Of a DNA stretch of 64,000 nucleotides, positions 1 to 64,000 are shown in pieces. Every line of letters begins with the position of its first letter. The first letter of the stretch is position 1. Position numbers and translations under genes: made by a program. Where the stretch lies: NCBI RefSeq assembly GCF_003075435.1, contig NZ_QCZJ01000025.1, forward strand, positions 1 through 64,000, in the 5' to 3' direction. The notes under the pieces were generated by a model. The model did no database searches, had not been told where the DNA came from, and saw only the letters and a list, made by a program, of their open reading frames with translations. Source of the DNA: Terrimonas sp. Its GTDB lineage: Bacteria > Bacteroidota > Bacteroidia > Chitinophagales > Chitinophagaceae.

Positions 1-132
1 TCTAACTCTCTGACTACTTTTTGCTTAAAGCTAATACTATACCGGATCACCGTTTGGACATCTCTTGTCATGGTATTACAGATTTTTTTGTTCTTAAATC
101 TGTCTACTTATGCTAGGACAAGACATAAACCC

Positions 133-167
133 CTGATAGCTGATACCTGACAACCGATAGCTAAGAA
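133..167. repeat. Degenerate 7-base array
   Basis: Five consecutive 7-base units start at 133, 140, 147, 154 and 161. The first two are CTGATAG and CTGATAC and the later ones are variants of the same word. The array sits about 30 bases upstream of the promoter of the toxin-antitoxin pair. It is one member of a class of period-7 intergenic arrays in this window. Apart from this array, bases 1-193 hold nothing I can recognise. Confidence 0.5.
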
Positions 168-193
168 AATTTCATTTATACGTATAACTTTTT

Positions 194-201
194 TACATTT
201 G
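194..201 (+). promoter_or_regulatory. Putative -7 box of the toxin-antitoxin operon
   Basis: TACATTTG matches the Bacteroidota -7 consensus TAnnTTTG. It ends 19 bases before the ATG at 221 and 10 bases before the ATG at 212, so it favours the downstream start for the antitoxin gene. No clear -33 TTG is visible. Confidence 0.5.
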
Positions 202-220
202 TAGTATAAACATGCTACCA

Positions 221-478
221 ATGGATGCCAAAGTAACTTTAAGCTTTAATGCCGAAGTAATTAAGCAGGCAAAAGCATATGCCGAATCGCAGGGTTTGAG
301 TTTATCCCGCCTTATTGAGTTGCTTTTACAAAAAGTGATCAGCACCGGCCAGCATAATAACATCGAGCATATACCCATAGAAGATTGGGTAAGCATGGTG
401 GCTGAAGGTCCGGCTGAATATAAAACCAAAGCGCTTTCCAAAAAGAAAAAGAAAGAATTTTACGAAAGCCGTAAATAG
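221..478 (+). CDS. DUF6364-type antitoxin (VapB-like)
   Basis: Small 85-residue protein, predicted to bind DNA as a ribbon-helix-helix dimer and to neutralise the toxin encoded next to it. The N-terminus DAKVTLSFNAEVIKQAKAYA followed by GLSLSRLIE is typical of the DUF6364 antitoxin family: a short beta strand, then two helices. The C-terminus is very basic, with a run of Lys after residue 70, which may contact toxin or DNA. An ATG at 212 would add three residues, but it lies too close to the -7 box, so the ATG at 221 is preferred. It is followed after 7 bases by a PIN-domain gene, the normal order for this module. Autoregulation by the antitoxin is usual for the family but not shown here. Confidence 0.75.
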   Translation: MDAKVTLSFNAEVIKQAKAYAESQGLSLSRLIELLLQKVISTGQHNNIEHIPIEDWVSMVAEGPAEYKTKALSKKKKKEFYESRK

Positions 479-485
479 CCTTGTT

Positions 486-908
486 GTGAAAGTATTTATT
501 GACGCTAATATCCTGGTGGCTGTTATAAATAAAGAGTATCCCTTATATACTTATGCATCCCGCGTATTGAGCTGGATAACCACTAATAAACATCAGCCTG
601 TTACTACCTCTGTAAGCCTTGCAATCACTTTTTATTTTGCAGAAAAAAAACATGGTACATCATCTGCTAAAGAACGCATCGCTTTGATGGCAGAACATTT
701 AATCATTGCTGATTGTGGCAAAACAGAAGTATTGCAGGCTGCCACTGAAAAAAAGGTAAAAGATTTTGAAGACGGGCTGCAATATTTTGCAGCATTGAAT
801 ACCGGTTGTAGTTGCATTGTAACGGAAAATGTAAGAGATTTCTATTTCGCTAAAATTGATGTATTGAATGCGAAAGATTTTTTGTTGAAGTTTTATAATA
901 GAATGTAA
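486..908 (+). CDS. PIN-domain toxin (VapC-like ribonuclease)
   Basis: A 140-residue PIN-domain protein, probably a Mg-dependent endoribonuclease toxin of the VapBC type. The N-terminal FIDANILV carries the first acidic residue (Asp6). The C-terminal half has DFEDGLQY with Asp96, followed by the TENVRDF motif that normally positions the last acidic residue. The length fits single-domain PIN toxins. Translation starts at a GTG 7 bases after the antitoxin stop, consistent with coupling. The RNA target cannot be read from sequence. All core acidic positions seem present, so the toxin is probably intact. Confidence 0.78.
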   Translation: MKVFIDANILVAVINKEYPLYTYASRVLSWITTNKHQPVTTSVSLAITFYFAEKKHGTSSAKERIALMAEHLIIADCGKTEVLQAATEKKVKDFEDGLQYFAALNTGCSCIVTENVRDFYFAKIDVLNAKDFLLKFYNRM

Positions 909-973
909 AGCTGCAGTTATTTACAATTGATAGAGGCGATAAGATAGGAGTGCCAAGCGAAGACGCTTAACAT

Positions 974-1015
974 AGAAAGGAACGTGCAGTTCGATACCAG
1001 GGTGACGTGCTTTCT
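974..1015. other. Possible structured intergenic stem-loop
   Basis: In the gap between the toxin gene and the GntR gene, AGAAAG (974-979) can pair with CTTTCT (1010-1015), and the self-complementary ACGT at 982-985 with ACGT at 1005-1008, leaving a loop of about 20 bases. The stretch is visibly richer in G and C than its surroundings. There is no U-tract, so a simple terminator is unlikely. Function unknown. Confidence 0.3.
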
Positions 1016-1122
1016 GCAGCGGCGCAGGTCATGCAGCCAATAAATCAATCTCGTGATCTCTGATCTAATCAGCGAGAATTTAAAATATATCATGAAATAT
1101 TTGTTTGTAATAAAAAAGGTTT

Positions 1123-1130
1123 TACATTTG
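1123..1130 (+). promoter_or_regulatory. Putative -7 box of the gntR gene
   Basis: TACATTTG matches TAnnTTTG, with a TTTG upstream around 1102-1105 as a possible -33 element. Transcription would begin close to 1135, so an ATG at 1133 would be at or before the mRNA start. This decides for the ATG at 1166 as the translation start. Confidence 0.5.
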
Positions 1131-1131
1131 G

Positions 1132-1145
1132 TATGTACGAACATA
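1132..1145. promoter_or_regulatory. Putative GntR operator, autoregulatory site
   Basis: TATGT-ACGA-ACATA is an inverted repeat with 5-base arms and a 4-base spacer. It starts two bases after the -7 box, so a bound protein would block transcription. The 12-base core ATGTACGAACAT recurs exactly at 1954-1965, in front of susC. Two exact copies at the two control points of one locus make it the best candidate for the binding site of the adjacent GntR protein. Confidence 0.6.
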
Positions 1146-1165
1146 CAGACAAAGTAATAGATACG

Positions 1166-1903
1166 ATGACCGATTTTATTATAGATCACAGCAGCGCGGT
1201 GCCGCTGCATCTGCAGGTAGAGGATATGTTGAGGAAGCTGATAGAAAAACCGGAATACAAGGATGGAGGAAAGCTGTTGCCCAATGAAATAAATATGGCA
1301 AAGCGGCTGGGGGTTTCGAGGAGCACGGTAAGGCAGGCAACCAATAAGCTGGTTTATGAAAGCCTGCTGATCCGTAAAAAAGGCGTGGGCACAAGGGTTG
1401 CCAAAAATAATATTTCCACCCGGCTCAACAAATGGACCAGCTTTACGCATGAAATGGATGAAAAAGGGTTGCCTTTTAAAAATTATAGCATAAAAGTGCA
1501 TATGGTAGTGCCCGATAAGGAGATCCAGCAGCTCTTCGGTATCAGCAAGGGTGAAAAGATATTAAAAATGGAAAGGCTGCGGGGCCCGGAATCGGGACCG
1601 GTGGTATATTTCGTATCTTATTTTCATCCGCGTACCGGCTTATCCATGGAAGATGATTTTTCGAAACCATTGTACGAAACGCTTGAAAGGGATCATCATA
1701 TTGTGGCATCGGTTTCAAAGGAAGGGATCAGCGCTATACTTGCCGACGCGCAACTGAGCAAGGTACTGAACGTTAAAGCCGGAGATCCTATTCTTTTCAG
1801 GAAAAGAGTGGTTTGCGATCCGGGGGACCGGCCTTTTGAATATAACCTGGGCTACTACCGTGCCGATAGGTTTACCTATACCATAGATATAGAAAGAGCA
1901 TAA
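1166..1903 (+). CDS. GntR/HutC-family transcriptional regulator with UTRA domain
   Basis: A 245-residue regulator. The N-terminal winged-helix domain (about residues 1-75) has the GntR signature: LHLQVEDMLRKLI, then LLPNEINMAKRLGVSRSTVR and a basic wing RKKGVGTRV. The C-terminal UTRA ligand domain (about 90-240) is the type that binds sugars or sugar phosphates in the HutC subfamily. The gene stands upstream of, and in the same direction as, the SusCD mannoside locus, so it probably controls that locus, responding to a mannose-derived ligand (inference). A candidate operator overlaps its own transcription start and another lies upstream of susC, pointing to autorepression and locus repression. 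The longer reading frame from 1133 is rejected because that ATG lies inside the operator and next to the -7 box. Confidence 0.85.
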   Translation: MTDFIIDHSSAVPLHLQVEDMLRKLIEKPEYKDGGKLLPNEINMAKRLGVSRSTVRQATNKLVYESLLIRKKGVGTRVAKNNISTRLNKWTSFTHEMDEKGLPFKNYSIKVHMVVPDKEIQQLFGISKGEKILKMERLRGPESGPVVYFVSYFHPRTGLSMEDDFSKPLYETLERDHHIVASVSKEGISAILADAQLSKVLNVKAGDPILFRKRVVCDPGDRPFEYNLGYYRADRFTYTIDIERA

Positions 1904-1936
1904 CAGGCTGGCATTAGATATAGGAAAGGAGGAAAT

Positions 1937-1944
1937 TATTTTTG
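1937..1944 (+). promoter_or_regulatory. Putative -7 box of the mannoside locus (susC)
   Basis: TATTTTTG fits TAnnTTTG and lies 9 bases upstream of the second operator copy. It implies a 5' leader of roughly 190 bases before the susC ATG at 2138. No convincing -33 TTG is seen, which would fit a regulated promoter. Confidence 0.4.
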
Positions 1945-1952
1945 TTCAGTAA

Positions 1953-1984
1953 TATGTACGAACATTTATACATAATGCATACAT
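1953..1984. promoter_or_regulatory. Putative GntR operator region of susC
   Basis: ATGTACGAACAT at 1954-1965 is identical to the site at the gntR promoter. Further ACAT half-sites follow at 1970 and 1981, with an ATGCAT palindrome between them and an ATGT at 1994, so more than one dimer might bind. The cluster begins a few bases after the expected transcription start, the right place for repression. Confidence 0.6.
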
Positions 1985-2032
1985 AGTAATATTATGTAGT
2001 GTTAAGTCAAGCAAATTTTGTCTGTGTGTTAT

Positions 2033-2093
2033 CGTGAAAAGTGAGAAGATAAAGGTGAAAGCATGTTTCACGCCTCACATTTCACGTTTGACA
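2033..2093. repeat. Heptad array forming a long hairpin in the susC leader
   Basis: Four 7-base units run from 2034 to 2061 (the first two are GTGAAAA and GTGAGAA). After CATG, four complementary units run from 2066 to 2093 (TTTCACG occurs twice). CGTGAAAAGTGAG at 2033-2045 pairs with CTCACATTTCACG at 2074-2086 with one mismatch, and GTGAAA pairs with TTTCAC inside. In the predicted susC mRNA this would be a strong stem-loop about 50 bases before the start codon. A sister copy lies at 6788-6849. Confidence 0.65.
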
Positions 2094-2137
2094 CAACAAT
2101 AGGAGCTGTTGCCATTTTATAATTTTAAATATTAACG

Positions 2138-5100
2138 ATGAAGCCTGCAACGATCAAAATGCCTGCCGCATTATTATCAGCCTTTTTCTGCCTGCTCTTT
2201 TGCAATGGGCTATCTGCTCAGCATAATACAAAAACCATCAGCGGCGTTGTTACTTCCATCTCCGGCGAACCTTTGCCCGGAGCCAGCATTGCTGTAAAAG
2301 GCAATGCCTCCGTCATCACCAAAGCCGCACAGGATGGATCTTTTTCCCTTACAGTGCCCGGTGGTAAATATGTACTGGTCATCTCCTACTCGGGATATGT
2401 TACACGGGAAATTACTGACAACAGAGTAAGCGTATTTGATATCCGCCTCACTGAAAATCCTGCGGAGCTGTCAACCGTTGTAGTGATCGGATACGGCACC
2501 GCCAGGAAAAGTGATCTTACAGGCTCGGTTGCATCTGTAAAAGCTGATGAGCTGAAAGCAGTACCTGTCACTTCGCTCGACCAGGCGCTTCAGGGAAGAG
2601 CTGCCGGCGTGCAGGTTACCCAAAACTCCGGCAAGCCCGGCGCGGAAACGTCTATACGTATACGTGGCACCAGCTCTATCAATGCCGGCAATGAACCGCT
2701 GTATGTAATTGATGGTATGCTGGTGAGCAGCGATGGCGGAGACCTGAGCGCCGGCGGCACCCGCGGTCCGCGGCTCAGCCCTTTATCTTCCATTAATCCC
2801 GGCGATATAGAATCTGTTGAAATATTAAAAGATGCTTCCGCTACGGCGATCTATGGCAGCCGCGGCGCTAATGGTGTAGTGTTGATCACCACTAAAAAAG
2901 GAAGATCCGGGAAAGGCACCCTTTCTTTCGAGACCTATTATGGGGTGCAGTCGGTAGCCAACAAGCTGCAACTGATGAATGCCGCCGAATTTGCCGACCT
3001 GGTGAATGACGCTAAGCTGAATGCGAATCAAACGCCCATCTATGTAAATCCTCCTAACCTCGGTAAAGGCACAGACTGGCAGGGGGAGCTGTTCAGAAAA
3101 GCGCCTATGGCCAATTACCAGTTGTCTTTTTCCGGCGGCGACGATAAAACGAAATATGCTATCTCCGGCTCTTATTTCGATCAAAAAGGGATCATACTTA
3201 ATTCTGATTTTAAAAGATATGCTTTCCGTACCAATCTTGAAAGAAAGGTATTTGATAACCTGACCGCAGGCGCCACAGTGGCTTATTCGAGGATCAATAG
3301 TACAGGCGTATTGACCAATGCCGGGCAAATAGTGCCGGGAGTGGTAACATCAGCCTTGCTGTTCAATCCCGTACTGCCGGTATATGATTCCACAGCAGAC
3401 GGGGGATACACTTTTGAGAATGACAGGGGAAAAGTGCTGGGCAACCCTATAGCCGAAGCAAAGGAATATACTTCTACTACCATATTGTCGCGGATATTGG
3501 GCAATGTGTTTTTAAGATACAATTTTACTCCCCGGCTTAGCTTTAAAACAAGCTTTGGATTAGACGCATTTACGAATGAAGAGGGAAGCTTCGGTCCCAA
3601 TTTCTTAAAGCGCACACAGGCAAGTCTTGGGGAAGCATCCATAGGCAAAACAACCGGCTACACCTGGCTGAATGAAAATACGCTCGCTTACAACAACACT
3701 TTTAATACAAGACATACTATTGATGCTGTTGCGGGATATACCCTTCAGCAGTTTGCTAACGACAAGCTCTTTGTATATGCATTTGATTTCCCGGATAACC
3801 GGACGGGATACCATAACATCGGCGCTGCGCTGAAACCGCAAAAACCTTCCAATTCGGAATCTGCATGGAGCATGGTATCTTACCTGGCAAGGGTGAATTA
3901 TACCCTAAACGATAAATACCTGCTCACGCTCACAGGCCGTGTGGACGGCTCTTCAAAATTTGCGGAAGGCAATAAATACGGCTTCTTTCCTTCGGGAGCT
4001 TTTGCGTGGCGGGTATCTAAAGAAAATTTCATGCAGCAGGTGCATGCCGTTTCTGATCTGAAATTGAGAGCCAGCTACGGCGTATTAGGCAACCAGGCAA
4101 TACCTCCTTACCAGTCCCTGGCGCTGGTAGGGCCGTATGGCGAAGGTACTTTTCATGCAGGATCGCAAACAGAAGTATATACCGGACAGGAACCGTTGTC
4201 GTATGTGAATACAAAACTGAAATGGGAAACCACCCGCCAGCTTGATCTGGGTATTGATCTTTCTTTATTTAATAACCGGGTCAGCTTTACGGGAGATTAT
4301 TATCAAAAGAAAACATTCGATCTGTTATTATCAAGCCCTATTCCGTTAACTACAGGTTTTTATACCACCCTTTTAAACATCGGGAATATAGAAAACCATG
4401 GTGTTGACCTGGATCTGCGCACTTTAAATACCGTAGGCAAATTTGAATGGACATCCGCTTTAAACTTTTCACTGAACAGGAATAAGATCACACAGATCAA
4501 CAGCGAAACAGATATCATTCTTGAGAATGCGCTGCTGCTGCGCAACGGCGTATCCATCGGCACGTTCTACGGTTATATTTTTGATGGTATTTTTCAGACA
4601 GACGCTGAAGCTGCCGGCAGTCCTGTGCTCGTCGGGCAGGAGGCTTCCAGCTCTAACCCCGCCTCTGTTGCGAAGGCAGGAGACAGAAAGTACAGGGATG
4701 TGAGCAAGGATGGAAAGATTGATGTTAATGACCGCACCATACTCGGCAGCGCCATGCCCAAATTCACTTACGGGTTCACCAATACTTTTTCATTCAGGAA
4801 TATTGACCTGTCTGTATTCCTGCAGGGATCTTACGGCAATAAGATGGCCAACTTCAATAGCTATGACCTGCTGAATTTCACAGGTCAGAATAATGTATTG
4901 GCTGAAGCGGGCGTAAACAGGTGGACGCCCGAAAATCCCGGCAACAAATATCCCCGCGCTCTGGCAGCAGGCAGCCTCGACCAGGGAATCTTTTCAACAG
5001 CTATACTGGAAGATGCATCCTACCTGCGTATTAAAAATATTACGCTCAGCTACCGGCTTTCATCGTCAGCAGCATCAAGGCTGGGAATGTCAAATCTTCG

Positions 5101-5260
5101 GATATACGTAAGCGGTAGTAACCTTTGGACATTTACCAAATATTCCGGCTATGATCCTGAAGCCAATACCTACGGGCAAAGCACCACACTGGTAGGCATA
5201 GACCTGGGAGGATACCCGCAAACACGTATTCTTCAACTGGGATTAAGCGCATCTTTCTAA
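2138..5260 (+). CDS. SusC/RagA-family TonB-linked outer-membrane transporter
   Basis: A 1040-residue outer-membrane transporter that imports oligosaccharides handed over by the SusD-like lipoprotein. A signal peptide ends near GLSAQ (residue 27). A carboxypeptidase-regulatory-like beta-sandwich follows (about 33-113: ISGVVTSISGEPLPGASIAV), then the SusC signature VVVIGYGTARKSDLTGSV, the plug domain (about 120-245, with DPxYVIDG-like and IYGSRGANGVVLITTKKG motifs) and a long beta-barrel ending in a C-terminal Phe, as expected for Bam insertion. The susD partner starts 19 bases downstream. The neighbouring GH92 mannosidase, kinase and isomerase suggest mannose-rich glycans as substrate (inference). 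The likely regulation is by the upstream GntR protein through the site at 1954. Confidence 0.95.
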   Translation: MKPATIKMPAALLSAFFCLLFCNGLSAQHNTKTISGVVTSISGEPLPGASIAVKGNASVITKAAQDGSFSLTVPGGKYVLVISYSGYVTREITDNRVSVFDIRLTENPAELSTVVVIGYGTARKSDLTGSVASVKADELKAVPVTSLDQALQGRAAGVQVTQNSGKPGAETSIRIRGTSSINAGNEPLYVIDGMLVSSDGGDLSAGGTRGPRLSPLSSINPGDIESVEILKDASATAIYGSRGANGVVLITTKKGRSGKGTLSFETYYGVQSVANKLQLMNAAEFADLVNDAKLNANQTPIYVNPPNLGKGTDWQGELFRKAPMANYQLSFSGGDDKTKYAISGSYFDQKGIILNSDFKRYAFRTNLERKVFDNLTAGATVAYSRINSTGVLTNAGQIVPGVVTSALLFNPVLPVYDSTADGGYTFENDRGKVLGNPIAEAKEYTSTTILSRILGNVFLRYNFTPRLSFKTSFGLDAFTNEEGSFGPNFLKRTQASLGEASIGKTTGYTWLNENTLAYNNTFNTRHTIDAVAGYTLQQFANDKLFVYAFDFPDNRTGYHNIGAALKPQKPSNSESAWSMVSYLARVNYTLNDKYLLTLTGRVDGSSKFAEGNKYGFFPSGAFAWRVSKENFMQQVHAVSDLKLRASYGVLGNQAIPPYQSLALVGPYGEGTFHAGSQTEVYTGQEPLSYVNTKLKWETTRQLDLGIDLSLFNNRVSFTGDYYQKKTFDLLLSSPIPLTTGFYTTLLNIGNIENHGVDLDLRTLNTVGKFEWTSALNFSLNRNKITQINSETDIILENALLLRNGVSIGTFYGYIFDGIFQTDAEAAGSPVLVGQEASSSNPASVAKAGDRKYRDVSKDGKIDVNDRTILGSAMPKFTYGFTNTFSFRNIDLSVFLQGSYGNKMANFNSYDLLNFTGQNNVLAEAGVNRWTPENPGNKYPRALAAGSLDQGIFSTAILEDASYLRIKNITLSYRLSSSAASRLGMSNLRIYVSGSNLWTFTKYSGYDPEANTYGQSTTLVGIDLGGYPQTRILQLGLSASF

Positions 5261-5279
5261 ACACTCCAAGCTTTTAATT

Positions 5280-6761
5280 ATGAAATACAATAACATATAC
5301 CTGATCATAGCCGCAACGCTTGGCACCGTTATATTTTCTTCCTGCAAAAAATTCCTGGAAGAAGATCCCAAAAGCCAGGTAACGATCACCAACTACTATA
5401 AAACAGAAGCGGATGCCATATCTGCCGTCAACTCCATTTATGCATATCTCAACTCCATCAGCACCGGTACTACGGCAGGCGTATACCACAGCACATTCTG
5501 GGTAACGATGGGATTAGCCTCCGATGAACTGCTGAATAACCAGGTAGCCGCTCCGCAATTCGATCAACTGGCAACCTTTACCTATACTTCGCAAAATAGC
5601 GCGCTTGAAGAAATATGGGCAATGCATTATAAAACCATTACCATTGCCAATATAGCCATAGCACGCATACCGGGCATAGCCATGAATGAATCGCTGAAAA
5701 ACAGGCTGGTGGGAGAAGCGAAATTTTTAAGAGCGCTGATGTATTTTAATATGGTGCGCATGTTTGGCAGCATTCCCCTGCTGGTAGAAGAAAATAATCC
5801 GCTGACGCCTCCTCCTGCTTCGGCTGAAACCATATATGCACAGATCACCAGTGATCTTGATTTTGCTGCGGATAATCTTCCCGACAGCTATGATCCGGGT
5901 AACGGCAGGGGGCGCGCCACGAATGGTGCTGCCAATGCACTGCTGGCAAAAGTTTACCTTACACAAAAGCAATGGGACAAAGCTGCCACTACTGCAAAAA
6001 AAGTGATTGATTCCAACCGGTATGCACTGTGGGAAGATTTTGCAGATGTATTTAAGCTCTCCAGCCGCAATGGGAAAGAAGCGATATTTTCCGTAGGGTT
6101 CGGGGATGCAGGTGGCGCCATCATATTCTGGGAAGCAGGCCAGTTCCAGGTAAGGCTTTTGCCTCCCGACTTAAGTGTGGAAGGCGTAAAAAATGCGCAG
6201 GGCTGGCAGATCCCTACAGAGTACTTATATAACCGGTACGATGCAGACGACAGGAGAAGAGCCGTAACTTTTATTACTGAGATCAATGATCCGGCCACAG
6301 GCCCAAAAACGATCAGGCCCTATATACAAAAATACTGGGATCGTGCTGCAGAGCCTACCGGCAATGAATCTTCAAATGATTTTCCTGTATTGCGCTATGC
6401 GGATGTATTGCTCATGTATGCAGAAGCCAGTAACGAATTGGGGCAAACAGTTGTAGCTGAAGAGTATATTAATAAAATAAGAAAGAGAGCGCGGTTTAAT
6501 GGTACGAACTATCTGCCAACGGTGCCGGATTATTCAGGGTTGAGTAAAGACCAGGTGCGCGACGCCATCATTAAGGAACGGCTGCTTGAGTTTGTGGCAG
6601 AAGGACAAAGGTGGTTTGATCTTGCCCGTACCAATACGCTGACAGAGAAAGTGCCTTTGGCCAAACCCGGCGTTACACCACAAACTAAAAATTACCTGTT
6701 CCCTATCCCGCAGAGAGAAATAGACCTGAACAATTCCCTGGAACAAAATACCGGGTATTGA
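5280..6761 (+). CDS. SusD/RagB-family surface glycan-binding lipoprotein
   Basis: A 493-residue lipoprotein that acts as the lid and ligand-binding partner of the SusC transporter. The lipobox is FSSC with Cys22, followed by KKFLEEDPKSQ, a typical SusD start. TPR-like helices follow, with KNRLVGEAKFLRALMYF and the classic SusD stretch IRKRARFNG and IIKERLLEFVAEGQRWFDL near the C-terminus. It ends with FPIPQREIDLN, also family-typical. Length is normal. It follows susC directly and shares its transcript. The exact glycan cannot be read from the sequence; mannosides are inferred from the gene neighbourhood. Confidence 0.95.
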   Translation: MKYNNIYLIIAATLGTVIFSSCKKFLEEDPKSQVTITNYYKTEADAISAVNSIYAYLNSISTGTTAGVYHSTFWVTMGLASDELLNNQVAAPQFDQLATFTYTSQNSALEEIWAMHYKTITIANIAIARIPGIAMNESLKNRLVGEAKFLRALMYFNMVRMFGSIPLLVEENNPLTPPPASAETIYAQITSDLDFAADNLPDSYDPGNGRGRATNGAANALLAKVYLTQKQWDKAATTAKKVIDSNRYALWEDFADVFKLSSRNGKEAIFSVGFGDAGGAIIFWEAGQFQVRLLPPDLSVEGVKNAQGWQIPTEYLYNRYDADDRRRAVTFITEINDPATGPKTIRPYIQKYWDRAAEPTGNESSNDFPVLRYADVLLMYAEASNELGQTVVAEEYINKIRKRARFNGTNYLPTVPDYSGLSKDQVRDAIIKERLLEFVAEGQRWFDLARTNTLTEKVPLAKPGVTPQTKNYLFPIPQREIDLNNSLEQNTGY

Positions 6762-6856
6762 GAGATGGCAGACGTGGGAAGCGAGATGTGAAATGTGAGA
6801 TGATAAATGTGAGACGGCATAATTTCACTTTTCTCATTTCACTTCTCACGATGAGC
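6762..6856. repeat. Heptad array and hairpin between susD and manA
   Basis: A 7-base periodicity can be followed from just after the susD stop to about 6856. Left-hand units include GTGAAAT and GTGAGAT (6788-6801). The right-hand half is complementary, with ATTTCAC at 6822 and again at 6836. GAGATGTGAAATGTGAGA (6783-6800) pairs imperfectly with 6832-6847. The left arm is close in sequence to that of the susC leader array at 2034-2061, so the two are copies of one family. It could lower expression downstream or protect the susCD mRNA 3' end. Confidence 0.65.
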
Positions 6857-6901
6857 AATAACATAATATAATTGACATAAAGTATAACAACATTTAAAAC
6901 A

Positions 6902-8692
6902 TTGGCATTGAAGAAATCGAACTTTAACAAATTTCCCTCTGTAGCCGTCAACGGGCTTACAGCTATTGAAGGTTGGGCAGATATCCTGGATGCGATTAAT
7001 ACTAAACTTAGTGAAGCCGGCTCTTCCCGGCATAAAACAATTGTAATTGAATGTTACCAGGGAGTGGTCATACAACCTCTTATAACGCAACTGGAAGAAA
7101 GTATACCCGGTTTAAAATGTATTAACGCGGAAACAGCATTGCGCAGCAGTGAAGAAATAGCAGAGATGGTCTACCCCTTTGTTACCGACGACCCGGTATT
7201 CGGTTATATCACTTCTCTTACTATACAGCATTTTTTTGATCCTGGGAAAATACAGCACCTGCAACGGGAGCTCTCAGATACTCCGGGAATACGGTGTATA
7301 TATGGCACAGGAGCTTCCCTGATCGCACCTGATCCGGATATTTTCATTTATGCCGATATGCCCCGCTGGGAAATACAGTTGCGCTTTCGCAGAAATGAAG
7401 TTTCCAACCTGGGCGCGGATAACAAGAAAGCGGAATTTTCTTACCAGTACAGGCGCGCCTTCTTTGTAGACTGGCGTGTACTGGATCGTTTTAAACAAGA
7501 ACTGTTCGGCAAATGGGACTATGTGCTGGATACTACCGGTGCCGCACAACCGAAGATGGTAAGCGGCGAAGCTTATTTTAAGGCCCTCGAATTAACAGCC
7601 GGTCAGCCTTTCAGGGTAGTGCCGTTTTTTGATCCCGGCCCCTGGGGAGGGCAATGGCTGAAAGAAGTATGTGACCTGGATCGTTCGGCAACCAATTATG
7701 CATGGGGCTTTGATTGTGTGCCTGAAGAAAACAGCCTGCTGCTGAATTTTGAAGGCGTGGTTTTTGAAACGCCTGCCATCAACCTGGTGTTCTGTCAGCC
7801 AAAGCAACTGCTTGGCGAAAAAGTATATGAAGCTTTCGGAGCGGAATTTCCCATACGATTCGATTTCCTGGATACTATGCAGGGTGGCAATCTCAGCCTG
7901 CAGGTACATCCCTTAAAATCCTATATCAGGGAAAAATTCGGAATGGCATATACTCAGGATGAGAGCTACTATATGCTGGAAGCAGCGGATGATGCGATCG
8001 CCTTTTTAGGGCTGAACGAAAATATTGAACCTGCAAAAATGCTGGCAGCTTTGGAAGAGGCGCAGCAAAATGGCGTAAGCTTTCCAGCGGAAGCATATGT
8101 GCAGAAATGGCCCATTAAAAAACACGATCACCTCCTGATACCTGCCGGCACCGTGCATTGTTCCGGCGCTAACAGTGTGGTACTGGAGATCAGCGCTACG
8201 CCGTATATCTTCACCTTTAAGCTATGGGACTGGGACAGGCCCGGCCTGGATGGCAAGCCACGCCCTATTTCCCTGGAACATGGAAAAAATGCTATCCAGT
8301 GGAACAGGACTGCCTCCTGGGTAAAAGATAATATCATTAATCATATACAAAAAGTTGCCGAAGGAGACGGATGGACAGAAGAATCTACCGGACTGCACCC
8401 CGATTCATTTATCGAAACAAGGCGTCACCGGTTTACTAAAAAAGTAGCCCATCATACCGGCGGCGTTGTAAATGTTATCAACCTGGTAGAGGGACGCGAA
8501 GTTATCATTGAAAGCCCTGCCGGCGCTTTTGCCCCGATGGTAATTCATTATGTTGAAACATTCATTGTTCCCGCCGGCGTGGGAGCATATACCATTCGCC
8601 CTTACGGAGAGAGCGAAGGAAAACCTTGTGTTACACTAAAGGCTTATGTAAGAAAGGAAAACCTGATTGATTATAAAATTAATGAACGCTGA
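6902..8692 (+). CDS. manA: Class I mannose-6-phosphate isomerase with long N-terminal extension
   Basis: A 596-residue protein predicted to interconvert mannose 6-phosphate and fructose 6-phosphate, feeding mannose into glycolysis. The isomerase part begins near residue 240. It has the zinc ligands expected for the cupin-type class I enzyme: the LQVHP motif (Gln334, His336), Glu354 in QDESYYM and His419 in IPAGTVHCSG. The first 240 residues are not part of the usual catalytic fold and have no obvious motif. They look like a P-loop-less kinase-like or regulatory domain, function unknown. No ATG lies near the 5' end, so a TTG at 6902 (or 6908) is the likely start. The stop overlaps the transporter ATG by one base, showing tight coupling. 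It sits in the mannoside locus beside a ROK kinase that could supply its substrate. Confidence 0.88.
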   Translation: MALKKSNFNKFPSVAVNGLTAIEGWADILDAINTKLSEAGSSRHKTIVIECYQGVVIQPLITQLEESIPGLKCINAETALRSSEEIAEMVYPFVTDDPVFGYITSLTIQHFFDPGKIQHLQRELSDTPGIRCIYGTGASLIAPDPDIFIYADMPRWEIQLRFRRNEVSNLGADNKKAEFSYQYRRAFFVDWRVLDRFKQELFGKWDYVLDTTGAAQPKMVSGEAYFKALELTAGQPFRVVPFFDPGPWGGQWLKEVCDLDRSATNYAWGFDCVPEENSLLLNFEGVVFETPAINLVFCQPKQLLGEKVYEAFGAEFPIRFDFLDTMQGGNLSLQVHPLKSYIREKFGMAYTQDESYYMLEAADDAIAFLGLNENIEPAKMLAALEEAQQNGVSFPAEAYVQKWPIKKHDHLLIPAGTVHCSGANSVVLEISATPYIFTFKLWDWDRPGLDGKPRPISLEHGKNAIQWNRTASWVKDNIINHIQKVAEGDGWTEESTGLHPDSFIETRRHRFTKKVAHHTGGVVNVINLVEGREVIIESPAGAFAPMVIHYVETFIVPAGVGAYTIRPYGESEGKPCVTLKAYVRKENLIDYKINER

Positions 8693-10041
8693 TGCGAAAC
8701 AACTTAAAATACGTTTATCAATATACCGTTGTTGCCGCAGTGGGAGGTTTATTATTCGGGTATGACACTGCCGTGATCTCAGGCGCTATTGGTTTTATAC
8801 AAAAGCAATACGGGCTCTCCGCTGCCATGACCGGCTGGGCTGCTTCCTGCGCGCTTATAGGCTGTATGCTGGGTGCTATGATGGCAGGATGGCTGAGCGA
8901 CAGCTTCGGCAGGAAAAAAGTATTGCTCCTGTCGGCACTGGCATTTGCGGTTTCTTCCCTGGGCATCCTGCCGGCATCAGGCCTTTCCTGGTTTGTTTTT
9001 TTCAGGATGATCGGTGGTATCGGCATTGGCATCGCCTCCATTGTTTCTCCCATGTATATTTCGGAAATAGCGCCTGCGCATATACGTGGCCGGCTTATTT
9101 CCATTTACCAGCTTGGCATTGTGCTGGGTATTCTCCTCATTTATTTTGTCAACGCCGTTATTGCCGGAATGTATGATGAAAGCTGGAATATCACAACGGG
9201 GTGGCGGTATATGTTTGGGTCAGGGCTTATTCCCTCCCTGGCTTTTGTGTTATTGTTATTTACGGTGCCGGAAAGCCCGCGCTGGCTGGCCCGGCAAAAC
9301 CTGTGGCAGAAAGCAGAAGCTGTACTGAACAAAGTGAGTGAAGCAAATGTAGCGGAGGAATTAAATAATATCCGCATTGCATTGCATACAAGAGAAGGCG
9401 GTTTTAAAGAATTGTTTAAGCCCGGCCTGCGCAAGGCTTTGGCAATAGGTATTATCCTTTCTGTTTTTTCGCAGGTCACTGGTATTAATGTGATCATGTA
9501 TTATGCGCCGGAGATATTCAAAGCTACCGGTGAGGGCACTTCATCCGCCCTGGTACAAACAGTGCTGGTAGGTGGCATTAATGCTGTGATGACGCTCGTT
9601 GCTATAAAATATGTAGACAGGCTCGGGCGTAAAAAACTGCTGTTAACAGGTGCGGCAGGAATGGCAGTATGTCTTGCCGTAATAGGCTGGGCGTTTTACA
9701 ACCAGATGACCACCGGCTACTGGGTGCTTGCAGGTATACTCCTGTATATCTGCTTCTTTGCCATGTCGCTCGGGCCGCTCACGTTTGTGGTGGTATCAGA
9801 GATATTTCCTACCCATGTGCGGGGAAGGGCAATGTCTGTCGCTATATTTTTTCTTTGGTTATCAGTATATATTGTTTCGCAAACTTTTCCCATGCTGCTG
9901 AACGCTATCGGAAGCGCTTATACATTCTGGATATATATGATCATGTCGGTGCTTGCTTTCCTGTTTGTGTGGAAGCAGGTGCCTGAAACCAGGGAAAAGA
10001 CGCTTGAAGAAATTGAACAAATGTGGTCTGCATTAAAATGA
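8692..10041 (+). CDS. MFS sugar:proton symporter (sugar porter family)
   Basis: A 449-residue inner-membrane transporter of the sugar porter family (XylE/GlcP-like), with 12 predicted helices. Family motifs are present: GGLLFGYDTAVISGA in helix 1, the DSFGRKK loop between helices 2 and 3, RMIGGIGIGIAS, PMYISEIAPAHIRGRL, VPESPRWL at the end of the first half, the conserved QVTGINVIMYYAP helix, DRLGRKK in the second half, and a C-terminal PETREKTLEEIE. It probably carries mannose released in the periplasm into the cytoplasm (substrate inferred from neighbours). The start codon overlaps the manA stop as TGATG. Confidence 0.93.
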   Translation: MRNNLKYVYQYTVVAAVGGLLFGYDTAVISGAIGFIQKQYGLSAAMTGWAASCALIGCMLGAMMAGWLSDSFGRKKVLLLSALAFAVSSLGILPASGLSWFVFFRMIGGIGIGIASIVSPMYISEIAPAHIRGRLISIYQLGIVLGILLIYFVNAVIAGMYDESWNITTGWRYMFGSGLIPSLAFVLLLFTVPESPRWLARQNLWQKAEAVLNKVSEANVAEELNNIRIALHTREGGFKELFKPGLRKALAIGIILSVFSQVTGINVIMYYAPEIFKATGEGTSSALVQTVLVGGINAVMTLVAIKYVDRLGRKKLLLTGAAGMAVCLAVIGWAFYNQMTTGYWVLAGILLYICFFAMSLGPLTFVVVSEIFPTHVRGRAMSVAIFFLWLSVYIVSQTFPMLLNAIGSAYTFWIYMIMSVLAFLFVWKQVPETREKTLEEIEQMWSALK

Positions 10042-10067
10042 TTTTAAAAATTTAAACTATAACGATT

Positions 10068-10865
10068 ATGCTACGCTGTAAGCCTTTTGCATGTATAACC
10101 CTTTTGCTGCTGCTGACTGCAGCCGGTTGTAAAAAGGATTCCAACAATGAAAATGGTCTTTTGTTAAAGCTTACGCCTGATAACGTAACTGGTAAATCGG
10201 GCCGTATTGTTGAAGCTACTTTATCCATTACATCCGCAACGCCTGTTAAAAGCATTGTGATCTATAAAACCATCAATCTTAAACGCGATAATACCTTCGG
10301 CGGCAGTGGTACTGAAACAGTCAGCCCGGTAAGCACAGGAACCGACACCTATGAATATAAATTCACTTACCAGCTCCTGGGAGAGGAAGTAGACAAGCTG
10401 GTTGGATTTAACTTTCACGTAGAAAATAATAATGGTTCGGCGGCAGAAAAAGACCTCACTGTCAATACCACCACTTCCGGGCAGCAGATCATGTACAGCC
10501 GGAAATGGAAGCTGATCTCAAGAATGTGGATCTCTGTAACTCCTCCTGCGGAGGATATGAAAGAATGTGAGAAAGATGATGTTTATTCCTGGAACGAAGA
10601 CAGCACCTATAACATTAATTTCGGAAGCAATGCCTGTACCTTCGACGGTTTTAATGTGTTTGACCGCTGGGAGCTGAGCGAAGATGAAAAAACACTGACA
10701 CAGGTATATCATTCCCTGTTTGATCCTGCTGCCATCACTACCGAAACCTATACTGTCAAAACGTTGACAAGCACAAAGATCGTCATGTCGCAGTTGATTG
10801 ACCTCACAGTATTCGGTTTAACAGATCATGAAGAATTTGAATCCACTTTTGAACCGGCGCCATAA
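10068..10865 (+). CDS. Two-domain lipoprotein with lipocalin-like C-terminus
   Basis: A 265-residue lipoprotein of unknown function. The lipobox is TAAGC, followed by KKDSNNENG. The first half (about 25-140) looks like an Ig-type beta-sandwich of the kind found in surface glycan-binding proteins. The second half (about 145-265), with YSRKWKLIS, YSWNEDSTYNINFGSNAC and WELSEDEKTLTQVYHS, resembles lipocalin-like domains common in Bacteroidota lipoproteins. It lies inside the mannoside locus between the transporter and a propeller lipoprotein, so a role in glycan binding at the cell surface is plausible, but there is no direct evidence. Confidence 0.7.
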   Translation: MLRCKPFACITLLLLLTAAGCKKDSNNENGLLLKLTPDNVTGKSGRIVEATLSITSATPVKSIVIYKTINLKRDNTFGGSGTETVSPVSTGTDTYEYKFTYQLLGEEVDKLVGFNFHVENNNGSAAEKDLTVNTTTSGQQIMYSRKWKLISRMWISVTPPAEDMKECEKDDVYSWNEDSTYNINFGSNACTFDGFNVFDRWELSEDEKTLTQVYHSLFDPAAITTETYTVKTLTSTKIVMSQLIDLTVFGLTDHEEFESTFEPAP

Positions 10866-10876
10866 AATAAACAAGC

Positions 10877-12100
10877 ATGAAAGATTTTAAGAAGACAGCA
10901 TTTATCGCGGCGGCATTTGCCATCATGTCCTGCAACAATAATGATATAAACAATAAAGCTGAAGAAGACAGCCTGTCCTTAACACACCTGCAGTTCAGCG
11001 TGGAACGGGCAGAAGACTGGTCGGGCATGTTCCTGCGCAAGCACGGATGGTTTGGAGGAGACGGTATATTTGCAACAACGGCAAACGGCGTTGAAAAAGA
11101 AGGGTCGGCAAAAGAAAGCGAAACAATGATCTGGTTCAGCGATACCATGTTTGGCGATATCATCAATGATTCTTTGCAGACCGGCTATGGAATGATCAAC
11201 AATTCCGTTGCCTGTCTGCAGGGAGGAAAGCCTGATACGGCTTCTATCCGTTTTTACTGGGATCAAACTCCGGAAGGAAAGCCTACATCTGTTTTTATTC
11301 CTCAAACACCTGCTGCTAAAGAAAAAGAGTATTACTGGCTGGGAGATGGCTTTACCAACCAGGAAAAAAATAATGATATCTATATTTTCGGGTACCGTAT
11401 CAGCAATATTCCGGGGGTAGCTGTTTTCGGATTCAAAGAAGAGGGTAATACACTCATCACTATCCCGGCCAACGAAAAGCCGCCATACAAAAACATGCGC
11501 CAGTTGGATATTCCTTTCTTTCAGAACCAGCCGGTGGATGCTGTAGGATCGTTTGGAGCAGGTATACTCGTAAATACTGCCAAAGCCGGAGCGGCAAAGC
11601 CAGATGGTTATGTATATATCTATGGCGTGAGAGGTAAAGCAAAAGAAGTGATGGTGGCACGTGTGAAGCCTGCCGGTATTGAAACCTTCAGCGAATGGAG
11701 ATTCTGGAATGGTACAGACTGGGCCGCTGATGTGAACGACATTAAACCCATAGCCGACAGGGCATCCAACGAGCTGAGTGTTACACCACTGGCTGATGGC
11801 AGGTACCTGATGGTTTTTCAAAAAGACGGGTTGGGAAAATTTGTAGGTATGCGGTTGGGCGCTTCGCCCGCAGGCCCGTTCGGGCCTATAATAGATGTAT
11901 ATGATGTAAGTGAAGACCTGAAAGAGAGTAAAAATCTTTTTCCCTATAACGCCAAGGCCCATCCGGTAATCTCTGCGCCGGGTGAGTTATTAATCAGCTA
12001 TAATATCAATTCATTCGATTTTGACAAAGACATAAAATTATTTCCCAATCTCTACCGGCCGAGGTTTATACGCCTGAAGTACCGGTTGGGTAAAGAGTAA
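10877..12100 (+). CDS. DUF4185-like five-bladed propeller lipoprotein
   Basis: A 407-residue lipoprotein (lipobox AIMSC). Features such as WFGGDGIFATTANG, TMIWFSDTMFGD, YYWLGDGF, PDGYVYIYGVRG and LPVTPLADGRYLMVFQ-like strands match DUF4185, which folds as a five-bladed beta-propeller related to GH43-type glycosidases. Acidic residues in the first blade (GGDG and FSDTMFGD) could form a catalytic or binding centre. It starts 11 bases after the preceding lipoprotein gene and lies in the mannoside locus, so a role in cleaving or binding side chains of the glycan is a reasonable guess. A long reading frame on the opposite strand is an antisense shadow. Confidence 0.75.
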   Translation: MKDFKKTAFIAAAFAIMSCNNNDINNKAEEDSLSLTHLQFSVERAEDWSGMFLRKHGWFGGDGIFATTANGVEKEGSAKESETMIWFSDTMFGDIINDSLQTGYGMINNSVACLQGGKPDTASIRFYWDQTPEGKPTSVFIPQTPAAKEKEYYWLGDGFTNQEKNNDIYIFGYRISNIPGVAVFGFKEEGNTLITIPANEKPPYKNMRQLDIPFFQNQPVDAVGSFGAGILVNTAKAGAAKPDGYVYIYGVRGKAKEVMVARVKPAGIETFSEWRFWNGTDWAADVNDIKPIADRASNELSVTPLADGRYLMVFQKDGLGKFVGMRLGASPAGPFGPIIDVYDVSEDLKESKNLFPYNAKAHPVISAPGELLISYNINSFDFDKDIKLFPNLYRPRFIRLKYRLGKE

Positions 12101-12106
12101 GCCTGG

Positions 12107-12197
12107 TTGCAGGTTGCAGGTTACAGGTACTCAAACTAAAAACCTGTAGCTAAATAGTAAGCCTGCGGCTAACAACCTGTAACCTGCAACCTGTAAC
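12107..12197. repeat. Heptad array with 21-base inverted arms
   Basis: TTGCAGG occurs twice and then as TTACAGG (12107-12127). The right arm at 12176-12196 is the reverse complement with one mismatch in 21 bases. The 48 bases between the arms keep the 7-base spacing in degenerate form. It fills most of the gap between the propeller lipoprotein and the GH92 gene. There is no U-tract, so it is not an ordinary terminator. Confidence 0.75.
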
Positions 12198-12222
12198 TTC
12201 CCTCATCCTTCAAAGTTCATGC

Positions 12223-14949
12223 ATGAAAATACGTTCTTCTTTCTTTGTTATTATACTGCTGGCCGGCTGCCATACCATGCAGGCCGGAACACGGAATATT
12301 GCAGGTAAAGCAACCATAACCGTATCTACCCAATTAAGTGATGCTTATTCCGGCAACAATGCTGTTGACGGGATAATCGGGATTGACGGTAAAGGAGAAT
12401 GGGCCTGTGAAGGCAAAACCACTGATTGGGGCTATATCCGTTTTCCCTGGATACAGCTTACCTGGAATGAGCCTCAACTGATCAACAAAATCGTGCTGTA
12501 CGATCGCCCTTCTCCTGTGGATAATATTGCCGGCGGAAAGCTTATTTTCAGCGATGGCTCTGAATTATGGGTCAACCAGATCCCCGCAGACGGAACAGGT
12601 AAGGCAATACAATTTCCGGCGAAGAAAGTTGACTGGGTAAAATTTGTGGTCACCGATGGCAGCGGCGCTGATCTCGGTTTTTCTGAAATAGAAGTATTTC
12701 CTTCTCCCGTGCAAATGAATGATTATGTATCGTGGGTAGATCCGTATATAGAGACCAATAGAGGAAGATATTTTTTCTTTATAACCGGGGGTGTTCCGTT
12801 TGGTATGGCTACCAGCGCCCCGCTTACCAGGAATAAAAATCAGAACGGCGGAGGATACAACTATAATGAAACGGAAATACTGGGGTTTGAACAGATTCAT
12901 ACCTGGATGATATCGGGCATTGAAATAATGCCGGCGACCGTAAAAGAAAATCCTGCTGCCGGTCAGCAGGGATGGAAATCCGCTTTTAATCATGATGATG
13001 AAATTGTACAGCCGGGCTATCACCGTGTGATGCTGCAGGATAATAAAATATGGGTGGAGCAAACCGCAACGGAGCGTGTAAATTTTTACAGGTTCACTTA
13101 TACAAAAGATACAGATGCCCGTATCATCATTAACCTGGGCGGCTATGTGGCTAACAGCACAATGGAGAATGCGCATATCACCAAAGTAAGCAATACCGAA
13201 ATAGAAGGCTGGTTCAGCTCGGTGAAAAGATATTGGGGCGGTCCCAAAGAGGTGAAGATATTTTTCGTCATTCAGTTTGATAAATCCTTTGATCACTTAG
13301 ATGCCTGGCAGGGAACGAACCGGCAACAAAACATAGCCACTGCTTCAGGCGACAGCCTTGCGCTGGGCGCCGCCTATACGCTTAAAAAAGGAGATATGCT
13401 GCAAATGAAAATAGGGCTTTCTTATACCACCGTTGCCAATGCAAGGAATAACCTCAACACAGAATGCACTACCTGGGATTTTGAAGCGGTGAAAAATAAT
13501 ACACAGCAGGTATGGAATGAGTGGTTAGGAAAGATCGCGGTAAAAGGAGGATCTGAAAAAAATAAAATAAAGTTCTATACCGATCTCTGGCATGTGCTGC
13601 TGGGCAGGCAAAAGATCACGGATGTTTCCGGTGACTATCCTGACAGGACCACCGGCAAAAGAGAAGGCAATTTCACTGATGCTGTTTTCAGGATCAAAAC
13701 AGTTCCCAAAGATGCGGAAGGCAAACCTGTATTCCAGATGTATAATTCCGATGCATGGTGGCTCACACAATGGAACCTGAATATTCTCTGGGGATTGGCC
13801 TGGCCGGAAATGATGGACGAATTTTCCGCATCCATGATCGAGTATGCCAATAACGGTTATTTATTGCCGCGGGGCCCCTGCGGCGGCGGCTATTCTTATA
13901 TTATGACGAGTTGCCCTGCATCCAATCTTATTGTCAGCACTTATATGAAAGGCCTGTTGACGAAAGTGGATTCCCGTCATGCCTATGACGTGGTGAAGCG
14001 GAATCATTTACCGGGCGGTATGCTTGGCTCAAAAGAAGACATCAGTTTTTATACCCAAAAAGGATGGTGGCCGGATAACGCGGGCATTACCATAGAAGCT
14101 GCCTTCCAGGATTGGGGCATCGCACAGATGGCATATACATTAGGAAAGAAAAAAGACTATAGCTTTTTCAATAACCGCTCCAAAGGATGGACAAATTGTT
14201 TTGACGATCAGACAAAGTGGTTGCTTCCGAAGAATAAAAAGGGTGAGTTTATGCATAAAGACCCGTTGAGCGGCAATGGCTGGATTGAAGCCAATGCATG
14301 GCAGGCTACCTGGGGCTTATCGCACGCATTACCGGAGCTTATCACTAAAATGGGCGGGGCGGATACTTTTTGCCAACGGCTCAATTACGCATTTGAGCAA
14401 TCAAGAGCCAGCAATTTTGTATTCGGCTATACCGAAGGATATGTCAGCTATGCCAACCAGCCGGGCTGCTCCAATGCGCATGTGTTCAGCTATGCCGGCA
14501 AACCCTGGCTCACACAATACTGGGTACGCAGGGTAAGAGAACAGGCTTATGGCGATACCACGCCCGATATGGGATATGGAGGGCATGATGAAGACCAGGG
14601 GCAAATGGGAGCAGTGAGCGCCCTGATGTCTATCGGGCTTTTCAGTATCACCGGCAATGAGTCTGTTAACCCTGTATATGAAATTACCTCTCCTGTATTT
14701 GATGAAGTAGTCATCCGGTTAAACAGGCGCTACTACAGCGGGGATACATTTACCATCACCACTTACAACAACAGCAGCAGCAATGATTATATACAAAAGG
14801 CAAGCCTGAACGGGCAACGCTATGATAATTTCTGGTTTTCCCATGATCTCTTTTCAAAAGGCGGCAGGCTGGAGCTTTGGCTGGGAGACAAGCCCAATGA
14901 AAAATGGGGCGTAAACCAATTACCTTCGCTGCAACCTAATGCAAAATAA
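12223..14949 (+). CDS. GH92-family alpha-mannosidase lipoprotein with discoidin-like domain
   Basis: A 908-residue glycoside hydrolase of family GH92, an exo-acting alpha-mannosidase (mostly alpha-1,2) that depends on calcium. The lipobox is LLAGC, so it is probably membrane anchored. Residues about 25-165 resemble an F5/8 type C (discoidin) carbohydrate-binding domain (NAVDG and PWIQLTW). The GH92 part begins at VSWVDPYIETNRGRYFFFI, continues with GGVPFGMATSAP and GFEQIHTWMISG, and contains the family signature GHDEDQGQMGAVSALMSIG near residue 788. It would release mannose from mannan or N-glycan type substrates for uptake by the adjacent transporter. Its end overlaps the kinase gene by 11 bases, so the two are translationally coupled. 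Linkage specificity is not readable. Confidence 0.92.
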   Translation: MKIRSSFFVIILLAGCHTMQAGTRNIAGKATITVSTQLSDAYSGNNAVDGIIGIDGKGEWACEGKTTDWGYIRFPWIQLTWNEPQLINKIVLYDRPSPVDNIAGGKLIFSDGSELWVNQIPADGTGKAIQFPAKKVDWVKFVVTDGSGADLGFSEIEVFPSPVQMNDYVSWVDPYIETNRGRYFFFITGGVPFGMATSAPLTRNKNQNGGGYNYNETEILGFEQIHTWMISGIEIMPATVKENPAAGQQGWKSAFNHDDEIVQPGYHRVMLQDNKIWVEQTATERVNFYRFTYTKDTDARIIINLGGYVANSTMENAHITKVSNTEIEGWFSSVKRYWGGPKEVKIFFVIQFDKSFDHLDAWQGTNRQQNIATASGDSLALGAAYTLKKGDMLQMKIGLSYTTVANARNNLNTECTTWDFEAVKNNTQQVWNEWLGKIAVKGGSEKNKIKFYTDLWHVLLGRQKITDVSGDYPDRTTGKREGNFTDAVFRIKTVPKDAEGKPVFQMYNSDAWWLTQWNLNILWGLAWPEMMDEFSASMIEYANNGYLLPRGPCGGGYSYIMTSCPASNLIVSTYMKGLLTKVDSRHAYDVVKRNHLPGGMLGSKEDISFYTQKGWWPDNAGITIEAAFQDWGIAQMAYTLGKKKDYSFFNNRSKGWTNCFDDQTKWLLPKNKKGEFMHKDPLSGNGWIEANAWQATWGLSHALPELITKMGGADTFCQRLNYAFEQSRASNFVFGYTEGYVSYANQPGCSNAHVFSYAGKPWLTQYWVRRVREQAYGDTTPDMGYGGHDEDQGQMGAVSALMSIGLFSITGNESVNPVYEITSPVFDEVVIRLNRRYYSGDTFTITTYNNSSSNDYIQKASLNGQRYDNFWFSHDLFSKGGRLELWLGDKPNEKWGVNQLPSLQPNAK

Positions 14950-15808
14950 TCCAGTTATGAATTTAGTTGCCGGAGCAGATATCGGAGGATCACATATTAC
15001 CGCAGGACTGGTTGATATAGACAACAGGAAACTGATTGATTCGTCTGTGGTAAGAAAACATATTGACCCGGCAGCGGATAGTGATATTATTATCGGGCAA
15101 TGGTGTGATGCCATACTTGATTGCCATAAAACTGTCGGCATTACTATTCAGCAAACAGGTATTGCCATGCCCGGGCCTTTTGATTATGTAAACGGCATCA
15201 GTTATATTAAAGGGCTGCACAAATATGAAAACCTGTATGGATTGAATGTAAAAAGCATGATGGCAAAACAGTTGCAGGTTGAACCGGCGCAGATCAGTTT
15301 TAAGAATGACGCGCAGGCTTTTATGGCGGGAGAATTATTCTGCGGCTGTGCGGCAGGATATAGTAATGTAGTCGGCATTACGCTGGGCACAGGTCTTGGT
15401 TCTGCCGTTTATTATAATAATGAACAACGGGAAGGCGACCTGTATTGTATGCCCTTCAGGGAAGGTATGGCGGAAGATTATATCTCCTCACGCTGGTTTG
15501 TTTTTGAATATGAAAAGCTCACAGGCAATACAGTAAAAGGTGTAAAAGAACTTGCAGACAGGATGCATACCGACCCGCATGCCGCCCGTTTATTCGAAAC
15601 CTTTGGCGCCACGCTGGCGGAAGTATTGCTCCTTCGCTATAAGGATCAAAATCCGGAGATCATTTTTATCGGCGGCAATATCGCACATGCCTGGGATTGT
15701 TTTATTCCTTCGGCGATCAGATACCTGGAAGAGCGGGATAGTACCATCAGGCTTACAAAAGCTATGCTGGGCGAAAAAGCCGCGCTGATCGGTGCGTGCT
15801 GCGGGTAA
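14939..15808 (+). CDS. ROK-family sugar kinase, probable mannokinase
   Basis: A 289-residue cytoplasmic kinase of the ROK family that phosphorylates a hexose at C6. The N-terminal phosphate motif is GADIGGSHI. The catalytic Asp is Asp124 in FKNDAQAF, and a second phosphate-binding loop is ITLGTGLGSAV. The zinc motif CxCGxxGC and the GEIGH box of typical ROK kinases are absent; the region reads REGDLYCMPFREGMAEDYIS instead, marking a divergent subgroup. In this locus the likely substrate is mannose, producing mannose 6-phosphate for ManA (inference). The start at 14939 overlaps the GH92 stop; an ATG at 14957 is an alternative. Confidence 0.85.
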   Translation: MQNNPVMNLVAGADIGGSHITAGLVDIDNRKLIDSSVVRKHIDPAADSDIIIGQWCDAILDCHKTVGITIQQTGIAMPGPFDYVNGISYIKGLHKYENLYGLNVKSMMAKQLQVEPAQISFKNDAQAFMAGELFCGCAAGYSNVVGITLGTGLGSAVYYNNEQREGDLYCMPFREGMAEDYISSRWFVFEYEKLTGNTVKGVKELADRMHTDPHAARLFETFGATLAEVLLLRYKDQNPEIIFIGGNIAHAWDCFIPSAIRYLEERDSTIRLTKAMLGEKAALIGACCG

Positions 15809-15858
15809 TTGTTATCATAATTTGCCTTTACCCTTCAGCATAAGTTTTTTCCTAGTGT

Positions 15859-15876
15859 ATCATTTTTATCGGCGGC
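15859..15876. repeat. Second copy of an 18-base exact direct repeat
   Basis: The 18 bases ATCATTTTTATCGGCGGC at 15859-15876 are identical to 15659-15676 inside the ROK kinase gene, exactly 200 bases apart. The copy lies in the gap after the kinase, where the GC-richer mannoside locus gives way to AT-richer genes. The flanks do not match, so it is not simply a duplicated gene end. Meaning unknown. Confidence 0.6.
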
Positions 15877-15939
15877 GGGTTCCAAAGTTTTTGTCCTTAT
15901 ACTTCCTATCCCTTAGCTTTATCGTATCAATTCATCACT

Positions 15940-16731
15940 ATGTACAAATTAAGTATTGTTTGCCTGTTAATATTTTTTCAGAGCATTGCTTTTTCACAAC
16001 CTACGGTATATACTACTGCCAATGCACATTCGCATAATGATTATGAAAAGCCGCAACCTTTTACTGCCGCATACAATCAGCAATTTGGCTCAATAGAGGC
16101 GGATATTTTTTTGAAAGATGATGAGCTGTATGTTGCTCACACTGATGACCAGCTGGCGCAGAAACGAACGCTGGAGGCTTTTTACCTGAAACCATTAGCC
16201 GCGCTTATAAAAGAAAATAAAGGACTTGCTTACGCTGATAAAAAAAGGCAGTTACAGCTAATGATAGATATTAAAACAGAAGCGGTAAGCACGTTGAACA
16301 AACTGATAGAACAAATCAAAAAATATCCTTCGCTTATTACCTGCCCTACTTTAAAAATTGTTATTTCCGGTAACCGGCCGGCGCCTTTTGCTTTTGCCGA
16401 TTTACCGGACTTTATTCATTTTGACGCGCAGTTTACTGTTGATTACCCTGAAGCTGCTTTAAAAAAAGTAGAAATGTACAGTGATAATTTTAAAAATTAT
16501 TCTGCATGGAACGGGCAGGGAAATATACCGGAGAAAGATAGTACAGCTATTGCTGCCGCTATTGCCAAAGCACATGCTTTTCATAAAACAGTTCGTTTCT
16601 GGAATGCACCTGATACACCCGAAGCCTGGAACTTTTTTATGAATGCAGGTGTTGATTATATAAACACTGATCATATTGCAGAGATAGCTGAGTATCTTAA
16701 CCGGAAAACGAAAGGCCGCAGGAAAATGTAA
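15940..16731 (+). CDS. Secreted PLC-like phosphodiesterase (AIM6-like)
   Basis: A 263-residue exported protein of the PLC-like phosphodiesterase (TIM-barrel) superfamily, related to glycerophosphodiester phosphodiesterases and the eukaryotic AIM6 group. A signal peptide ends around FSQ (residue 20). The early motif NAHSHNDYEKPQPF is family-typical and carries the first catalytic His. GSIEADIFLKDDELYVAHTD gives the Glu/Asp metal ligands and the second His. LQLMIDIKTE and a late VRFWNAPDTPEAW, GVDYINTDHIAEI complete the barrel. The substrate may be a phospholipid head group or glycerophosphodiester. It appears to be a single-gene unit. Confidence 0.82.
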   Translation: MYKLSIVCLLIFFQSIAFSQPTVYTTANAHSHNDYEKPQPFTAAYNQQFGSIEADIFLKDDELYVAHTDDQLAQKRTLEAFYLKPLAALIKENKGLAYADKKRQLQLMIDIKTEAVSTLNKLIEQIKKYPSLITCPTLKIVISGNRPAPFAFADLPDFIHFDAQFTVDYPEAALKKVEMYSDNFKNYSAWNGQGNIPEKDSTAIAAAIAKAHAFHKTVRFWNAPDTPEAWNFFMNAGVDYINTDHIAEIAEYLNRKTKGRRKM

Positions 16732-16830
16732 ATATCGCACGTTGATCATCCACCTTCTCACGAAAAACGCAACTGATAACACTTAAATATTATTATGACT
16801 CTGGTCACATTTTATCTGCAGTTTAGTATA

Positions 16831-16839
16831 TACATTTGC
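16831..16839 (+). promoter_or_regulatory. Putative -7 box of the MbnP/MbnH operon
   Basis: TACATTTGC is a full match to TAnnTTTGc, 17 bases upstream of the ATG at 16857. It overlaps a TTG at 16836 that could extend the reading frame, so that longer start is rejected. Confidence 0.5.
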
Positions 16840-16856
16840 ACATTCTTATTTCTGTA

Positions 16857-17237
16857 ATGGTAAAATATTTTATAACTGTAATTTTATTAGCCTGTATGAT
16901 GCTGCAAACTTTCAGCAGCGCTATTATTGTGGTTGATTATTATGCCAATACCGGTAACTATGCTAAAAATTGCGAGAATAAATATGTTCCGCAAATGCAT
17001 TGTAACGGTAAATGCCAATTGATGCAGAAGTTGAAAAAAGAAGAAAAGAAAGAACAGCAGAATCCTGAAAGAAAGCTGGAGCATAAGAATGAAATTCCGC
17101 TCTCATCAAAATCTTTTTTCGCTACATTATTTACGCTTTGCGGAGATGCAGGTAAAATACGATTCCCTGTTTACGCTGAAGGAAAAACTATAAAATTCTC
17201 CCGCATTCTTTTCCATCCGCCGGATGCGAAAGCATAA
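16857..17237 (+). CDS. Small exported Cys-containing protein of the MbnP/MbnH operon
   Basis: A 126-residue protein of unknown function. The N-terminal hydrophobic segment (about 1-25) is a signal peptide or membrane anchor. It is followed by a conserved-looking block with Cys residues, NCENKYVPQMHCNGKCQLMQ, and then a highly charged Lys/Glu helix. The Cys and His arrangement in MHCNGKC could bind a metal ion. It stands first in a row with MbnP, a di-haem MbnH-like enzyme and a Cys-rich outer-membrane protein, so a part in copper or other metal handling is inferred. I do not recognise a named family. Confidence 0.65.
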   Translation: MVKYFITVILLACMMLQTFSSAIIVVDYYANTGNYAKNCENKYVPQMHCNGKCQLMQKLKKEEKKEQQNPERKLEHKNEIPLSSKSFFATLFTLCGDAGKIRFPVYAEGKTIKFSRILFHPPDAKA

Positions 17238-17342
17238 ATATCATCATTTTAGCTTGATAAGTTTATTGATATGCTGGTGCATGTATTAGTGTGCCTGCAT
17301 ACAGGCTAATGCTTTTATCAAACATTCATAACAAAACATTCC

Positions 17343-18137
17343 ATGAAACATATTTTATATACAGCGATAATCTCGTTGCTGATTTTTTCTTCCTGCAAAA
17401 AAGACAATACCAACGAATATAACAGTAATAATAAGGGAGAGCTTTCCATAGAATTTGACAATATAGTAGGTGGTGAAAATCTCGCGTTAAACACAGGATC
17501 GTATACCAATTCCAGCGGTGAAACCTACAAGATCACAACACTTAAATACTTTATCAGTAATATTTCATTAGGAAAAGCTGACGGCACAACGTATACTGTT
17601 CCGCAGAATGACAGTTACTTTTTAATTGAAGAAGGTAATGAAGATGCGGATCATGCTTCCATAGAAGTTCCGGAAGGAGAATATAAAACCCTTACGTTTA
17701 TGGTGGGTATAGATAGCCTGCGCAATACCAAAGATGTAAGTGAAAGAACAGGGGCGCTTGACCCGGCAGGTACTGCTAACGGCATGTATTGGGGCTGGAA
17801 CAGCGGCTATATTTTCTTTAAAATTGAAGGCACTTCAACTGCATCAACCGCAGACGGGAATATGTTTATGTATCATATAGGTGGTTTTGGCGGATACTCT
17901 TCTTCTACCATCAATAATATAAAAACCGTTACGCTCAATTTAGAGCCGGGCGGTACTCCGAAAGTACACCAGGCTAAGGAAACCAATATTCATTTGATGG
18001 TTGATATTGCCAAACTTTTTGATAATAAATCACACATTAGTATAAAGGAGCATGCTGCAGTTATGTTTGATGCATACAGCACAACTATTGCAGATAACTA
18101 CGCTACTATGTTTCGCCATGATCATACAGAAAACTAA
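17343..18137 (+). CDS. MbnP-family copper-binding lipoprotein
   Basis: A 264-residue lipoprotein (lipobox FSSC) of the MbnP family. MbnP proteins bind copper in the periplasm, and in characterised cases one Trp is oxidised to kynurenine by the di-haem partner MbnH. The family stretch is MYWGWNSGYIFFKIEG (Trp150 and Trp152 are candidates for modification), with YKITTLKYFISNI, then HIGGFGG and a C-terminal HSHxxN-like FRHDHTEN end. The mbnH-like gene follows after 4 bases. In Bacteroidota these pairs lack methanobactin genes, and none are visible here, so the role is probably general copper handling. Confidence 0.85.
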   Translation: MKHILYTAIISLLIFSSCKKDNTNEYNSNNKGELSIEFDNIVGGENLALNTGSYTNSSGETYKITTLKYFISNISLGKADGTTYTVPQNDSYFLIEEGNEDADHASIEVPEGEYKTLTFMVGIDSLRNTKDVSERTGALDPAGTANGMYWGWNSGYIFFKIEGTSTASTADGNMFMYHIGGFGGYSSSTINNIKTVTLNLEPGGTPKVHQAKETNIHLMVDIAKLFDNKSHISIKEHAAVMFDAYSTTIADNYATMFRHDHTEN

Positions 18138-18141
18138 TGTC

Positions 18142-19173
18142 ATGACCAGGAAATATTGGCTGAGCATAATTATACTTATTTCGGTTATATATGCCTGTAA
18201 TAAAGATGCAATAACAGAACGGTTTGCAGGTTTTCAAACTCCTGCAAACTTTCCTGAACCGGCATATCATTTCTCCACCAATGAAATCACGCAAAATAAG
18301 TTTGAATTAGGACGCAAATTATTTTACGACCCTTTACTGTCGAGGAACAGTACCATCAGTTGCGGAAGCTGTCATATACAAACATCCGCATTTTCACATC
18401 ATGGTCATAATGTGAGTCATGGCATTGATGATAAACTGGGAACAAGAAATGCGCCTGCTATTATGAATCTTGCGTGGTATAATTCTTTTATGTGGGATGG
18501 CGGTGTATTTGATCTTGATCTGCAACCCGTAGCGCCACTTACCAACCATGTGGAGATGGATGAAACAATGGAAAACGTGCTGAAGAAACTTAAAGCGAGT
18601 GCTGACTATCCATCATTATTTAATAAAGCTTTTGGTGAGCAGGAAATAACCACGGCTGCTGTGCTTAAAGCACTTTCACAGTTTATGCTGATGTGTGTAA
18701 GCAGCAATGCAAAATATGATAGTGTGAAGCGCGGTGAAGGAAAAGCTTTTACTGAGGAAGAGCAAAACGGGTACAAAATTTTTCAGCAGAAATGTAATAG
18801 CTGTCATACAGAGCCTTTGTTTACCGATAATAGCTTCAGAAATAACGGACTGACGCCTACTGCTCTTGATGATAAAGGGCGCCAACTGGTTACGCTAAAC
18901 GACCAGGATGCATACACCTTTAAAGTGCCCAGCCTCAGAAACCTGGGATATACAGCACCTTATATGCACGACGGAAGATTTTATACGCTTGATGCTGCCC
19001 TGGAGCATTATAACAGCAAAGTTCAGCAGTCAGCAACCCTTGATCCCCTGCTTAAAAAAGAAACTATTCCGGGCATACGGTTAACCGATGAGGAAAAGAA
19101 ATATCTCCTTGTGTTCTTAAAAACACTTGACGATCCATCATTTTTAAAAGACAAAAAACTCTCAGAACAATGA
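18142..19173 (+). CDS. Di-haem cytochrome c peroxidase-like enzyme (MbnH/MauG type)
   Basis: A 343-residue exported lipoprotein (VIYAC lipobox) with two haem c sites, CGSCH (Cys74, Cys77, His78) and CNSCH (Cys218, His222). Other family motifs are FELGRKLFYDPLLSRN, GTRNAPAIMNLAWYNSFMWDGG, KVPSLRNLGYTAPYMHDGRF and LEHYNSK. It belongs to the cytochrome c peroxidase/MauG superfamily. Its pairing with MbnP suggests it is the MbnH that oxidises a Trp of MbnP rather than a peroxide scavenger. The frame is open further upstream inside mbnP, but the ATG at 18142, directly before the signal sequence, is the sensible start. The stop overlaps the next ATG (ATGA). Confidence 0.88.
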   Translation: MTRKYWLSIIILISVIYACNKDAITERFAGFQTPANFPEPAYHFSTNEITQNKFELGRKLFYDPLLSRNSTISCGSCHIQTSAFSHHGHNVSHGIDDKLGTRNAPAIMNLAWYNSFMWDGGVFDLDLQPVAPLTNHVEMDETMENVLKKLKASADYPSLFNKAFGEQEITTAAVLKALSQFMLMCVSSNAKYDSVKRGEGKAFTEEEQNGYKIFQQKCNSCHTEPLFTDNSFRNNGLTPTALDDKGRQLVTLNDQDAYTFKVPSLRNLGYTAPYMHDGRFYTLDAALEHYNSKVQQSATLDPLLKKETIPGIRLTDEEKKYLLVFLKTLDDPSFLKDKKLSEQ

Positions 19174-20093
19174 AAAAAATAATGATCAGCATATTATTGC
19201 TGCTCTCCGTGTCATTGCAGGTTTTGGCATGCGATATATGTGGTTGCGGAGTAGGCAGTTCATATATTGGCATATTACCAGAATTCAATACCAAGATTTT
19301 TGGTGTACGGTACAGGTACAGCTCCTTACTTACACATATTGGCTCTGATGGTGTAAATACTTATTTAACCAGCCGGGAGCATTACCGCACAGCTGAATTA
19401 TGGGGAGGCTGGAATATTACCAAAAATCTGCGTGTAATGGTAACCGTTCCCTATAATTTTAATGAACGCATTAACCAGGGAATAACGCATACAAAAAATG
19501 GCATTGGCGATATAACGCTTTCCGGATATTATCAATTACTTAATAAAAGAAAAACACTGAACAATAATAAATTGCTGATACAAAGTTTATGGCTGGGTGC
19601 AGGCGTAAAATTGCCAGCAGGTAAATACAATCCTTCTGATAAGGAAAGCAGTAATAATAATACAAATCTTTTTCAACTTGGTACCGGCAGCACAGATTTT
19701 AACGCACATGCCATGTATGATCTTCGCCTGCAGGATGCTGGTATAAACGCTACTGCGAGTTATAAAATCAATACAACCAATAAATATGATTATACCTATG
19801 GCAATAAACTTAACCTCAGTACTCAGGTATATTATAAGTTCAGAATTCTGAATAAATTAATGCTGGCCCCAAATGCAGGAATCCAGTATGAAACGGCTCA
19901 GAAAGATTTAGATGGGAAATACCGGGTAGATGTTTCAGGTGGAAATATTTTAATGGGCACAGCAGGTATTGAAACAGCATTTTCTAAAATAAGCATTGGT
20001 GCTAACTGGCAAACTCCGTTGTCACAAAATCTGGCCAACGGATTTGCAAAAGCAGGTAACAGGATAATGGTGCATATGGCGGTTTCGTTGTAA
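19170..20093 (+). CDS. Outer-membrane beta-barrel protein with CxxCxC motif
   Basis: A 307-residue exported protein. After the signal peptide (about 1-20) the mature N-terminus begins CDICGCGVGSSYIG, a CxxCxC motif suited to metal binding. The rest is made of alternating strands with many aromatic and Asn residues (VTVPYNFNERI, GIGDITLSGYYQL, LWLGAGVKLPAGKYNP) and ends in VSL, like a small outer-membrane barrel of the kind annotated as a putative transporter. It overlaps the MbnH gene by four bases. The likely role is metal passage or delivery for the MbnP/MbnH system. The family function is not established. Confidence 0.75.
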   Translation: MKKIMISILLLLSVSLQVLACDICGCGVGSSYIGILPEFNTKIFGVRYRYSSLLTHIGSDGVNTYLTSREHYRTAELWGGWNITKNLRVMVTVPYNFNERINQGITHTKNGIGDITLSGYYQLLNKRKTLNNNKLLIQSLWLGAGVKLPAGKYNPSDKESSNNNTNLFQLGTGSTDFNAHAMYDLRLQDAGINATASYKINTTNKYDYTYGNKLNLSTQVYYKFRILNKLMLAPNAGIQYETAQKDLDGKYRVDVSGGNILMGTAGIETAFSKISIGANWQTPLSQNLANGFAKAGNRIMVHMAVSL

Positions 20094-20244
20094 AAAAATC
20101 AGCCATTTTAAAAAAGCTATGCAATAAGCGCAACGTATTGTGCTATTGGGTTGTCTGTATATAGTAAAATAAACCATTTGTATATATCTGTTGGCTATAA
20201 CAGAAATTAGGTTTATTTTTCATGATAAATTCAGACCGTCCTGC

Positions 20245-20982
20245 ATGAGAATATTGCAAACAATACTTATAATTTTTTTCTTTTATACTGCCATTCCGGC
20301 TATTTCACAAGGACAAAATCCGGACAGCGCGTTAGTAGCGCAGCAACGAAAAAATCCAGTTCAGCTATACTACAATTCGCTTGGTATACAATCCGGATTG
20401 TATAATGGCAGTGAATATACAGTATATGTACACCTTCTTAAGGATGGGCATCCCTACCTTGATACTACTAAATTGATGGATGGCGCTGTTTTTTATGATG
20501 GCATGCTATACAGGAATGTGCCTATGCTATATGATATTGTAAAGGATGAGCTTGTTATACAGCACTATAATAAAGTTTTTCATATACAACTTATAAAAAG
20601 TAAGGTTGATGAATTCAATATTCTCGGCAGACCATTTCTTCACCTGGGAAAAGACAGTACAATACAGGGTAATGTAAAGAATGGCTATTATGAAGTATTG
20701 TATAACGGGCAGATTAAGCTTTATGCCAAACGCATAAAAACAATACAGGAATTTATACCGGATATGCAGGTTGAGCGAAGGGTTTTTTCAAATAACCGCT
20801 ATTTTATTTATAAGGATAACACATTTCATGAAGTATATAACCAGTCGTCTGTACTAAAAGTTTTGAAAGATAAAAAATTCGATTACAAACAGGCATTGAG
20901 AAAACAGCGTATTAAATTCCGCAAACAAAGAGAAACAGCAATGAAGCTGATGCTGCAACAGTATGAAAATGCAAATCATTAA
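20245..20982 (+). CDS. Secreted protein of unknown function
   Basis: A 245-residue protein with a signal peptide (MRILQTILIIFFFYTAIPAI, then SQGQ). No family is recognised with confidence. The body is rich in beta-strand patterns with YNGSEYTVY, KDGHPYLDT and DGAVFYDGMLYRNVPMLYD, and ends in a basic helix (KQALRKQRIKFRKQR). It stops one base before the start of the TonB receptor gene and begins the operon, so it may be a periplasmic or surface accessory of that receptor. A longer frame from a TTG at 20191 is rejected because the signal peptide starts at 20245. Confidence 0.7.
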   Translation: MRILQTILIIFFFYTAIPAISQGQNPDSALVAQQRKNPVQLYYNSLGIQSGLYNGSEYTVYVHLLKDGHPYLDTTKLMDGAVFYDGMLYRNVPMLYDIVKDELVIQHYNKVFHIQLIKSKVDEFNILGRPFLHLGKDSTIQGNVKNGYYEVLYNGQIKLYAKRIKTIQEFIPDMQVERRVFSNNRYFIYKDNTFHEVYNQSSVLKVLKDKKFDYKQALRKQRIKFRKQRETAMKLMLQQYENANH

Positions 20983-20983
20983 C

Positions 20984-23755
20984 ATGAAGTCATCTTTACT
21001 ATCTATCCTAACACTTTTTTTGTTGCTAGCGGGTACTGCTGCTTCGGCACAACAAAAAGAAGTGCTTGTAAGCGGCGACTTCTATAATATGCGGGCAAAG
21101 GAATTTGTTGCTGAGCTAGAAAAGAAAACAGGTTTGACTTTTTATTACGACACTACCGGCTTTGATACACTTAAAATTGACATTAGTGTAAAAGAACAAC
21201 CTGTTACAAAAGTGCTTGCATCAGCCATAGGCGATTCAATATATAAATATACCCTGTATAATAATCTTTTATTTATTACCAAAGGTTCGCCGGTTGAAAC
21301 CGAATTGCCGGAAGCCTTTTTTGTAGCAAAAGCAGTCAGCACTGATACAGGAAGCAAAGTGAAATATATAATAACTTCTATTGAAGAAGATTCAAAACCG
21401 CAGACCACAACCCCTGAAAATAAATTATTTGAGGTAGGCATAAAAACATCGGCGCCATTAAGCGGCACAGCAAAGCTGGCTGGATATGTTAAAGACATCA
21501 GTACTGGCGAACCCATACCCGGCGCCGCAGTATTTGTTGAAAAGCTGAAGATCTCCGTTAATGCCGATCAATTCGGGTATTATTCTATTACACTCCCCAA
21601 AGGCAGGCACTTAATCAATATTCAAAGCCTGGGTAAAAAAGATACCTGGAGACAGGTAATGCTATATGGCGATGGCACTTTGAATGTAGATATGAAAGAT
21701 CATGTCTTATCATTAAAAGCAGTAATAATATCAGCAAAAAAAGCAGCGAATATTAACAGCCTTCAGATGGGGGTGGAAAAGGTAGATATAAAAACGATCA
21801 AACAGATCCCGGTTGTTTTTGGAGAAGCGGACATATTACGTGTAATACAAACCCTGCCAGGCGTTAAAACAGTTGGTGAAGCCAGTACAGGCTTTAATGT
21901 ACGCGGAGGTTCTGCAGATCAAAATCTTATTTTGTTTAATGATGCAACCGTATATAATCCTTCCCACTTTTTTGGCTTCTTTTCGGCATTCAATCCTGAT
22001 GTAGTCAGCAGTGTTGAATTATATAAAAGCAGTATTCCTGCAAAATATGGAGGAAGATTATCTTCTGTGCTGGATGTAGTAAGCCGTGAGGGGAACAAGA
22101 AAAAAATCACAGGCTCAGCAGGAATTGGTTTATTAACCAGCAGGCTTAATATAGAAGGTCCGTTAATTAAAGATAAAACCTCATTTATTGTTGGCGGCCG
22201 TATTACTTATGCCAACTGGTTAATGCAATTTCTTCCCGCTGAATACAAAAAAAGTAAGGCGTCTTTTTATGATATAAACGTCTTGCTCAGTCATAAAATC
22301 AACGATAAAAACGACTTGTATTTAACTGCCTATATGAGCAATGATCGCTTTAATCTTAACAGCGATACGGTATATGGTTATGGCAATAAAAATATCGTTC
22401 TTAAATGGAAGCATGTTTTCAACAATAAGCTTCAAAGTATAGTTAGCACAGGATATGATTCTTATGGTTATACCATTTACAGCGAAAAAAACCCTGTTAA
22501 TGCTTACGATATGAAGTTTGATATCAACCAGAGTAATGCAAAAATCCACTTCAACTATTTTGTAAATTCAAAGCATACACTTGACTTTGGTTTAAGCTCA
22601 ATATATTATACCCTGCACCCCGGCTCATTTCAACCGAGGGGAGATAAATCACTTGTAGTACCTGATGTTGTGACAAAAGAACAGGCATTGGAAAGTGCTG
22701 CGTATCTCACTGAAAAGTATAATATCACCTCTTCATTATCTGTTCAGGCGGGTATTCGTTTTTCATTATATAATTATATGGGGCCAAAAACCATATATCA
22801 ATACGCTGATGGATTGCCTAAAGAAACCGGTAATATCACTGATACCCTTCAATACAATAAGGGAAAATTCATCAATAAATATTTCGGACCTGAATACCGC
22901 CTTTCATTACGGTATGCCATAACCGATAATTTCTCTGTGAAAGCCGGGTATAATTCATTAAGGCAGTATATACATATGCTTTCTAACACAACAGCTATTG
23001 CACCAACCGATATATGGAAGCTAAGTGACCCTAACATTAAACCACAATACGGAGATCAGTTCTCCATTGGTTTTTATAAGAATTTTAAATCAAACACCAT
23101 TGAAACTTCTGTAGAAACTTATTATAAAAGATTAAAGGATTTCCTGGATTTTAAAAGCGGCGCCAGGCTTGTATTAAACGATCATATTGAAACAGATGTA
23201 TTTAATACGGTAGGTAAAGCATATGGTGTTGAGTTAATGATTAAGAAATTAACCGGTAAGCTTAATGGCTGGGTAAGTTATACATGGTCACGCACTTTTC
23301 TCAGGATGAACGATTCTACCAAAGGACAGGTTATTAACAATGGTGATTATTATCCTGCCAACTATGATAAGCCACATGAGGTAACCGCTATTGGAAATTA
23401 CAGGTTTTCGCACCGGTTCAGCCTTTCAATGAATGTTACCTATAGTACAGGCCGTCCCATTACAATTCCCATTGGCAGATATTATTATGAAGGAAGCTAC
23501 AGGGCTTTATATTCCGACAGGAACGCCTATCGCATACCCGATTATTTCCGCATGGATTTTTCGATGAATTTAGAAGGTAATCATAAAGTAAAACAGAAAA
23601 CACATAATTCCTGGACATTCGGAGTATATAACCTTCTTGGCAGGAAAAATCCTTACTCTGTATACTTTGTTTCGGAGGATGGCATCATCAACGGATATAA
23701 GCTATCTGTTTTTGGTGCAGCTATATTATATGCCAATTTTAATATCAGATTTTGA
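20984..23755 (+). CDS. TonB-dependent receptor with STN and carboxypeptidase-like domains
   Basis: A 923-residue outer-membrane receptor. A signal peptide ends near ASAQ. An STN (secretin/TonB N-terminal) domain covers about 30-105 (FVAELEKKTGLTFYYD), a feature of receptors that signal to an anti-sigma factor, although no sigma/anti-sigma pair is seen here. A carboxypeptidase-regulatory-like sandwich follows (about 165-245: LAGYVKDISTGEPIPGAAV), then the plug (FNVRGGSADQNLILFN, SSVELYKSSIPAKYGGRLSS) and the barrel, which ends NFNIRF. The DUF4249 gene overlaps by one base. Such pairs are common in Bacteroidota; the ligand is unknown. Confidence 0.92.
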   Translation: MKSSLLSILTLFLLLAGTAASAQQKEVLVSGDFYNMRAKEFVAELEKKTGLTFYYDTTGFDTLKIDISVKEQPVTKVLASAIGDSIYKYTLYNNLLFITKGSPVETELPEAFFVAKAVSTDTGSKVKYIITSIEEDSKPQTTTPENKLFEVGIKTSAPLSGTAKLAGYVKDISTGEPIPGAAVFVEKLKISVNADQFGYYSITLPKGRHLINIQSLGKKDTWRQVMLYGDGTLNVDMKDHVLSLKAVIISAKKAANINSLQMGVEKVDIKTIKQIPVVFGEADILRVIQTLPGVKTVGEASTGFNVRGGSADQNLILFNDATVYNPSHFFGFFSAFNPDVVSSVELYKSSIPAKYGGRLSSVLDVVSREGNKKKITGSAGIGLLTSRLNIEGPLIKDKTSFIVGGRITYANWLMQFLPAEYKKSKASFYDINVLLSHKINDKNDLYLTAYMSNDRFNLNSDTVYGYGNKNIVLKWKHVFNNKLQSIVSTGYDSYGYTIYSEKNPVNAYDMKFDINQSNAKIHFNYFVNSKHTLDFGLSSIYYTLHPGSFQPRGDKSLVVPDVVTKEQALESAAYLTEKYNITSSLSVQAGIRFSLYNYMGPKTIYQYADGLPKETGNITDTLQYNKGKFINKYFGPEYRLSLRYAITDNFSVKAGYNSLRQYIHMLSNTTAIAPTDIWKLSDPNIKPQYGDQFSIGFYKNFKSNTIETSVETYYKRLKDFLDFKSGARLVLNDHIETDVFNTVGKAYGVELMIKKLTGKLNGWVSYTWSRTFLRMNDSTKGQVINNGDYYPANYDKPHEVTAIGNYRFSHRFSLSMNVTYSTGRPITIPIGRYYYEGSYRALYSDRNAYRIPDYFRMDFSMNLEGNHKVKQKTHNSWTFGVYNLLGRKNPYSVYFVSEDGIINGYKLSVFGAAILYANFNIRF

Positions 23756-24918
23756 TGAAGAGAAAATATTACATATCGCGACCGCAATATTTTATGATTA
23801 TTATTTTATTTTTCTTTTCAGTTACCTGCAAAGAAAAATATGCATTACCCAAAACGCTGATTGACAAAAGCTATCTTGTTGTAGAAGGATATATTGACGG
23901 AGGAAACGACTCTACCTTTATACGGCTTACCAGAACAGTTAGTTCGGCAGATACAACAAGCATTAAGAACGAAAGCAATGCGACAGTATATATTGAAGGA
24001 GAAGACGGTCAATCTTTTTATCTGAATGAGATCAATCCCGGCACATATGCAGGCGGACCTTTCTCACTCAACCAAACGCAGCAATACAGGCTTAATATAT
24101 CAACCGGCAATGGCAAATCATATTTGTCAGACTATGTAGACATTAAACAAACACCTGCCATTGATAGCATAAGCTGGGCAAGAACAGCTGATGGCGTTCA
24201 GATATATGCCAACACGCATGATCCGCAAAACAGTACAACGTACTATGCATGGAACTATCATGAAACCTGGGAATTCTATTCAGCTTTTTATTCCAACTGG
24301 GAATATACCGGCAGTCCGGACCCGGATAGTGTAATGGTAAGAAGAACCAATGGAGATTCATTATACCGTTGCTGGCAATCGAATATTTCCACTGAAATTA
24401 TTGTAGGTTCTTCTGCAAAGCTCAGTGAAGATATTATTTACCTCTACCCGCTGATACTTATTCCTGAAGCTTCGTGGAAGCTTCAAAAAAGATATAGTGT
24501 GCTGGTAAAGCAACGTGCTTTGAGTAAAGGCGCATACGAGTATCTTGAAAACATGAAAAAGAATTCAGAACAACTGGGTTCCATATTTGATCCCCAGCCT
24601 TCCACAAGCAATGGCAATGTTCACTGCGTGGATGACGCAAAGGAAATTGTATTAGGATATGTATACAGCAGCACTTCTGTACAAAAAAGAATATTTATAG
24701 AACGCTCCCAGGTGCAAGACTGGAAATACCGGTTTAGTTGCGAAGAGGTTTCCATAAAGAACGATCTTGACAGTTTGGCTGATGCCTTCGCAGGAAACGC
24801 GTACATACCTACAACAGAAGAAGGTTCGGGGCCTGTGATCGCCAGGTATAAGGGCGCTGCGGTATACTGTGTAGATTGCAGGTTGAGGGGCGTACATGAA
24901 AAACCTGATTTTTGGTAA
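23755..24918 (+). CDS. DUF4249-family protein
   Basis: A 387-residue exported protein of the DUF4249 family, usually a surface-associated partner of a TonB receptor. The N-terminal hydrophobic segment ends at FFSVTCKEKY, a plausible lipobox (SVTC). The family pattern is seen in LVVEGYIDGGNDSTFIRLTRT, TVYIEGEDGQSFYLNE and DYVDIKQTPAIDSISW. The C-terminal half has scattered Cys (YCVDCRLRG). The start is the ATG overlapping the receptor stop as TGATG. The function is inferred as binding or capture of the receptor substrate. Confidence 0.85.
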   Translation: MKRKYYISRPQYFMIIILFFFSVTCKEKYALPKTLIDKSYLVVEGYIDGGNDSTFIRLTRTVSSADTTSIKNESNATVYIEGEDGQSFYLNEINPGTYAGGPFSLNQTQQYRLNISTGNGKSYLSDYVDIKQTPAIDSISWARTADGVQIYANTHDPQNSTTYYAWNYHETWEFYSAFYSNWEYTGSPDPDSVMVRRTNGDSLYRCWQSNISTEIIVGSSAKLSEDIIYLYPLILIPEASWKLQKRYSVLVKQRALSKGAYEYLENMKKNSEQLGSIFDPQPSTSNGNVHCVDDAKEIVLGYVYSSTSVQKRIFIERSQVQDWKYRFSCEEVSIKNDLDSLADAFAGNAYIPTTEEGSGPVIARYKGAAVYCVDCRLRGVHEKPDFW

Positions 24919-24947
24919 AAAAATATTACGACAGAACAATTATACTA

Positions 24948-27347
24948 ATGCAGGGAAAAAGAAATTTTAGGTATCTCCTGTTTTGCTTTTGTTTTTTCTT
25001 CCAAAGAGCTTTAGCACAGGGAGATTTTACCGGGGTGATCAGCCAGCAATTCAACCAGTATAGCCAACAGGCATTTACTGAAAAAATCTATCTGCATACA
25101 GATAGAAATTTTTATTTATCAGGTGAAATAATCTGGTTTAAAACATATATTACTGATGCCGTAAAACATCACCTGAGCAACCTGAGTAAGATTGCTTATA
25201 CTGAGCTTATCGATAAAAACAACAATGTATTGCTGCAGGCTAAAACAGGTATAACAGAAGGAACCGGCAACGGCTCATTTTACCTGCCTGCAAATATTCC
25301 CTCAGGCAATTATAAAATACGGTGCTATACCAACTGGATGAAAAATTTTGACCCGGCTTTCTTTTTTGAAAGTACGGTTACAATTGTAAATACTGCTTCT
25401 TCGGCCATGCTGCCTGTAATTGACACAATACCTTTTTATGATATAACCTTTTTTCCTGAAGGTGGAAATCTTGTGCAGGAAACAGAAAATAATATAGGGT
25501 TTACAATAACAGATAAGAACGGCGCAGGACTAAACAAATGCACAGGCATTGTAACGGATGGAAATGATAGCATTGTTCTTTTTTCCCCGCAACATGCAGG
25601 AATAGGTACATTTTTGTTTACACCTTTAAAAGGGCATTCATATGTAGCGCATATTATTGATACATTGGGAAAAGAAATTGCAAGGAAAGCTATACCACCT
25701 GCAGCCGAAGGATTAGCCTTGCGGCTGACCAAAACATCTTCAGGTCAGATAGCAATCGCTGTAAAATGTATGCCCGGGGATCCTGAAAATGGTAAAGCGT
25801 TGTATTTATTTGCCCATACCAGAGGTGTTATTAAGTCTGTACAAAAAGCTTTGATGCGTTCAGGAGTAGCGCAGTTTATCGTAGATGAAAGCCAATTGAA
25901 TGATGGCATAACACATTTTACCATATTCAATAACGAACGCAGACCTGTTTGTGAAAGACTATATTTTAAACGCCCTGCTCAAAAACTTAATATCGGGCTA
26001 TCATTAGATGCAAAGCAGTATTCTGCGAGGAGAAAAGCAGCTTTAACAATCATTTCAGCTGATGCTGATAATAAATCCGTGCCTGCAAATATGTCTCTGT
26101 CTGTTTACAGGGCAGATGATTTACAGAAGGAAAAAACAACAGATATATACAGCTACTTATGGTTAAATGCTGATCTTACAGGGAATATTGAAAATCCATT
26201 ATACTACTTCAATAATATCAATGATGTAACCACCAGGCAATTAGATAACCTCATGCTCACGCATGGATGGAGAAGATTTAAATGGGATAATATTCAGCAA
26301 AACAAAAAGCCCCTGTTTGAATTTTTGCCGGAATTTGAAGGACAGATAATAACCGGAAAAATCATAGACAGCGCTACAAAAAGACCTTTCCGGGACGCAA
26401 TAGTATTTGGTTCAGTACCTGGTTTATACACACAATTTTATGCTTCCCAGTCAGACAAGAATGGTAATATACAATTCTACACAAAGAATGTTGTAGGCCC
26501 AGGTGAACTGGTATTACAAGCCCAGGAAACTGATAAGCATTTTTATAATATTGAAGTCAACACTCCTTTTTCAGGAAAATTCACAACAAACACACTGGCG
26601 GATTTGAATATATCCCCGGGTTTAAAAAGTGCTTTGGAAACAAGCAGTATCAATGCACAACTGCAGAGAAAATACGCTGCCGACATGTTGCGGAAATATA
26701 ATTTACCGGATATTGATACCTCAACATTTTATGGAAAGCCAGACGAGCGTTATATGCTTGATGATTATACCCGGTTTACAACCATGGAAGAGGTATTGCG
26801 TGAATATATTCCCGGTGTTATTGTGAGCAGGGCTAATCGTAAATTCAAGCTTGCCGCTTTTGATATTCAAAATAAAAGGCTATTCAAAGATAGCCCGCTC
26901 CTGTTGTTAGATGGAGTGCCTGTGCAGGATGCGGACAGAATAATGAGCTACGATCCTTTGAAAGTAAGAAAGATCGAGGTTGTTACACGGCGGTATTATT
27001 ATGGTCCATTAGTATTAGACGGCATTGTTAATTTTATTACTTACAAGGGAAACCTGGAAGAATTTGAAATGGATCCGCGGTCGGTGATTGTAGATTTTGA
27101 CGGTATTCAATTGCAGAGAGAATTTTATATGCCTGCTTATGATACTGAAGAACAAAGAAAAAGCCGGCTTGCTGATTTCAGGAATCTTTTATACTGGAAC
27201 CCTGATGTAACTACCAACAAAAACGGGGAAACACAACTACAGTTTTACACCAGCGATATGAAAGGGAAATACATAGGAGTGATTGAAGGTATTACTACGG
27301 ATGGAAAAGCCGGAAGAAATACATTCAGTTTTGAAGTGACACAATAA
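24948..27347 (+). CDS. MG2-like protein with C-terminal plug-like domain
   Basis: A 799-residue secreted protein. A signal peptide ends near RALAQ. The first part resembles the macroglobulin MG2 domain (EKIYLHTDRNFYLSGEIIWFKTYI, then LPANIPSGNYKIRCYTNWMKNF). Several beta-sandwich segments follow. The last 200 residues contain a TonB-plug-like stretch (LLLLDGVPVQDADRIMSYDP, KVRKIEVVTRRYYYGPLVLDG) but no barrel. It is therefore not a transporter itself; it may dock to the receptor encoded upstream or to surface polymers. Similar large proteins occur widely in Bacteroidota without known function. The gene starts 29 bases after the DUF4249 stop. Confidence 0.75.
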   Translation: MQGKRNFRYLLFCFCFFFQRALAQGDFTGVISQQFNQYSQQAFTEKIYLHTDRNFYLSGEIIWFKTYITDAVKHHLSNLSKIAYTELIDKNNNVLLQAKTGITEGTGNGSFYLPANIPSGNYKIRCYTNWMKNFDPAFFFESTVTIVNTASSAMLPVIDTIPFYDITFFPEGGNLVQETENNIGFTITDKNGAGLNKCTGIVTDGNDSIVLFSPQHAGIGTFLFTPLKGHSYVAHIIDTLGKEIARKAIPPAAEGLALRLTKTSSGQIAIAVKCMPGDPENGKALYLFAHTRGVIKSVQKALMRSGVAQFIVDESQLNDGITHFTIFNNERRPVCERLYFKRPAQKLNIGLSLDAKQYSARRKAALTIISADADNKSVPANMSLSVYRADDLQKEKTTDIYSYLWLNADLTGNIENPLYYFNNINDVTTRQLDNLMLTHGWRRFKWDNIQQNKKPLFEFLPEFEGQIITGKIIDSATKRPFRDAIVFGSVPGLYTQFYASQSDKNGNIQFYTKNVVGPGELVLQAQETDKHFYNIEVNTPFSGKFTTNTLADLNISPGLKSALETSSINAQLQRKYAADMLRKYNLPDIDTSTFYGKPDERYMLDDYTRFTTMEEVLREYIPGVIVSRANRKFKLAAFDIQNKRLFKDSPLLLLDGVPVQDADRIMSYDPLKVRKIEVVTRRYYYGPLVLDGIVNFITYKGNLEEFEMDPRSVIVDFDGIQLQREFYMPAYDTEEQRKSRLADFRNLLYWNPDVTTNKNGETQLQFYTSDMKGKYIGVIEGITTDGKAGRNTFSFEVTQ

Positions 27348-27362
27348 CTTATTCATAAAATA

Positions 27363-28088
27363 ATGTGGAGGTTAGTATGTGAACACCCGGTATTGATTAC
27401 ACTAATTCTTTCCGGTGGCTTATTATCAGCAGTATTAAAAAAACTTACCTGGGCTGCAGCATTTACAGGTTGTATACTCGCACTATTAATATTTGCAGGA
27501 GCAGGCTATACAGGCATTGCTATGATGACAACATTTTTTATTAGCGGCGTTATTGCTACAGGTTGGAAGTCTTCTCAAAAATTTAAAAACGGGTTGGCAG
27601 AAAACAAGCGTGGCACACGCACAGCAAACCAGGTTTTAGCCAACGCAGGCGTACCGGCGTTAACAGGAGTTTTGTTTTTGCTGGATATTATTTCATATCC
27701 ATTATCTGTATTAATTATTGCGGCGTGCTTTTCTTCAGCCATTGCTGATACAGTATCATCCGAGATGGGAAATGTTTATGGAAGAAAGTGTTACAATATA
27801 CTTACCCTCAAAAAAGATGAACGTGGATTAAATGGGGTAGTGAGTATTGAAGGCTTTTTATTTGGACTGGGAGGCAGCATACTAATTGCCGCCATATATG
27901 GCTTTAATTATGGATGGAATATGTATGTGCTGATCATTATTATTTGCGGCACAGCAGGCAATATCCTTGATTCTGTATTAGGCGCTACATTAGAAAGAAA
28001 ACATCAGATAAACAATAATACCGTGAATTTTCTCAATACGCTTTTCGCAGGAGTGTTGGCGGCGATAATATATCAGATACTGCTCTAA
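27363..28088 (+). CDS. DUF92 (TMEM19/VTE6-like) integral membrane protein
   Basis: A 241-residue membrane protein with about six hydrophobic helices. The DUF92 pattern is visible in TWAAAFTGCILALLIF, KRGTRTANQVLANAGVPAL, CFSSAIADTVSSEMGNVYG and GVVSIEGFLFGLGGS. Plant and cyanobacterial members (VTE6) act as CTP-dependent phytyl-phosphate kinases; bacterial members are mostly uncharacterised. It lies 15 bases after the MG2-like gene and ends the operon. A role in isoprenoid alcohol phosphate metabolism is possible by homology only. Confidence 0.82.
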   Translation: MWRLVCEHPVLITLILSGGLLSAVLKKLTWAAAFTGCILALLIFAGAGYTGIAMMTTFFISGVIATGWKSSQKFKNGLAENKRGTRTANQVLANAGVPALTGVLFLLDIISYPLSVLIIAACFSSAIADTVSSEMGNVYGRKCYNILTLKKDERGLNGVVSIEGFLFGLGGSILIAAIYGFNYGWNMYVLIIIICGTAGNILDSVLGATLERKHQINNNTVNFLNTLFAGVLAAIIYQILL

Positions 28089-28093
28089 CACAG

Positions 28094-28121
28094 CCTCTCC
28101 TTCTTCAGGAAAGACGGGAGG
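28094..28121. terminator. Putative bidirectional terminator between convergent genes
   Basis: CCTCTCCTTCTT and AAAGACGGGAGG around a CAGG loop form an imperfect 12-base stem with two mismatches, followed by an AT-rich stretch. It occupies the 39-base gap between the convergent DUF92 and propeller genes. Confidence 0.5.
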
Positions 28122-28127
28122 TATTAT

Positions 28128-30359
28128 TTATTCAATCATATTCAAATATCTTCCCATCCAGTAAGGCAGCAACCAGAATACCGGTTCCCTTTCCGTATTG
28201 GTTTGACCATTAACAGCAGTCCAGGGATTTTTATCCCAACGTACCGTAGCGCGTATGCTTGCAGGCGGTAATTCGCTAACCTGTAAGTCATCCAGCACCG
28301 GCACGCGAACCATTTGCACATCTTCTCTTTTGCTGTGATCAATCCCCCAGTTAACCAAATCGAGCGGCGTATCTTTTAAAAATTCAATGGATGCAGGCAA
28401 TTCAGTTTTTTTATGGGTAGCGTAACTGTAAAAGAAATTGATCAATGGATTTTTATCATCCTTTCTTGCCACCATCCAGGTGGCAAAATGCGATTGATAA
28501 AACTGCAATAATTCCGGATCTTTTTCACAATGCAGCAGGATGGGATATAAGTACATTTGTAACACAACATCAAAATAAATAAACCATGCGGGATTTTGCT
28601 GCTGTATTTTTTTCATATTCTCCAGGTAATGCTCATCCTTAATCAGCCGCAGGTAATGTTGCTGGTATTTATTATTGCCTGTCATGTAATGCGCCAGCTT
28701 TAAAAAGCTAAGCATCTCCATAGCGTTCTGATTTCTGTCAGGCATCCATTCAGGATCACGGTTAAGGTTATCCGGGCTCCACACACTCCAACGGGTGTGC
28801 TGTCCGTCAATATCAATCATGTTGAAATTGTTCCTGATCAGATGATCAACAAGTTTTGCTACATGCTTTGCTACCACTTGTTTTTCCTTTTTGTCTGCCA
28901 CCAGTTCATAATAAAAAAAGTAACCCATCATATGACCGCACCATTCATCACTGCTGGTATCACCTTTCCATAACCATTTACCGTCTTTCGATTTACGCCA
29001 GCGCATTTCCACAGGCTTAAATCTCGGCTCTTTCACCAGTTCCTCAGCTAATGCTTTATCAGTATATTTTAAATTCTTATCGTGTACATTATCTCCCCAC
29101 GATGCAGGCACAATCGTTCTTGCAAAAAAACCATCCGTCTCTGTTATTTCCTCCAGCAGTTTTAAAAAATCAAACATCTTCTTTGCCTTTTCCTTTGCAT
29201 CAGTATTTTTTGTTACTGCATAGCGAAAAGATTCCATAGCAAGATAGTTACCGCCATATTCACCGTCATTATCATCATCCTCCGGCTCCCATCTTGTTAC
29301 ATCATTGGGATCGGGCAAACGGCATTGCCCAACGATCCACGGCTCACGAACATGACGCTGCATGGTAACATCATAAAAATATTTTTCTTTTTCGGCGAGT
29401 GTCATCAGCTTGCTGTGAATGGCGCTTACACCTTCCTGTGTAGCAATCCATGCTGTTCCTTCCTTATCAAATGTTATTTGATTCACCTTGTCGTTAAGCA
29501 GCCATCTACGGCTGAAGCGAAGAGATTTACTTCCGTTATTATGAAAACGAACAATGCCCACATCTGTACCAACCCATACTGAGCTATCCGGTGCAACAGC
29601 AACACAGTTCACATATTGAGAAGATAATCCATCGGCAGTCCTTAATGTTTTCTTTTTATTGTAGCCGTTTAAAATGGTTACACCTCCCAAACCGCCTGCC
29701 CACACATCATTACCTTTTATTGCCACTCCTTTTATATAAGCGCTGATCAGGTATGTGGTATCAAAAAAATATTTCAGAGAACCAGGAGTATAATGGTATA
29801 GACCTACATCCGTTCCAATCCATACGCCTGTATTCCCATCTGAAATTGCTGAGCGCACCGATTTAGCAATGCGGATATCTTTCCTGGTTGATGCCGCCGG
29901 TGTACATAACCATATATCCCTGGGTCCGAAAGCATATACACCATCTTTTGCGACACACAGCACAGAGACTGGCCCATTTGTATCTGCCATTTTTTTGAAA
30001 GCATTATACCTGTAGTGAAAAACTCCCTTCCATGTTCCGGCCCAAATACCGGATGCAGGGTCGTATAGTACAGTATAGGCAGGCCCGTCTTCCAGACCGC
30101 TTATTACTTTTTCCCAGCCTGTACCATTAATATGCTTTTTAAAAATACCTTCTGATGTTGCCATCCAGATATTTGATTGATCATCGGTAGCTATGCTCCT
30201 GATATTTGCATCTTTAAGTCCTTTAGGAAAATGAGGTATATGATATTCTTGTACAAAAGGGATATCTGCAGTATTTGTTGGTGATAATACTAATTGTGCT
30301 TTACTGCCGGTAACAATTATGCATATGAAGCAAAAGAAATATATTGTTCGTAGCCGCAT
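28128..30359 (-). CDS. Secreted seven-bladed propeller fused to all-alpha domain
   Basis: A 743-residue secreted protein. After a signal peptide (about 1-21), seven regulator-propeller repeats can be counted between residues 45 and 325, each of the type IWMATSEGIFK, GVWIGTDVGLYHY or SVWVGTDVGIVRF, enough for one complete beta-propeller. The remaining 400 residues are helical, with WGDNVHDKNLKYTDKALAEE, DEWCGHMMGYFFYYELV, DHLIRNNFNMIDIDGQHTRW and FWLLPYWMGRY, reminiscent of (alpha/alpha) toroid enzymes acting on polysaccharides. Unlike histidine-kinase propellers (two-component hybrids), it has no membrane helix, kinase or DNA-binding domain. A secreted glycan-binding or glycan-degrading role is inferred. 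It stands alone on the minus strand. Confidence 0.72.
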   Translation of the reverse strand: MRLRTIYFFCFICIIVTGSKAQLVLSPTNTADIPFVQEYHIPHFPKGLKDANIRSIATDDQSNIWMATSEGIFKKHINGTGWEKVISGLEDGPAYTVLYDPASGIWAGTWKGVFHYRYNAFKKMADTNGPVSVLCVAKDGVYAFGPRDIWLCTPAASTRKDIRIAKSVRSAISDGNTGVWIGTDVGLYHYTPGSLKYFFDTTYLISAYIKGVAIKGNDVWAGGLGGVTILNGYNKKKTLRTADGLSSQYVNCVAVAPDSSVWVGTDVGIVRFHNNGSKSLRFSRRWLLNDKVNQITFDKEGTAWIATQEGVSAIHSKLMTLAEKEKYFYDVTMQRHVREPWIVGQCRLPDPNDVTRWEPEDDDNDGEYGGNYLAMESFRYAVTKNTDAKEKAKKMFDFLKLLEEITETDGFFARTIVPASWGDNVHDKNLKYTDKALAEELVKEPRFKPVEMRWRKSKDGKWLWKGDTSSDEWCGHMMGYFFYYELVADKKEKQVVAKHVAKLVDHLIRNNFNMIDIDGQHTRWSVWSPDNLNRDPEWMPDRNQNAMEMLSFLKLAHYMTGNNKYQQHYLRLIKDEHYLENMKKIQQQNPAWFIYFDVVLQMYLYPILLHCEKDPELLQFYQSHFATWMVARKDDKNPLINFFYSYATHKKTELPASIEFLKDTPLDLVNWGIDHSKREDVQMVRVPVLDDLQVSELPPASIRATVRWDKNPWTAVNGQTNTEREPVFWLLPYWMGRYLNMIE

Positions 30360-30477
30360 TTAAGGGAAATTTACAAGTAGAAATGTATTGATTGCAGATA
30401 GGTTTTCAGTAGGAGAACTTAATTGATGGGATATACTCTTTTATAAAGGTGAGCCGGTATTTCAGTTTCAATTAATT

Positions 30478-30575
30478 TCCCCCGCATTTCCACCTTTTAC
30501 CTTATTTTCAAATTAATTCCCCCACCTTTCCACACTCCCATATTCCCTTATTTCCACATTAGTTAGTTCCCTTAC
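30478..30575. repeat. Pyrimidine-rich degenerate 7-base array upstream of dnaX
   Basis: From about 30485 the gap reads as pyrimidine-rich 7-base units, for example ACCTTTT and ACCTTAT at 30492-30505, and TATTCCC at 30541. A 25-base segment at 30469-30493 recurs imperfectly at 30509-30533, 40 bases later. The array runs into the dnaX -7 box. The rest of the gap between the divergent genes (30360-30470) holds nothing recognisable. Confidence 0.45.
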
Positions 30576-30581
30576 ATTTGC
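30573..30581 (+). promoter_or_regulatory. Putative -7 box of dnaX
   Basis: TACATTTGC is a perfect match to TAnnTTTGc. It ends only 4 bases before the dnaX ATG at 30586, so the mRNA would have a very short leader or the promoter belongs slightly differently. Confidence 0.45.
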
Positions 30582-30585
30582 ATAT

Positions 30586-32406
30586 ATGGATAATTTCATT
30601 GTATCGGCGCGTAAGTATCGTCCTCAAACCTTTAATACGGTTGTTGGGCAGGCGCATATTACTACCACCCTTAAAAATGCGATCAAAAATAACCAGTTGG
30701 CGCACGCGTTTTTATTCTGTGGTCCCAGGGGAGTGGGCAAAACAACCTGTGCAAGAATCCTGGCTAAAACCATCAATTGCGAGAATGTTCAAAAAGATGG
30801 AGAAGCTTGTAACAAATGTACATCCTGTGTGTCATTTAATGAAGGTACTTCACTTAATATACATGAGCTTGATGCGGCGAGTAACAACTCCGTTGATGAT
30901 ATACGAACTTTAACAGAACAGGTGAGGTTTGCTCCACAGGCAGGTAAGTATAAAGTATATATTATAGATGAGGTGCACATGCTCAGCTCTTCAGCCTTCA
31001 ACGCGTTTCTGAAAACACTGGAAGAGCCACCGCCATATGCCATTTTTATACTGGCAACTACGGAGAAGCACAAAATACTACCGACTATATTATCGCGCTG
31101 CCAGATATTTGACTTTAAGCGCATTACCCCGAATGATACAGTTGAGCATCTTGAAGAAATATGCGGTAAAGAAGGAATAAACGCAGATAAAGCTGCACTG
31201 CAGGTTATAGCGCAAAAAAGCGAAGGCTGTATGCGTGATGCCCTCAGCATTCTTGATAAAATAGTGAGTTTTACCAATGGAAAGTTAAGTTACCAGAATA
31301 CACTGGAACACCTGAATATATTAGACGCTGATTATTATTTTAAACTGGTTGATGCGATGATGGAGCAGGATGCCGCGGCCGCCCTGCTTTTGTATGATAA
31401 TATTAACCGGAAAGGATTTGAAGGTGATATTGTTTTGAATGGCTTTGCTGAATTCATCAGGAATGTGCTGGTTTGTAAAGATGATCGCGTAACGGAATTG
31501 CTTGAAGTAGTGGAAAGTTTTAAGGATAAGTATAAAGAAGCAGCAAAAAAGTTGTCAGTTTCATGGCTGATAAGTGCTTTAAATGTACTGAACGAGGCTG
31601 AAATAAATTATCGGGGCGCAAGAAATAAGAAATTGCATACAGAATTAGCGCTCATCAAACTTACCTATTTGGCCCAGGCGGTTCAACTGGTAAATGAAAG
31701 CGGCGGTACTGCTAAAAAAAAACTGATTGATGCAACAAAACCTGTTGCATTCAGGAAGATTAAACCATTACCCGTAAAAGCATCTTCCATTGAAAAATCT
31801 GCTCCTGCAGTTGATACACCCGAAGCCAGGCTTACCATTGCTAAGGAAGTGCAGAACGCACAATCCGGCACCCAGGCTGCAGCACCTGCAGAAAGAATGC
31901 AGGCAGCAAATACAACAGCAACAATTACCGGGGCTGTTGAGGAAAAGAAAGCCAAACCTACGCTTGGCGCTTTGTCTAAAATAAGGGAACAGATAGCACA
32001 GCGACAGCCCCAGGCAGCCGTGGTTAAGGATTTAACAGAAGAAAGCCTTGAACAAGCCTGGGGTTTATATATTGAAAAGCTTACTGAGCAGAAGAATCAT
32101 TCGGCTGTTACGAATTTCAGATTGGCTAAACTACGGGTGATAGAAAGCAATAGTTTTGAAATTACAGTTGAGAGCAATATCCAGCAAAAATTTATTGAGC
32201 AGGAGAGGGGTATGTTGATAGAGCACCTGCAATTATTTTTCAATAACCGCACACTCACCTATAATATACAGGTTAGGGAAAATCCGGAAGCCAATGTGCC
32301 GGTAGAGCGTCCCATGAGCAGCAAAGAGCAGTTTATGAAAATGGCAGAAGAATATCCATTAATAAAGGAGTTAAAAGAACGTCTTAAGATGGATCTGGAT
32401 TATTAA
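30586..32406 (+). CDS. dnaX: DNA polymerase III subunit gamma/tau
   Basis: A 606-residue clamp-loader ATPase. It begins FIVSARKYRPQTFNTVVGQ, with the Walker A loop GPRGVGKTTCARILAK (about 46-61). A zinc-binding Cys set follows (CENVQKDGEACNKCTSC). Walker B is YIIDEVHML and the sensor SRC motif is LPTILSRCQIF. AAA+ and clamp-loader domain III occupy roughly the first 370 residues. A variable Ala/Lys-rich linker follows and then the C-terminal domain that in tau contacts DNA polymerase or helicase. I see no obvious A-run frameshift site needed for a separate gamma form, but this was not tested. It is a single gene facing away from the propeller gene. Confidence 0.95.
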   Translation: MDNFIVSARKYRPQTFNTVVGQAHITTTLKNAIKNNQLAHAFLFCGPRGVGKTTCARILAKTINCENVQKDGEACNKCTSCVSFNEGTSLNIHELDAASNNSVDDIRTLTEQVRFAPQAGKYKVYIIDEVHMLSSSAFNAFLKTLEEPPPYAIFILATTEKHKILPTILSRCQIFDFKRITPNDTVEHLEEICGKEGINADKAALQVIAQKSEGCMRDALSILDKIVSFTNGKLSYQNTLEHLNILDADYYFKLVDAMMEQDAAAALLLYDNINRKGFEGDIVLNGFAEFIRNVLVCKDDRVTELLEVVESFKDKYKEAAKKLSVSWLISALNVLNEAEINYRGARNKKLHTELALIKLTYLAQAVQLVNESGGTAKKKLIDATKPVAFRKIKPLPVKASSIEKSAPAVDTPEARLTIAKEVQNAQSGTQAAAPAERMQAANTTATITGAVEEKKAKPTLGALSKIREQIAQRQPQAAVVKDLTEESLEQAWGLYIEKLTEQKNHSAVTNFRLAKLRVIESNSFEITVESNIQQKFIEQERGMLIEHLQLFFNNRTLTYNIQVRENPEANVPVERPMSSKEQFMKMAEEYPLIKELKERLKMDLDY

Positions 32407-32537
32407 AGAATATCCTGCCGGTTCAGGGCATGCAATGCCGGATACAGAAAAGATTATATGCTTCATGGCTTTTGCTGTTTTTGCCTTAATTTCGACCTTC
32501 CAAAAAGATATCTTAAAACTAAAATTTCTTATATACC

Positions 32538-34181
32538 ATGGCTGAAGTAATCAAAATGCCGAGAATGAGTGACACAATGACGGAGGGAGTGATTGTTGAA
32601 TGGCATAAAAAAGTAGGCGATAAAGTAAAATCTGGTGATTTGCTGGCTGAAGTGGAAACCGACAAAGCAACAATGGAGCTGGATAGCTACAACGACGGAA
32701 CCCTTTTGTATATAGGGGTTGAAAAGGGCAAAAGTGCAAAGGTTGATGATGTAATAGCCGTTGTTGGAAAAGAAGGAGAAGATTACAAATCAGTATTGGG
32801 TGGAGGTGCTGCTGCCAAACCAGAAGCCTCTAAAGCTGAAGCTGCACCTAAGCAGGAGGAAGCAAAAAAAGAGGAGCCCAAAGCTGCTCCTGCTGCAACG
32901 GTCACTCCTGAGCAGTTAGGCGTTACTGTTATCAGGATGCCCCTGTTGAGTGATACGATGACAGAAGGAAAAATAGTGCAGTGGCATAAAAAGGTAGGAG
33001 ATAAAGTAAAAAGCGACGATAACCTTGCAGATGTAGAAACCGACAAAGCTACCATGGAAGTGGTTGGCTATGCTGACGGTACATTATTATATACCGGCGT
33101 TCCGGAAGGTGAAGCTGCTAAAGTGAATGATGTTATTGCTATAGTTGGAAAGGAGGGAACAGATATTAATGGATTGCTGGCTTCTTTAAAAAGCCCGCAG
33201 GCTGGTGATAAAACGGCATCTGCCGCTACGCAAACACCATCTGCTTCAGGTTCAACACCAGCTCCTGCTGAACAAGAGGCAACAGGCGCGGCTTCGGATA
33301 ATGGCAGGGTGAAAGCCTCGCCACTTGCTAAAAAAATAGCACAGGAAAAAGGCGTTGATCTTAAGCTGGTTCAGGGCTCCGGGGATGGGGGAAGGATTAT
33401 TAAAAAAGATATTGACAACTTTACACCTGCCGCCGCATCAACCAAAGCTACACCTGCCGCGGCCGCTTCTGTTGCTCAGTTTAACGCAGCACCAGGAACA
33501 GAAGGATACACGGATATCAGCCTTAGCCAGATGCGTAAGGTTATTGCCCGCCGCCTGAGCGAAAGCAAATTCAGCGCCCCGCATTTCTATCTCACCATGG
33601 AGATAAATATGGATAATGCAATGGCTGCCCGTGCGCAGATGAATGAAGTAAGTCCCGTAAAGATCAGCTTTAATGACATGGTAGTGAAAGCTGCGGCTAT
33701 GGCGCTTAAAAAGCATCCTGCGGTAAACAGCAGCTGGATGAATGAATCTATCCGCCAATGGCATCATGTGCATATTGGCGTAGCTGTAGCTATTGAAGAT
33801 GGTTTGATCGTGCCGGTTATACGTTTTGCAGATCAAAAATCATTGAGCCAGATTGCTGCTGAAAGTAAGGATTTGAGTGGCAAAGCCCGCAACAAAAAAC
33901 TGCAGCCAAATGAATTCAGCGGAAATACATTTACGGTATCGAACCTTGGTATGATGGATATTGATGAATTTACCGCAATTATAAACCCGCCGGACAGCGC
34001 AATTATGGCTGTGGGCAGAATTAAGGAAGTTGTAGTGAGGAAAGGAGATGGCTTTGGCGTATCTAATTTTATGAAAGTAACATTGAGCTGCGATCACAGG
34101 AGTGTAGACGGCGCTGTTGGCTCTGCGTTCCTTCAAACATTTAAAAAATACCTGGAGAACCCGGTGACAATGCTGGTGTAA
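32538..34181 (+). CDS. aceF: Pyruvate dehydrogenase E2, dihydrolipoamide acetyltransferase
   Basis: A 547-residue E2 component that transfers acetyl groups from lipoyl-lysine to CoA. It has two lipoyl domains in tandem: residues 2-78 (MSDTMTEGVIVEWHKKVGDK, lipoyl Lys in VETDKATME) and about 130-205 (LSDTMTEGKIVQWHKKVGDK, VETDKATME). Ala/Pro/Lys-rich linkers follow, then a peripheral subunit-binding domain near 255-290 (VKASPLAKKIAQEKGVDL), and a catalytic domain ending with the active-site SCDHRSVDGAVGSAFL. The E1 and E3 genes are not adjacent. The two almost identical lipoyl domains show a recent internal duplication. The pyruvate rather than branched-chain assignment rests on overall pattern. 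Confidence 0.92.
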   Translation: MAEVIKMPRMSDTMTEGVIVEWHKKVGDKVKSGDLLAEVETDKATMELDSYNDGTLLYIGVEKGKSAKVDDVIAVVGKEGEDYKSVLGGGAAAKPEASKAEAAPKQEEAKKEEPKAAPAATVTPEQLGVTVIRMPLLSDTMTEGKIVQWHKKVGDKVKSDDNLADVETDKATMEVVGYADGTLLYTGVPEGEAAKVNDVIAIVGKEGTDINGLLASLKSPQAGDKTASAATQTPSASGSTPAPAEQEATGAASDNGRVKASPLAKKIAQEKGVDLKLVQGSGDGGRIIKKDIDNFTPAAASTKATPAAAASVAQFNAAPGTEGYTDISLSQMRKVIARRLSESKFSAPHFYLTMEINMDNAMAARAQMNEVSPVKISFNDMVVKAAAMALKKHPAVNSSWMNESIRQWHHVHIGVAVAIEDGLIVPVIRFADQKSLSQIAAESKDLSGKARNKKLQPNEFSGNTFTVSNLGMMDIDEFTAIINPPDSAIMAVGRIKEVVVRKGDGFGVSNFMKVTLSCDHRSVDGAVGSAFLQTFKKYLENPVTMLV

Positions 34182-34187
34182 TTAAGG

Positions 34188-34229
34188 AATTTGAAAATGT
34201 GGAAATGTGAAAATTTTGATGGAAAAGTT
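34188..34229. repeat. Purine-rich degenerate 7-base array
   Basis: Units at 34188, 34195, 34202 and 34209 (for example AAATGTG and GAAATGT) keep a 7-base spacing in the gap after the E2 gene. There is no mirrored arm. It belongs to the same class as the other arrays in this window. Confidence 0.4.
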
Positions 34230-34257
34230 TTAAAGGCTAGTAATTAAAATAATGATG

Positions 34258-34860
34258 ATGAAAAAAATAGTTCTGTTCTTATTGATTGCATTCATGGTAA
34301 ATACCAGTGTTTCTGCACAAAAATCGGTTTCCATTTTTAATGGTAAAGATTTAACCGGATGGACTGCTCATGGTACTGAAAAATGGTATGTAGAGAAAGG
34401 ATTATTGATTTGCGAAAGTGGCCCGGATAAAGCATATGGTTATCTTTCTACCGATAAAAGATATAAAAATTTTGATTTGACGCTGGAGTTTAAGCAAAGT
34501 GCAAATGGCAACAGCGGCGTATTTTTCCGTTCATCTATTGATGGTGTAAAGATCAGTGGCTGGCAGGCTGAAGTGGCGCCTCCGGGCAGCAATACCGGTG
34601 GCATTTATGAATCCTACGGCCGTGGCTGGTTAATTAAACCGGAAGCGGAAAAAGACAAATACCTGAAGTTTGGTGAATGGAATACTTATCGCATAAGAGT
34701 TGTAGGTGATGAAGTTACTACCTGGCTCAATGGGCATGAAATGATCACATTAAAAGATGAAAAAGTTGGTAAAGGCGAAGGTTTTATTGCTTTGCAGATC
34801 CATGATGGTGGCGGTATTAAAGTTGCCTGGCGAAATATTAAAATAAAAGAACTGCCTTAA
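34258..34860 (+). CDS. DUF1080 (3-keto-disaccharide hydrolase-like) secreted protein
   Basis: A 200-residue exported protein of the DUF1080 family, a concanavalin-like beta-sandwich; some members hydrolyse 3-keto-glycosides. A signal peptide ends in SVSAQ. The family pattern is SIFNGKDLTGWTAHGTEKWYVEKG, YGYLSTDKRYKNFDLTLEFK, NSGVFFRSS and a C-terminal GFIALQIHDGGGIKVAWRNIKIKEL. Three consecutive ATG codons (34252, 34255, 34258) are possible starts; the last gives the cleanest signal sequence. It stands between the E2 gene and the polysaccharide locus with no obvious operon partner. Confidence 0.88.
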   Translation: MKKIVLFLLIAFMVNTSVSAQKSVSIFNGKDLTGWTAHGTEKWYVEKGLLICESGPDKAYGYLSTDKRYKNFDLTLEFKQSANGNSGVFFRSSIDGVKISGWQAEVAPPGSNTGGIYESYGRGWLIKPEAEKDKYLKFGEWNTYRIRVVGDEVTTWLNGHEMITLKDEKVGKGEGFIALQIHDGGGIKVAWRNIKIKELP

Positions 34861-34877
34861 GGTGAATGGACAAAAAA

Positions 34878-34940
34878 GTTTGTTGTTTATAGTTTGTAGT
34901 TGATTAACCCGTAACCCTAAACCACAAACTACAAACACTC
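34878..34940. repeat. Nine-unit heptad array with inverted halves
   Basis: Nine 7-base units run without interruption from 34878 to 34940. Left-half units are of the type GTTTGTA and right-half units of the type AACTACA, the switch falling at a unit boundary at 34906. TTGTTTATAGTTTGTAGTT (34883-34901) pairs with 34920-34938 with a few mismatches. It lies exactly between the convergent DUF1080 and aminotransferase genes and touches the stop codon of the latter, so it may serve as a transcript end for both. Confidence 0.75.
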
Positions 34941-36076
34941 TAAGCAAACACCTTCTTAATTTCCCGCAATATCCTTTCTCTTTCCTCATCCTTTAAATTT
35001 GAGCCTGAAGGAAGACAGAGCCCATCTTTAAATAAAGCCTCAGAAGTGCCATCTCCATAAAAAGGAGCATCTTTAAAAATGGGTTGACAGTGCATGGGTT
35101 TCCATAAAGGTCTGCTTTCTATATTCACAGCATCTAAAGCCAGGCGCAGATCTTCACGGGTTTTAGCAGGATGATTAATCAATACTGTGGTTAACCACCT
35201 GTTGGAATAGCAGCCTTGAGGCTCTTCACAAAAGCTGATGCCTTCAATATTGGCGAGTGCTTTTTTATACCAGTCAAAATTCGCTCTGCGCTGCAGCACG
35301 CGGTCATTTAATACTTCCATCTGGCCTCTTCCTATACCAGCACATATATTGCTCATTCTGTAGTTATAGCCAATATGAGAATGCTGGTAATGCGGAGCCG
35401 CATCACGCGCCTGTGTTGAAAGGAATCTGGCTTTTTCTGCAAGCTTTGCATCATGTGCAACCAATGCGCCACCGCCGGAAGTGGTAATGATTTTATTTCC
35501 GTTAAATGATAATGCAGCTATAATACCGAATGTGCCGCAGTTTTGCCCGTTCAAATGACTTCCCAGGGCTTCCGCCGCATCTTCAATAACCGGTATTTCA
35601 TATTTGCCGGCTATGTTGCTGATCTCGGTCATTTTTGCCGGCATGCCATATAAATGTACAGGAATAATAGCCTTTGGTTTTTTGCCTTTGGAGATTCTGT
35701 CTTTAATTGCTATTTCCAACAATTCGGGTGACATATTCCAGGTCTCTTTTTCACTATCTACAAAAACGGGTGTAGCACCCTGGTAGGCGATTGGGTTAGC
35801 AGATGCCGAGAAGGTCATGCTCTGGCAAATCACTTCATCGCCTGCTTTTACATCCAGTAATATTAAAGCAAGATGAAGCGCTGCCGTACCGGAACTTAAA
35901 GCGGCAACGTGAATGCTGTTTTCATTTCCGGGATGGAGAAATGACGCAATGTCCTTTTCTAATCCATTTACATTTGGTCCGAGTGGCGCTACCCAATTCT
36001 CGTCAAATGCCTGTGTAACAAATTTTCTTTCAGAGCCACCCATATGGGGTGAAGAGAGCCATATTTTTTGGAGCAT
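34940..36076 (-). CDS. DegT/DnrJ/EryC1-family sugar aminotransferase (PglE-like)
   Basis: A 378-residue PLP enzyme that transfers an amino group to a nucleotide-linked 4-keto sugar. It begins IWLSSPHMGGSERKFVTQAF, with the family's EDAAEALGS motif (the Asp contacts the PLP pyridine). The PLP Lys is in SFNGNKIITTSGGG. It is the last gene of the minus-strand capsule arm, next to a PglD-like acetyltransferase and a PglC-like sugar transferase. That trio normally makes and uses a 2,4-diacetamido sugar such as di-N-acetylbacillosamine. The 4,6-dehydratase needed first is not in this window. Confidence 0.9.
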   Translation of the reverse strand: MLQKIWLSSPHMGGSERKFVTQAFDENWVAPLGPNVNGLEKDIASFLHPGNENSIHVAALSSGTAALHLALILLDVKAGDEVICQSMTFSASANPIAYQGATPVFVDSEKETWNMSPELLEIAIKDRISKGKKPKAIIPVHLYGMPAKMTEISNIAGKYEIPVIEDAAEALGSHLNGQNCGTFGIIAALSFNGNKIITTSGGGALVAHDAKLAEKARFLSTQARDAAPHYQHSHIGYNYRMSNICAGIGRGQMEVLNDRVLQRRANFDWYKKALANIEGISFCEEPQGCYSNRWLTTVLINHPAKTREDLRLALDAVNIESRPLWKPMHCQPIFKDAPFYGDGTSEALFKDGLCLPSGSNLKDEERERILREIKKVFA

Positions 36077-36118
36077 AGTGCCGCAAATTTACATACTAAT
36101 AGCAGCCATTGCAAATGC

Positions 36119-36754
36119 CTAAGAGTGATATTTGATAATTCTGGACGGAATACCAACTGCTGTAATACTGGCGGGTAGATTTCTTATAACCATAGACATT
36201 CCACCCACTACAGTATTTTTTCCAATACGTATGGATTGTTTAGTAGCAGCATTTATACCCATTGACACACATTCTTCAATATATGTGAAGCCGCCTAATG
36301 ATACGCCGGGGGCAAGTGTTGAATATTGTGCTATCGTGCAATCATGCCCTATAGCACAATTCATGTTTATGGTTGTAAAATCTTCTAAAACAGCATTGTA
36401 ATTAACCGATACGCCAGGATAAATAATTACTCCTTTACCTATAGTTACGTTATTTGATATCCAGTTGTTTGGTGCAATTAAAGATGGGTACTCAATATTG
36501 TTGATTCTTATTTTTTGGATAATTTCTTTTTTGGTAATGGGATTTGCAATGCTTACCACGCAGCCAATAGTTTCAGTTTCGTTATTAATGAGATGAATGC
36601 CCCCTATTACGGGGTATCCCGCTACAATTGTGCCCCATTTTTTTTCGTCGTCATCCAAAAACCCTGTTATTTCAAATCCTTTAACTTCAAAACAGTTAAA
36701 GTTGTATGCTATAAATTTGCCTACATTGCCACAGCCAATTATAAAAAGTTTCAT
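36119..36754 (-). CDS. PglD/NeuD-type sugar O/N-acetyltransferase
   Basis: A 211-residue acetyltransferase. The N-terminal domain (about 1-80) starts KLFIIGCGNVGKFIAYN, a Rossmann-like nucleotide-sugar binding fold. The C-terminal part is a left-handed beta-helix of hexapeptide repeats (VTIGKGVIIYPGVSVN, CAIGHDCTIAQYSTLAPG, RIGKNTVVGGMSMVIRN). The His in GHDC matches the catalytic base of PglD. It would acetylate the 4-amino sugar made by the adjacent aminotransferase, using acetyl-CoA. The ATG at 36754 is chosen over an in-frame TTG at 36763. Confidence 0.87.
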   Translation of the reverse strand: MKLFIIGCGNVGKFIAYNFNCFEVKGFEITGFLDDDEKKWGTIVAGYPVIGGIHLINNETETIGCVVSIANPITKKEIIQKIRINNIEYPSLIAPNNWISNNVTIGKGVIIYPGVSVNYNAVLEDFTTINMNCAIGHDCTIAQYSTLAPGVSLGGFTYIEECVSMGINAATKQSIRIGKNTVVGGMSMVIRNLPASITAVGIPSRIIKYHS

Positions 36755-36794
36755 TTGAGGCAATTTAAGAATTTAATATTCAATAGAATTAATT

Positions 36795-37400
36795 TCATAC
36801 GGTGCCTGTAAAAGGATGCATAGTTACGTTTTCATCAGCATTTATCCCTTCCTTTTTGAAAACCTTGATAAAGGTCAGCCATAAGATTTTTATATCCAGC
36901 ATAAATGAGCAATTGTTAACATACCAAATATCATACTCGAATTTTTGTTCCCATGAAATGGCATTTCTGCCATTTACCTGTGCCCAACCTGTAATACCGG
37001 GTTTTACCTCATGCCTCCTTTTTTGAGTAGGGCTGTATAATGGAAGATATTCAACAAGCAGGGGCCTTGGCCCCACCAGGCTCATATCTCCTTTTATCAC
37101 GTTTAAAAGTTGTGGTATTTCATCAAGAGAGGTGTTCCTGATAAAACCACCTATCTTGGTAATACGCAAATTATTCGGAAGTAATTTTCCTGCACTATCT
37201 TTCTTGTCATTCATTGTTTTGAACTTGATTACACGAAAGATTCGTTCATTTTTACCAGGTCTTTGCTGAAAAAAGAATGGTTTTCCGTGATTAGCGAAAG
37301 ATAAGAGTATTGTAATTAGCAGAAAGATAGGAAAAACAATTAAAAAAATTGTCAATGCAATTAAAAAATCTAAAAGGGGTTTGAAAAAATGCCTGTACAT
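36795..37400 (-). CDS. Initiating sugar-phosphate transferase (PglC-like)
   Basis: A 201-residue membrane enzyme that transfers a sugar phosphate from a nucleotide sugar to undecaprenyl phosphate, starting repeat-unit assembly. It is the short monotopic form: a single hydrophobic N-terminal segment (about 8-35), then FQQRPGKNERIFRVIKFKTM, TSLDEIPQLLNVIKGDMSLV, GPRPLLVEYLP and KPGITGWAQVNGRN, all signatures of the bacterial sugar transferase family. The Asp-Glu pair in LDEIP is catalytic in PglC. Downstream lie the acetyltransferase and aminotransferase genes that would make its substrate. Confidence 0.93.
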   Translation of the reverse strand: MYRHFFKPLLDFLIALTIFLIVFPIFLLITILLSFANHGKPFFFQQRPGKNERIFRVIKFKTMNDKKDSAGKLLPNNLRITKIGGFIRNTSLDEIPQLLNVIKGDMSLVGPRPLLVEYLPLYSPTQKRRHEVKPGITGWAQVNGRNAISWEQKFEYDIWYVNNCSFMLDIKILWLTFIKVFKKEGINADENVTMHPFTGTV

Positions 37401-37445
37401 ATTTTATATCATTGCTATTAAAATAGCAGCCTAAAGTTATTATAC

Positions 37446-38600
37446 TTATGCTGATTGATTTTTATATTCTTCTAAAATTTGTTCCCATATATATGCCTGG
37501 CTATAATGGGAAACAATAATATTTCTGCAAGCAGAGGCTATCCTGTGACGCGCATCCTTATTATCTATTAAATACCGCATGGCATCAGTAAGAGCATGTA
37601 CATCTTTTACAGGAACTATAATACCATTAACGTTATTTTCAATAATTTCATTACAGCCATTAATATTACTAACAATACTTGGAATGCCCATTGCTCCTGC
37701 CTGCAGCACTACGTTAGGAAAGCCTTCCCTGTAACTGGGAAAAACAAAAATATCCGAAACTGCCAGGAAGGGTCTTACGTCTGCCTGGACTCCTGCAGCA
37801 TAAATTTGAGGGTGCGATGTTATAATCTGTTCCGTCTCTTTATCCAAAGGATCGATTGCTCTTTCCGCGCTACCTACCAGTACCAGCTTAATATTCCTGT
37901 ATTTTTCCGCATTTATGGCGAACGATTTAATTAACTCTTTTATTCCCTTATCTTTTACAATACGACCTATAAAACAGAATGTAATATCTGCATCCTTTAG
38001 TCCTATTTTTTCTTTTAACTCCTGTTTTGTTGTTTCGCTGATATTAGCCGGATCAAAATAGTTACTGTCAATTCCATTAGAACTGCCATTGCCTATTACT
38101 TTCAGTTTACTCTCTTTGCATAACCCGTTCTGAACAATTATTTCTTTTAGCTTAAAAGAATTAGGATAAATTCCCGTAGCACATCTATAGGTTATTTTTT
38201 CAACAGTATTAAGAAGCGTTCTCTTAAACCCCTTAGTTTCGAGTAGTGGTAGCCCTGCTACTGTATGCATTCGAACTGGTATACCGCAAATTTTTGCAGC
38301 AAGCATTCCCAATGTTCCTGCTTTAGGAGTATGGGTATGTACTATCAATGGACGTTCTTTCCTTATTAATTTTATTAATTGAAATAATGATTTTAAGTCC
38401 TGGAATGGAGATAAAGTGCGTGTCATATATATGGCATGTGTAAAAACACCTTCTCTCTTCTTCACTTCTTCCAGCCGTTCTCCCGGGCTAGAAACAGCAT
38501 GAACTTCATAGTATTGATTCATATACTTAAGCTGGTTCTTCAGTAATGAATTTAATGAAGCTGGAATTGTTGTTATTCTGACTAACTTGGGTCTCAACAT
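37446..38600 (-). CDS. Glycosyltransferase family 4
   Basis: A 384-residue GT-B glycosyltransferase, probably adding a sugar to the lipid-linked repeat unit at the inner face of the membrane. The N-terminal domain has IVHTHTPKAGTLGMLAAKICG and VRMHTVAGLPLLETKG, as in PglA- and WbpH-like enzymes that use a bacillosamine-type acceptor. The C-terminal domain has FCFIGRIVKDKGIKELIKSF and the EX7E motif in FPSYREGFPNVVLQAGAMGIP. It lies 45 bases upstream of the sugar transferase on the same strand. Donor and linkage are unknown. Confidence 0.9.
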   Translation of the reverse strand: MLRPKLVRITTIPASLNSLLKNQLKYMNQYYEVHAVSSPGERLEEVKKREGVFTHAIYMTRTLSPFQDLKSLFQLIKLIRKERPLIVHTHTPKAGTLGMLAAKICGIPVRMHTVAGLPLLETKGFKRTLLNTVEKITYRCATGIYPNSFKLKEIIVQNGLCKESKLKVIGNGSSNGIDSNYFDPANISETTKQELKEKIGLKDADITFCFIGRIVKDKGIKELIKSFAINAEKYRNIKLVLVGSAERAIDPLDKETEQIITSHPQIYAAGVQADVRPFLAVSDIFVFPSYREGFPNVVLQAGAMGIPSIVSNINGCNEIIENNVNGIIVPVKDVHALTDAMRYLIDNKDARHRIASACRNIIVSHYSQAYIWEQILEEYKNQSA

Positions 38601-38659
38601 ACACGTATTAAAGTCTGTATCTATAAGTCTTGAAAATTAATTTAAAGGTTTATGATTCG

Positions 38660-40564
38660 TCATTCGATATTGTATTTATGAGAATACCACATCTGGAAAC
38701 AAAAGTATGACCATACTTTAAAAGTGTTGTCTACCTTTTGTGAAATATGACCATCTACGAGTTTCTTTATGTAATCATGATTAAAAATACCCTGCGCCTG
38801 CACAAAATCCCGGTCAGTATACTTAAGCAGCTCACTTCTCAAAGAATCTCTAAGCCAGTTGCCAACAGGCACTCCAAAGCCATGTTTCTTTAAATTAAGA
38901 AATTCATCCGGAAAATATTTGCTAAACGCGTCTTTAAGAATTTTTTTCTTGTTTCTTTTGTTCAAAAGAAATTTTTCCGGAAGACTGCTGGCATAATTCC
39001 AGATAACAGGATTTAAAAAAGGCGCTCTGCATTCCAGCGAGGCGAGCATGCTGGCCCTGTCTACTTTTGTAAGCATATCTCCCTCCAGGCTTACCATCCT
39101 GTCTATATTCCTCATCTCGGTAATATTATCAGGCCCATCAAAACCGCTTTTTTCTTTATAATAAGAAAATACATCGCTGCACAACCATCCGTTTAATAAT
39201 AATGGCTCAATGGTTTTTCCCGGAAATCCCATTGAAATAATATTCCAGTAATATGTTTTGTCGTATTCAACAGCATTTATGAATTTCCTGATCTTAAATT
39301 TTAGTCCCCGGTTATCGTTCCTGGTAGCAAATAAGCCATCGGCTATTTTAAGCAGGCCTTTGTTTACAAATTCAGGAACAACAGAGGTGTATTTCCGGTT
39401 AAACTCCGCCATATAGTATTTATTATACCCGGCAAAAACCTCATCTCCGCCATCGCCCGTTAATACTACCTTAACGGTGCTTTTAGCCTTGCTGGCAACA
39501 AGATATGAAGGCAGAGCTGATGAATCTGCAAAAGGCTCATCAAAATTAAGTACCACATTGTTTACCTGGTCAAATAAATCATCCTGGTCAATGATAAACT
39601 CATGATGGTTACTGTTAATAAGTTTAGCCACAGTTCTTGCTTTGGGGGATTCATCAAAAGCTTTTTCTTTAAATCCGATAGAAAATGTATCAATAGGCTT
39701 TGATGAAGATTTTGAAAGACATAAAGACACAATGGAGGAATCAACTCCTCCTGATAAAAAAGTTCCGACAGGAACATCGGAAACTGATCTTGACCTTACA
39801 CTTTCAAACACCATAGCTTCAATTTGCTTAACAGCATCACCATAAGTTACATTTACGCCAGGTGGGTAATGTTCACAGAGGTCGTATCTTGCCATAAGCA
39901 GTTCATTGGCTTTTAAATCATATTCCAGGTAGTTACCCGGTTCCAGTTTATAAATATCATCGTAAATAGTATATGGCGCAGGTATGTAGGTAAGCCTGAA
40001 AAATAAATTCAGACCTGTTATTGATATGGGATGTTTATAACCACTTATGTGTTGAATAGCTTTTAGCTCAGATGACCAAATTAACTGTTCAGTATTATTT
40101 GAATAATACAGGGGCTTTTCTCCAAATTTATCTCTTACAATATATATCTTCTGCTTCAACATATCGTAAATGCTGAAAGCAAACATACCATCAAGCTTAT
40201 TAAAAGCTTCAATGCCGTACTGATCATACAGGTGAAGTACTACTTCTGTATCAGAGGTTGTAGAAAAATGGGGATTGAAATTTTTGATCAGCTCTTTTTT
40301 CAGCGTTTGGTAATTGTATATTTCCCCATTAAAAACAATTACTTTTTTACGATCCCGGGAAAATATAGGTTGTTTCCCTGTTGAAAGATCAATGATAGAC
40401 AGCCTGCGCATTCCCATTCCAATAGTCTTCCCCCCGGCAATATCAGAAAAACTTCCATCATCATCCGGACCACGGTGAATAATACAGTTGTTCATGTGTG
40501 AAATCTCTGTCTTCACTTTCTCAAGTGCTTCAACTTTTTTAACTATGCCGTTTATACCACACAT
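38660..40564 (-). CDS. asnB: Asparagine synthase (glutamine-hydrolysing)
   Basis: A 634-residue amidotransferase. Cys2 (MCGINGIV) is the glutaminase nucleophile, and the N-terminal Ntn domain runs to about residue 220. The synthetase domain carries the PP-loop FLSGGVDSSIVS and later LTGDGGDEVFAGY. In polysaccharide loci such enzymes often amidate a uronic acid or sugar-linked carboxylate rather than make free asparagine; its place at the head of the minus capsule arm favours that role (inference). The promoter box is at 40594-40602. Length and motifs are complete. Confidence 0.93.
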   Translation of the reverse strand: MCGINGIVKKVEALEKVKTEISHMNNCIIHRGPDDDGSFSDIAGGKTIGMGMRRLSIIDLSTGKQPIFSRDRKKVIVFNGEIYNYQTLKKELIKNFNPHFSTTSDTEVVLHLYDQYGIEAFNKLDGMFAFSIYDMLKQKIYIVRDKFGEKPLYYSNNTEQLIWSSELKAIQHISGYKHPISITGLNLFFRLTYIPAPYTIYDDIYKLEPGNYLEYDLKANELLMARYDLCEHYPPGVNVTYGDAVKQIEAMVFESVRSRSVSDVPVGTFLSGGVDSSIVSLCLSKSSSKPIDTFSIGFKEKAFDESPKARTVAKLINSNHHEFIIDQDDLFDQVNNVVLNFDEPFADSSALPSYLVASKAKSTVKVVLTGDGGDEVFAGYNKYYMAEFNRKYTSVVPEFVNKGLLKIADGLFATRNDNRGLKFKIRKFINAVEYDKTYYWNIISMGFPGKTIEPLLLNGWLCSDVFSYYKEKSGFDGPDNITEMRNIDRMVSLEGDMLTKVDRASMLASLECRAPFLNPVIWNYASSLPEKFLLNKRNKKKILKDAFSKYFPDEFLNLKKHGFGVPVGNWLRDSLRSELLKYTDRDFVQAQGIFNHDYIKKLVDGHISQKVDNTFKVWSYFCFQMWYSHKYNIE

Positions 40565-40593
40565 GCATTTATAATTTTTCCGGTTTCAAGGTT

Positions 40594-40602
40594 GCAAATA
40601 TA
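40594..40602 (-). promoter_or_regulatory. Putative -7 box of the minus-strand capsule arm
   Basis: Read on the minus strand this is TATATTTGC, a perfect TAnnTTTGc, 30 bases upstream of the asnB ATG. It would drive asnB and the four genes behind it. Confidence 0.55.
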
Positions 40603-40714
40603 TCTTCTAAAAACTGATATGAAAATTGTTATAATATTATATCAGATAATTGGTTAACTTATTAACGTACAACAATTTCTTGTTGATATACTTCATTATC
40701 AAAAAGATAATTTT

Positions 40715-40723
40715 ATCTTTGCA
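40715..40723 (+). promoter_or_regulatory. Putative -7 box of the plus-strand capsule arm
   Basis: TATCTTTGC is a perfect TAnnTTTGc in the divergent gap. The first gene start is 275 bases further on, which implies an unusually long leader. Confidence 0.5.
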
Positions 40724-40998
40724 AACCTAACGGGCACATGTAAAAAAAGCAGTTTTCTTGTTTATGATAAGAAAATACTTTAAGAAAAAAGTACAAATCA
40801 AGCGTTTTCCTTCCAAATCCTAATATCAATTATTTAACATTTTGCAACGGTATAAAACGATGCAGATCAATTGCTGCACTGCTGGTATCCGGTAAGGCAA
40901 AGCTGTATAATTATTTTAATTATAGGATAATCTGTATATTAAATAATAAAATGCAAATTGGTTTGTTGTAATACTAAGTATAAAATTGAAATAAAACA
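40724..40998 (+). promoter_or_regulatory. Long AT-rich leader of the flippase operon
   Basis: This is most of the 434-base gap between asnB and the flippase gene and contains no reading frame that I trust. It holds small inverted repeats: TTTTCTT around 40752 with AAGAAAA around 40769, and TAATTATTTTAATTATA near 40910. Long leaders in Bacteroidota capsule loci can host antitermination control, but no UpxY/NusG-like gene is seen in this window. No riboswitch was recognised. Confidence 0.35.
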
Positions 40999-42312
40999 TT
41001 GGCACGTTCATTTGCAAAGGATCTGATTTCTGTTTTAACAAGCAAAGGCATCGTTATAATCTTAGGATTTGGCACTGCTATGCTAACGGCAAGGTTTCTT
41101 GGTCCTGAGGGCAACGGAATAATTGCGGCTTTGATGGTATATCCTAGCCTGTTTATGTCTATCGGATCCTTAGGAATACAGCAGTCTACTACCTATTTTG
41201 TCGGACAAAATAAATACAGCACTAATGAGATTTACGGGTCTGTACTGGCTATATGGATGTTTACCAATTTGTTCAGTATGCTTATTTGCTTCCTGTTAAT
41301 TTACTTTTTTACTCACCAGAGTTACCCGCTGATTTATGTATTGCTTGCCATTATCGGAATTCCTTTCACATTATATACCAACTACAGCTCAGGCATATTT
41401 CTTGGACAGCAAAGGATAAAAGAGTTTAACAGGATCAACTGGATACCTGTTGCTATTAATTTTTTGGCAACCCTGGTACTGGTTGTTATGCTAAAACTTG
41501 GGGTTACGGGGTCAATGATAGGAACCTTTTCAGGTGCGTTGATTATGTCCGTTGTTGTTTTCACACAGATGTCGAAATTTGTTGCTTTTAAACCGATCTT
41601 CAACCGCGGCATCATAAAAAAGATGCTCAGTCTTGGTATTACCTATGCAATTGCTTTAATGGTAGCTAACATTAACTATTACGGAGATGTTGTGGTGTTG
41701 GAAAGATTGTCTTCTGCTACCGAAATAGGGTTATATAGTAAAGGTGTGTTCATTGCACAGTTTTTATGGGAAATTCCTATGCTGATGGGCTCACTGATAT
41801 TTTCACGTAGTGCTGCTGCAACTGACCGTATGGATTTTTCCCTTAAGACCTGCAGGTTACTCAGGTTTGCCGGCGTTGTTATGCTGATTGCCTGTGCAGC
41901 GCTGTACCTTATGGCATCCTTGGTTATTTATTTTTTATATGGAAAAGAATTTGAGGGAAGCATAATGGTATTAAGGTTGCTGTTGCCGGGAGTGTTTGTA
42001 CTAACGATATTTAAAGTATTATACATGGACATGGCAGGCAGAGGTAAACCCTGGTTGTCAATGAAAGCAATGATACCGTCTGCCATCCTAAATATTATAT
42101 TGAATATTTTATGGGTACCCTCTTACGGCGCGAATGGTTCTGCTTTTGCTTCAACCGTGAGCTATATTTTCGCCGCTTTCCTTTTCTTATGGATATATTC
42201 AAAAGATACCGGCATAAGTATTAAAACTATTTTATCATTTACAAATGAGGATAAGGCTTTGTTCAAAATGTATGTTTCTAAAATAAAAAGGATACCCAAT
42301 GGCAGAGTATAA
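40999..42312 (+). CDS. Polysaccharide flippase (Wzx-like, MOP superfamily)
   Basis: A 437-residue membrane protein with about 12 hydrophobic helices, expected to flip lipid-linked repeat units across the inner membrane. It begins ARSFAKDLISVLTSKGIVII, then ARFLGPEGNGIIAALMVYP, GIQQSTTYFVG and GLYSKGVFIAQFLWEIPMLM, typical of oligosaccharide flippases. No ATG is found near the 5' end; a TTG at 40999 is the likely start. The downstream glycosyltransferase begins 14 bases before its stop. Confidence 0.88.
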   Translation: MARSFAKDLISVLTSKGIVIILGFGTAMLTARFLGPEGNGIIAALMVYPSLFMSIGSLGIQQSTTYFVGQNKYSTNEIYGSVLAIWMFTNLFSMLICFLLIYFFTHQSYPLIYVLLAIIGIPFTLYTNYSSGIFLGQQRIKEFNRINWIPVAINFLATLVLVVMLKLGVTGSMIGTFSGALIMSVVVFTQMSKFVAFKPIFNRGIIKKMLSLGITYAIALMVANINYYGDVVVLERLSSATEIGLYSKGVFIAQFLWEIPMLMGSLIFSRSAAATDRMDFSLKTCRLLRFAGVVMLIACAALYLMASLVIYFLYGKEFEGSIMVLRLLLPGVFVLTIFKVLYMDMAGRGKPWLSMKAMIPSAILNIILNILWVPSYGANGSAFASTVSYIFAAFLFLWIYSKDTGISIKTILSFTNEDKALFKMYVSKIKRIPNGRV

Positions 42313-43459
42313 ACTAAAGCTTGTAGCTATTTACTATGGAACACCTCAGAGCGGAGTGAATAAAAAGGTTATTTACCAGGTGCAGGGACTTGCTAAAAAT
42401 GGCATTAATGCGGAAGTATTGTTCCTTGGAAACCAGGGAGAAAAGGATGTGTTTGAACATGAGTTTATTAAATTCCTGCCAACCCAGTCACCACCATATA
42501 AATCATTTATCGATAAATTAAATGCAATCAGGTCTTTAAAGCAGAGTTATCAGAAAGTGCTGCTTGAAGGAGATGATAATGAGATAATTTATCTTCGAAA
42601 TTATGTTCCTGCGCGCTGGTTTTATAAGGCTTTGCAGAAAACTAAAAAGAAAGTAATACTTGAAATCCTGTCTAATAATTTCCAGGAAGCACTTTGGCGT
42701 AAAAGCTACTTCTATTATTTGAGTCTTTGTTTATATCACAGGGCTATCCTGAAAAATGTTAATCTTATTATTGGAGTTACCAGCGAGGTTATATACAAAC
42801 ATTTTAATCCCGAAAAATACGGGGTTTCCAAAATGGTAATTGGAAATGGAATTAAGGTAGAAGCTGTTCCTTTACGAAAAAAAACTACAGATACTGACAA
42901 TGCTGTATTTAATTTTACATGTGTTGCCGAACTGAGCCCTCCGCATGGTGTTGACCGGCTTTTGCGGGGCTTGCAAAATTATACAGGTAGAGACAATGTT
43001 ATATTGCATATAGTAGGCAGGGGAAGTGAGTTCCAGAATCTTAAAAACCTTGCAGAAGAGCTTGCACTTTCAAATGTGGTTTTCCATGGATTTCTTTCCG
43101 GTGAAAAATTAGATGATATATTGGAACAAACTGATTTGGCTATTGGTGCTTTGGCAATTCATAGAAGTAATATAATATATTCCTCGATTCTTAAGGCGCG
43201 TGAATATTGTGCAAGAGGAATTCCATTTGTTAATAGTGGCAAAGACGAGGAATTTCCAGAGAGCTTTCCATATGTGCATGCTATTGAATCAGCAGAAACT
43301 CCTGTTGAAATTGCTCCTTTGGTGGAATTTGTGAAGCGGGTTGTAGAAATACCAGGCTATAAACAAAATATGAGGACATATGCAACAGATGTTTTATCAT
43401 GGGATGTAAAAATGAATACATTGGCGCAGTTCATAAAAAAAGAATGGATATCTGAGTAA
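42299..43459 (+). CDS. Glycosyltransferase (GT-B fold)
   Basis: A 386-residue protein with GT-B features: an N-terminal half with LVAIYYGTPQSGVNKKVIYQ and IIYLRNYVPARWFYKALQK, and a C-terminal donor domain with FTCVAELSPPHGVDRLLRGL, LHIVGRGSEFQNLKNLAEEL and VVFHGFLSGEKLDDIL. The usual EX7E motif is weak (LKAREYCARGIPFVN), so the donor site is divergent. It overlaps the flippase gene and is thus coupled to it. The sugar it adds is unknown. Confidence 0.82.
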   Translation: MAEYKLKLVAIYYGTPQSGVNKKVIYQVQGLAKNGINAEVLFLGNQGEKDVFEHEFIKFLPTQSPPYKSFIDKLNAIRSLKQSYQKVLLEGDDNEIIYLRNYVPARWFYKALQKTKKKVILEILSNNFQEALWRKSYFYYLSLCLYHRAILKNVNLIIGVTSEVIYKHFNPEKYGVSKMVIGNGIKVEAVPLRKKTTDTDNAVFNFTCVAELSPPHGVDRLLRGLQNYTGRDNVILHIVGRGSEFQNLKNLAEELALSNVVFHGFLSGEKLDDILEQTDLAIGALAIHRSNIIYSSILKAREYCARGIPFVNSGKDEEFPESFPYVHAIESAETPVEIAPLVEFVKRVVEIPGYKQNMRTYATDVLSWDVKMNTLAQFIKKEWISE

Positions 43460-43568
43460 TAATGCGTGAATATTTATTTTGGTGAGTGTTTTTAAGATAA
43501 TTTTATTACTTAAACCATATAACTGTTGGATATATTGATTAAAGCTGCTAACATTATAATATTTAAAT

Positions 43569-44339
43569 ATGAAAAAAGAAAGTCTTATTTTATTGCTTGC
43601 TGTTTTTGTTTTCTCTTCGTGCAGGGTTGGCAAACAACTGCCGTATTTTCAGGACCTGAATGTTGATGCGGCAAGAGTGCAGGAGGTAAGAGTTGCTGCA
43701 GAAAATCCATTAAAGCTTCAGGCTGATGACCAGGTTCAGGTAGTAATAAGCAGTGTAAGCCCTGAGGCAGCTCAATTATTTAACCTGATGGGAACAGCGG
43801 TAGTATCTGGGCAGAATTCGCCGATGATGCAAAGCTTATACATCGTATCGCCTTCAGGCAGCATTACAATACCTGGCATTGGCGATATTAAAGTTGCAGG
43901 GCTCACTACCGATCAGGCAAAAGCTACTATAAGAGAAGCTGTGGTTCCATACCTGAAAGACGCCGTAGTGAGCACAACATTGGTTAATTTTCGGGTAACA
44001 ATAATGGGAGAAGTTAATAGACCGAGCACATTGCAGATAGTGGGTGAAAAAATTAATGTACTTGAGGCATTAGGTATGGCCGGGGATTTAACGGTTTTTG
44101 CAAAACGCAATAATATAAAAGTAATCAGAAAGGCAGGTGATAAGGTTGAGGTTGCTCATTTAGACTTAAATAATAGCGAGGTAATGAGGTCTCCTTATTA
44201 TAATCTTCGTCAAAATGATGTAGTATATGTTGAGCCAATCAAGCGAAAAGGATTGCAAACTGAAGGGTTAAATGTTTTAATACCAATTATAACCAGTTTC
44301 ATTTCGCTGGGTATAGTTGCTTTAACGAGGATAAAGTAA
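43569..44339 (+). CDS. Polysaccharide export lipoprotein (Wza/BexD family)
   Basis: A 256-residue outer-membrane export protein. The lipobox is VFSSC. The polysaccharide biosynthesis/export domain (about 45-140) reads LKLQADDQVQVVISSVSPEAA and GSITIPGIGDIKVAGLTTDQ, followed by a SLBB-type domain (VTIMGEVNRPSTLQIVGEKI). A C-terminal hydrophobic stretch (VLIPIITSFISLGIVAL) fits the membrane-spanning end of such proteins. The Wzc-like partner follows 28 bases later. Together they form the trans-envelope export complex. Confidence 0.93.
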   Translation: MKKESLILLLAVFVFSSCRVGKQLPYFQDLNVDAARVQEVRVAAENPLKLQADDQVQVVISSVSPEAAQLFNLMGTAVVSGQNSPMMQSLYIVSPSGSITIPGIGDIKVAGLTTDQAKATIREAVVPYLKDAVVSTTLVNFRVTIMGEVNRPSTLQIVGEKINVLEALGMAGDLTVFAKRNNIKVIRKAGDKVEVAHLDLNNSEVMRSPYYNLRQNDVVYVEPIKRKGLQTEGLNVLIPIITSFISLGIVALTRIK

Positions 44340-44367
44340 GTAATTTTTAAATTTAAATACCATAGCC

Positions 44368-46797
44368 GTGCAATCGCATACACAAAATATAAGGTCCCAA
44401 ATTATTAATAGCGGACAGGACGATTCAGGAATTGATCCTAAACAGATATTTCTAAAAATACTTAATAATTGGCCCTGGCTTGTTTTGTCATTGATTTCAA
44501 CGCTTGCATTGGGAATATTGTATAATAGATATGCTGAGCCGGTGTATAAGGCAGAGGCCGCTGTTCTTATAAAAGATGAAAAGAAAGGTGGAGCAGGGTT
44601 ATTAGAAAACCCCTTGTTAAAAGAACTTAATCTGAGTGGCGGCGGCAAGCTGGTTGATAATGAAGTAGAAGTTCTAAAGAGTTATGATTTAATGGAGTCT
44701 GCGGTAAGGAAAGAGCAGTTGTTTTTGCATATTAAGAGCAAGGGAACACTGACAAGCCGCTCAGTGTTCGGTGAAGAATTTCCTTTAATTGTAAGAGTAG
44801 CTAATCCTGATACCATTTCAGAGCCATTCAGCTGGTTGGTTAATCATAATCTTAAAGAAGATAAATGGGAGGTAAATTATAGCAAGACTCATCCTTCTTT
44901 GGATGTTGTTTTGGAAAAGTGGTTTAATATTAATGGGATTATTATTCAATTTTTAAATAACCCTTCCTATAATGTTCAGTCCCATAAAATTCCGGATACT
45001 GTTAATGTTGATTCAAAATACACATTTGGTTTTTATCCGGTAGGAGCAAGTGTTAGTGGCTATCTTAAGGCGTTATCGGTGCAGCCACTCAGTAAAACAA
45101 GTAGTATCATCGGACTTGAAATACTTGATCATAATCAGCGAAAAGCCAGGGCTACTTTAAAAGCCCTTATAGATACCTATAACGAACAAGGGCTGGAAGA
45201 TAAAAAGCAAGTGAGTACAAATACGCTCGAGTTTCTTAATAGCAGGCTTGCAATAATAGAAAAAGAATTGAGACTGGTGGAAGGACAGGTTGAAAAGTTT
45301 AAAAGTACCAATAAAATTACCGACGTATCAGCGGAAGCTCAGCAATATCTTGACCAGGCCAAGGAAGTTGACCTGCAAAAGGCACAACAACAAACCAATT
45401 TGAACATCCTGGAATCTTTAGAAGAAAGTATAAAGAATAACCAGGATGACAGCAGGATGGTAACATCTGCTTCGGGAATCGTTGAACCATCCTTAGCCGG
45501 TTTAATACAGGATTATAATAAGCTTGTATTAGAAAGGGAGCGTCAAACGGAACGGCTGGGCCCCAAAAATCCCATTACAGTTGATCTGGGGAATCAGGTT
45601 GTGAATGCAAAATCAAGCCTGCTAAGTAATATTTCAATTCTAAAGCAAGGATATAAAATTACACTGAATAATATAAATAACAAGGATGCTGAATTGTCAT
45701 TACGGATCAGGAATATACCTCAAATGGAGAAGAATCTTGTACAGATAAAAAGAGATCAGTCTGTAAAAGAGCAGTTATATTTCTTTTTGCTTCAGAAAAA
45801 GGAAGAATCAGCCATAACACTCGCTTCTACTACCCTGGATTCCCGTAGCATAGAAAAGCCAAGGAATGCAGGTAAAGTAAAACCTAATAAACAGCTTGTA
45901 CTTGCTATAGCTGTATTACTGGGTTTATTATTACCCGCAGGTGTTATTTATTTCGCCAGTCTTTTTGATAACAAAGTTGGTGATAAAACCGAAGTCGAGC
46001 ATAAATGTAAAGCTCCTGTATTAGGAGAGATCTCGTATGCAAGAAAAGAGAAATCTCCTATTGTTATTGAAAAAGGAAGCCGTTCAATTGTTGCTGAACA
46101 GTTCAGGGTAATCAGGACAAATATCGGGTTTGTAAGAAATGGAGGGAAAAACTCGAAGATAATATTGGTAACGTCACATCGTCCTGCAGAAGGTAAATCA
46201 TTTGTTAGCTTAAATCTTGCGGCAAGCTTTGCCTTATTAGATAAGAAAGTTGTTGTATTGGAATTTGATTTGCGCAAGCCAAGATTATCCCAATCACTAA
46301 AAATTCAGGCAGGGCAGGGGATCAGCAACTATCTCAGCAGTGATTCCGTTAATCTCAAATCATTGCTACATGAAGTGCCTGGATTTAATGACAATTTGTT
46401 TTTGTTACCTGCAGGTCCTATTCCCCCCAACCCTGCTGAACTTATTCTTGGAAAAAACATGAATGTTATGATGGAGGCTTTAAAGAATGATTTTGATTAT
46501 ATTATTCTTGATACTCCTCCATATAGCCTCGTAACAGATTCTTCATTATTGGCTGAATATGCCGATATTAACCTGGTTGTATTGCGTCATGAATATACGT
46601 TTAAGTTTGTATTGCAGGAATTGAATAAAAAAATAGCAGAGAATCCGGGTCAGCATTTATATACCGTTATTAACAGGGTAGGAGAAAGAAGGAACTATAC
46701 AAAGTTTAAAAACTATGGCTACACTGAATATTTTGACGCTCCCGATAAGGCTGTAAATGGATGGCGCAGGCTTTTCAGAAGAAGAGCGGAGAGTTAA
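44368..46797 (+). CDS. Polysaccharide co-polymerase with tyrosine kinase domain (Wzc-like)
   Basis: An 809-residue inner-membrane protein. It has a Wzz-type chain-length domain with a first membrane helix near 35-52, a long periplasmic coiled-coil (about 260-470) and a second helix near residue 510. A cytoplasmic BY-kinase domain follows, with Walker A in TSHRPAEGKSFVSLNLA, Walker A' VVVLEFDLRKP and Walker B YIILDTPPYS. The C-terminal tail has a short Tyr cluster (NYTKFKNYGYTEYF) for autophosphorylation. It controls polymer length and export together with the Wza-like protein upstream. The start is a GTG. Confidence 0.92.
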   Translation: MQSHTQNIRSQIINSGQDDSGIDPKQIFLKILNNWPWLVLSLISTLALGILYNRYAEPVYKAEAAVLIKDEKKGGAGLLENPLLKELNLSGGGKLVDNEVEVLKSYDLMESAVRKEQLFLHIKSKGTLTSRSVFGEEFPLIVRVANPDTISEPFSWLVNHNLKEDKWEVNYSKTHPSLDVVLEKWFNINGIIIQFLNNPSYNVQSHKIPDTVNVDSKYTFGFYPVGASVSGYLKALSVQPLSKTSSIIGLEILDHNQRKARATLKALIDTYNEQGLEDKKQVSTNTLEFLNSRLAIIEKELRLVEGQVEKFKSTNKITDVSAEAQQYLDQAKEVDLQKAQQQTNLNILESLEESIKNNQDDSRMVTSASGIVEPSLAGLIQDYNKLVLERERQTERLGPKNPITVDLGNQVVNAKSSLLSNISILKQGYKITLNNINNKDAELSLRIRNIPQMEKNLVQIKRDQSVKEQLYFFLLQKKEESAITLASTTLDSRSIEKPRNAGKVKPNKQLVLAIAVLLGLLLPAGVIYFASLFDNKVGDKTEVEHKCKAPVLGEISYARKEKSPIVIEKGSRSIVAEQFRVIRTNIGFVRNGGKNSKIILVTSHRPAEGKSFVSLNLAASFALLDKKVVVLEFDLRKPRLSQSLKIQAGQGISNYLSSDSVNLKSLLHEVPGFNDNLFLLPAGPIPPNPAELILGKNMNVMMEALKNDFDYIILDTPPYSLVTDSSLLAEYADINLVVLRHEYTFKFVLQELNKKIAENPGQHLYTVINRVGERRNYTKFKNYGYTEYFDAPDKAVNGWRRLFRRRAES

Positions 46798-46869
46798 TTT
46801 TGATATATAATAGTATTTCGGAAATCAAGGTGTCATTGGTTATTTCAACTGACTTCTATAAATTATTAT

Positions 46870-48093
46870 ATGGCAGGAACTGGTAAGGTAGATAGATTTT
46901 TAGCAGTATGGATTACTGTGCCTATTTTTTTGGGTTATTCTACATACTTCTTTCCATATAGTTTGAAGTCTTTTTTTTCGCCGATTACGATGATTGCTGT
47001 AAGCGTTTTTTTTTATATACTTTTTTCCTTCCTGACAAAACCCCGCTTTAATTTCGTGCCAGAGCTGCGAATACTGATTTTGTTTTTTCTTGTTCTTTTT
47101 ATAGGGCTGCTTTATACAAACGCGCTTAAGTATGGCAGTGATAAACTCAATATCTTATTTGCCTGGGTTTTTTTATTTTACCTGTATGGGTTTATTATCA
47201 TAAACAATTTTGATCTTTTTGTAAAGGCAACTTTTTTTAGCGGCGCAGTATTTCTTTTCTTACTGTTTAGTAAGTTTGGCGATCCTATAACTTTTTTTAA
47301 ATCTATGCAGGGCGAGATAGTAAGGCTTGGCGTTACTAAATCAGACGATAATGAAGATTATTTACTAAATCCCATATGGGTTGCCCGGTATCTTGGTTTT
47401 TTGTTTCTGATAGCATTGTATTCCCTTAAAAAGGGTAAGATCAATTACCTGACATATGCATACCTGCTGTGTATCTTTCTTTACATGATTACTTCCGGCT
47501 CAAAAGGGCCGATTTTTGCCTTGATAGTAGCCTCATTGATTTTTTTTGCTGACAGCAGGCTTGCTAAAAATATGCGGAATATTATCATATTTATTTTTAT
47601 ATGCCTTGGGGTTCTGGCATTATTGAATTTTATTGACTTTTTTTCATCCTCCTTTTTCATTTCACGTTTTTCCGGAGAAAGTTCTTCGGGAGCCGAAAGA
47701 GAAGATCTTATTGGTGTTGCTTTAGAGTATAGAGGGTTAGGTAGTTTTTTTTGGGGTACAGGCACCGGAAATTTTGGCTATATCATGTCGCAAAGGGATA
47801 CAAGAGCATATCCCCATAATATTTTTGCTGAACTATATTGTGAAAATGGAATAATCGGGGCATCTTTTATCCTGGTTATGCTTTATAGTGTAGTTAGAAA
47901 ATACACTTTGATTTTTAAAAACCGTACACTTAAACTCTTATGTGCTCTTTTTATATTCTTTTTTTTAAACGCTTTATTTTCAGGAGACCTGTTCTCAAAT
48001 GAATATTTGTTTATTTTCTTCATTCTTTTTCATTACGAGGCAAAAATGGTAACAAAAGAAGAAGAATTTATGCTTATGCTGAATACAGCCTGA
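46870..48093 (+). CDS. O-antigen/capsule polymerase-like membrane protein (Wzy-like)
   Basis: A 407-residue, very hydrophobic and AT-rich protein with 10-12 predicted membrane helices. The late stretch LGSFFWGTGTGNFGYIM, followed by RAYPHNIFAELYCENGIIGA, matches the Wzy/O-antigen ligase family loop, where His and Glu are conserved. It would polymerise flipped repeat units at the periplasmic face. Sequence divergence in this family is high, so polymerase versus ligase cannot be told apart, but the position in the locus favours polymerase. Confidence 0.82.
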   Translation: MAGTGKVDRFLAVWITVPIFLGYSTYFFPYSLKSFFSPITMIAVSVFFYILFSFLTKPRFNFVPELRILILFFLVLFIGLLYTNALKYGSDKLNILFAWVFLFYLYGFIIINNFDLFVKATFFSGAVFLFLLFSKFGDPITFFKSMQGEIVRLGVTKSDDNEDYLLNPIWVARYLGFLFLIALYSLKKGKINYLTYAYLLCIFLYMITSGSKGPIFALIVASLIFFADSRLAKNMRNIIIFIFICLGVLALLNFIDFFSSSFFISRFSGESSSGAEREDLIGVALEYRGLGSFFWGTGTGNFGYIMSQRDTRAYPHNIFAELYCENGIIGASFILVMLYSVVRKYTLIFKNRTLKLLCALFIFFFLNALFSGDLFSNEYLFIFFILFHYEAKMVTKEEEFMLMLNTA

Positions 48094-48186
48094 TTGAGAA
48101 TCTTTTCTATAATAAATGTATTTTATTGTTCGTTCTATATTATATATCAATCGATTGGATATTTTTTAAAATCACCCTAGTTATCA

Positions 48187-49257
48187 ATGAAAGTTTTACA
48201 GGTTATTAATGCCCTAACAGCCGGAGGAGCTCAAAAGCTTATTGCTGATTTTGTACCTATAATGAACAAAAAGAATGTGCCGACGGATGTTTTGTTGTTT
48301 ACTGAAGATAAAGGCCCGTTTCTTCATATTCTACTGGAGAAAAACGTGAAGGTTTTAAATATAAAATCAAAACATTTATACTCGCCCTATAATGCGCTGA
48401 TGGCGGCAAAATATTTTGATAAGTATGATATCATACATGCGCATTTGTTTCCCGCTATATATTGGACGTCATTAGCTAAAATCGTTAGACCTGCTAACAA
48501 AAAAGCAAAGTATCTTTTAACCGAACACAATAATTCTAACCGCCGGTTTACAAAATCTTACCTGCAACCCGTAGATAAGTTTATTTATGACAGGTTTGAT
48601 GCACTTATAGCTATTAGTGAAAGTGTAAAAGATGTATTGTGGAAACGTGTGGCACATCCTAATATACCAATTGTTTATAATGCGGTAAATGTTAACGATC
48701 TGTCTGCCGCCGTTCCCGTATCGTTGCCTGAAAATCAAATAAATCTATTAATGGTGGCAGCATTCCGTGATCAGAAAGATCAGCATACCTTAATTAAGGC
48801 TATGCAACAATTAGACGACAGGTATCATCTATACCTTGCCGGAGAAGGTGCAACACTTGAAGAATGCAGGCAGTTGGCTACAGACTTAAATGTTGAGCAA
48901 CGGGTACATTTTATGGGCGTAAGAAAAGATGTACCAGGATTAATGAAAGCTGCGGATATTAATATCCTCTCGAGCCATTGGGAGGGATTATCCTGTGTGG
49001 TACTGGAAGCAATGGCTTCAGGAAAGCCATTTATTGGAACAGATATCTATGGAATTAAAGAAATGTTTATGGATAATCCCTTTGCCCTATTCCAAACCGG
49101 AGATGTTGACGCTTTATCACAAAAAATAAGAAAAGTAGCAGAGGATAAAGCGTTTGCTTTGTTGCAGAGTGAAACGAACTTTGAAACAGTTAAAAAATTT
49201 GATATTGATTTGATGACTGATCAGTATCTGGATATATATACACGATTGCTGAAGTAA
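48187..49257 (+). CDS. Glycosyltransferase family 4
   Basis: A 356-residue GT-B glycosyltransferase. The N-terminus MKVLQVINALTAGGAQKLIA and DIIHAHLFPAIYW are classic for GT4 enzymes with an acceptor-binding domain. The C-terminal half has LLMVAAFRDQKDQHTLIKAM, YHLYLAGEGATLEECRQLA and the EX7E motif in LSSHWEGLSCVVLEAMASGKP. It follows the polymerase gene by 93 bases. Its donor sugar is unknown. Confidence 0.92.
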   Translation: MKVLQVINALTAGGAQKLIADFVPIMNKKNVPTDVLLFTEDKGPFLHILLEKNVKVLNIKSKHLYSPYNALMAAKYFDKYDIIHAHLFPAIYWTSLAKIVRPANKKAKYLLTEHNNSNRRFTKSYLQPVDKFIYDRFDALIAISESVKDVLWKRVAHPNIPIVYNAVNVNDLSAAVPVSLPENQINLLMVAAFRDQKDQHTLIKAMQQLDDRYHLYLAGEGATLEECRQLATDLNVEQRVHFMGVRKDVPGLMKAADINILSSHWEGLSCVVLEAMASGKPFIGTDIYGIKEMFMDNPFALFQTGDVDALSQKIRKVAEDKAFALLQSETNFETVKKFDIDLMTDQYLDIYTRLLK

Positions 49258-49292
49258 TACTAATATCAATCAGCAGGTACAATACATTCAAA

Positions 49293-50339
49293 ATGAATCA
49301 TGGAAACTTTGTTATATCGTTAGACTTTGAGTTAATGTGGGGGGTCCGTGACCTTGTTACTATTGAGCAATATGGAAAAAATATTGCCGGGGTTCATTCT
49401 GTTATTCCAAAATTACTTGATGCGTTTGGCACATACAATGTAGAAGCAACTTTTGCAACTGTCGGGTTCCTTTTTTTTGAAACCAAAGCCGGGTTGTTGC
49501 CGGAGGTTCCTGCTTTATTGCCTACATATTCCGATACTAATTTATCGCCGTATAATGGTCACTTTAACGAAATAAAAGATAATCATACCGATGATCCATA
49601 CCATTATGCGCCATTATTGATCAGGGCTATTCAAAAGCATCCCCGGCATGAGATAAGTACACATACGTTTTCTCATTATTATTGTTTAGAGCCCGGTCAA
49701 ACAAAGGAACAATTCAGAGAAGATTTGATTGCAGCAAAAAAAATTGCTGCTGCATTTAACATTCCGATTACTTCTATTATTTTTCCAAGAAATCAATATA
49801 ATGTTGAGTATACCGATGTGTGTACCAGCCTTGGTATTACTTCATACAGGGGTAATGAAAGGCATTGGGTTTATGATTCAACAAAAGAAATCAGTAATGT
49901 TTTTTTGAAATTCCTGATTTCACTTGGAGGAAGTAAAAAAGCAAAATTAAAATTAATGCTCCGCAGGCTCTTCAGGAAGATGGATGCATACATTAATATA
50001 TCCGGAAACAATTGTTATAGCCTTAGCGATCTTAAAAATTCTTTTCCTGTAGATATTCCTTCAAGCCGTTTACTTCGTCCTTATTCTCCTGCATTGGCTT
50101 TGTTTGAACCATTAAGGCTGAGAAGAATTATAAACGGTATGACATATGCTGCAAAAAACAACCTTACCTTTCATCTGTGGTGGCATCCTCATAATTTTGG
50201 TATACACCAGGATAAGAATTTTGCTTTTCTTGAGAAGATCCTGAAGCATTATCAATACCTGAATAAAACATATAATTTTCAATCTATCACAATGACCAAT
50301 CTTGCAAACAGTATTTTAACAGAGCATAAAAACGGTTAG
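49293..50339 (+). CDS. Polysaccharide deacetylase (NodB-like) family protein
   Basis: A 348-residue protein with a CE4/NodB-type fold. Motif 1 is VISLDFELMWGVRD (catalytic and metal Asp). Motif 2 is HEISTHTFSHYYC, giving the HxxxH metal ligands. Further motifs are SIIFPRNQYN and a late FHLWWHPHNFG. There is no signal peptide, so it probably acts in the cytoplasm or on lipid-linked intermediates, removing acetyl groups from an N-acetyl sugar. It ends the capsule arm; rlmH starts 2 bases after its stop. Confidence 0.86.
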   Translation: MNHGNFVISLDFELMWGVRDLVTIEQYGKNIAGVHSVIPKLLDAFGTYNVEATFATVGFLFFETKAGLLPEVPALLPTYSDTNLSPYNGHFNEIKDNHTDDPYHYAPLLIRAIQKHPRHEISTHTFSHYYCLEPGQTKEQFREDLIAAKKIAAAFNIPITSIIFPRNQYNVEYTDVCTSLGITSYRGNERHWVYDSTKEISNVFLKFLISLGGSKKAKLKLMLRRLFRKMDAYINISGNNCYSLSDLKNSFPVDIPSSRLLRPYSPALALFEPLRLRRIINGMTYAAKNNLTFHLWWHPHNFGIHQDKNFAFLEKILKHYQYLNKTYNFQSITMTNLANSILTEHKNG

Positions 50340-50341
50340 TT

Positions 50342-50815
50342 ATGAAAGTGCTGTTTTATACTATAGGAAAGCCTGATGATGTGAATATAAAACAAGGTAT
50401 TGATGAGTTTACAAAACGTATTGCAAGATATTATCCTCTGGAATGGAAAATTATAGCACCTCCCAAAAACGCTGGTTCCATTACAGAAAATGAATTGAAA
50501 ACCAAAGAAGCCGAATTGATATTGGGGAACCTGAAAAAAGAGGATTACCTGGTAGCCCTTGATGAAAGAGGCAGGATGCTTACATCAGTTCAACTGGCAG
50601 CAACTATACAAGCCCGGGCCAATGAAAGCGTAAAACAATTGGTATTTCTTATTGGGGGTGCTTATGGTATTGATGAAAGTATTTTAAAAAGGGCCAATTT
50701 CATATGGTCATTATCCTCGCTTACTTTTCCTCACCAGCTTGTACGGCTCATTCTTGCAGAGCAGGTATACAGAGCCTGTACTATCATCAAAGGTGAAAAA
50801 TATCATCATGCATAA
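50342..50815 (+). CDS. rlmH: 23S rRNA (pseudouridine1915-N3)-methyltransferase RlmH
   Basis: A 157-residue SPOUT-type methyltransferase that modifies position 1915 of 23S rRNA in the assembled ribosome. It starts MKVLFYTIGKPDD, contains YLVALDERGRMLTSVQLA, then the AdoMet-binding knot LVFLIGGAYGIDESIL and the C-terminal SLSSLTFPHQLVRLILAEQ ending in EKYHH. Length is typical. It is a housekeeping gene, but its start is 2 bases after the polysaccharide deacetylase stop, so it is probably read from the capsule operon as well. Confidence 0.96.
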   Translation: MKVLFYTIGKPDDVNIKQGIDEFTKRIARYYPLEWKIIAPPKNAGSITENELKTKEAELILGNLKKEDYLVALDERGRMLTSVQLAATIQARANESVKQLVFLIGGAYGIDESILKRANFIWSLSSLTFPHQLVRLILAEQVYRACTIIKGEKYHHA

Positions 50816-50875
50816 TTTAACGGAAGATAATCCCTTGTTACAGGGCTTTCAATTATCTTCGGCAAAAAACAAGGG

Positions 50876-51520
50876 ATGTCCATTACACTTACCATTATTA
50901 TACTTACCAGTATTATTTCTATTGTAGCGATGAGCAATGCCAAGATGAAAGGCGAACTTATTTTTTGGCCGGCAGTTATTAAAAACAACAACCAATACTA
51001 CAGGTTTCTTTCTTATGGGTTAATTCATGCAGATTATATACATCTTTCTTTCAACATGCTTGCCCTGTATTCCTTTGGTGTATTTGTGGAAGATCATTTG
51101 TTTTCAGCACCTTATTTTTTTGGCGCAAGAGGGAAGATATTTTTCCTTGTTATGTATGTTGGAGCGCTGATTGTATCTACCATTCCCGATTATATAAAAT
51201 ATAAAGACATATACGGATATACTGCGTTAGGGGCATCCGGCGCGGTATCGGCTGTTATCTTTGCCGGAATAATTTTACAGCCCAATCTACCCATCCGCTT
51301 TATGTTCATTCCATTTGATATACCCGGGTATATATTCGGTATTTTATTCCTCGCACTTTCAGCGTATTTAGCTAAAAAAGGTACCGGCAATATCGGGCAT
51401 GTCGCACATTTTTTTGGTGCATTATTTGGTATTGCATTTACTGTAATTATGGTAAAAGCATTTTCAACGAATCATGTTGATGTGCTAAGTGATTTTATGA
51501 AGGCTATTTTAAGCCGTTAA
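50876..51520 (+). CDS. Rhomboid-family intramembrane serine protease
   Basis: A 214-residue membrane protease with six predicted helices. Conserved rhomboid points are HADYIHLSFNMLALYSFG (the HxxxN region), YTALGASGAVSAV with the catalytic Ser121 in GASG, and GHVAHFFGALFG with the catalytic His. It would cleave within membrane helices of unknown targets. It lies between rlmH and the convergent tilS gene, whose end follows immediately after its stop codon with no spacer. Confidence 0.93.
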   Translation: MSITLTIIILTSIISIVAMSNAKMKGELIFWPAVIKNNNQYYRFLSYGLIHADYIHLSFNMLALYSFGVFVEDHLFSAPYFFGARGKIFFLVMYVGALIVSTIPDYIKYKDIYGYTALGASGAVSAVIFAGIILQPNLPIRFMFIPFDIPGYIFGILFLALSAYLAKKGTGNIGHVAHFFGALFGIAFTVIMVKAFSTNHVDVLSDFMKAILSR

Positions 51521-52885
51521 TCAGGCCGGCTGAAATTTAATTTGTAATATATCAGTTGTTTTATCGTTCACTTTAAACCTGTTATCAGTTCTTTGGTTCA
51601 CAACCCAAATAATCTTTTTATTCATTTCCAGTACCCACACTTTTTCTTTTTCTACTAATGACATTTTCCTGTCAATCAGGAATCGCGCTATCTTCTTCTT
51701 TTTGGTCATGCCCAACGGGTAAAAATAATCTCCCTGTTTCCAGCGGCGCAATAATAAAGGAAAGCGGATGTCTTTTACGTCAAGGAGGGCTATATTCTGA
51801 GCAGAGGGGAGTGCAGATTTGTTTTCCTGGTATTTTTTATGTGAAAAACTCAACCTGCCATTCTCAAAAAAAATCACTTCGCTTTCTTTATCAACCACAA
51901 TAATGGCATCACTTTTCGCCTGCAAAGGAGAAATAATAATCCAGTTACGATTTTTAAGTACTCTGTGTGTTGGCGATACAATAAATCTCCCTGTTTCGCT
52001 GTTCAGCAATTTCAGTACTTCATCTGTTTGAGCAGAACTGAAGCCATATGCTTTTATAATCTCAAATATGATGGTATGCAGGGGAGATGCCTGCAGCAAT
52101 TTCAATACCGGGATATACACTTCGCCATTACGAAATTCAAGCAATTTCTTCTTGTGATGTTCAATTGCCTGGTTGTATAAAACGTCTGCATCTCTGAAAT
52201 GAGTAATTGTTTTATTGATATTTACTGATGCCTGCGGGTAAATAGCCTCAACAGCAGGTACAATATTATGCCGGATGTAATTCCGGGAATATTTATCAGA
52301 TGCATTACTGGAATCTTCCCTGTATACTAACCCATTTTTAGTAGCAAAGGATAACAGCTCTTTTTTTTGTGCAAATAAAAGTGGCCGCACAAGCCTGCCT
52401 GTCTTAGGCAAAATTCCTCTCATGCCGGAAATGCCCGTTCCTTTAAATAAATTCATCAATACCGTTTCCGCATTATCATCTGCATGATGTGCCGTAACGA
52501 TATATTGAGGATTAGCTGCTTCGTAAATTCTGGAAGAGGATACAATTTCATTAAACCATTGATATCGTAACTCCCTTGCCGCAACCTGGATGGAACATTT
52601 TTGTGCCTGAGCATATGCGTTGGTATCAAATTTTTTAACCAAAAACCTGACAGCATATTTTTTAGCAAGCGCTTGTACAAACTGCTCATCTTTATCACTT
52701 TCATCTCCCCGCAACTGAAAATTACAATGCGCTATTATAAATTTATAACCAGCCGAGTAACATAGCTCGCACAAAACAACAGAATCAATACCTCCGCTCA
52801 CGGTAAGCAACAGCATATCATCAGGAGTAAACAGTTGCTCGCTGGTTACAAAATGCCTGAAGCTATCGATCAGGGTTTCATTCAT
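51521..52885 (-). CDS. tilS: tRNA(Ile)-lysidine synthetase
   Basis: A 454-residue enzyme that converts C34 of tRNA-Ile(CAU) to lysidine, so that it reads AUA. The PP-loop is LLTVSGGIDSVVL, followed by FIIAHCNFQLRGDESDKDE and HHADDNAETVLMNLFKGTGISGMRGI, then EDSSNASDKYSRNYIRH, all diagnostic. The C-terminal TilS substrate domains run to RFKVNDKTTDILQIKF. The gene ends directly beside the rhomboid gene on the other strand and starts 22 bases after a TPR gene, with which it may be transcribed. Confidence 0.95.
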   Translation of the reverse strand: MNETLIDSFRHFVTSEQLFTPDDMLLLTVSGGIDSVVLCELCYSAGYKFIIAHCNFQLRGDESDKDEQFVQALAKKYAVRFLVKKFDTNAYAQAQKCSIQVAARELRYQWFNEIVSSSRIYEAANPQYIVTAHHADDNAETVLMNLFKGTGISGMRGILPKTGRLVRPLLFAQKKELLSFATKNGLVYREDSSNASDKYSRNYIRHNIVPAVEAIYPQASVNINKTITHFRDADVLYNQAIEHHKKKLLEFRNGEVYIPVLKLLQASPLHTIIFEIIKAYGFSSAQTDEVLKLLNSETGRFIVSPTHRVLKNRNWIIISPLQAKSDAIIVVDKESEVIFFENGRLSFSHKKYQENKSALPSAQNIALLDVKDIRFPLLLRRWKQGDYFYPLGMTKKKKIARFLIDRKMSLVEKEKVWVLEMNKKIIWVVNQRTDNRFKVNDKTTDILQIKFQPA

Positions 52886-52907
52886 TTGTCATTTGTTAAA
52901 GTATGAA

Positions 52908-53222
52908 TTACAGGTCGGCAATATCTTCATGTGCTGCCTGTAATTCATTATAAGTTTTCATATCTTTTAAAGTCCTGGCTCTCTGCATACCTTTTTCATA
53001 CCATGCTATAGCAGTTGGATAATCATTTGCCCTTTCCAGCAGTTTTGCCAAATGATAATAAGAACCGGTATAATCAGGATCTCTTTCTAAAATAGCTTCA
53101 AACAATATCTTCGCTTCGGCATCATTTCCCTCCTTTACATATTCCAGGGCAAGTGCATGCTGTAAAAAATTGTCCGTGGGATCATCTTTTAAAAGTTGCT
53201 GTAATTTTTCTTTTCTTTCCAT
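52908..53222 (-). CDS. Small tetratricopeptide-repeat protein
   Basis: A 104-residue, all-helical protein with two to three TPR units. FLQHALALEYVKEGNDAEAKILFEAILERDP fits the TPR consensus, and the next unit starts GSYYHLAKLLERANDYP and includes AIAWYEKGMQRA. No signal peptide is present, so it is cytoplasmic and probably a protein-interaction module. It precedes tilS on the same strand. The partner is unknown. Confidence 0.85.
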   Translation of the reverse strand: MERKEKLQQLLKDDPTDNFLQHALALEYVKEGNDAEAKILFEAILERDPDYTGSYYHLAKLLERANDYPTAIAWYEKGMQRARTLKDMKTYNELQAAHEDIADL

Positions 53223-53272
53223 CCTTGAACAATATTTTAATAAAATACATCATTATATTCTGAAAGGGTTGC

Positions 53273-53280
53273 TATATTTG
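53273..53280 (+). promoter_or_regulatory. Putative -7 box of the etfBA operon
   Basis: TATATTTG matches TAnnTTTG, 62 bases before the etfB ATG. It lies just outside the divergent TPR gene. A -33 TTG is not obvious. Confidence 0.45.
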
Positions 53281-53342
53281 TATGCAAATTAGTTGCATAA
53301 ACAACTTTTTCCCTGACTAACTATATCATAAAATATCTTCTA

Positions 53343-54086
53343 ATGAAAATTTTAGTCTGCATCAGTAAAGCGCCTGACACCACAACAAAAATAGCCTTCA
53401 CTGATAACAATACGAAATTTGCCGCTGATGGTGTTCAATGGATCATCAACCCCTACGATGAGTGGTATGCCCTGGTACGTGCTATTGAATTGAAAGAAAA
53501 GGACCCCTCAACCATTATTCACCTGGTAACAGTTGGTGAAGCGGATGCGGAACCTGTAATACGTAAAGCGCTTGCCCTGGGTGGCGATGAAGCCATAAGA
53601 GTAAATGCAGGCAGCGGGGATAGTTATTATATTGCGTCTCAAATTGCAGCAATTGCAGGGCAGGGCGCATACGATCTTATTTTTACCGGAAAGGAAACGA
53701 TAGATTATAACGGCTCCTCTATAGGTGGGATGGTATCGGAGTTATTAAATCTTCCTTATGTTTCGCTGGCTATAAAATTTGAGCTTAACGGAGCCAGTGC
53801 TGTTATTACAAGAGAAATAGAAGGTGGGGAAGAAGTATGTGAAGTTGGATTGCCTGTTGTAGTAAGTTGTCAAAAAGGAATGGCAGAAGCCCGTATACCT
53901 AATATGCGCGGCATTATGGCTGCAAGAACAAAGCCGCTTAAAGTAGTTGAACCTGCAGCGGTTGACAGCCTTACAAGCATTGTCAGTTTTGAGTTACCGC
54001 CTGCAAAAGCTGGTGTAAAACTTGTTCCGGCAGATAATCCTGCTGAATTGGTCAGATTGCTTCACGAAGAAGCTAAGGCATTCTAA
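53343..54086 (+). CDS. etfB: Electron transfer flavoprotein subunit beta
   Basis: A 247-residue subunit that, with EtfA, carries electrons from acyl-CoA dehydrogenases to the respiratory chain, and binds AMP. It begins MKILVCISKAPDTTTKI, with INPYDEWYALVRAIELKE and DLIFTGKETIDYNGSSIGGM, all ETF-beta features, and ends near the AMP-binding motif ARIPNMRGIMAAR. The etfA gene follows after 52 bases. Length is typical. Confidence 0.94.
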   Translation: MKILVCISKAPDTTTKIAFTDNNTKFAADGVQWIINPYDEWYALVRAIELKEKDPSTIIHLVTVGEADAEPVIRKALALGGDEAIRVNAGSGDSYYIASQIAAIAGQGAYDLIFTGKETIDYNGSSIGGMVSELLNLPYVSLAIKFELNGASAVITREIEGGEEVCEVGLPVVVSCQKGMAEARIPNMRGIMAARTKPLKVVEPAAVDSLTSIVSFELPPAKAGVKLVPADNPAELVRLLHEEAKAF

Positions 54087-54097
54087 ATAACCTAAAA

Positions 54098-54137
54098 CCT
54101 GCCGGCAGGCAGATTTCAAATTTCAAATTTCAAATTT
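54098..54137. repeat. Palindrome plus ATTTCAA tandem repeats between etfB and etfA
   Basis: CCTGCCGGCAGG at 54098-54109 is a perfect 12-base palindrome. It is followed by three exact ATTTCAA units at 54113, 54120 and 54127 and a partial ATTTT that runs up to the etfA ATG. The 7-base unit places it in the same class as the other arrays. It could tune the etfB to etfA ratio. Confidence 0.65.
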
Positions 54138-54138
54138 T

Positions 54139-55107
54139 ATGTCTGTTTTAATATTCATAGATCAATCAGAAGGGCATATAAAAAAAGCTTCTCTTGAAGC
54201 ATTGAGTTACGGCACTGAGATTGCTGGAAAATCCGGGATTGCTGCAGAAGGTATTATACTAGGGAATGTGAGTGAAGATATTGCTGCTTTGGGTAAGTAT
54301 GGCGTAAAGAAAATTTATCATGTAGATAATGCCGCGCTTAACCATTTTGATGCGCAGGTGTTTACCAATGCTATTGCAGAGGTGGTACAGCGCAGCGGCG
54401 CAAAAGTGATTGTATTTTCAAACAATGTAGATGGCAAATCTGTAGCACCGCGTCTTTCTGTTAAGCTTAAAGCAGGATTGGTATCTGGTGCGGTTGCATT
54501 GCCAGATACAAGCAATGGCTTCATAGTGAAGAAAACCGTGTTTTCAGGAAAAGCTTTTGCCAATATTGCCCTGAATGCGGATATAAAAATTATTGCGCTT
54601 AATCCAAACTCATTTTCAGTAAATACCGGAGGGGAGGGGAGTGCTGAAGTAGTAAAAACTGATGTAAAAGTGGAGGAGGCTAAAGTAAAAGTTACCAGTG
54701 TAAATAAAGTAAAAGGTGAAGTACCGTTGAGTGAAGCTGATATTGTGGTGAGTGGGGGGCGTGGGCTAAAAGGTCCCGAAAACTGGGGCATGATTGAAGA
54801 GCTGGCCAAATTGCTTGGCGCAGCCACTGCCTGCAGCCGCCCTGTTGCTGACACACATTGGAGACCACATCATGAGCATGTTGGTCAAACCGGGCTGGCA
54901 ATTGCACCTAATTTATATATAGCTATCGGTATCTCCGGGGCAATACAACACCTTGCCGGGGTGAACAGGAGTAAAATAATAGTAGTAATTAATAAAGACC
55001 CGGAAGCGCCATTTTTCAAGGCTGCTGATTATGGTATAGTTGGCGATGCTTTTGAAGTGGTTCCCAGGCTGATAGAAGAGATAAAAAAAGTGAAAGGCGT
55101 AGCATGA
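54139..55107 (+). CDS. etfA: Electron transfer flavoprotein subunit alpha
   Basis: A 322-residue FAD-binding ETF subunit. The N-terminal half (VLIFIDQSEGHIKKASLEAL) matches ETF-alpha. The C-terminal FAD domain carries DIVVSGGRGLKGPENWGMIE, GAATACSRPVADTHWRPHHE, VGQTGLAIAPNLYIAIGISG and KIIVVINKDPEAPFFKAADY, with the usual late acidic end. It forms the ETF heterodimer with EtfB. A clear terminator follows at 55130. Confidence 0.95.
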   Translation: MSVLIFIDQSEGHIKKASLEALSYGTEIAGKSGIAAEGIILGNVSEDIAALGKYGVKKIYHVDNAALNHFDAQVFTNAIAEVVQRSGAKVIVFSNNVDGKSVAPRLSVKLKAGLVSGAVALPDTSNGFIVKKTVFSGKAFANIALNADIKIIALNPNSFSVNTGGEGSAEVVKTDVKVEEAKVKVTSVNKVKGEVPLSEADIVVSGGRGLKGPENWGMIEELAKLLGAATACSRPVADTHWRPHHEHVGQTGLAIAPNLYIAIGISGAIQHLAGVNRSKIIVVINKDPEAPFFKAADYGIVGDAFEVVPRLIEEIKKVKGVA

Positions 55108-55129
55108 GAAAACACACTGTCCTTCAACT

Positions 55130-55166
55130 AAAACCGCACTGTTTTAAACAGGTGCGGTTTTTTTTA
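55130..55166 (+). terminator. Rho-independent terminator of etfBA
   Basis: AAAACCGCAC (55130-55139) pairs with GTGCGGTTTT (55152-55161) around a loop that is itself self-complementary, followed by a T-run. This is a standard intrinsic terminator 23 bases after the etfA stop. Confidence 0.88.
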
Positions 55167-55222
55167 TTTTAAGTTTTTCAGATTATCCTTTTTGCAAATT
55201 TCTTGTACATTCGCAGCAGATT

Positions 55223-55819
55223 ATGAAGAAAATAGAACTGGAAATAGTAGCGCTGTCGCATAGTATTACGCAAACTCATTCTTACGCGGTAGTGCTGGGA
55301 GAAACCAATGGGTTAAGACGTTTGCCGATTGTGATCGGAGGCTTTGAAGCGCAGGCTATTGCTGTTGCGCTTGAACGTATGCAACCCAGCAGGCCGCTTA
55401 CGCATGATCTTATGAAGAATTTCATGATGGCCTTTAATGTAGAACTTCATGAAATAATAATCAGCGATTTACAGGAAGGGATATTTTATTCAAAACTCCT
55501 TTGCAGCAATGAGCACGATACGGTAGAGATAGATTCGCGTACATCTGATGCCCTTGCGCTTGCTGTGCGCTTTGGGTGCCCGATATATACATATGAACAT
55601 ATACTTGAAAGCGCAGGTATATTGATGGAAGATTCCGGCAAAAAGAAAAAATCTGATGAAGAGCAACCGGTAGTAAAAGAAACAGGAGGCAGTAAAGATG
55701 ATCTTAGAGGCATGTCGCTGGAAGACCTTAATCAATTACTTTCAGAAGTGCTTGAGCAGGAAGACTATCTCCGCGCAATAGCCATACGCGACGAGATCAA
55801 TCACCGTAAGAAAAAATAA
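55223..55819 (+). CDS. Bifunctional nuclease family protein with UVR motif
   Basis: A 198-residue protein. Residues 1-135 match the bifunctional nuclease (DUF151) domain: SYAVVLGETNGLRRLPIVIG, HDLMKNFMMAFN and VEIDSRTSDALALAVRFGCP. A charged linker leads to a UvrB/UvrC-type helical hairpin at the C-terminus (LEDLNQLLSEVLEQEDYLRA, then AIRDEINHRKKK). Plant members show RNase and DNase activity; the bacterial role is not established. It is followed by ispE after 26 bases. Confidence 0.9.
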   Translation: MKKIELEIVALSHSITQTHSYAVVLGETNGLRRLPIVIGGFEAQAIAVALERMQPSRPLTHDLMKNFMMAFNVELHEIIISDLQEGIFYSKLLCSNEHDTVEIDSRTSDALALAVRFGCPIYTYEHILESAGILMEDSGKKKKSDEEQPVVKETGGSKDDLRGMSLEDLNQLLSEVLEQEDYLRAIAIRDEINHRKKK

Positions 55820-55845
55820 ATCTCCTTTACTTAATTATAATTGCT

Positions 55846-56664
55846 GTGGTGCTCTTTCCTAATTGTAAGATTAATATTGGGCTTAACATCACGTCAAAAC
55901 GCAGCGATGGTTTTCATAATCTTGAAACCATTTTTTATCCTGTACAATGGACTGATGTGCTGGAAATAACCAGCAACCAGCCTGCTGTCTCACCGGCAAT
56001 ACATTTATCCGGGCTGGATATACAGGGAAATCCTGCAGAAAATATTTGCTTAAAGGCATATGATTTACTTAAAAAGGATTTTCCGCAATTACCTTCGGTA
56101 GATATTTACCTGCACAAAACCATTCCTTCCGGCGCAGGGCTTGGAGGCGGCTCTGCTGACGGCGCTTTTACCTTAAAGTTGCTGAATGTAAAATTTAACC
56201 TGGGGCTCACAGAAAAGCAATTGATAGAATACAGCCTGCACCTCGGCAGCGACTGCCCTTTTTTTATTTATAATAAGCCTTGCTTTGCAGGCGGCAGAGG
56301 AGAGGAAATGCAGCCGGTATCACTGGATTTATCAGCTTATACTATTATGCTTGTTAACCCGGGCATTCATGTGAATACAGGTTGGGCTTTTTCAAATATA
56401 CGTCCTTTGCAACCGGTTAAGTCAGTAAGGTATATTATTGAGCAGTCTCCGGCTACGTGGAAACATGAAATGATCAATGATTTTGAAGCTCCTGTGCTTG
56501 CAAAATATCCTGAGATAGCCGGAATAAAGCAAAAAATGTATGAGCAGGGTGCGGTATATGCATCTATGTCTGGCAGTGGTTCAACCGTGTATGGCATATT
56601 TGCTTCAGATGCTGTTGCGCCAATAGAATGGCCAAAACACTATATGCAGCAGTTAACCAGATAA
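55846..56664 (+). CDS. ispE: 4-diphosphocytidyl-2-C-methyl-D-erythritol kinase
   Basis: A 272-residue GHMP kinase that phosphorylates CDP-methylerythritol in the non-mevalonate isoprenoid pathway. The N-terminal FPNCKINIGLNITSKRSDGFH is typical of IspE. The ATP loop is PSGAGLGGGSADGAFTL and the late motif is SMSGSGSTVYGIF. The start is a GTG, with a second GTG directly after it; no ATG is close. It is downstream of the bifunctional nuclease gene and probably shares its promoter. Confidence 0.94.
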   Translation: MVLFPNCKINIGLNITSKRSDGFHNLETIFYPVQWTDVLEITSNQPAVSPAIHLSGLDIQGNPAENICLKAYDLLKKDFPQLPSVDIYLHKTIPSGAGLGGGSADGAFTLKLLNVKFNLGLTEKQLIEYSLHLGSDCPFFIYNKPCFAGGRGEEMQPVSLDLSAYTIMLVNPGIHVNTGWAFSNIRPLQPVKSVRYIIEQSPATWKHEMINDFEAPVLAKYPEIAGIKQKMYEQGAVYASMSGSGSTVYGIFASDAVAPIEWPKHYMQQLTR

Positions 56665-56847
56665 AACTTATCTTGCACCAAATTTATTTTTATAATACAC
56701 GCTGGTTATATACTATCTTTTCTCGATCAGAATCTTGATTTCCTCAATCATTAATATCTGGTCTGATCATTATATACAGGTATCTTTTCGCGATACGTTT
56801 CCGGTTATTTTTATTGATTATTATTTCATTTCTGTAATTAACCTGCT

Positions 56848-58083
56848 ATGCATTTAACAGATATTATTTCTGATAAAACCAATTATTATTTAGCGCTTGA
56901 AGAAAAATATGGTGCACATAATTATCATCCGTTGCCTGTAGTATTGCAAAAAGGCAAAGGCGTATATGTCTGGGATATCAATGAAAAAAAATATTATGAT
57001 TTCCTGAGCGGTTATTCTGCTGTTAACCAGGGGCATTGTCATCCGCGTATAATTGATGCTTTGGTAAACCAGGCACAGAAACTAACACTTACATCAAGAG
57101 CTTTTTATAATAATCTGTTGGGCGAATATGAAGCATACATAACAGCATACTTTGGTTATAACAAAGTATTGCCCATGAATACAGGTGTAGAGGCGGTTGA
57201 AACAGCGTTAAAACTTTGCAGGCGATGGGGGTACGCAGTAAAAGGCATCCAGGAGAATAAGGCAAAGGTCATTGTTTGTGCAGGTAATTTTCATGGCAGA
57301 ACTACGTCGGTAATATCTTTCAGTACCGATCCTTCATCAACCAAACAATTCGGTCCGTTTACACCAGGTTTTTCGGTTATTCCTTACAATGATATTGCCG
57401 CGTTGGAAGAGGCTTTAAGCGATAAAAATATTGCAGGCTTTCTGGTAGAACCTATACAGGGCGAGGCAGGAGTTGAAGTGCCGCAGGAAGCATACCTGGC
57501 AAAAGCAAAAGCGTTATGCAAAAAAAACGATGTGTTGTTTATAGCAGATGAAATACAAACCGGCTTATGCCGTACCGGTAAAATATTATGTTGTGATCAT
57601 GAAAATGTAAGACCAGATATATTGATCCTGGGCAAGGCATTGAGCGGGGGCACATTACCAGTAAGCGCTGTACTGGCAGATGATGAAATTATGTTAACGA
57701 TAAGACCCGGGGAACATGGTTCAACATACGGAGGTAATCCGCTTGCCAGTGCTGTGGCGATAGAGTCGTTGAAAGTACTTAAAGATGAAGGCATGGCGGA
57801 GAATGCGGAGCGTATGGGGGCATTGTTAAGAAAAGAATTACAAAAAATTGATTCTCCATATATCAGCATTATCCGTGGTAAGGGGTTATTAAATGCGATT
57901 GTTATAAAACATAATGATGAAAACGCCGCATGGAAACTATGTCTGGAGCTGATGAAAAATGGCTTGCTGGCAAAACCAACCCACGGTGATAAAATAAGAT
58001 TTGCCCCCCCTTTAATTATTACTGAAGAGCAGGTGCTGGAATGTGCTGGTATAATTGAAAAGAGTTTGCGTGTATTGGATTAG
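56848..58083 (+). CDS. rocD: Ornithine aminotransferase
   Basis: A 411-residue class III PLP aminotransferase that converts ornithine and 2-oxoglutarate to glutamate semialdehyde and glutamate. It has [72 protein letters not shown] and the PLP Lys in [16 protein letters not shown]. Length and motifs match RocD rather than acetylornithine aminotransferase. No arginine-degradation partner is next to it. The 183-base gap before it shows no recognisable element. Confidence 0.94.
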
Positions 58084-58249
58084 ATGATGGGAGAAGCTGG
58101 TGGTTAAGGGTTGTGATTGCTCATTCAGTGTCATTTCCTTAATGAGAAAGAGATGAAATTTGTTGATGGGCTAGACTCGATGTATCTAAAAAAACATACC
58201 GCTGCCATGCCTTGCATTCCAGCATTGAATAGTGGAAAAACAGCGTGCA

Positions 58250-58300
58250 ATGTAAGATGTGAAACGATGCGGGGTTGTGAATCTGAAACCTGTAATCTAT
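58250..58300. repeat. Weak degenerate 7-base array
   Basis: ATGTAAG and ATGTGAA at 58250-58263, and AATCTGA and AACCTGT at 58280-58293, follow a 7-base spacing with slippage. The array lies between the convergent rocD and lhgO genes. The rest of this gap (58084-58249) has nothing I recognise. Confidence 0.3.
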
Positions 58301-58309
58301 CTTAACTCA

Positions 58310-59530
58310 TTACCCCAGGTTAAACTGTTTGGTTGCCATTTCTTCTACTGCTTTTCCAATAGCCAACGCTGCGGTAGCGGCAGGGGAGGGGGCATTCAAT
58401 ACATGAATAGCGTTGTCTTTAGCTTCTATTTTAAAATCATCAATCATACTTCCCTCCTTTGAAAGTGCCATGGCACGCACGCCGGCACGGGCTGGTACAA
58501 TATCATCAGATTCAAGTGAAGGAATTAATTTCTGTAATCTTTTAAGAAAATAAGATTTTGAAAAAGCGCCGCGGTATTCATCCAGGCCAAAGCGCCAGTG
58601 TTTGCCAAAAAACTTCCAGGTGCCGCCATAAGAAAAAGCCTCGGCAGTATCTTTTAAGCTAAAAGCAGTTTTGTTATATCCTTCTCTCTTAAAAACAAAT
58701 ACGGCATTTGGTCCGCACTCAACGCCACCTTTTATCATCCTGGTAAAGTGAACGCCAAGAAAAGGAAATTGCGGATTAGGTACAGGATATATAAGGTTGC
58801 GGACTTTGGTTCTTCCTTTTTCACTCAGGTCATAATAATCACCACGAAAACCCACAATAGCGCTGTCTGTTCCCGTACCTTCTTTTTTTGCTATGCGATC
58901 ACTTTGTAAACCTGCACAGGCAATAATATATTTTGCTTCAAAGTTTTGTTGATTGGTTTTGATGATGGTTTTTTCTCCATCCTTTACAAAATCTCTCGCT
59001 TCTGTATTCAGAAATACTTTGCTTCCCTCAAATTTTTGTTCAAGTAGTTCAGTCAATTTTTCCGTAAATCCAACAAAATCTATGATGCCTGTACATCCCA
59101 CCCAAATACCGCTGATACCTTCACAATAAGGTTCTATTTCTTTAATCTCTTCAGCAGTGATCATTCTTATATCTTCCACACCATTGGCGATACCATTGTT
59201 GTATACCTTATTCATGTGCGCCAGCTCACTTTCTTCTGTGGCTACAATTACTTTTCCGCAGATATCATGCGCAATGCCATGCTCTTTTGCAAACGCCACA
59301 ATTTCTCTTCTTCCTTCCACGCAATTTTTAGCCTTATACGATCCGGGTTTATAATAGATGCCAGAGTGGATTACACCTGAATTATGGCCGGTTTGGTGAG
59401 CGGAAACACGACTTTCTTTTTCAAGTACCGCTATTTTTAATGAGGGATACCTGCTGTTTAATTTATATGCAGTAGCCAATCCTACACAACCACCACCAAT
59501 CACAATAATATCGAACGAATTGTTGTCCAT
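58310..59530 (-). CDS. lhgO: L-2-hydroxyglutarate oxidase
   Basis: A 406-residue FAD enzyme that oxidises L-2-hydroxyglutarate to 2-oxoglutarate, in bacteria often passing electrons to the membrane quinone pool. The N-terminal dinucleotide motif is IIVIGGGCVGLATAYKL. Then come HQTGHNSGVIHSGIYYKPGS, TGIIDFVGFTEKL, NPQFPFLGVHFTRMIKGGVE and PARAGVRAMALSKEG, all typical of LhgO. The gene is alone on the minus strand. A near-consensus promoter box (TATCTTGC on the minus strand) lies about 35 bases upstream of the ATG. Confidence 0.94.
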   Translation of the reverse strand: MDNNSFDIIVIGGGCVGLATAYKLNSRYPSLKIAVLEKESRVSAHQTGHNSGVIHSGIYYKPGSYKAKNCVEGRREIVAFAKEHGIAHDICGKVIVATEESELAHMNKVYNNGIANGVEDIRMITAEEIKEIEPYCEGISGIWVGCTGIIDFVGFTEKLTELLEQKFEGSKVFLNTEARDFVKDGEKTIIKTNQQNFEAKYIIACAGLQSDRIAKKEGTGTDSAIVGFRGDYYDLSEKGRTKVRNLIYPVPNPQFPFLGVHFTRMIKGGVECGPNAVFVFKREGYNKTAFSLKDTAEAFSYGGTWKFFGKHWRFGLDEYRGAFSKSYFLKRLQKLIPSLESDDIVPARAGVRAMALSKEGSMIDDFKIEAKDNAIHVLNAPSPAATAALAIGKAVEEMATKQFNLG

Positions 59531-59630
59531 GAATTTTTAGATTATAATCATGGCGCAAGATAGTTGAGAATGTTTGAGGTAACAAAAACCAGCTGCTTTT
59601 TTGATATAGTAATGATGGAGTGATACAATA

Positions 59631-59656
59631 GAGCCGGGCAATATTTTGCCCGGCTC
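59631..59656 (-). terminator. Perfect 11-base inverted repeat, probable terminator
   Basis: GAGCCGGGCAA and TTGCCCGGCTC are perfectly complementary around a TATT loop. It lies 24 bases beyond the stop of the minus-strand lipoprotein gene. The T-run on the minus side is weak, so the strength is uncertain. Confidence 0.65.
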
Positions 59657-59679
59657 AGGTATATTCTTTCGATGTTGTA

Positions 59680-60516
59680 TCAGAATGGTAAAGTAACCGG
59701 GAAGGAAAGGGGACCAATAATTAATGTTCCTATATTATCGCAAGTGCCGTCTCCATAATCAAGTGTAGCAGTAGCATTATTTGTTTTTAAATCAATTTTT
59801 CCTGAAGTAATGTTATTGCAGGCAATTTCCTTTATAAGAGGAGATGTAATTGTACCCTCAATATCTCCTAAAGATGAAGTGCTTGCAATATATCCTGTTA
59901 TAGAATAAACATCATCACCAAATACCAAAGGTGTGGAAGACCCGGCAGTTTGTGTATAGTTCTGTGTCCCTTTTAAATGAAATACGGTGCCGTTAGGGAA
60001 AGTAACTATGCCGTCAATAATATCAATCTTAAACTCTGTAGCAGATACTGTAGTGATTTTATAATCTCCCTCTATCTTATAGCCGTTTACATAAAAACCG
60101 TTGAATACAGGAACTATTTCGGTACCGGGTATAGCTATCCATTGATTTAATGTAAAGCTCACTGATCCTTTACCGGTATACCCCCTTAAAGTGCAACCGG
60201 TTCCGAAATCAACTACTACTTCTTTTGGAAAATCCACAAAGCCACCGGGTGTAGCGGTTACTGTAGCGCAACCATATTTTCTGTCAGCAGTTGCTTTTTC
60301 GCTTTCAGACTCCGGTGCGCCGGTTACAAACATAATATCCAGGGCAGTATTTAATACAGCATATGCAGTAACGGATGCTGAAGCAGCCGCAACAGTTTCT
60401 TTGTTTTGTGCATCTGAAGATGCTGTTTTTTTAGCTTCTTTTTTACAGGATGCAATTAATACTAATAATGCAAATGCTGCACTTAATGCACGGGAAGTAG
60501 AAGATGCAAAAATCAT
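59680..60516 (-). CDS. Lipoprotein of unknown function
   Basis: A 278-residue lipoprotein (lipobox LIASC followed by KKEAKK). No named family is recognised. The mature part is rich in beta-strand and shows a duplicated look: FPKEVVVDFGTGCTLRG in the first half and TATLDYGDGTCDNIGTLIIG at the C-terminus, each with DxGxGC-like signatures. Four Cys (in GCATV, GTGCT, IACNN and GTCDN) could form disulfides. It appears to be a single-gene unit on the minus strand. Confidence 0.7.
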   Translation of the reverse strand: MIFASSTSRALSAAFALLVLIASCKKEAKKTASSDAQNKETVAAASASVTAYAVLNTALDIMFVTGAPESESEKATADRKYGCATVTATPGGFVDFPKEVVVDFGTGCTLRGYTGKGSVSFTLNQWIAIPGTEIVPVFNGFYVNGYKIEGDYKITTVSATEFKIDIIDGIVTFPNGTVFHLKGTQNYTQTAGSSTPLVFGDDVYSITGYIASTSSLGDIEGTITSPLIKEIACNNITSGKIDLKTNNATATLDYGDGTCDNIGTLIIGPLSFPVTLPF

Positions 60517-60688
60517 ATAAGATTTTATTTGTGGTTAAAAAATAATAAGACTATATCAATATGATAGTCAGTTGTGATACATCTTTTTCCGGGGGAGTTA
60601 AGAAGAAGGCAAAATAAAACCTGTTATCTGCAGGATATAATAGACAAGTTAAACAGCTGATTAGTTATTTAGCAATAATCATGCCTTG

Positions 60689-60745
60689 AAGGGGAGAAGG
60701 CGGAAGGTGGACCGCTTATACCCTCCACCTTGTACCTTCTACCTC
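60689..60745. repeat. Heptad array with mirrored arms upstream of the beta-synthase gene
   Basis: AAGGCGG and AAGGTGG (60697-60710) on the left face CCACCTT, GTACCTT and CTACCTC (60725-60745) on the right, all in a 7-base frame and roughly complementary across a short centre. It ends about 37 bases before the ATG of the cystathionine beta-synthase gene and may lie near its promoter. The gap 60517-60688 has no recognised feature. Confidence 0.65.
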
Positions 60746-60781
60746 TTAAATCGTATCTTTAGATACACAAAGTTTACAGGC

Positions 60782-62143
60782 ATGGATATAAAAAACAATA
60801 TACTCGAAACAATAGGCAACACCCCGTTAATAAAGTTGAATAAAATCACCAAAGAGCTGCCATGCACTGTTGCTGCAAAGGTTGACTATTTTAACCCGGG
60901 TAATTCTATTAAAGACAGGATGGCAATTAAAATGGTTGAAGTTGCCGAGCAGGAGGGTAAATTAAAACCGGGCGGAACAATTATTGAATGCACTTCGGGA
61001 AATACAGGTATGGGACTTGCGCTTGCGGCGTCGGTTAAGGGCTATAAATGTATATTTACTTCAACAGATAAACAGTCGAAAGAAAAATTTGATATCCTTA
61101 AAGCTTTAGGTGCGGAAGTAATTGTATGCCCTACAAATGTTGAACCTGATGATCCTAAAAGTTATTATTCTGTTGCTAAAAGACTGGCAAAAGAAATACC
61201 TGATGCGTTCCTTTGTAATCAATATGATAATCTTGCTAACCGGTTAGCGCACTATGAAACTACCGGTCCTGAAATCTGGGAGCAGACTGATGGAAAAATC
61301 ACCCATCTTGTTTCAACAGCGGGAACAGGCGGCACAGTTACTGGTACGGCAATGTTCCTTAAAGAGAAAAATCCGGATATCCAGGTTTGGGCGATAGATG
61401 TGTATGGTTCCCTGCTCACAAAGTTTTTCAGAACAGGAGAACTGGATATGAATGAGGTACACCCTTATATATCTGAAGGGTTTGGAGAAGATTTTGTGCC
61501 TCAGAATTATGATATGAGCGTGATAGATCATTTTGAGCAGGTAACAGATAAGGATGGTGCAATTATGGCCAGAAGGTTAGCCAAAGAAGAGGGGATTTTT
61601 TGCGGGTACAGTGCGGGCAGTTGTTTGCAGGGATTAATGCAGCTGAGGAGCAAGTTAAAAAAGGGTGACCTGGTAGTATGCATTTTCCATGATCATGGAA
61701 GCAGGTATGTGGGCAAAATATATAATGACCAATGGATGATGGAACGTGGATTTATGGATGTGAAAACATTTAAAGATGTTATTTCAACAAGGGGAGAAAA
61801 GCCATTGGTAACGGTGCAGCCACGAGAAACGGTTGCTAAGGCTTTTGAGTTAATGAAAAAATATGATATAGAGAACATACCTGTAATGGATAATGAAAAC
61901 CAGGTGGGCTCCATCTCGCAAATTGGGTTATATAACAATATATTTGATAGTCCGGCTATAAAAGGCGAAGCTGTAAGTACCATTATGGGTGCTCCATATC
62001 CTGTTGTTGCTTTTGATACGCCGGTAGAACGATTGGTTAAACTTATTAACAAAGAGAATGGTGCCATACTGGGTAAAGATGAAAGTGGTAAAATGCACAT
62101 TATCACCAAGTACGATATTATTGAATCGATGGCTAAACTTTAA
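60782..62143 (+). CDS. Cystathionine beta-synthase-like enzyme with CBS domains
   Basis: A 453-residue PLP enzyme. Residues 1-330 are a fold-type II catalytic core (NILETIGNTPLIKLNKITKE, PLP Lys in NPGNSIKDRMAIKM, CTSGNTGMGLALAASVKGY, STAGTGGTVTGTAMFLK). The last 110 residues form a pair of CBS domains (VQPRETVAKAFELMKKYDIE and IMGAPYPVVAFDTPVERLVK), which in other enzymes bind adenosyl ligands. It lacks the N-terminal haem domain of animal CBS. It condenses serine (or O-acetylserine) with homocysteine or sulfide. The frame is open to 60686, but the ATG at 60782 begins the conserved domain. Confidence 0.92.
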   Translation: MDIKNNILETIGNTPLIKLNKITKELPCTVAAKVDYFNPGNSIKDRMAIKMVEVAEQEGKLKPGGTIIECTSGNTGMGLALAASVKGYKCIFTSTDKQSKEKFDILKALGAEVIVCPTNVEPDDPKSYYSVAKRLAKEIPDAFLCNQYDNLANRLAHYETTGPEIWEQTDGKITHLVSTAGTGGTVTGTAMFLKEKNPDIQVWAIDVYGSLLTKFFRTGELDMNEVHPYISEGFGEDFVPQNYDMSVIDHFEQVTDKDGAIMARRLAKEEGIFCGYSAGSCLQGLMQLRSKLKKGDLVVCIFHDHGSRYVGKIYNDQWMMERGFMDVKTFKDVISTRGEKPLVTVQPRETVAKAFELMKKYDIENIPVMDNENQVGSISQIGLYNNIFDSPAIKGEAVSTIMGAPYPVVAFDTPVERLVKLINKENGAILGKDESGKMHIITKYDIIESMAKL

Positions 62144-62727
62144 AGAGAGCTCCTTTCTTGTGGTTTTTAGTTCTACAACTATTTTTAGGTTAACAGTTTG
62201 ATTAATATATGATAACATAAATTTTATAATATCTATACCGGCATTTAAACAGTAAATTTTCTATTATGTTCACAAGTAATATTACGAGTGTTAATAAAGT
62301 CTTAATACGAAGCAAATTATAGAAAAAAAAGTTGCAAAAATGGGGGAAACCTCTATTGGATGGTGGATAACTGGTGAGTATCTTTGGATAGAAGTTGATT
62401 GATGAGGAAAACTACACCTCAACCATCCAAGATCCAAAAACCGTCCTAAAATAATTGAGTCCAAATCCTTTGAAAAGGGTAGATAAAATCCAATATCAAT
62501 CAACTTTCTCTTAAGCGTATTTAGCCATTAAGCCATATATCCGGTAATTTCCATATCCTGAAAAACATACAGCATCCAATAATCTTTCTGAAAAATCAGC
62601 CCCCGTGAAAAAATCCAATTAACCTGAATGAGGAACTGATCAACCTTGGACAACGAGTTTTGTATGAGGTCCCTAAAGTCCAATCCTTAGAACATCTATT
62701 CTTAGAGGCTCTAACAAAAAGAAATGA
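62144..62727. other. Long gap without a recognised gene, with heptad array
   Basis: No convincing coding region is found in these 584 bases. The stretch 62357-62447 contains the period-7 array described separately. The 12-base pair AAGTTGATTGAT (62392-62403) and its exact reverse complement (62495-62506) adds a larger hairpin. Around 62690-62715 a small palindrome TTAGAG-G-CTCTAA is visible. The terminator at 62728 suggests that some transcript, perhaps a small RNA, ends here. Confidence 0.4.
62357..62447. repeat. Heptad array with mirrored halves
   Basis: TGGATGG, TGGATAA and later TGGATAG (62357-62391) on the left face CAACCAT, CCAAGAT and CCAAAAA (62420-62440) on the right. All stay in one 7-base frame for 13 units. 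The halves are roughly reverse complements. Confidence 0.65.
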
Positions 62728-62757
62728 AGGCTGTCTCACCCGGGGCAGCCTGTTTTT
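62728..62757 (+). terminator. Intrinsic terminator without an upstream gene
   Basis: AGGCTG (62728-62733) pairs with CAGCCT (62746-62751), followed by GTTTTTATA. The nearest upstream gene ends 585 bases earlier, so the terminator may close a non-coding transcript. Confidence 0.55.
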
Positions 62758-62786
62758 ATAATATTTATTGCCGTTTAATTTCTGCC

Positions 62787-62794
62787 TATATTTG
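62787..62794 (+). promoter_or_regulatory. Putative upstream -7 box of accD
   Basis: TATATTTG matches TAnnTTTG, 104 bases before the accD ATG, with a TTG at 62768-62770 as a possible -33 element. Confidence 0.4.
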
Positions 62795-62841
62795 TTGCCC
62801 AATTGTAACAGGCTCATATAAATTATTGAAAATGACGGGCC

Positions 62842-62849
62842 TATTTTTG
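62842..62849 (+). promoter_or_regulatory. Putative proximal -7 box of accD
   Basis: TATTTTTG matches TAnnTTTG, 49 bases before the ATG at 62899. It may be an alternative or second promoter. Confidence 0.4.
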
Positions 62850-62898
62850 TTAGTATAAAGTAAATTCATTAATCTTGAATTCCAACTTAAGCGCTACA

Positions 62899-63810
62899 AT
62901 GCAACACGAAGAAGATTTTGACGCAAATTTAGCTGGTGAAGATAAAAGTAGTGAGGAAGCCAAAAGCAGATGGTTTAAACGGATAAAAAAAGGTATAACT
63001 ACTTCCACAGCAGAAAAAAAGGAAGCTCCGGACGGCTTGTGGATGAAATGTCCTAACTGTAAATATACCTGCACTGTACTCGAATTAAAGGAGAATCTTT
63101 TTGTTTGTCCAAAGTGTAATTATCATCACCGTATCGGCAGCCATGAATATTTTAATATTCTTTTTGACAACCAGGAGTACGAAGAATTGTTTGATAATGT
63201 ACGGTCAGTAGATTTCCTGCAATTTAAAGATCTTAAGCCTTATAATAAAAGGCTTGAAGAGGCCTATTCAAAAACAGGGCTCAATGACTCCCTTTCTGTT
63301 GGAGCAGGTAAATTACATGGTCACGACCTGGTTATATGCTGTTCCGACTTTAATTTTATCGGCGGCTCATTAGGCAGTGTGATGGGAGAAAAAATTGCTA
63401 AGGCGGTCGACTATGCGATTGAGCATCAATCTCCTTTGATGATCATAAGTAAAAGTGGTGGAGCAAGAATGATGGAAAGTGCTTTTTCTCTTATGCAGTT
63501 AGCTAAAACATCCGGTAAGCTGTCTCAGCTTTCGGATGCCAAACTTCCCTATATATCCCTCTGTACAGATCCAACTTATGGTGGAACAACCGCTTCTTTT
63601 GCTATGCTGGGTGATGTTAATATTGCAGAGCCCGGGGCAATGATAGGATTTGCCGGACCGAGAGTAATTAAAGAAACCATTAAAAAAGATCTTCCTGCCG
63701 GTTTTCAAAGCTCTGAATTCTTAATGGATCATGGGTTCCTCGATTGTATAGTGGACCGCAAAGAACTTAAAGATAAGCTGGCTGCATTGCTTACGCTTTT
63801 TAAATCATAG
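62899..63810 (+). CDS. accD: Acetyl-CoA carboxylase carboxyltransferase subunit beta
   Basis: A 303-residue subunit that transfers the carboxyl group from biotin to acetyl-CoA, the first committed step of fatty acid synthesis. The N-terminal zinc ribbon is CPNCKYTC with a second CPKC pair. The crotonase-like core carries [40 protein letters not shown] and [17 protein letters not shown]. The N-terminal 45 residues are acidic and variable. A TTG at 62875 would add eight residues, but the ATG at 62899 is preferred. The smpB gene follows 20 bases downstream. Confidence 0.95.
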
Positions 63811-63830
63811 CCTGCTTTCCGTATTAATGT

Positions 63831-64000
63831 ATGTCTATCAAAAATCGTTCTGCATTTTTTGAGTATTATATTGAAGACAAATATGTCGCCGGGCTTGTAT
63901 TAACCGGCACAGAGGTTAAATCCATACGGGAAGGTAAAGCAAGTTTTAACGACAGCTATTGCTATTTTCATAAAGGGGAGCTTTGGATAAAAAGCCTGCA
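63831..64000 (+). CDS. smpB: SsrA-binding protein SmpB, 5' part only
   Basis: The first 56 codons of a gene cut by the window end. The translated start [20 protein letters not shown] and then [20 protein letters not shown] match the N-terminal beta-barrel of SmpB, which binds tmRNA and guides it to stalled ribosomes in trans-translation. The ATG at 63831 lies 20 bases after the accD stop, so the two are probably co-transcribed. Confidence 0.93.

What the first reader, a model, noticed from the sequence alone, without database searches (positions are those of the whole stretch)
133..62447. Window-wide class of intergenic arrays with a strict period of 7 bases, often with mirrored halves
At least eleven gaps hold degenerate tandem units of exactly 7 bases: about 133-167, 2034-2093, 6762-6856, 12107-12197, 30485-30575, 34188-34229, 34878-34940, 54113-54133, 58250-58300, 60689-60745 and 62357-62447. 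The word differs each time (for example CTGATAG, GTGAAAT, TTGCAGG, GTTTGTA, ATTTCAA, TGGATGG), yet the period is constant, and six of them switch to reverse-complement units half way, giving imperfect hairpins. They avoid genes and cluster at operon ends or leaders. Heptanucleotide tandem repeats are known in some cyanobacteria. A family in Bacteroidota where the word varies but the period and mirror form are kept is not one I can name.
Basis: seen in the sequence. Interest (0 to 1): 0.78.

Follow-up and report, generated by a model that had tools for sequence, protein, structure and literature searches.

The report
Mirrored seven-base repeats between genes
Gaps between genes in this bacterium and its sister species often hold worn tandem repeats of seven-base words that tend to run inward from both gene edges in a fixed direction, and at the same gap the words are often swapped between species while the period and direction stay.

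Summary
Nine of eleven places have a lag-7 excess over shuffles (p<0.01); 30485-30575 and 34188-34229 are period 8. The class is genome-wide: in 864 kb of the host genome, 42 strong arrays (score >=15) at lag 7 against 0.3 in shuffles; only lags 14 (22) and 8 (6) also stand out. One of 61 arrays lies inside a gene.

New here: a polarity rule. Similar words stand in one orientation in left halves of gaps and reverse-complemented in right halves: 400 of 474 similar pairs in the host, 351 of 556 in sisters, chance 50% (no word list). By word families chosen after inspection, 66 of 70 two-sided gaps obey, and 29 of 29 whose halves use different words. At orthologous gaps arrays tend to persist (27 both, 15 and 5 one-sided, 33 neither), but the word differs more often than not.

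Closest known: inverted GGGAATC heptamer arrays of Xanthomonas. Tests for a terminator or RNA-hairpin role gave no support. I read them as fast-turning, polarised heptad satellites made by DNA-synthesis errors and tolerated at gene ends. New variant of a known kind.

The parts
133..167 (-). Heptad array CTGATAG x5, the reverse-complement form of the CAGCTDT family, 45-54 bases before a start codon
   Evidence: lag 7 18/28, p=0.0005; gene start called at 212 or 221
2000..2098 (.). MITE-like dispersed element with ends TGTTAAGTCAA / TTGACACAACA that contains the 2034-2093 heptad hairpin
   Evidence: right-end pattern with up to 3 mismatches: 14 sites in this genome, 87 in sister G002, reversed-pattern control 0; copies printed; ends judged by eye
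2034..2093 (.). Mirrored heptad array GTGARAT / ATTTCAC inside that element
   Evidence: lag 7 30/53, p=0.0005
6762..6856 (.). Mirrored heptad array GAGATGT / TCTCATT, begins at the stop codon of the 5280-6761 gene
   Evidence: lag 7 47/88, p=0.0005; untruncated array 6759-6809 overlaps the gene 3' end
12103..12219 (.). Mirrored heptad array CAGGTTD / HAACCTG between two same-strand genes; 23-base arms with one mismatch
   Evidence: lag 7 42/84 at 12107-12197; hairpin score 21, arms printed; same word in G002, left half GTAAGTR in G005, no array in G001
30522..30560 (.). Period-8 array (reported as 7)
   Evidence: lag 8 segment score 14.8; lag 7 not significant
34188..34216 (.). Period-8 array AATGTGAA (reported as 7)
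   Evidence: lag 8 segment score 13.8; lag 7 not significant; TRF period 8
34878..34940 (.). Heptad array GTTTRTR then YAYAAAC between convergent genes
   Evidence: lag 7 35/56, p=0.0005
54110..54137 (-). Short heptad array ATTTCAA directly before the start at 54139
   Evidence: lag 7 14/14 at 54113-54133, p=0.0015
58250..58300 (.). Weak heptad array between convergent genes
   Evidence: lag 7 21/44, p=0.004; below the segment threshold of the blind scan
60689..60745 (.). Mirrored heptad array GAAGGTR / TACCTTC in a divergent gap
   Evidence: lag 7 29/50, p=0.0005; hairpin score 13.5
62357..62447 (.). Borderline heptad-like array TGGATGG / CCAAGAT
   Evidence: lag 7 31/84, p=0.0095; below the segment threshold of the blind scan

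Best explanation
These are polarised, fast-turning heptad satellites of gene ends. Shown: tandem 7-base units lie in gaps between genes, often starting at or within a few bases of a stop codon; a limited set of words is used; words stand mostly in one orientation in the left half of the gap and reverse-complemented in the right half, for same-strand gaps of both directions and for convergent gaps; sites tend to persist between species while words are often replaced, sometimes in both halves at once. Inferred: units arise by 7-base slippage (tandem duplication and loss during DNA synthesis); mirrored halves arise when a 3' end carrying the repeat folds back or switches template and copies itself, so that the strand that slips becomes the 5' arm; exchange between dispersed copies yields gaps with two different words in the kept orientation. 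Selection mainly removes arrays from coding and promoter DNA, so they collect after stop codons. No dedicated function is needed, though single arrays may be recruited.
For: Lag-7 segments 99/60/42 at scores 9/12/15 against 11.7/1.3/0.3 in shuffles. Gaps with an array: same-strand 49 of 332, convergent 9 of 79, divergent 5 of 99. 23 arrays overlap a gene edge: 19 a 3' end, 4 only a 5' end. Word-list-free orientation test: concordant 400 of 474 similar pairs (host), 351 of 556 (sisters), 712 of 984 (host against sisters); null 50% with sd 2%. With word families, forward word left of reverse word in 38 of 39 host and 28 of 31 sister gaps, mixed-word gaps 16 of 16 and 13 of 13; shuffled gaps give no two-sided gap at all. 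Same family in both halves 23 of 39 and 18 of 31 (permuted 7.5 and 6.0). Site persistence 27/15/5/33 in 80 comparisons over 29 sites. Words differ in 12 of 20 (left) and 12 of 17 (right) assignable comparisons, both halves switched together at L093:1776-1840 and L093:4761-4861. Transcript G-U 44, A-C 37, p=0.51; T tract after 1 of 18 array hairpins, 4 of 56 others. Template-switch homogenisation of inverted-repeat arms is described elsewhere (starts of the abstracts of PMC8604942 and PMC7202029 in the listing).
Against: No unit gain or loss was seen directly: no strains of one species were available. Fixed orientation even in a word without G skew (CAGCTDT, 31:5 host, 16:10 sisters) is not predicted by plain slippage. 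Site persistence could also mean selection. In divergent gaps the skew form of the rule fails (4:3 and 5:8). Array-free gap edges show a milder bias the same way (363:248). Two-sided same-word gaps do fold well (score 12 or more in 22 of 23 host and 13 of 18 sister gaps), which a hairpin function would also give. In unrelated Bacteroidota loci the rule is not significant (18:12).
Confidence: 0.45

Rival explanations
1. REP-like functional hairpins: transcribed 3'-end structures that stop exonucleases or terminate transcription; any word will do as long as the two halves pair.
For: Location after stops, between same-strand and convergent genes, rarely in divergent gaps, as the abstract of PMC3733652 says of REPs. 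Hairpin score 12 or more in 30 of 57 array gaps against 64 of 365 others. Both halves sometimes switch word together.
Against: No excess of G-U over A-C mismatches in the transcript strand (44:37; 12 hairpins to 10). No T tract (1 of 18). 29 of 70 two-sided gaps use different words; only 7 of these 29 fold with score 12 or more (2 of 16 host, 5 of 13 sisters), yet all 29 keep the orientation.
Confidence: 0.22
2. Miniature mobile elements: each word family is a transposed palindromic element (MITE or REP) moved by a transposase.
For: Likely for one of the eleven places: 2000-2098 is a dispersed element with inverted ends, 14 pattern sites here and 87 in a sister genome. 47 of 63 array gaps share sequence with another gap, 70 of 418 array-free gaps do. 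At L106:2547-2671 some species seem to hold that element and others a heptad array (by eye).
Against: For the other families I saw shared sequence in the arrays and no conserved ends (by eye only). REP foot GTAG in 0 of 24 array hairpins. Arrays at 6 of 23 Y1 transposase loci of four genomes, three of them in or within 100 bases of the match (L237, L243, L246); no formal enrichment test was made.
Confidence: 0.15
3. Arrays are binding sites, spaced 7 bases, for a nucleic-acid-binding protein (the model MacGregor proposed for TAACTGA arrays).
For: Units keep a core and vary at set positions (GTTTRTR, CAGGTTD; by eye). Three-unit patterns of three words occur in 16, 16 and 20 of 296 phylum genomes, host included, against 7, 2 and 8 for the reversed words.
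Against: At the same site the word is replaced between species more often than kept, and one genome uses at least eight words.
Confidence: 0.08
4. Chance or compositional periodicity.
For: Weak single places such as 62357-62447; no pooled lag-7 peak in L014-L088 (lags 6, 7, 8.293 .292 .295).
Against: 42 strong lag-7 arrays against 0.3 in dinucleotide shuffles in the host; coding DNA without the signal.
Confidence: 0.01

Closest known systems
GGGAATC heptamer repeats of Xanthomonas and GGGGA(C/T)T repeats of Nostoc (PMC4692102; section 10 read, passages of the rest)
   Same: Degenerate, dispersed, mostly intergenic heptad arrays, commonest length four units; in X. campestris 186 arrays, with 70 cases of two sites close together in convergent orientation; almost exclusively nearer the 5' neighbouring gene than the downstream one; 7-8% between divergent genes. 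That the G-rich arm comes first is my inference from 'convergent'.
   Different: There one G-rich word type per genome; [quoted passage not shown]
TAACTGA direct repeats of Beggiatoaceae, Cyanobacteria and five Bacteroidetes (PMC4679880; abstract and sections 3, 8, 12, 24 read)
   Same: Intergenic heptad arrays, also in Bacteroidetes, where the author notes other heptamer repeats in the same gaps. The reverse complement TCAGTTA is one base from the TCAGCTA word here.
   Different: One favoured word in the main genome, single-base variants rare as repeats, most arrays just before a start codon; no gap-side orientation rule in the sections I read.
Cyanobacterial STRR heptanucleotides and long simple sequence repeats with heptamers commonest (Mrazek 2007): recalled, and as cited in PMC4679880 and PMC4692102; the originals were not read
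   Same: Period 7 preferred; three words in Calothrix.
   Different: From recall: more perfect arrays, and no gap-side orientation rule that I know of. Mrazek 2007 is not held.
REP extragenic palindromes (PMC3733652; abstract only)
   Same: Palindromic, dispersed, downstream of coding regions, between same-strand and convergent genes, many pairs in opposite orientation.
   Different: No GTAG or CGTC foot (0 of 24), no conserved sequence, 7-base periodic arms, no consistent transposase link.

Membership tests
Heptamer tandem repeat class (Xanthomonas/Nostoc/STRR type) | Tandem units of 7 bases, intergenic, dispersed | tested here: met
Heptamer tandem repeat class (Xanthomonas/Nostoc/STRR type) | Inverted (convergent) pairs among the arrays | tested here: met
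   70 two-sided gaps, 66 of them with the forward word left
Heptamer tandem repeat class (Xanthomonas/Nostoc/STRR type) | One or a few genome-specific words | tested here: not met
   word clusters of 47, 22, 10 and 5 arrays plus five single ones among 89 host arrays
Heptamer tandem repeat class (Xanthomonas/Nostoc/STRR type) | G-quadruplex-type GGG tract in the unit (Xanthomonas/Nostoc) | tested here: not met
   main words GTTTRTR, CAGCTDT, CAGGTTD, ATTTGAR have no GGG
REP (GTAG/CGTC) | Unpaired GTAG or CGTC at the stem foot | tested here: not met
   0 of 24 array hairpins; other hairpins 4 and 2 of 104
REP (GTAG/CGTC) | Flanking of RAYT/Y1 transposase genes | tested here: inconclusive
   arrays at 6 of 23 Y1 loci, three in or within 100 bases of the match; no enrichment test
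Intrinsic terminator | Hairpin followed by a T tract in the transcribed strand | tested here: not met
   6 or more T in 8 bases after 1 of 18 array hairpins, 4 of 56 others
Conserved RNA hairpin | Pairing kept in the transcript (G-U tolerated, A-C avoided) | tested here: inconclusive
   G-U 44, A-C 37, modest numbers
MITE | Inverted ends, many similar copies, target duplication | tested here: inconclusive
   2000-2098: ends and copies found, target duplication not settled; other arrays show no fixed ends by eye
Rfam family | Match above gathering score | tested here: not met
   no hit in the window

The most novel reading that the evidence does not exclude
A polarised repeat-writing process acts at gaps between genes: when the gap is broken or stalled, the 3' end on each side is extended with heptads drawn from an oriented repertoire (telomerase-like or template-switching synthesis), and the two extended ends are then joined. 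That would give, as observed, words of fixed orientation running inward from both gene edges, free to differ between the two sides, and rewritten between species at the same gaps.
Probability: 0.08. Interest if true: 0.9.

Novelty: new variant of a known kind. Interest (0 to 1): 0.6.

Why it matters
Heptamer repeats have been reported as over-represented in many bacteria (as cited in PMC4679880 and PMC4692102), with polymerase slippage proposed and little tested. The polarity rule, seen also in gaps whose two halves use different words, and the replacement of words at kept sites narrow the cause: palindrome formation alone, hairpin selection alone and base skew alone do not seem enough. The rule can be checked in any genome, and the sister species here offer a ready system for how DNA between genes is rewritten. 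One case (the G005 copy of the 12107 site) also suggests that such arrays can supply a gene's last codons and stop.

Tried and rejected
Rfam scan of the window: nothing. Intrinsic terminators: no T tract. REP/RAYT: no foot motif, no consistent transposase neighbour. RNA pairing selection: no G-U over A-C excess in transcripts; an excess of G-T over A-C on the contig plus strand (76:37, pooled) is unexplained; the reverse-complement rerun (38:80) shows no coding error, and contig orientation should be arbitrary. Arm-to-arm comparison (within-locus above every same-word between-locus score in 13 of 19) is biased, because hairpins were chosen for arm similarity; I do not lean on it. Base skew as the sole cause of orientation: CAGCTDT follows the rule without G skew (31:5 host, 16:10 sisters). 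Plasmid search with a synthetic CAGGTTD array: no match, perhaps because of the low-complexity filter.

Limits and results against. Genes were called by my own hexamer script, so start codons are rough. 864 kb of 6.18 Mb of the host genome was examined (14%). The eight word families and their orientation were chosen after I had seen host and sister arrays, so searches are partly circular; one search was added as a test without a word list, and there the rule is clear in the host (84%) but weaker in sisters (63%); its pairs are not independent, and sister stretches include orthologous gaps. The family scan rings in 74 of 434 host and 81 of 364 sister gaps, in 30 and 29 when read backwards and in 18 and 18 when shuffled, of which none is two-sided. 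ATTTGAR is one base from its own reverse complement; without it the two-sided counts are 32 of 32 host and 21 of 21 sister gaps in order. The 80 site comparisons cover 29 sites, and the stretches were partly chosen for arrays, so the p value is too small. Counts are chunks, not independent arrays. In unrelated Bacteroidota (L014-L088) the rule is not significant at lag 7 (18:12; 21:11; lag 14 26:11, p=0.02), and the pooled lag-7 self-match is not above lags 6 and 8. G006 too has no pooled lag-7 peak (.274 against .277 at lag 8). The reversed words ring in 7, 2 and 8 of 296 genomes, against 16, 16 and 20 for the words; my notebook entry 1 calls this control about zero, which is true of the host only.
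Full report
What was checked. The window is G000:C25:1-64000 of a 6.18 Mb genome in 82 contigs. The nearest hits to its 908-residue protein are Bacteroidota, the closest titled Sphingobacteriales or Chitinophagaceae; sister genome G001 has a contig of the same length (835,268) as Agriterribacter humi NZ_VOHQ01000001.1. I tested the eleven places one by one, then the class on 864 kb of the same genome, then sisters.

The observation. Nine of eleven places have a lag-7 excess (p<0.01, 2000 dinucleotide shuffles each); 30485-30575 and 34188-34229 are period 8. Lag 14 gives 69, 42, 22; lag 8 gives 26, 14, 6; lags 4-6, 9-13 and 15 give at most 2 at score 15. Intergenic self-match peaks at 7, 14 and 21; coding DNA has no lag-7 peak. 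The seven sister genomes sampled have 1 to 10 lag-7 segments each at score 11 (G001 also has 2 at lag 5 and 3 at lag 6; G006 shows no pooled lag-7 peak). In 75 loci of other Bacteroidota lag 7 gives 26 segments, in 14 of the loci, lag 8 gives 19, lag 14 gives 23, and lags 5, 6 and 9 give 3, 4 and 9; the pooled self-match there has no lag-7 peak.

Where they lie. Of 61 arrays (score 13, not cut at gene edges) 37 are between genes, 23 overlap a gene edge and 1 is inside a gene; the edge is a 3' end in 19 and only a 5' end in 4. Same-strand gaps hold an array in 49 of 332, convergent in 9 of 79, divergent in 5 of 99; within 60-500 bases the figures are 45 of 231, 6 of 53 and 2 of 84.

The words. 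Among 89 host arrays 418 of 3916 word pairs lie within one base (any rotation, either strand) against 114 when letters are shuffled. Eight families that I drew up by eye (GTTTRTR, CAGCTDT, CAGGTTD, ATTTGAR, GTSAATR, GTAAGNG, GAAGGTN, GTGARAT) take in 127 of 153 array chunks in the host, 171 of 216 in sisters and 30 of 66 in other Bacteroidota. Three-unit patterns of the first three occur in 16, 20 and 16 of 296 genomes drawn over the phylum, host included; the same patterns read backwards occur in 7, 8 and 2. So some words recur beyond chance over the phylum, by a factor of two to eight.

The polarity rule. Host arrays adjoining a stop codon have G over C in the sense strand in 32 of 39 (4 the other way, 3 ties), those adjoining a start C over G in 20 of 21; in sisters 22 of 27 and 6 of 8. 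Without any word list: take the arrays in left and right halves of gaps, pair those from different gaps whose words lie within one base, and ask whether same-strand pairs share the half. In the host 400 agree and 74 do not, in sisters 351 and 205, host against sisters 712 and 272; random orientation gives 50% with sd 2%. With the families, the forward word lies left of the reverse word in 38 of 39 two-sided host gaps and 28 of 31 sister gaps; shuffled gaps give no two-sided gap. The halves use the same family in 23 of 39 and 18 of 31 (permuted 7.5 and 6.0). In mixed-word gaps the order is kept in 16 of 16 and 13 of 13, and these fold weakly: hairpin score 12 or more in 2 of 16 and 5 of 13, against 22 of 23 and 13 of 18 for same-word gaps. 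The skew form holds for both directions of same-strand gaps and for convergent gaps; divergent gaps do not show it (4:3 and 5:8). Octamer arrays obey it too (17:2 and 13:1); array-free gap edges lean the same way more mildly (363:248). So the mirror form is more than palindromes: it is an orientation of words toward the middle of the gap.

Sites persist, words change. For 29 host gaps with a conserved gene pair I compared up to five sister genomes: array in both 27, host only 15, sister only 5, neither 33. Where both have arrays the left word is the same in 8 and different in 12 (7 not assignable), the right word the same in 5 and different in 12 (10 not assignable). At L093:761-866 all six species hold an array, with GTTTRTR or CAGCTDT on the left and CAGCTDT, CAGGTTD, ATTTGAR, GTAAGNG or an unassigned word on the right. 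At L093:1776-1840 both halves are GTTTRTR in two species and ATTTGAR in two others. At the window's site 12100 the word is kept in G002; in G005 the left half is a different word that also seems to supply the gene's last codons and stop.

Function tests. Array hairpins have no T tract (1 of 18; other hairpins 4 of 56). In same-strand gaps transcript G-U mismatches number 44 and A-C 37. Neither supports a conserved RNA hairpin, though the numbers are modest. Y1 transposase genes do not stand out as neighbours (arrays at 6 of 23 loci), and the REP foot motif is absent (0 of 24). One place, 2034-2093, lies in a dispersed MITE-like element.

Reading. Location and inverted form match what was described for GGGAATC repeats in Xanthomonas: 186 arrays, 70 cases of convergent neighbours, almost exclusively nearer the 5' gene, 7-8% between divergent genes (PMC4692102, section 10). 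What is new is the many-word repertoire in one genome, one orientation rule for both halves even when their words differ, and word replacement at kept sites. I favour DNA-level turnover: 7-base slippage, self-copying of a repeat-bearing 3' end, and exchange between copies, with arrays tolerated mainly after stop codons. The steps after the sequence facts are inference. Fixed orientation of differing words is not explained by plain slippage and leaves room for an end-directed or templated process, which I give as the novel reading.

Literature. Searches listed the Xanthomonas/Nostoc and TAACTGA papers; in their listings and in the four papers opened (PMC4679880 and PMC4692102 in sections, PMC4060949 in passages, PMC3733652 abstract) I saw no gap-side orientation rule and no word switching at orthologous gaps. 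Only open-licence papers are held; Mrazek 2007 was not.

Noticed in passing
window 2000-2098; L187-L195, L207-L236: Dispersed element of about 100 bases with inverted ends near TGTTATGTCAA/TTGACATAACA and a GTGARAT heptad hairpin inside: 14 pattern sites in this genome, 87 in sister G002, none in G004 and G009.
   Followed up: partly
window 30522-30560, 34188-34216; L091:2170-2343, L120:15513-15570: A sister class of period-8 arrays (GAATGTGG/AAATGTGA type) with the same left-right polarity.
   Followed up: partly
L111:13854-13947, L099:7846-7959: Another dispersed family with words of about ten bases by eye (TACACAAAGAGCCACAAAG ... CTTTGTGGCTCTTTGTG), also mirrored, with 10-11 matches in other gaps.
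   Followed up: no
gaps L111_7063, L122_14434, L109_3976, L118_12842: Longer dispersed gap sequences with 9 to 21 matches in the sampled 864 kb that do not look like heptads.
   Followed up: no
L160:9056-9150 (G005 copy of window 12100): In G005 the array seems to reach into the upstream gene and supply its C-terminal tail and stop codon.
   Followed up: partly
array hairpins of the sampled host and sister stretches: G-T mismatches exceed A-C mismatches on the contig plus strand (76:37) regardless of gene direction; contig orientation should be arbitrary, so this is unexplained.
   Followed up: partly
window 10386-15801: This block is 91% identical to G002 and about 85% to G005, while the other blocks searched are nearer 65-82%, and in the stretches fetched the match stops at its right edge in both: a candidate for transfer between species.
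   Followed up: no
L243:1254-1431: A 178-base mosaic heptad array beside a Y1 transposase gene in G005 runs through about four words (by eye) in one unbroken lag-7 segment.
   Followed up: no
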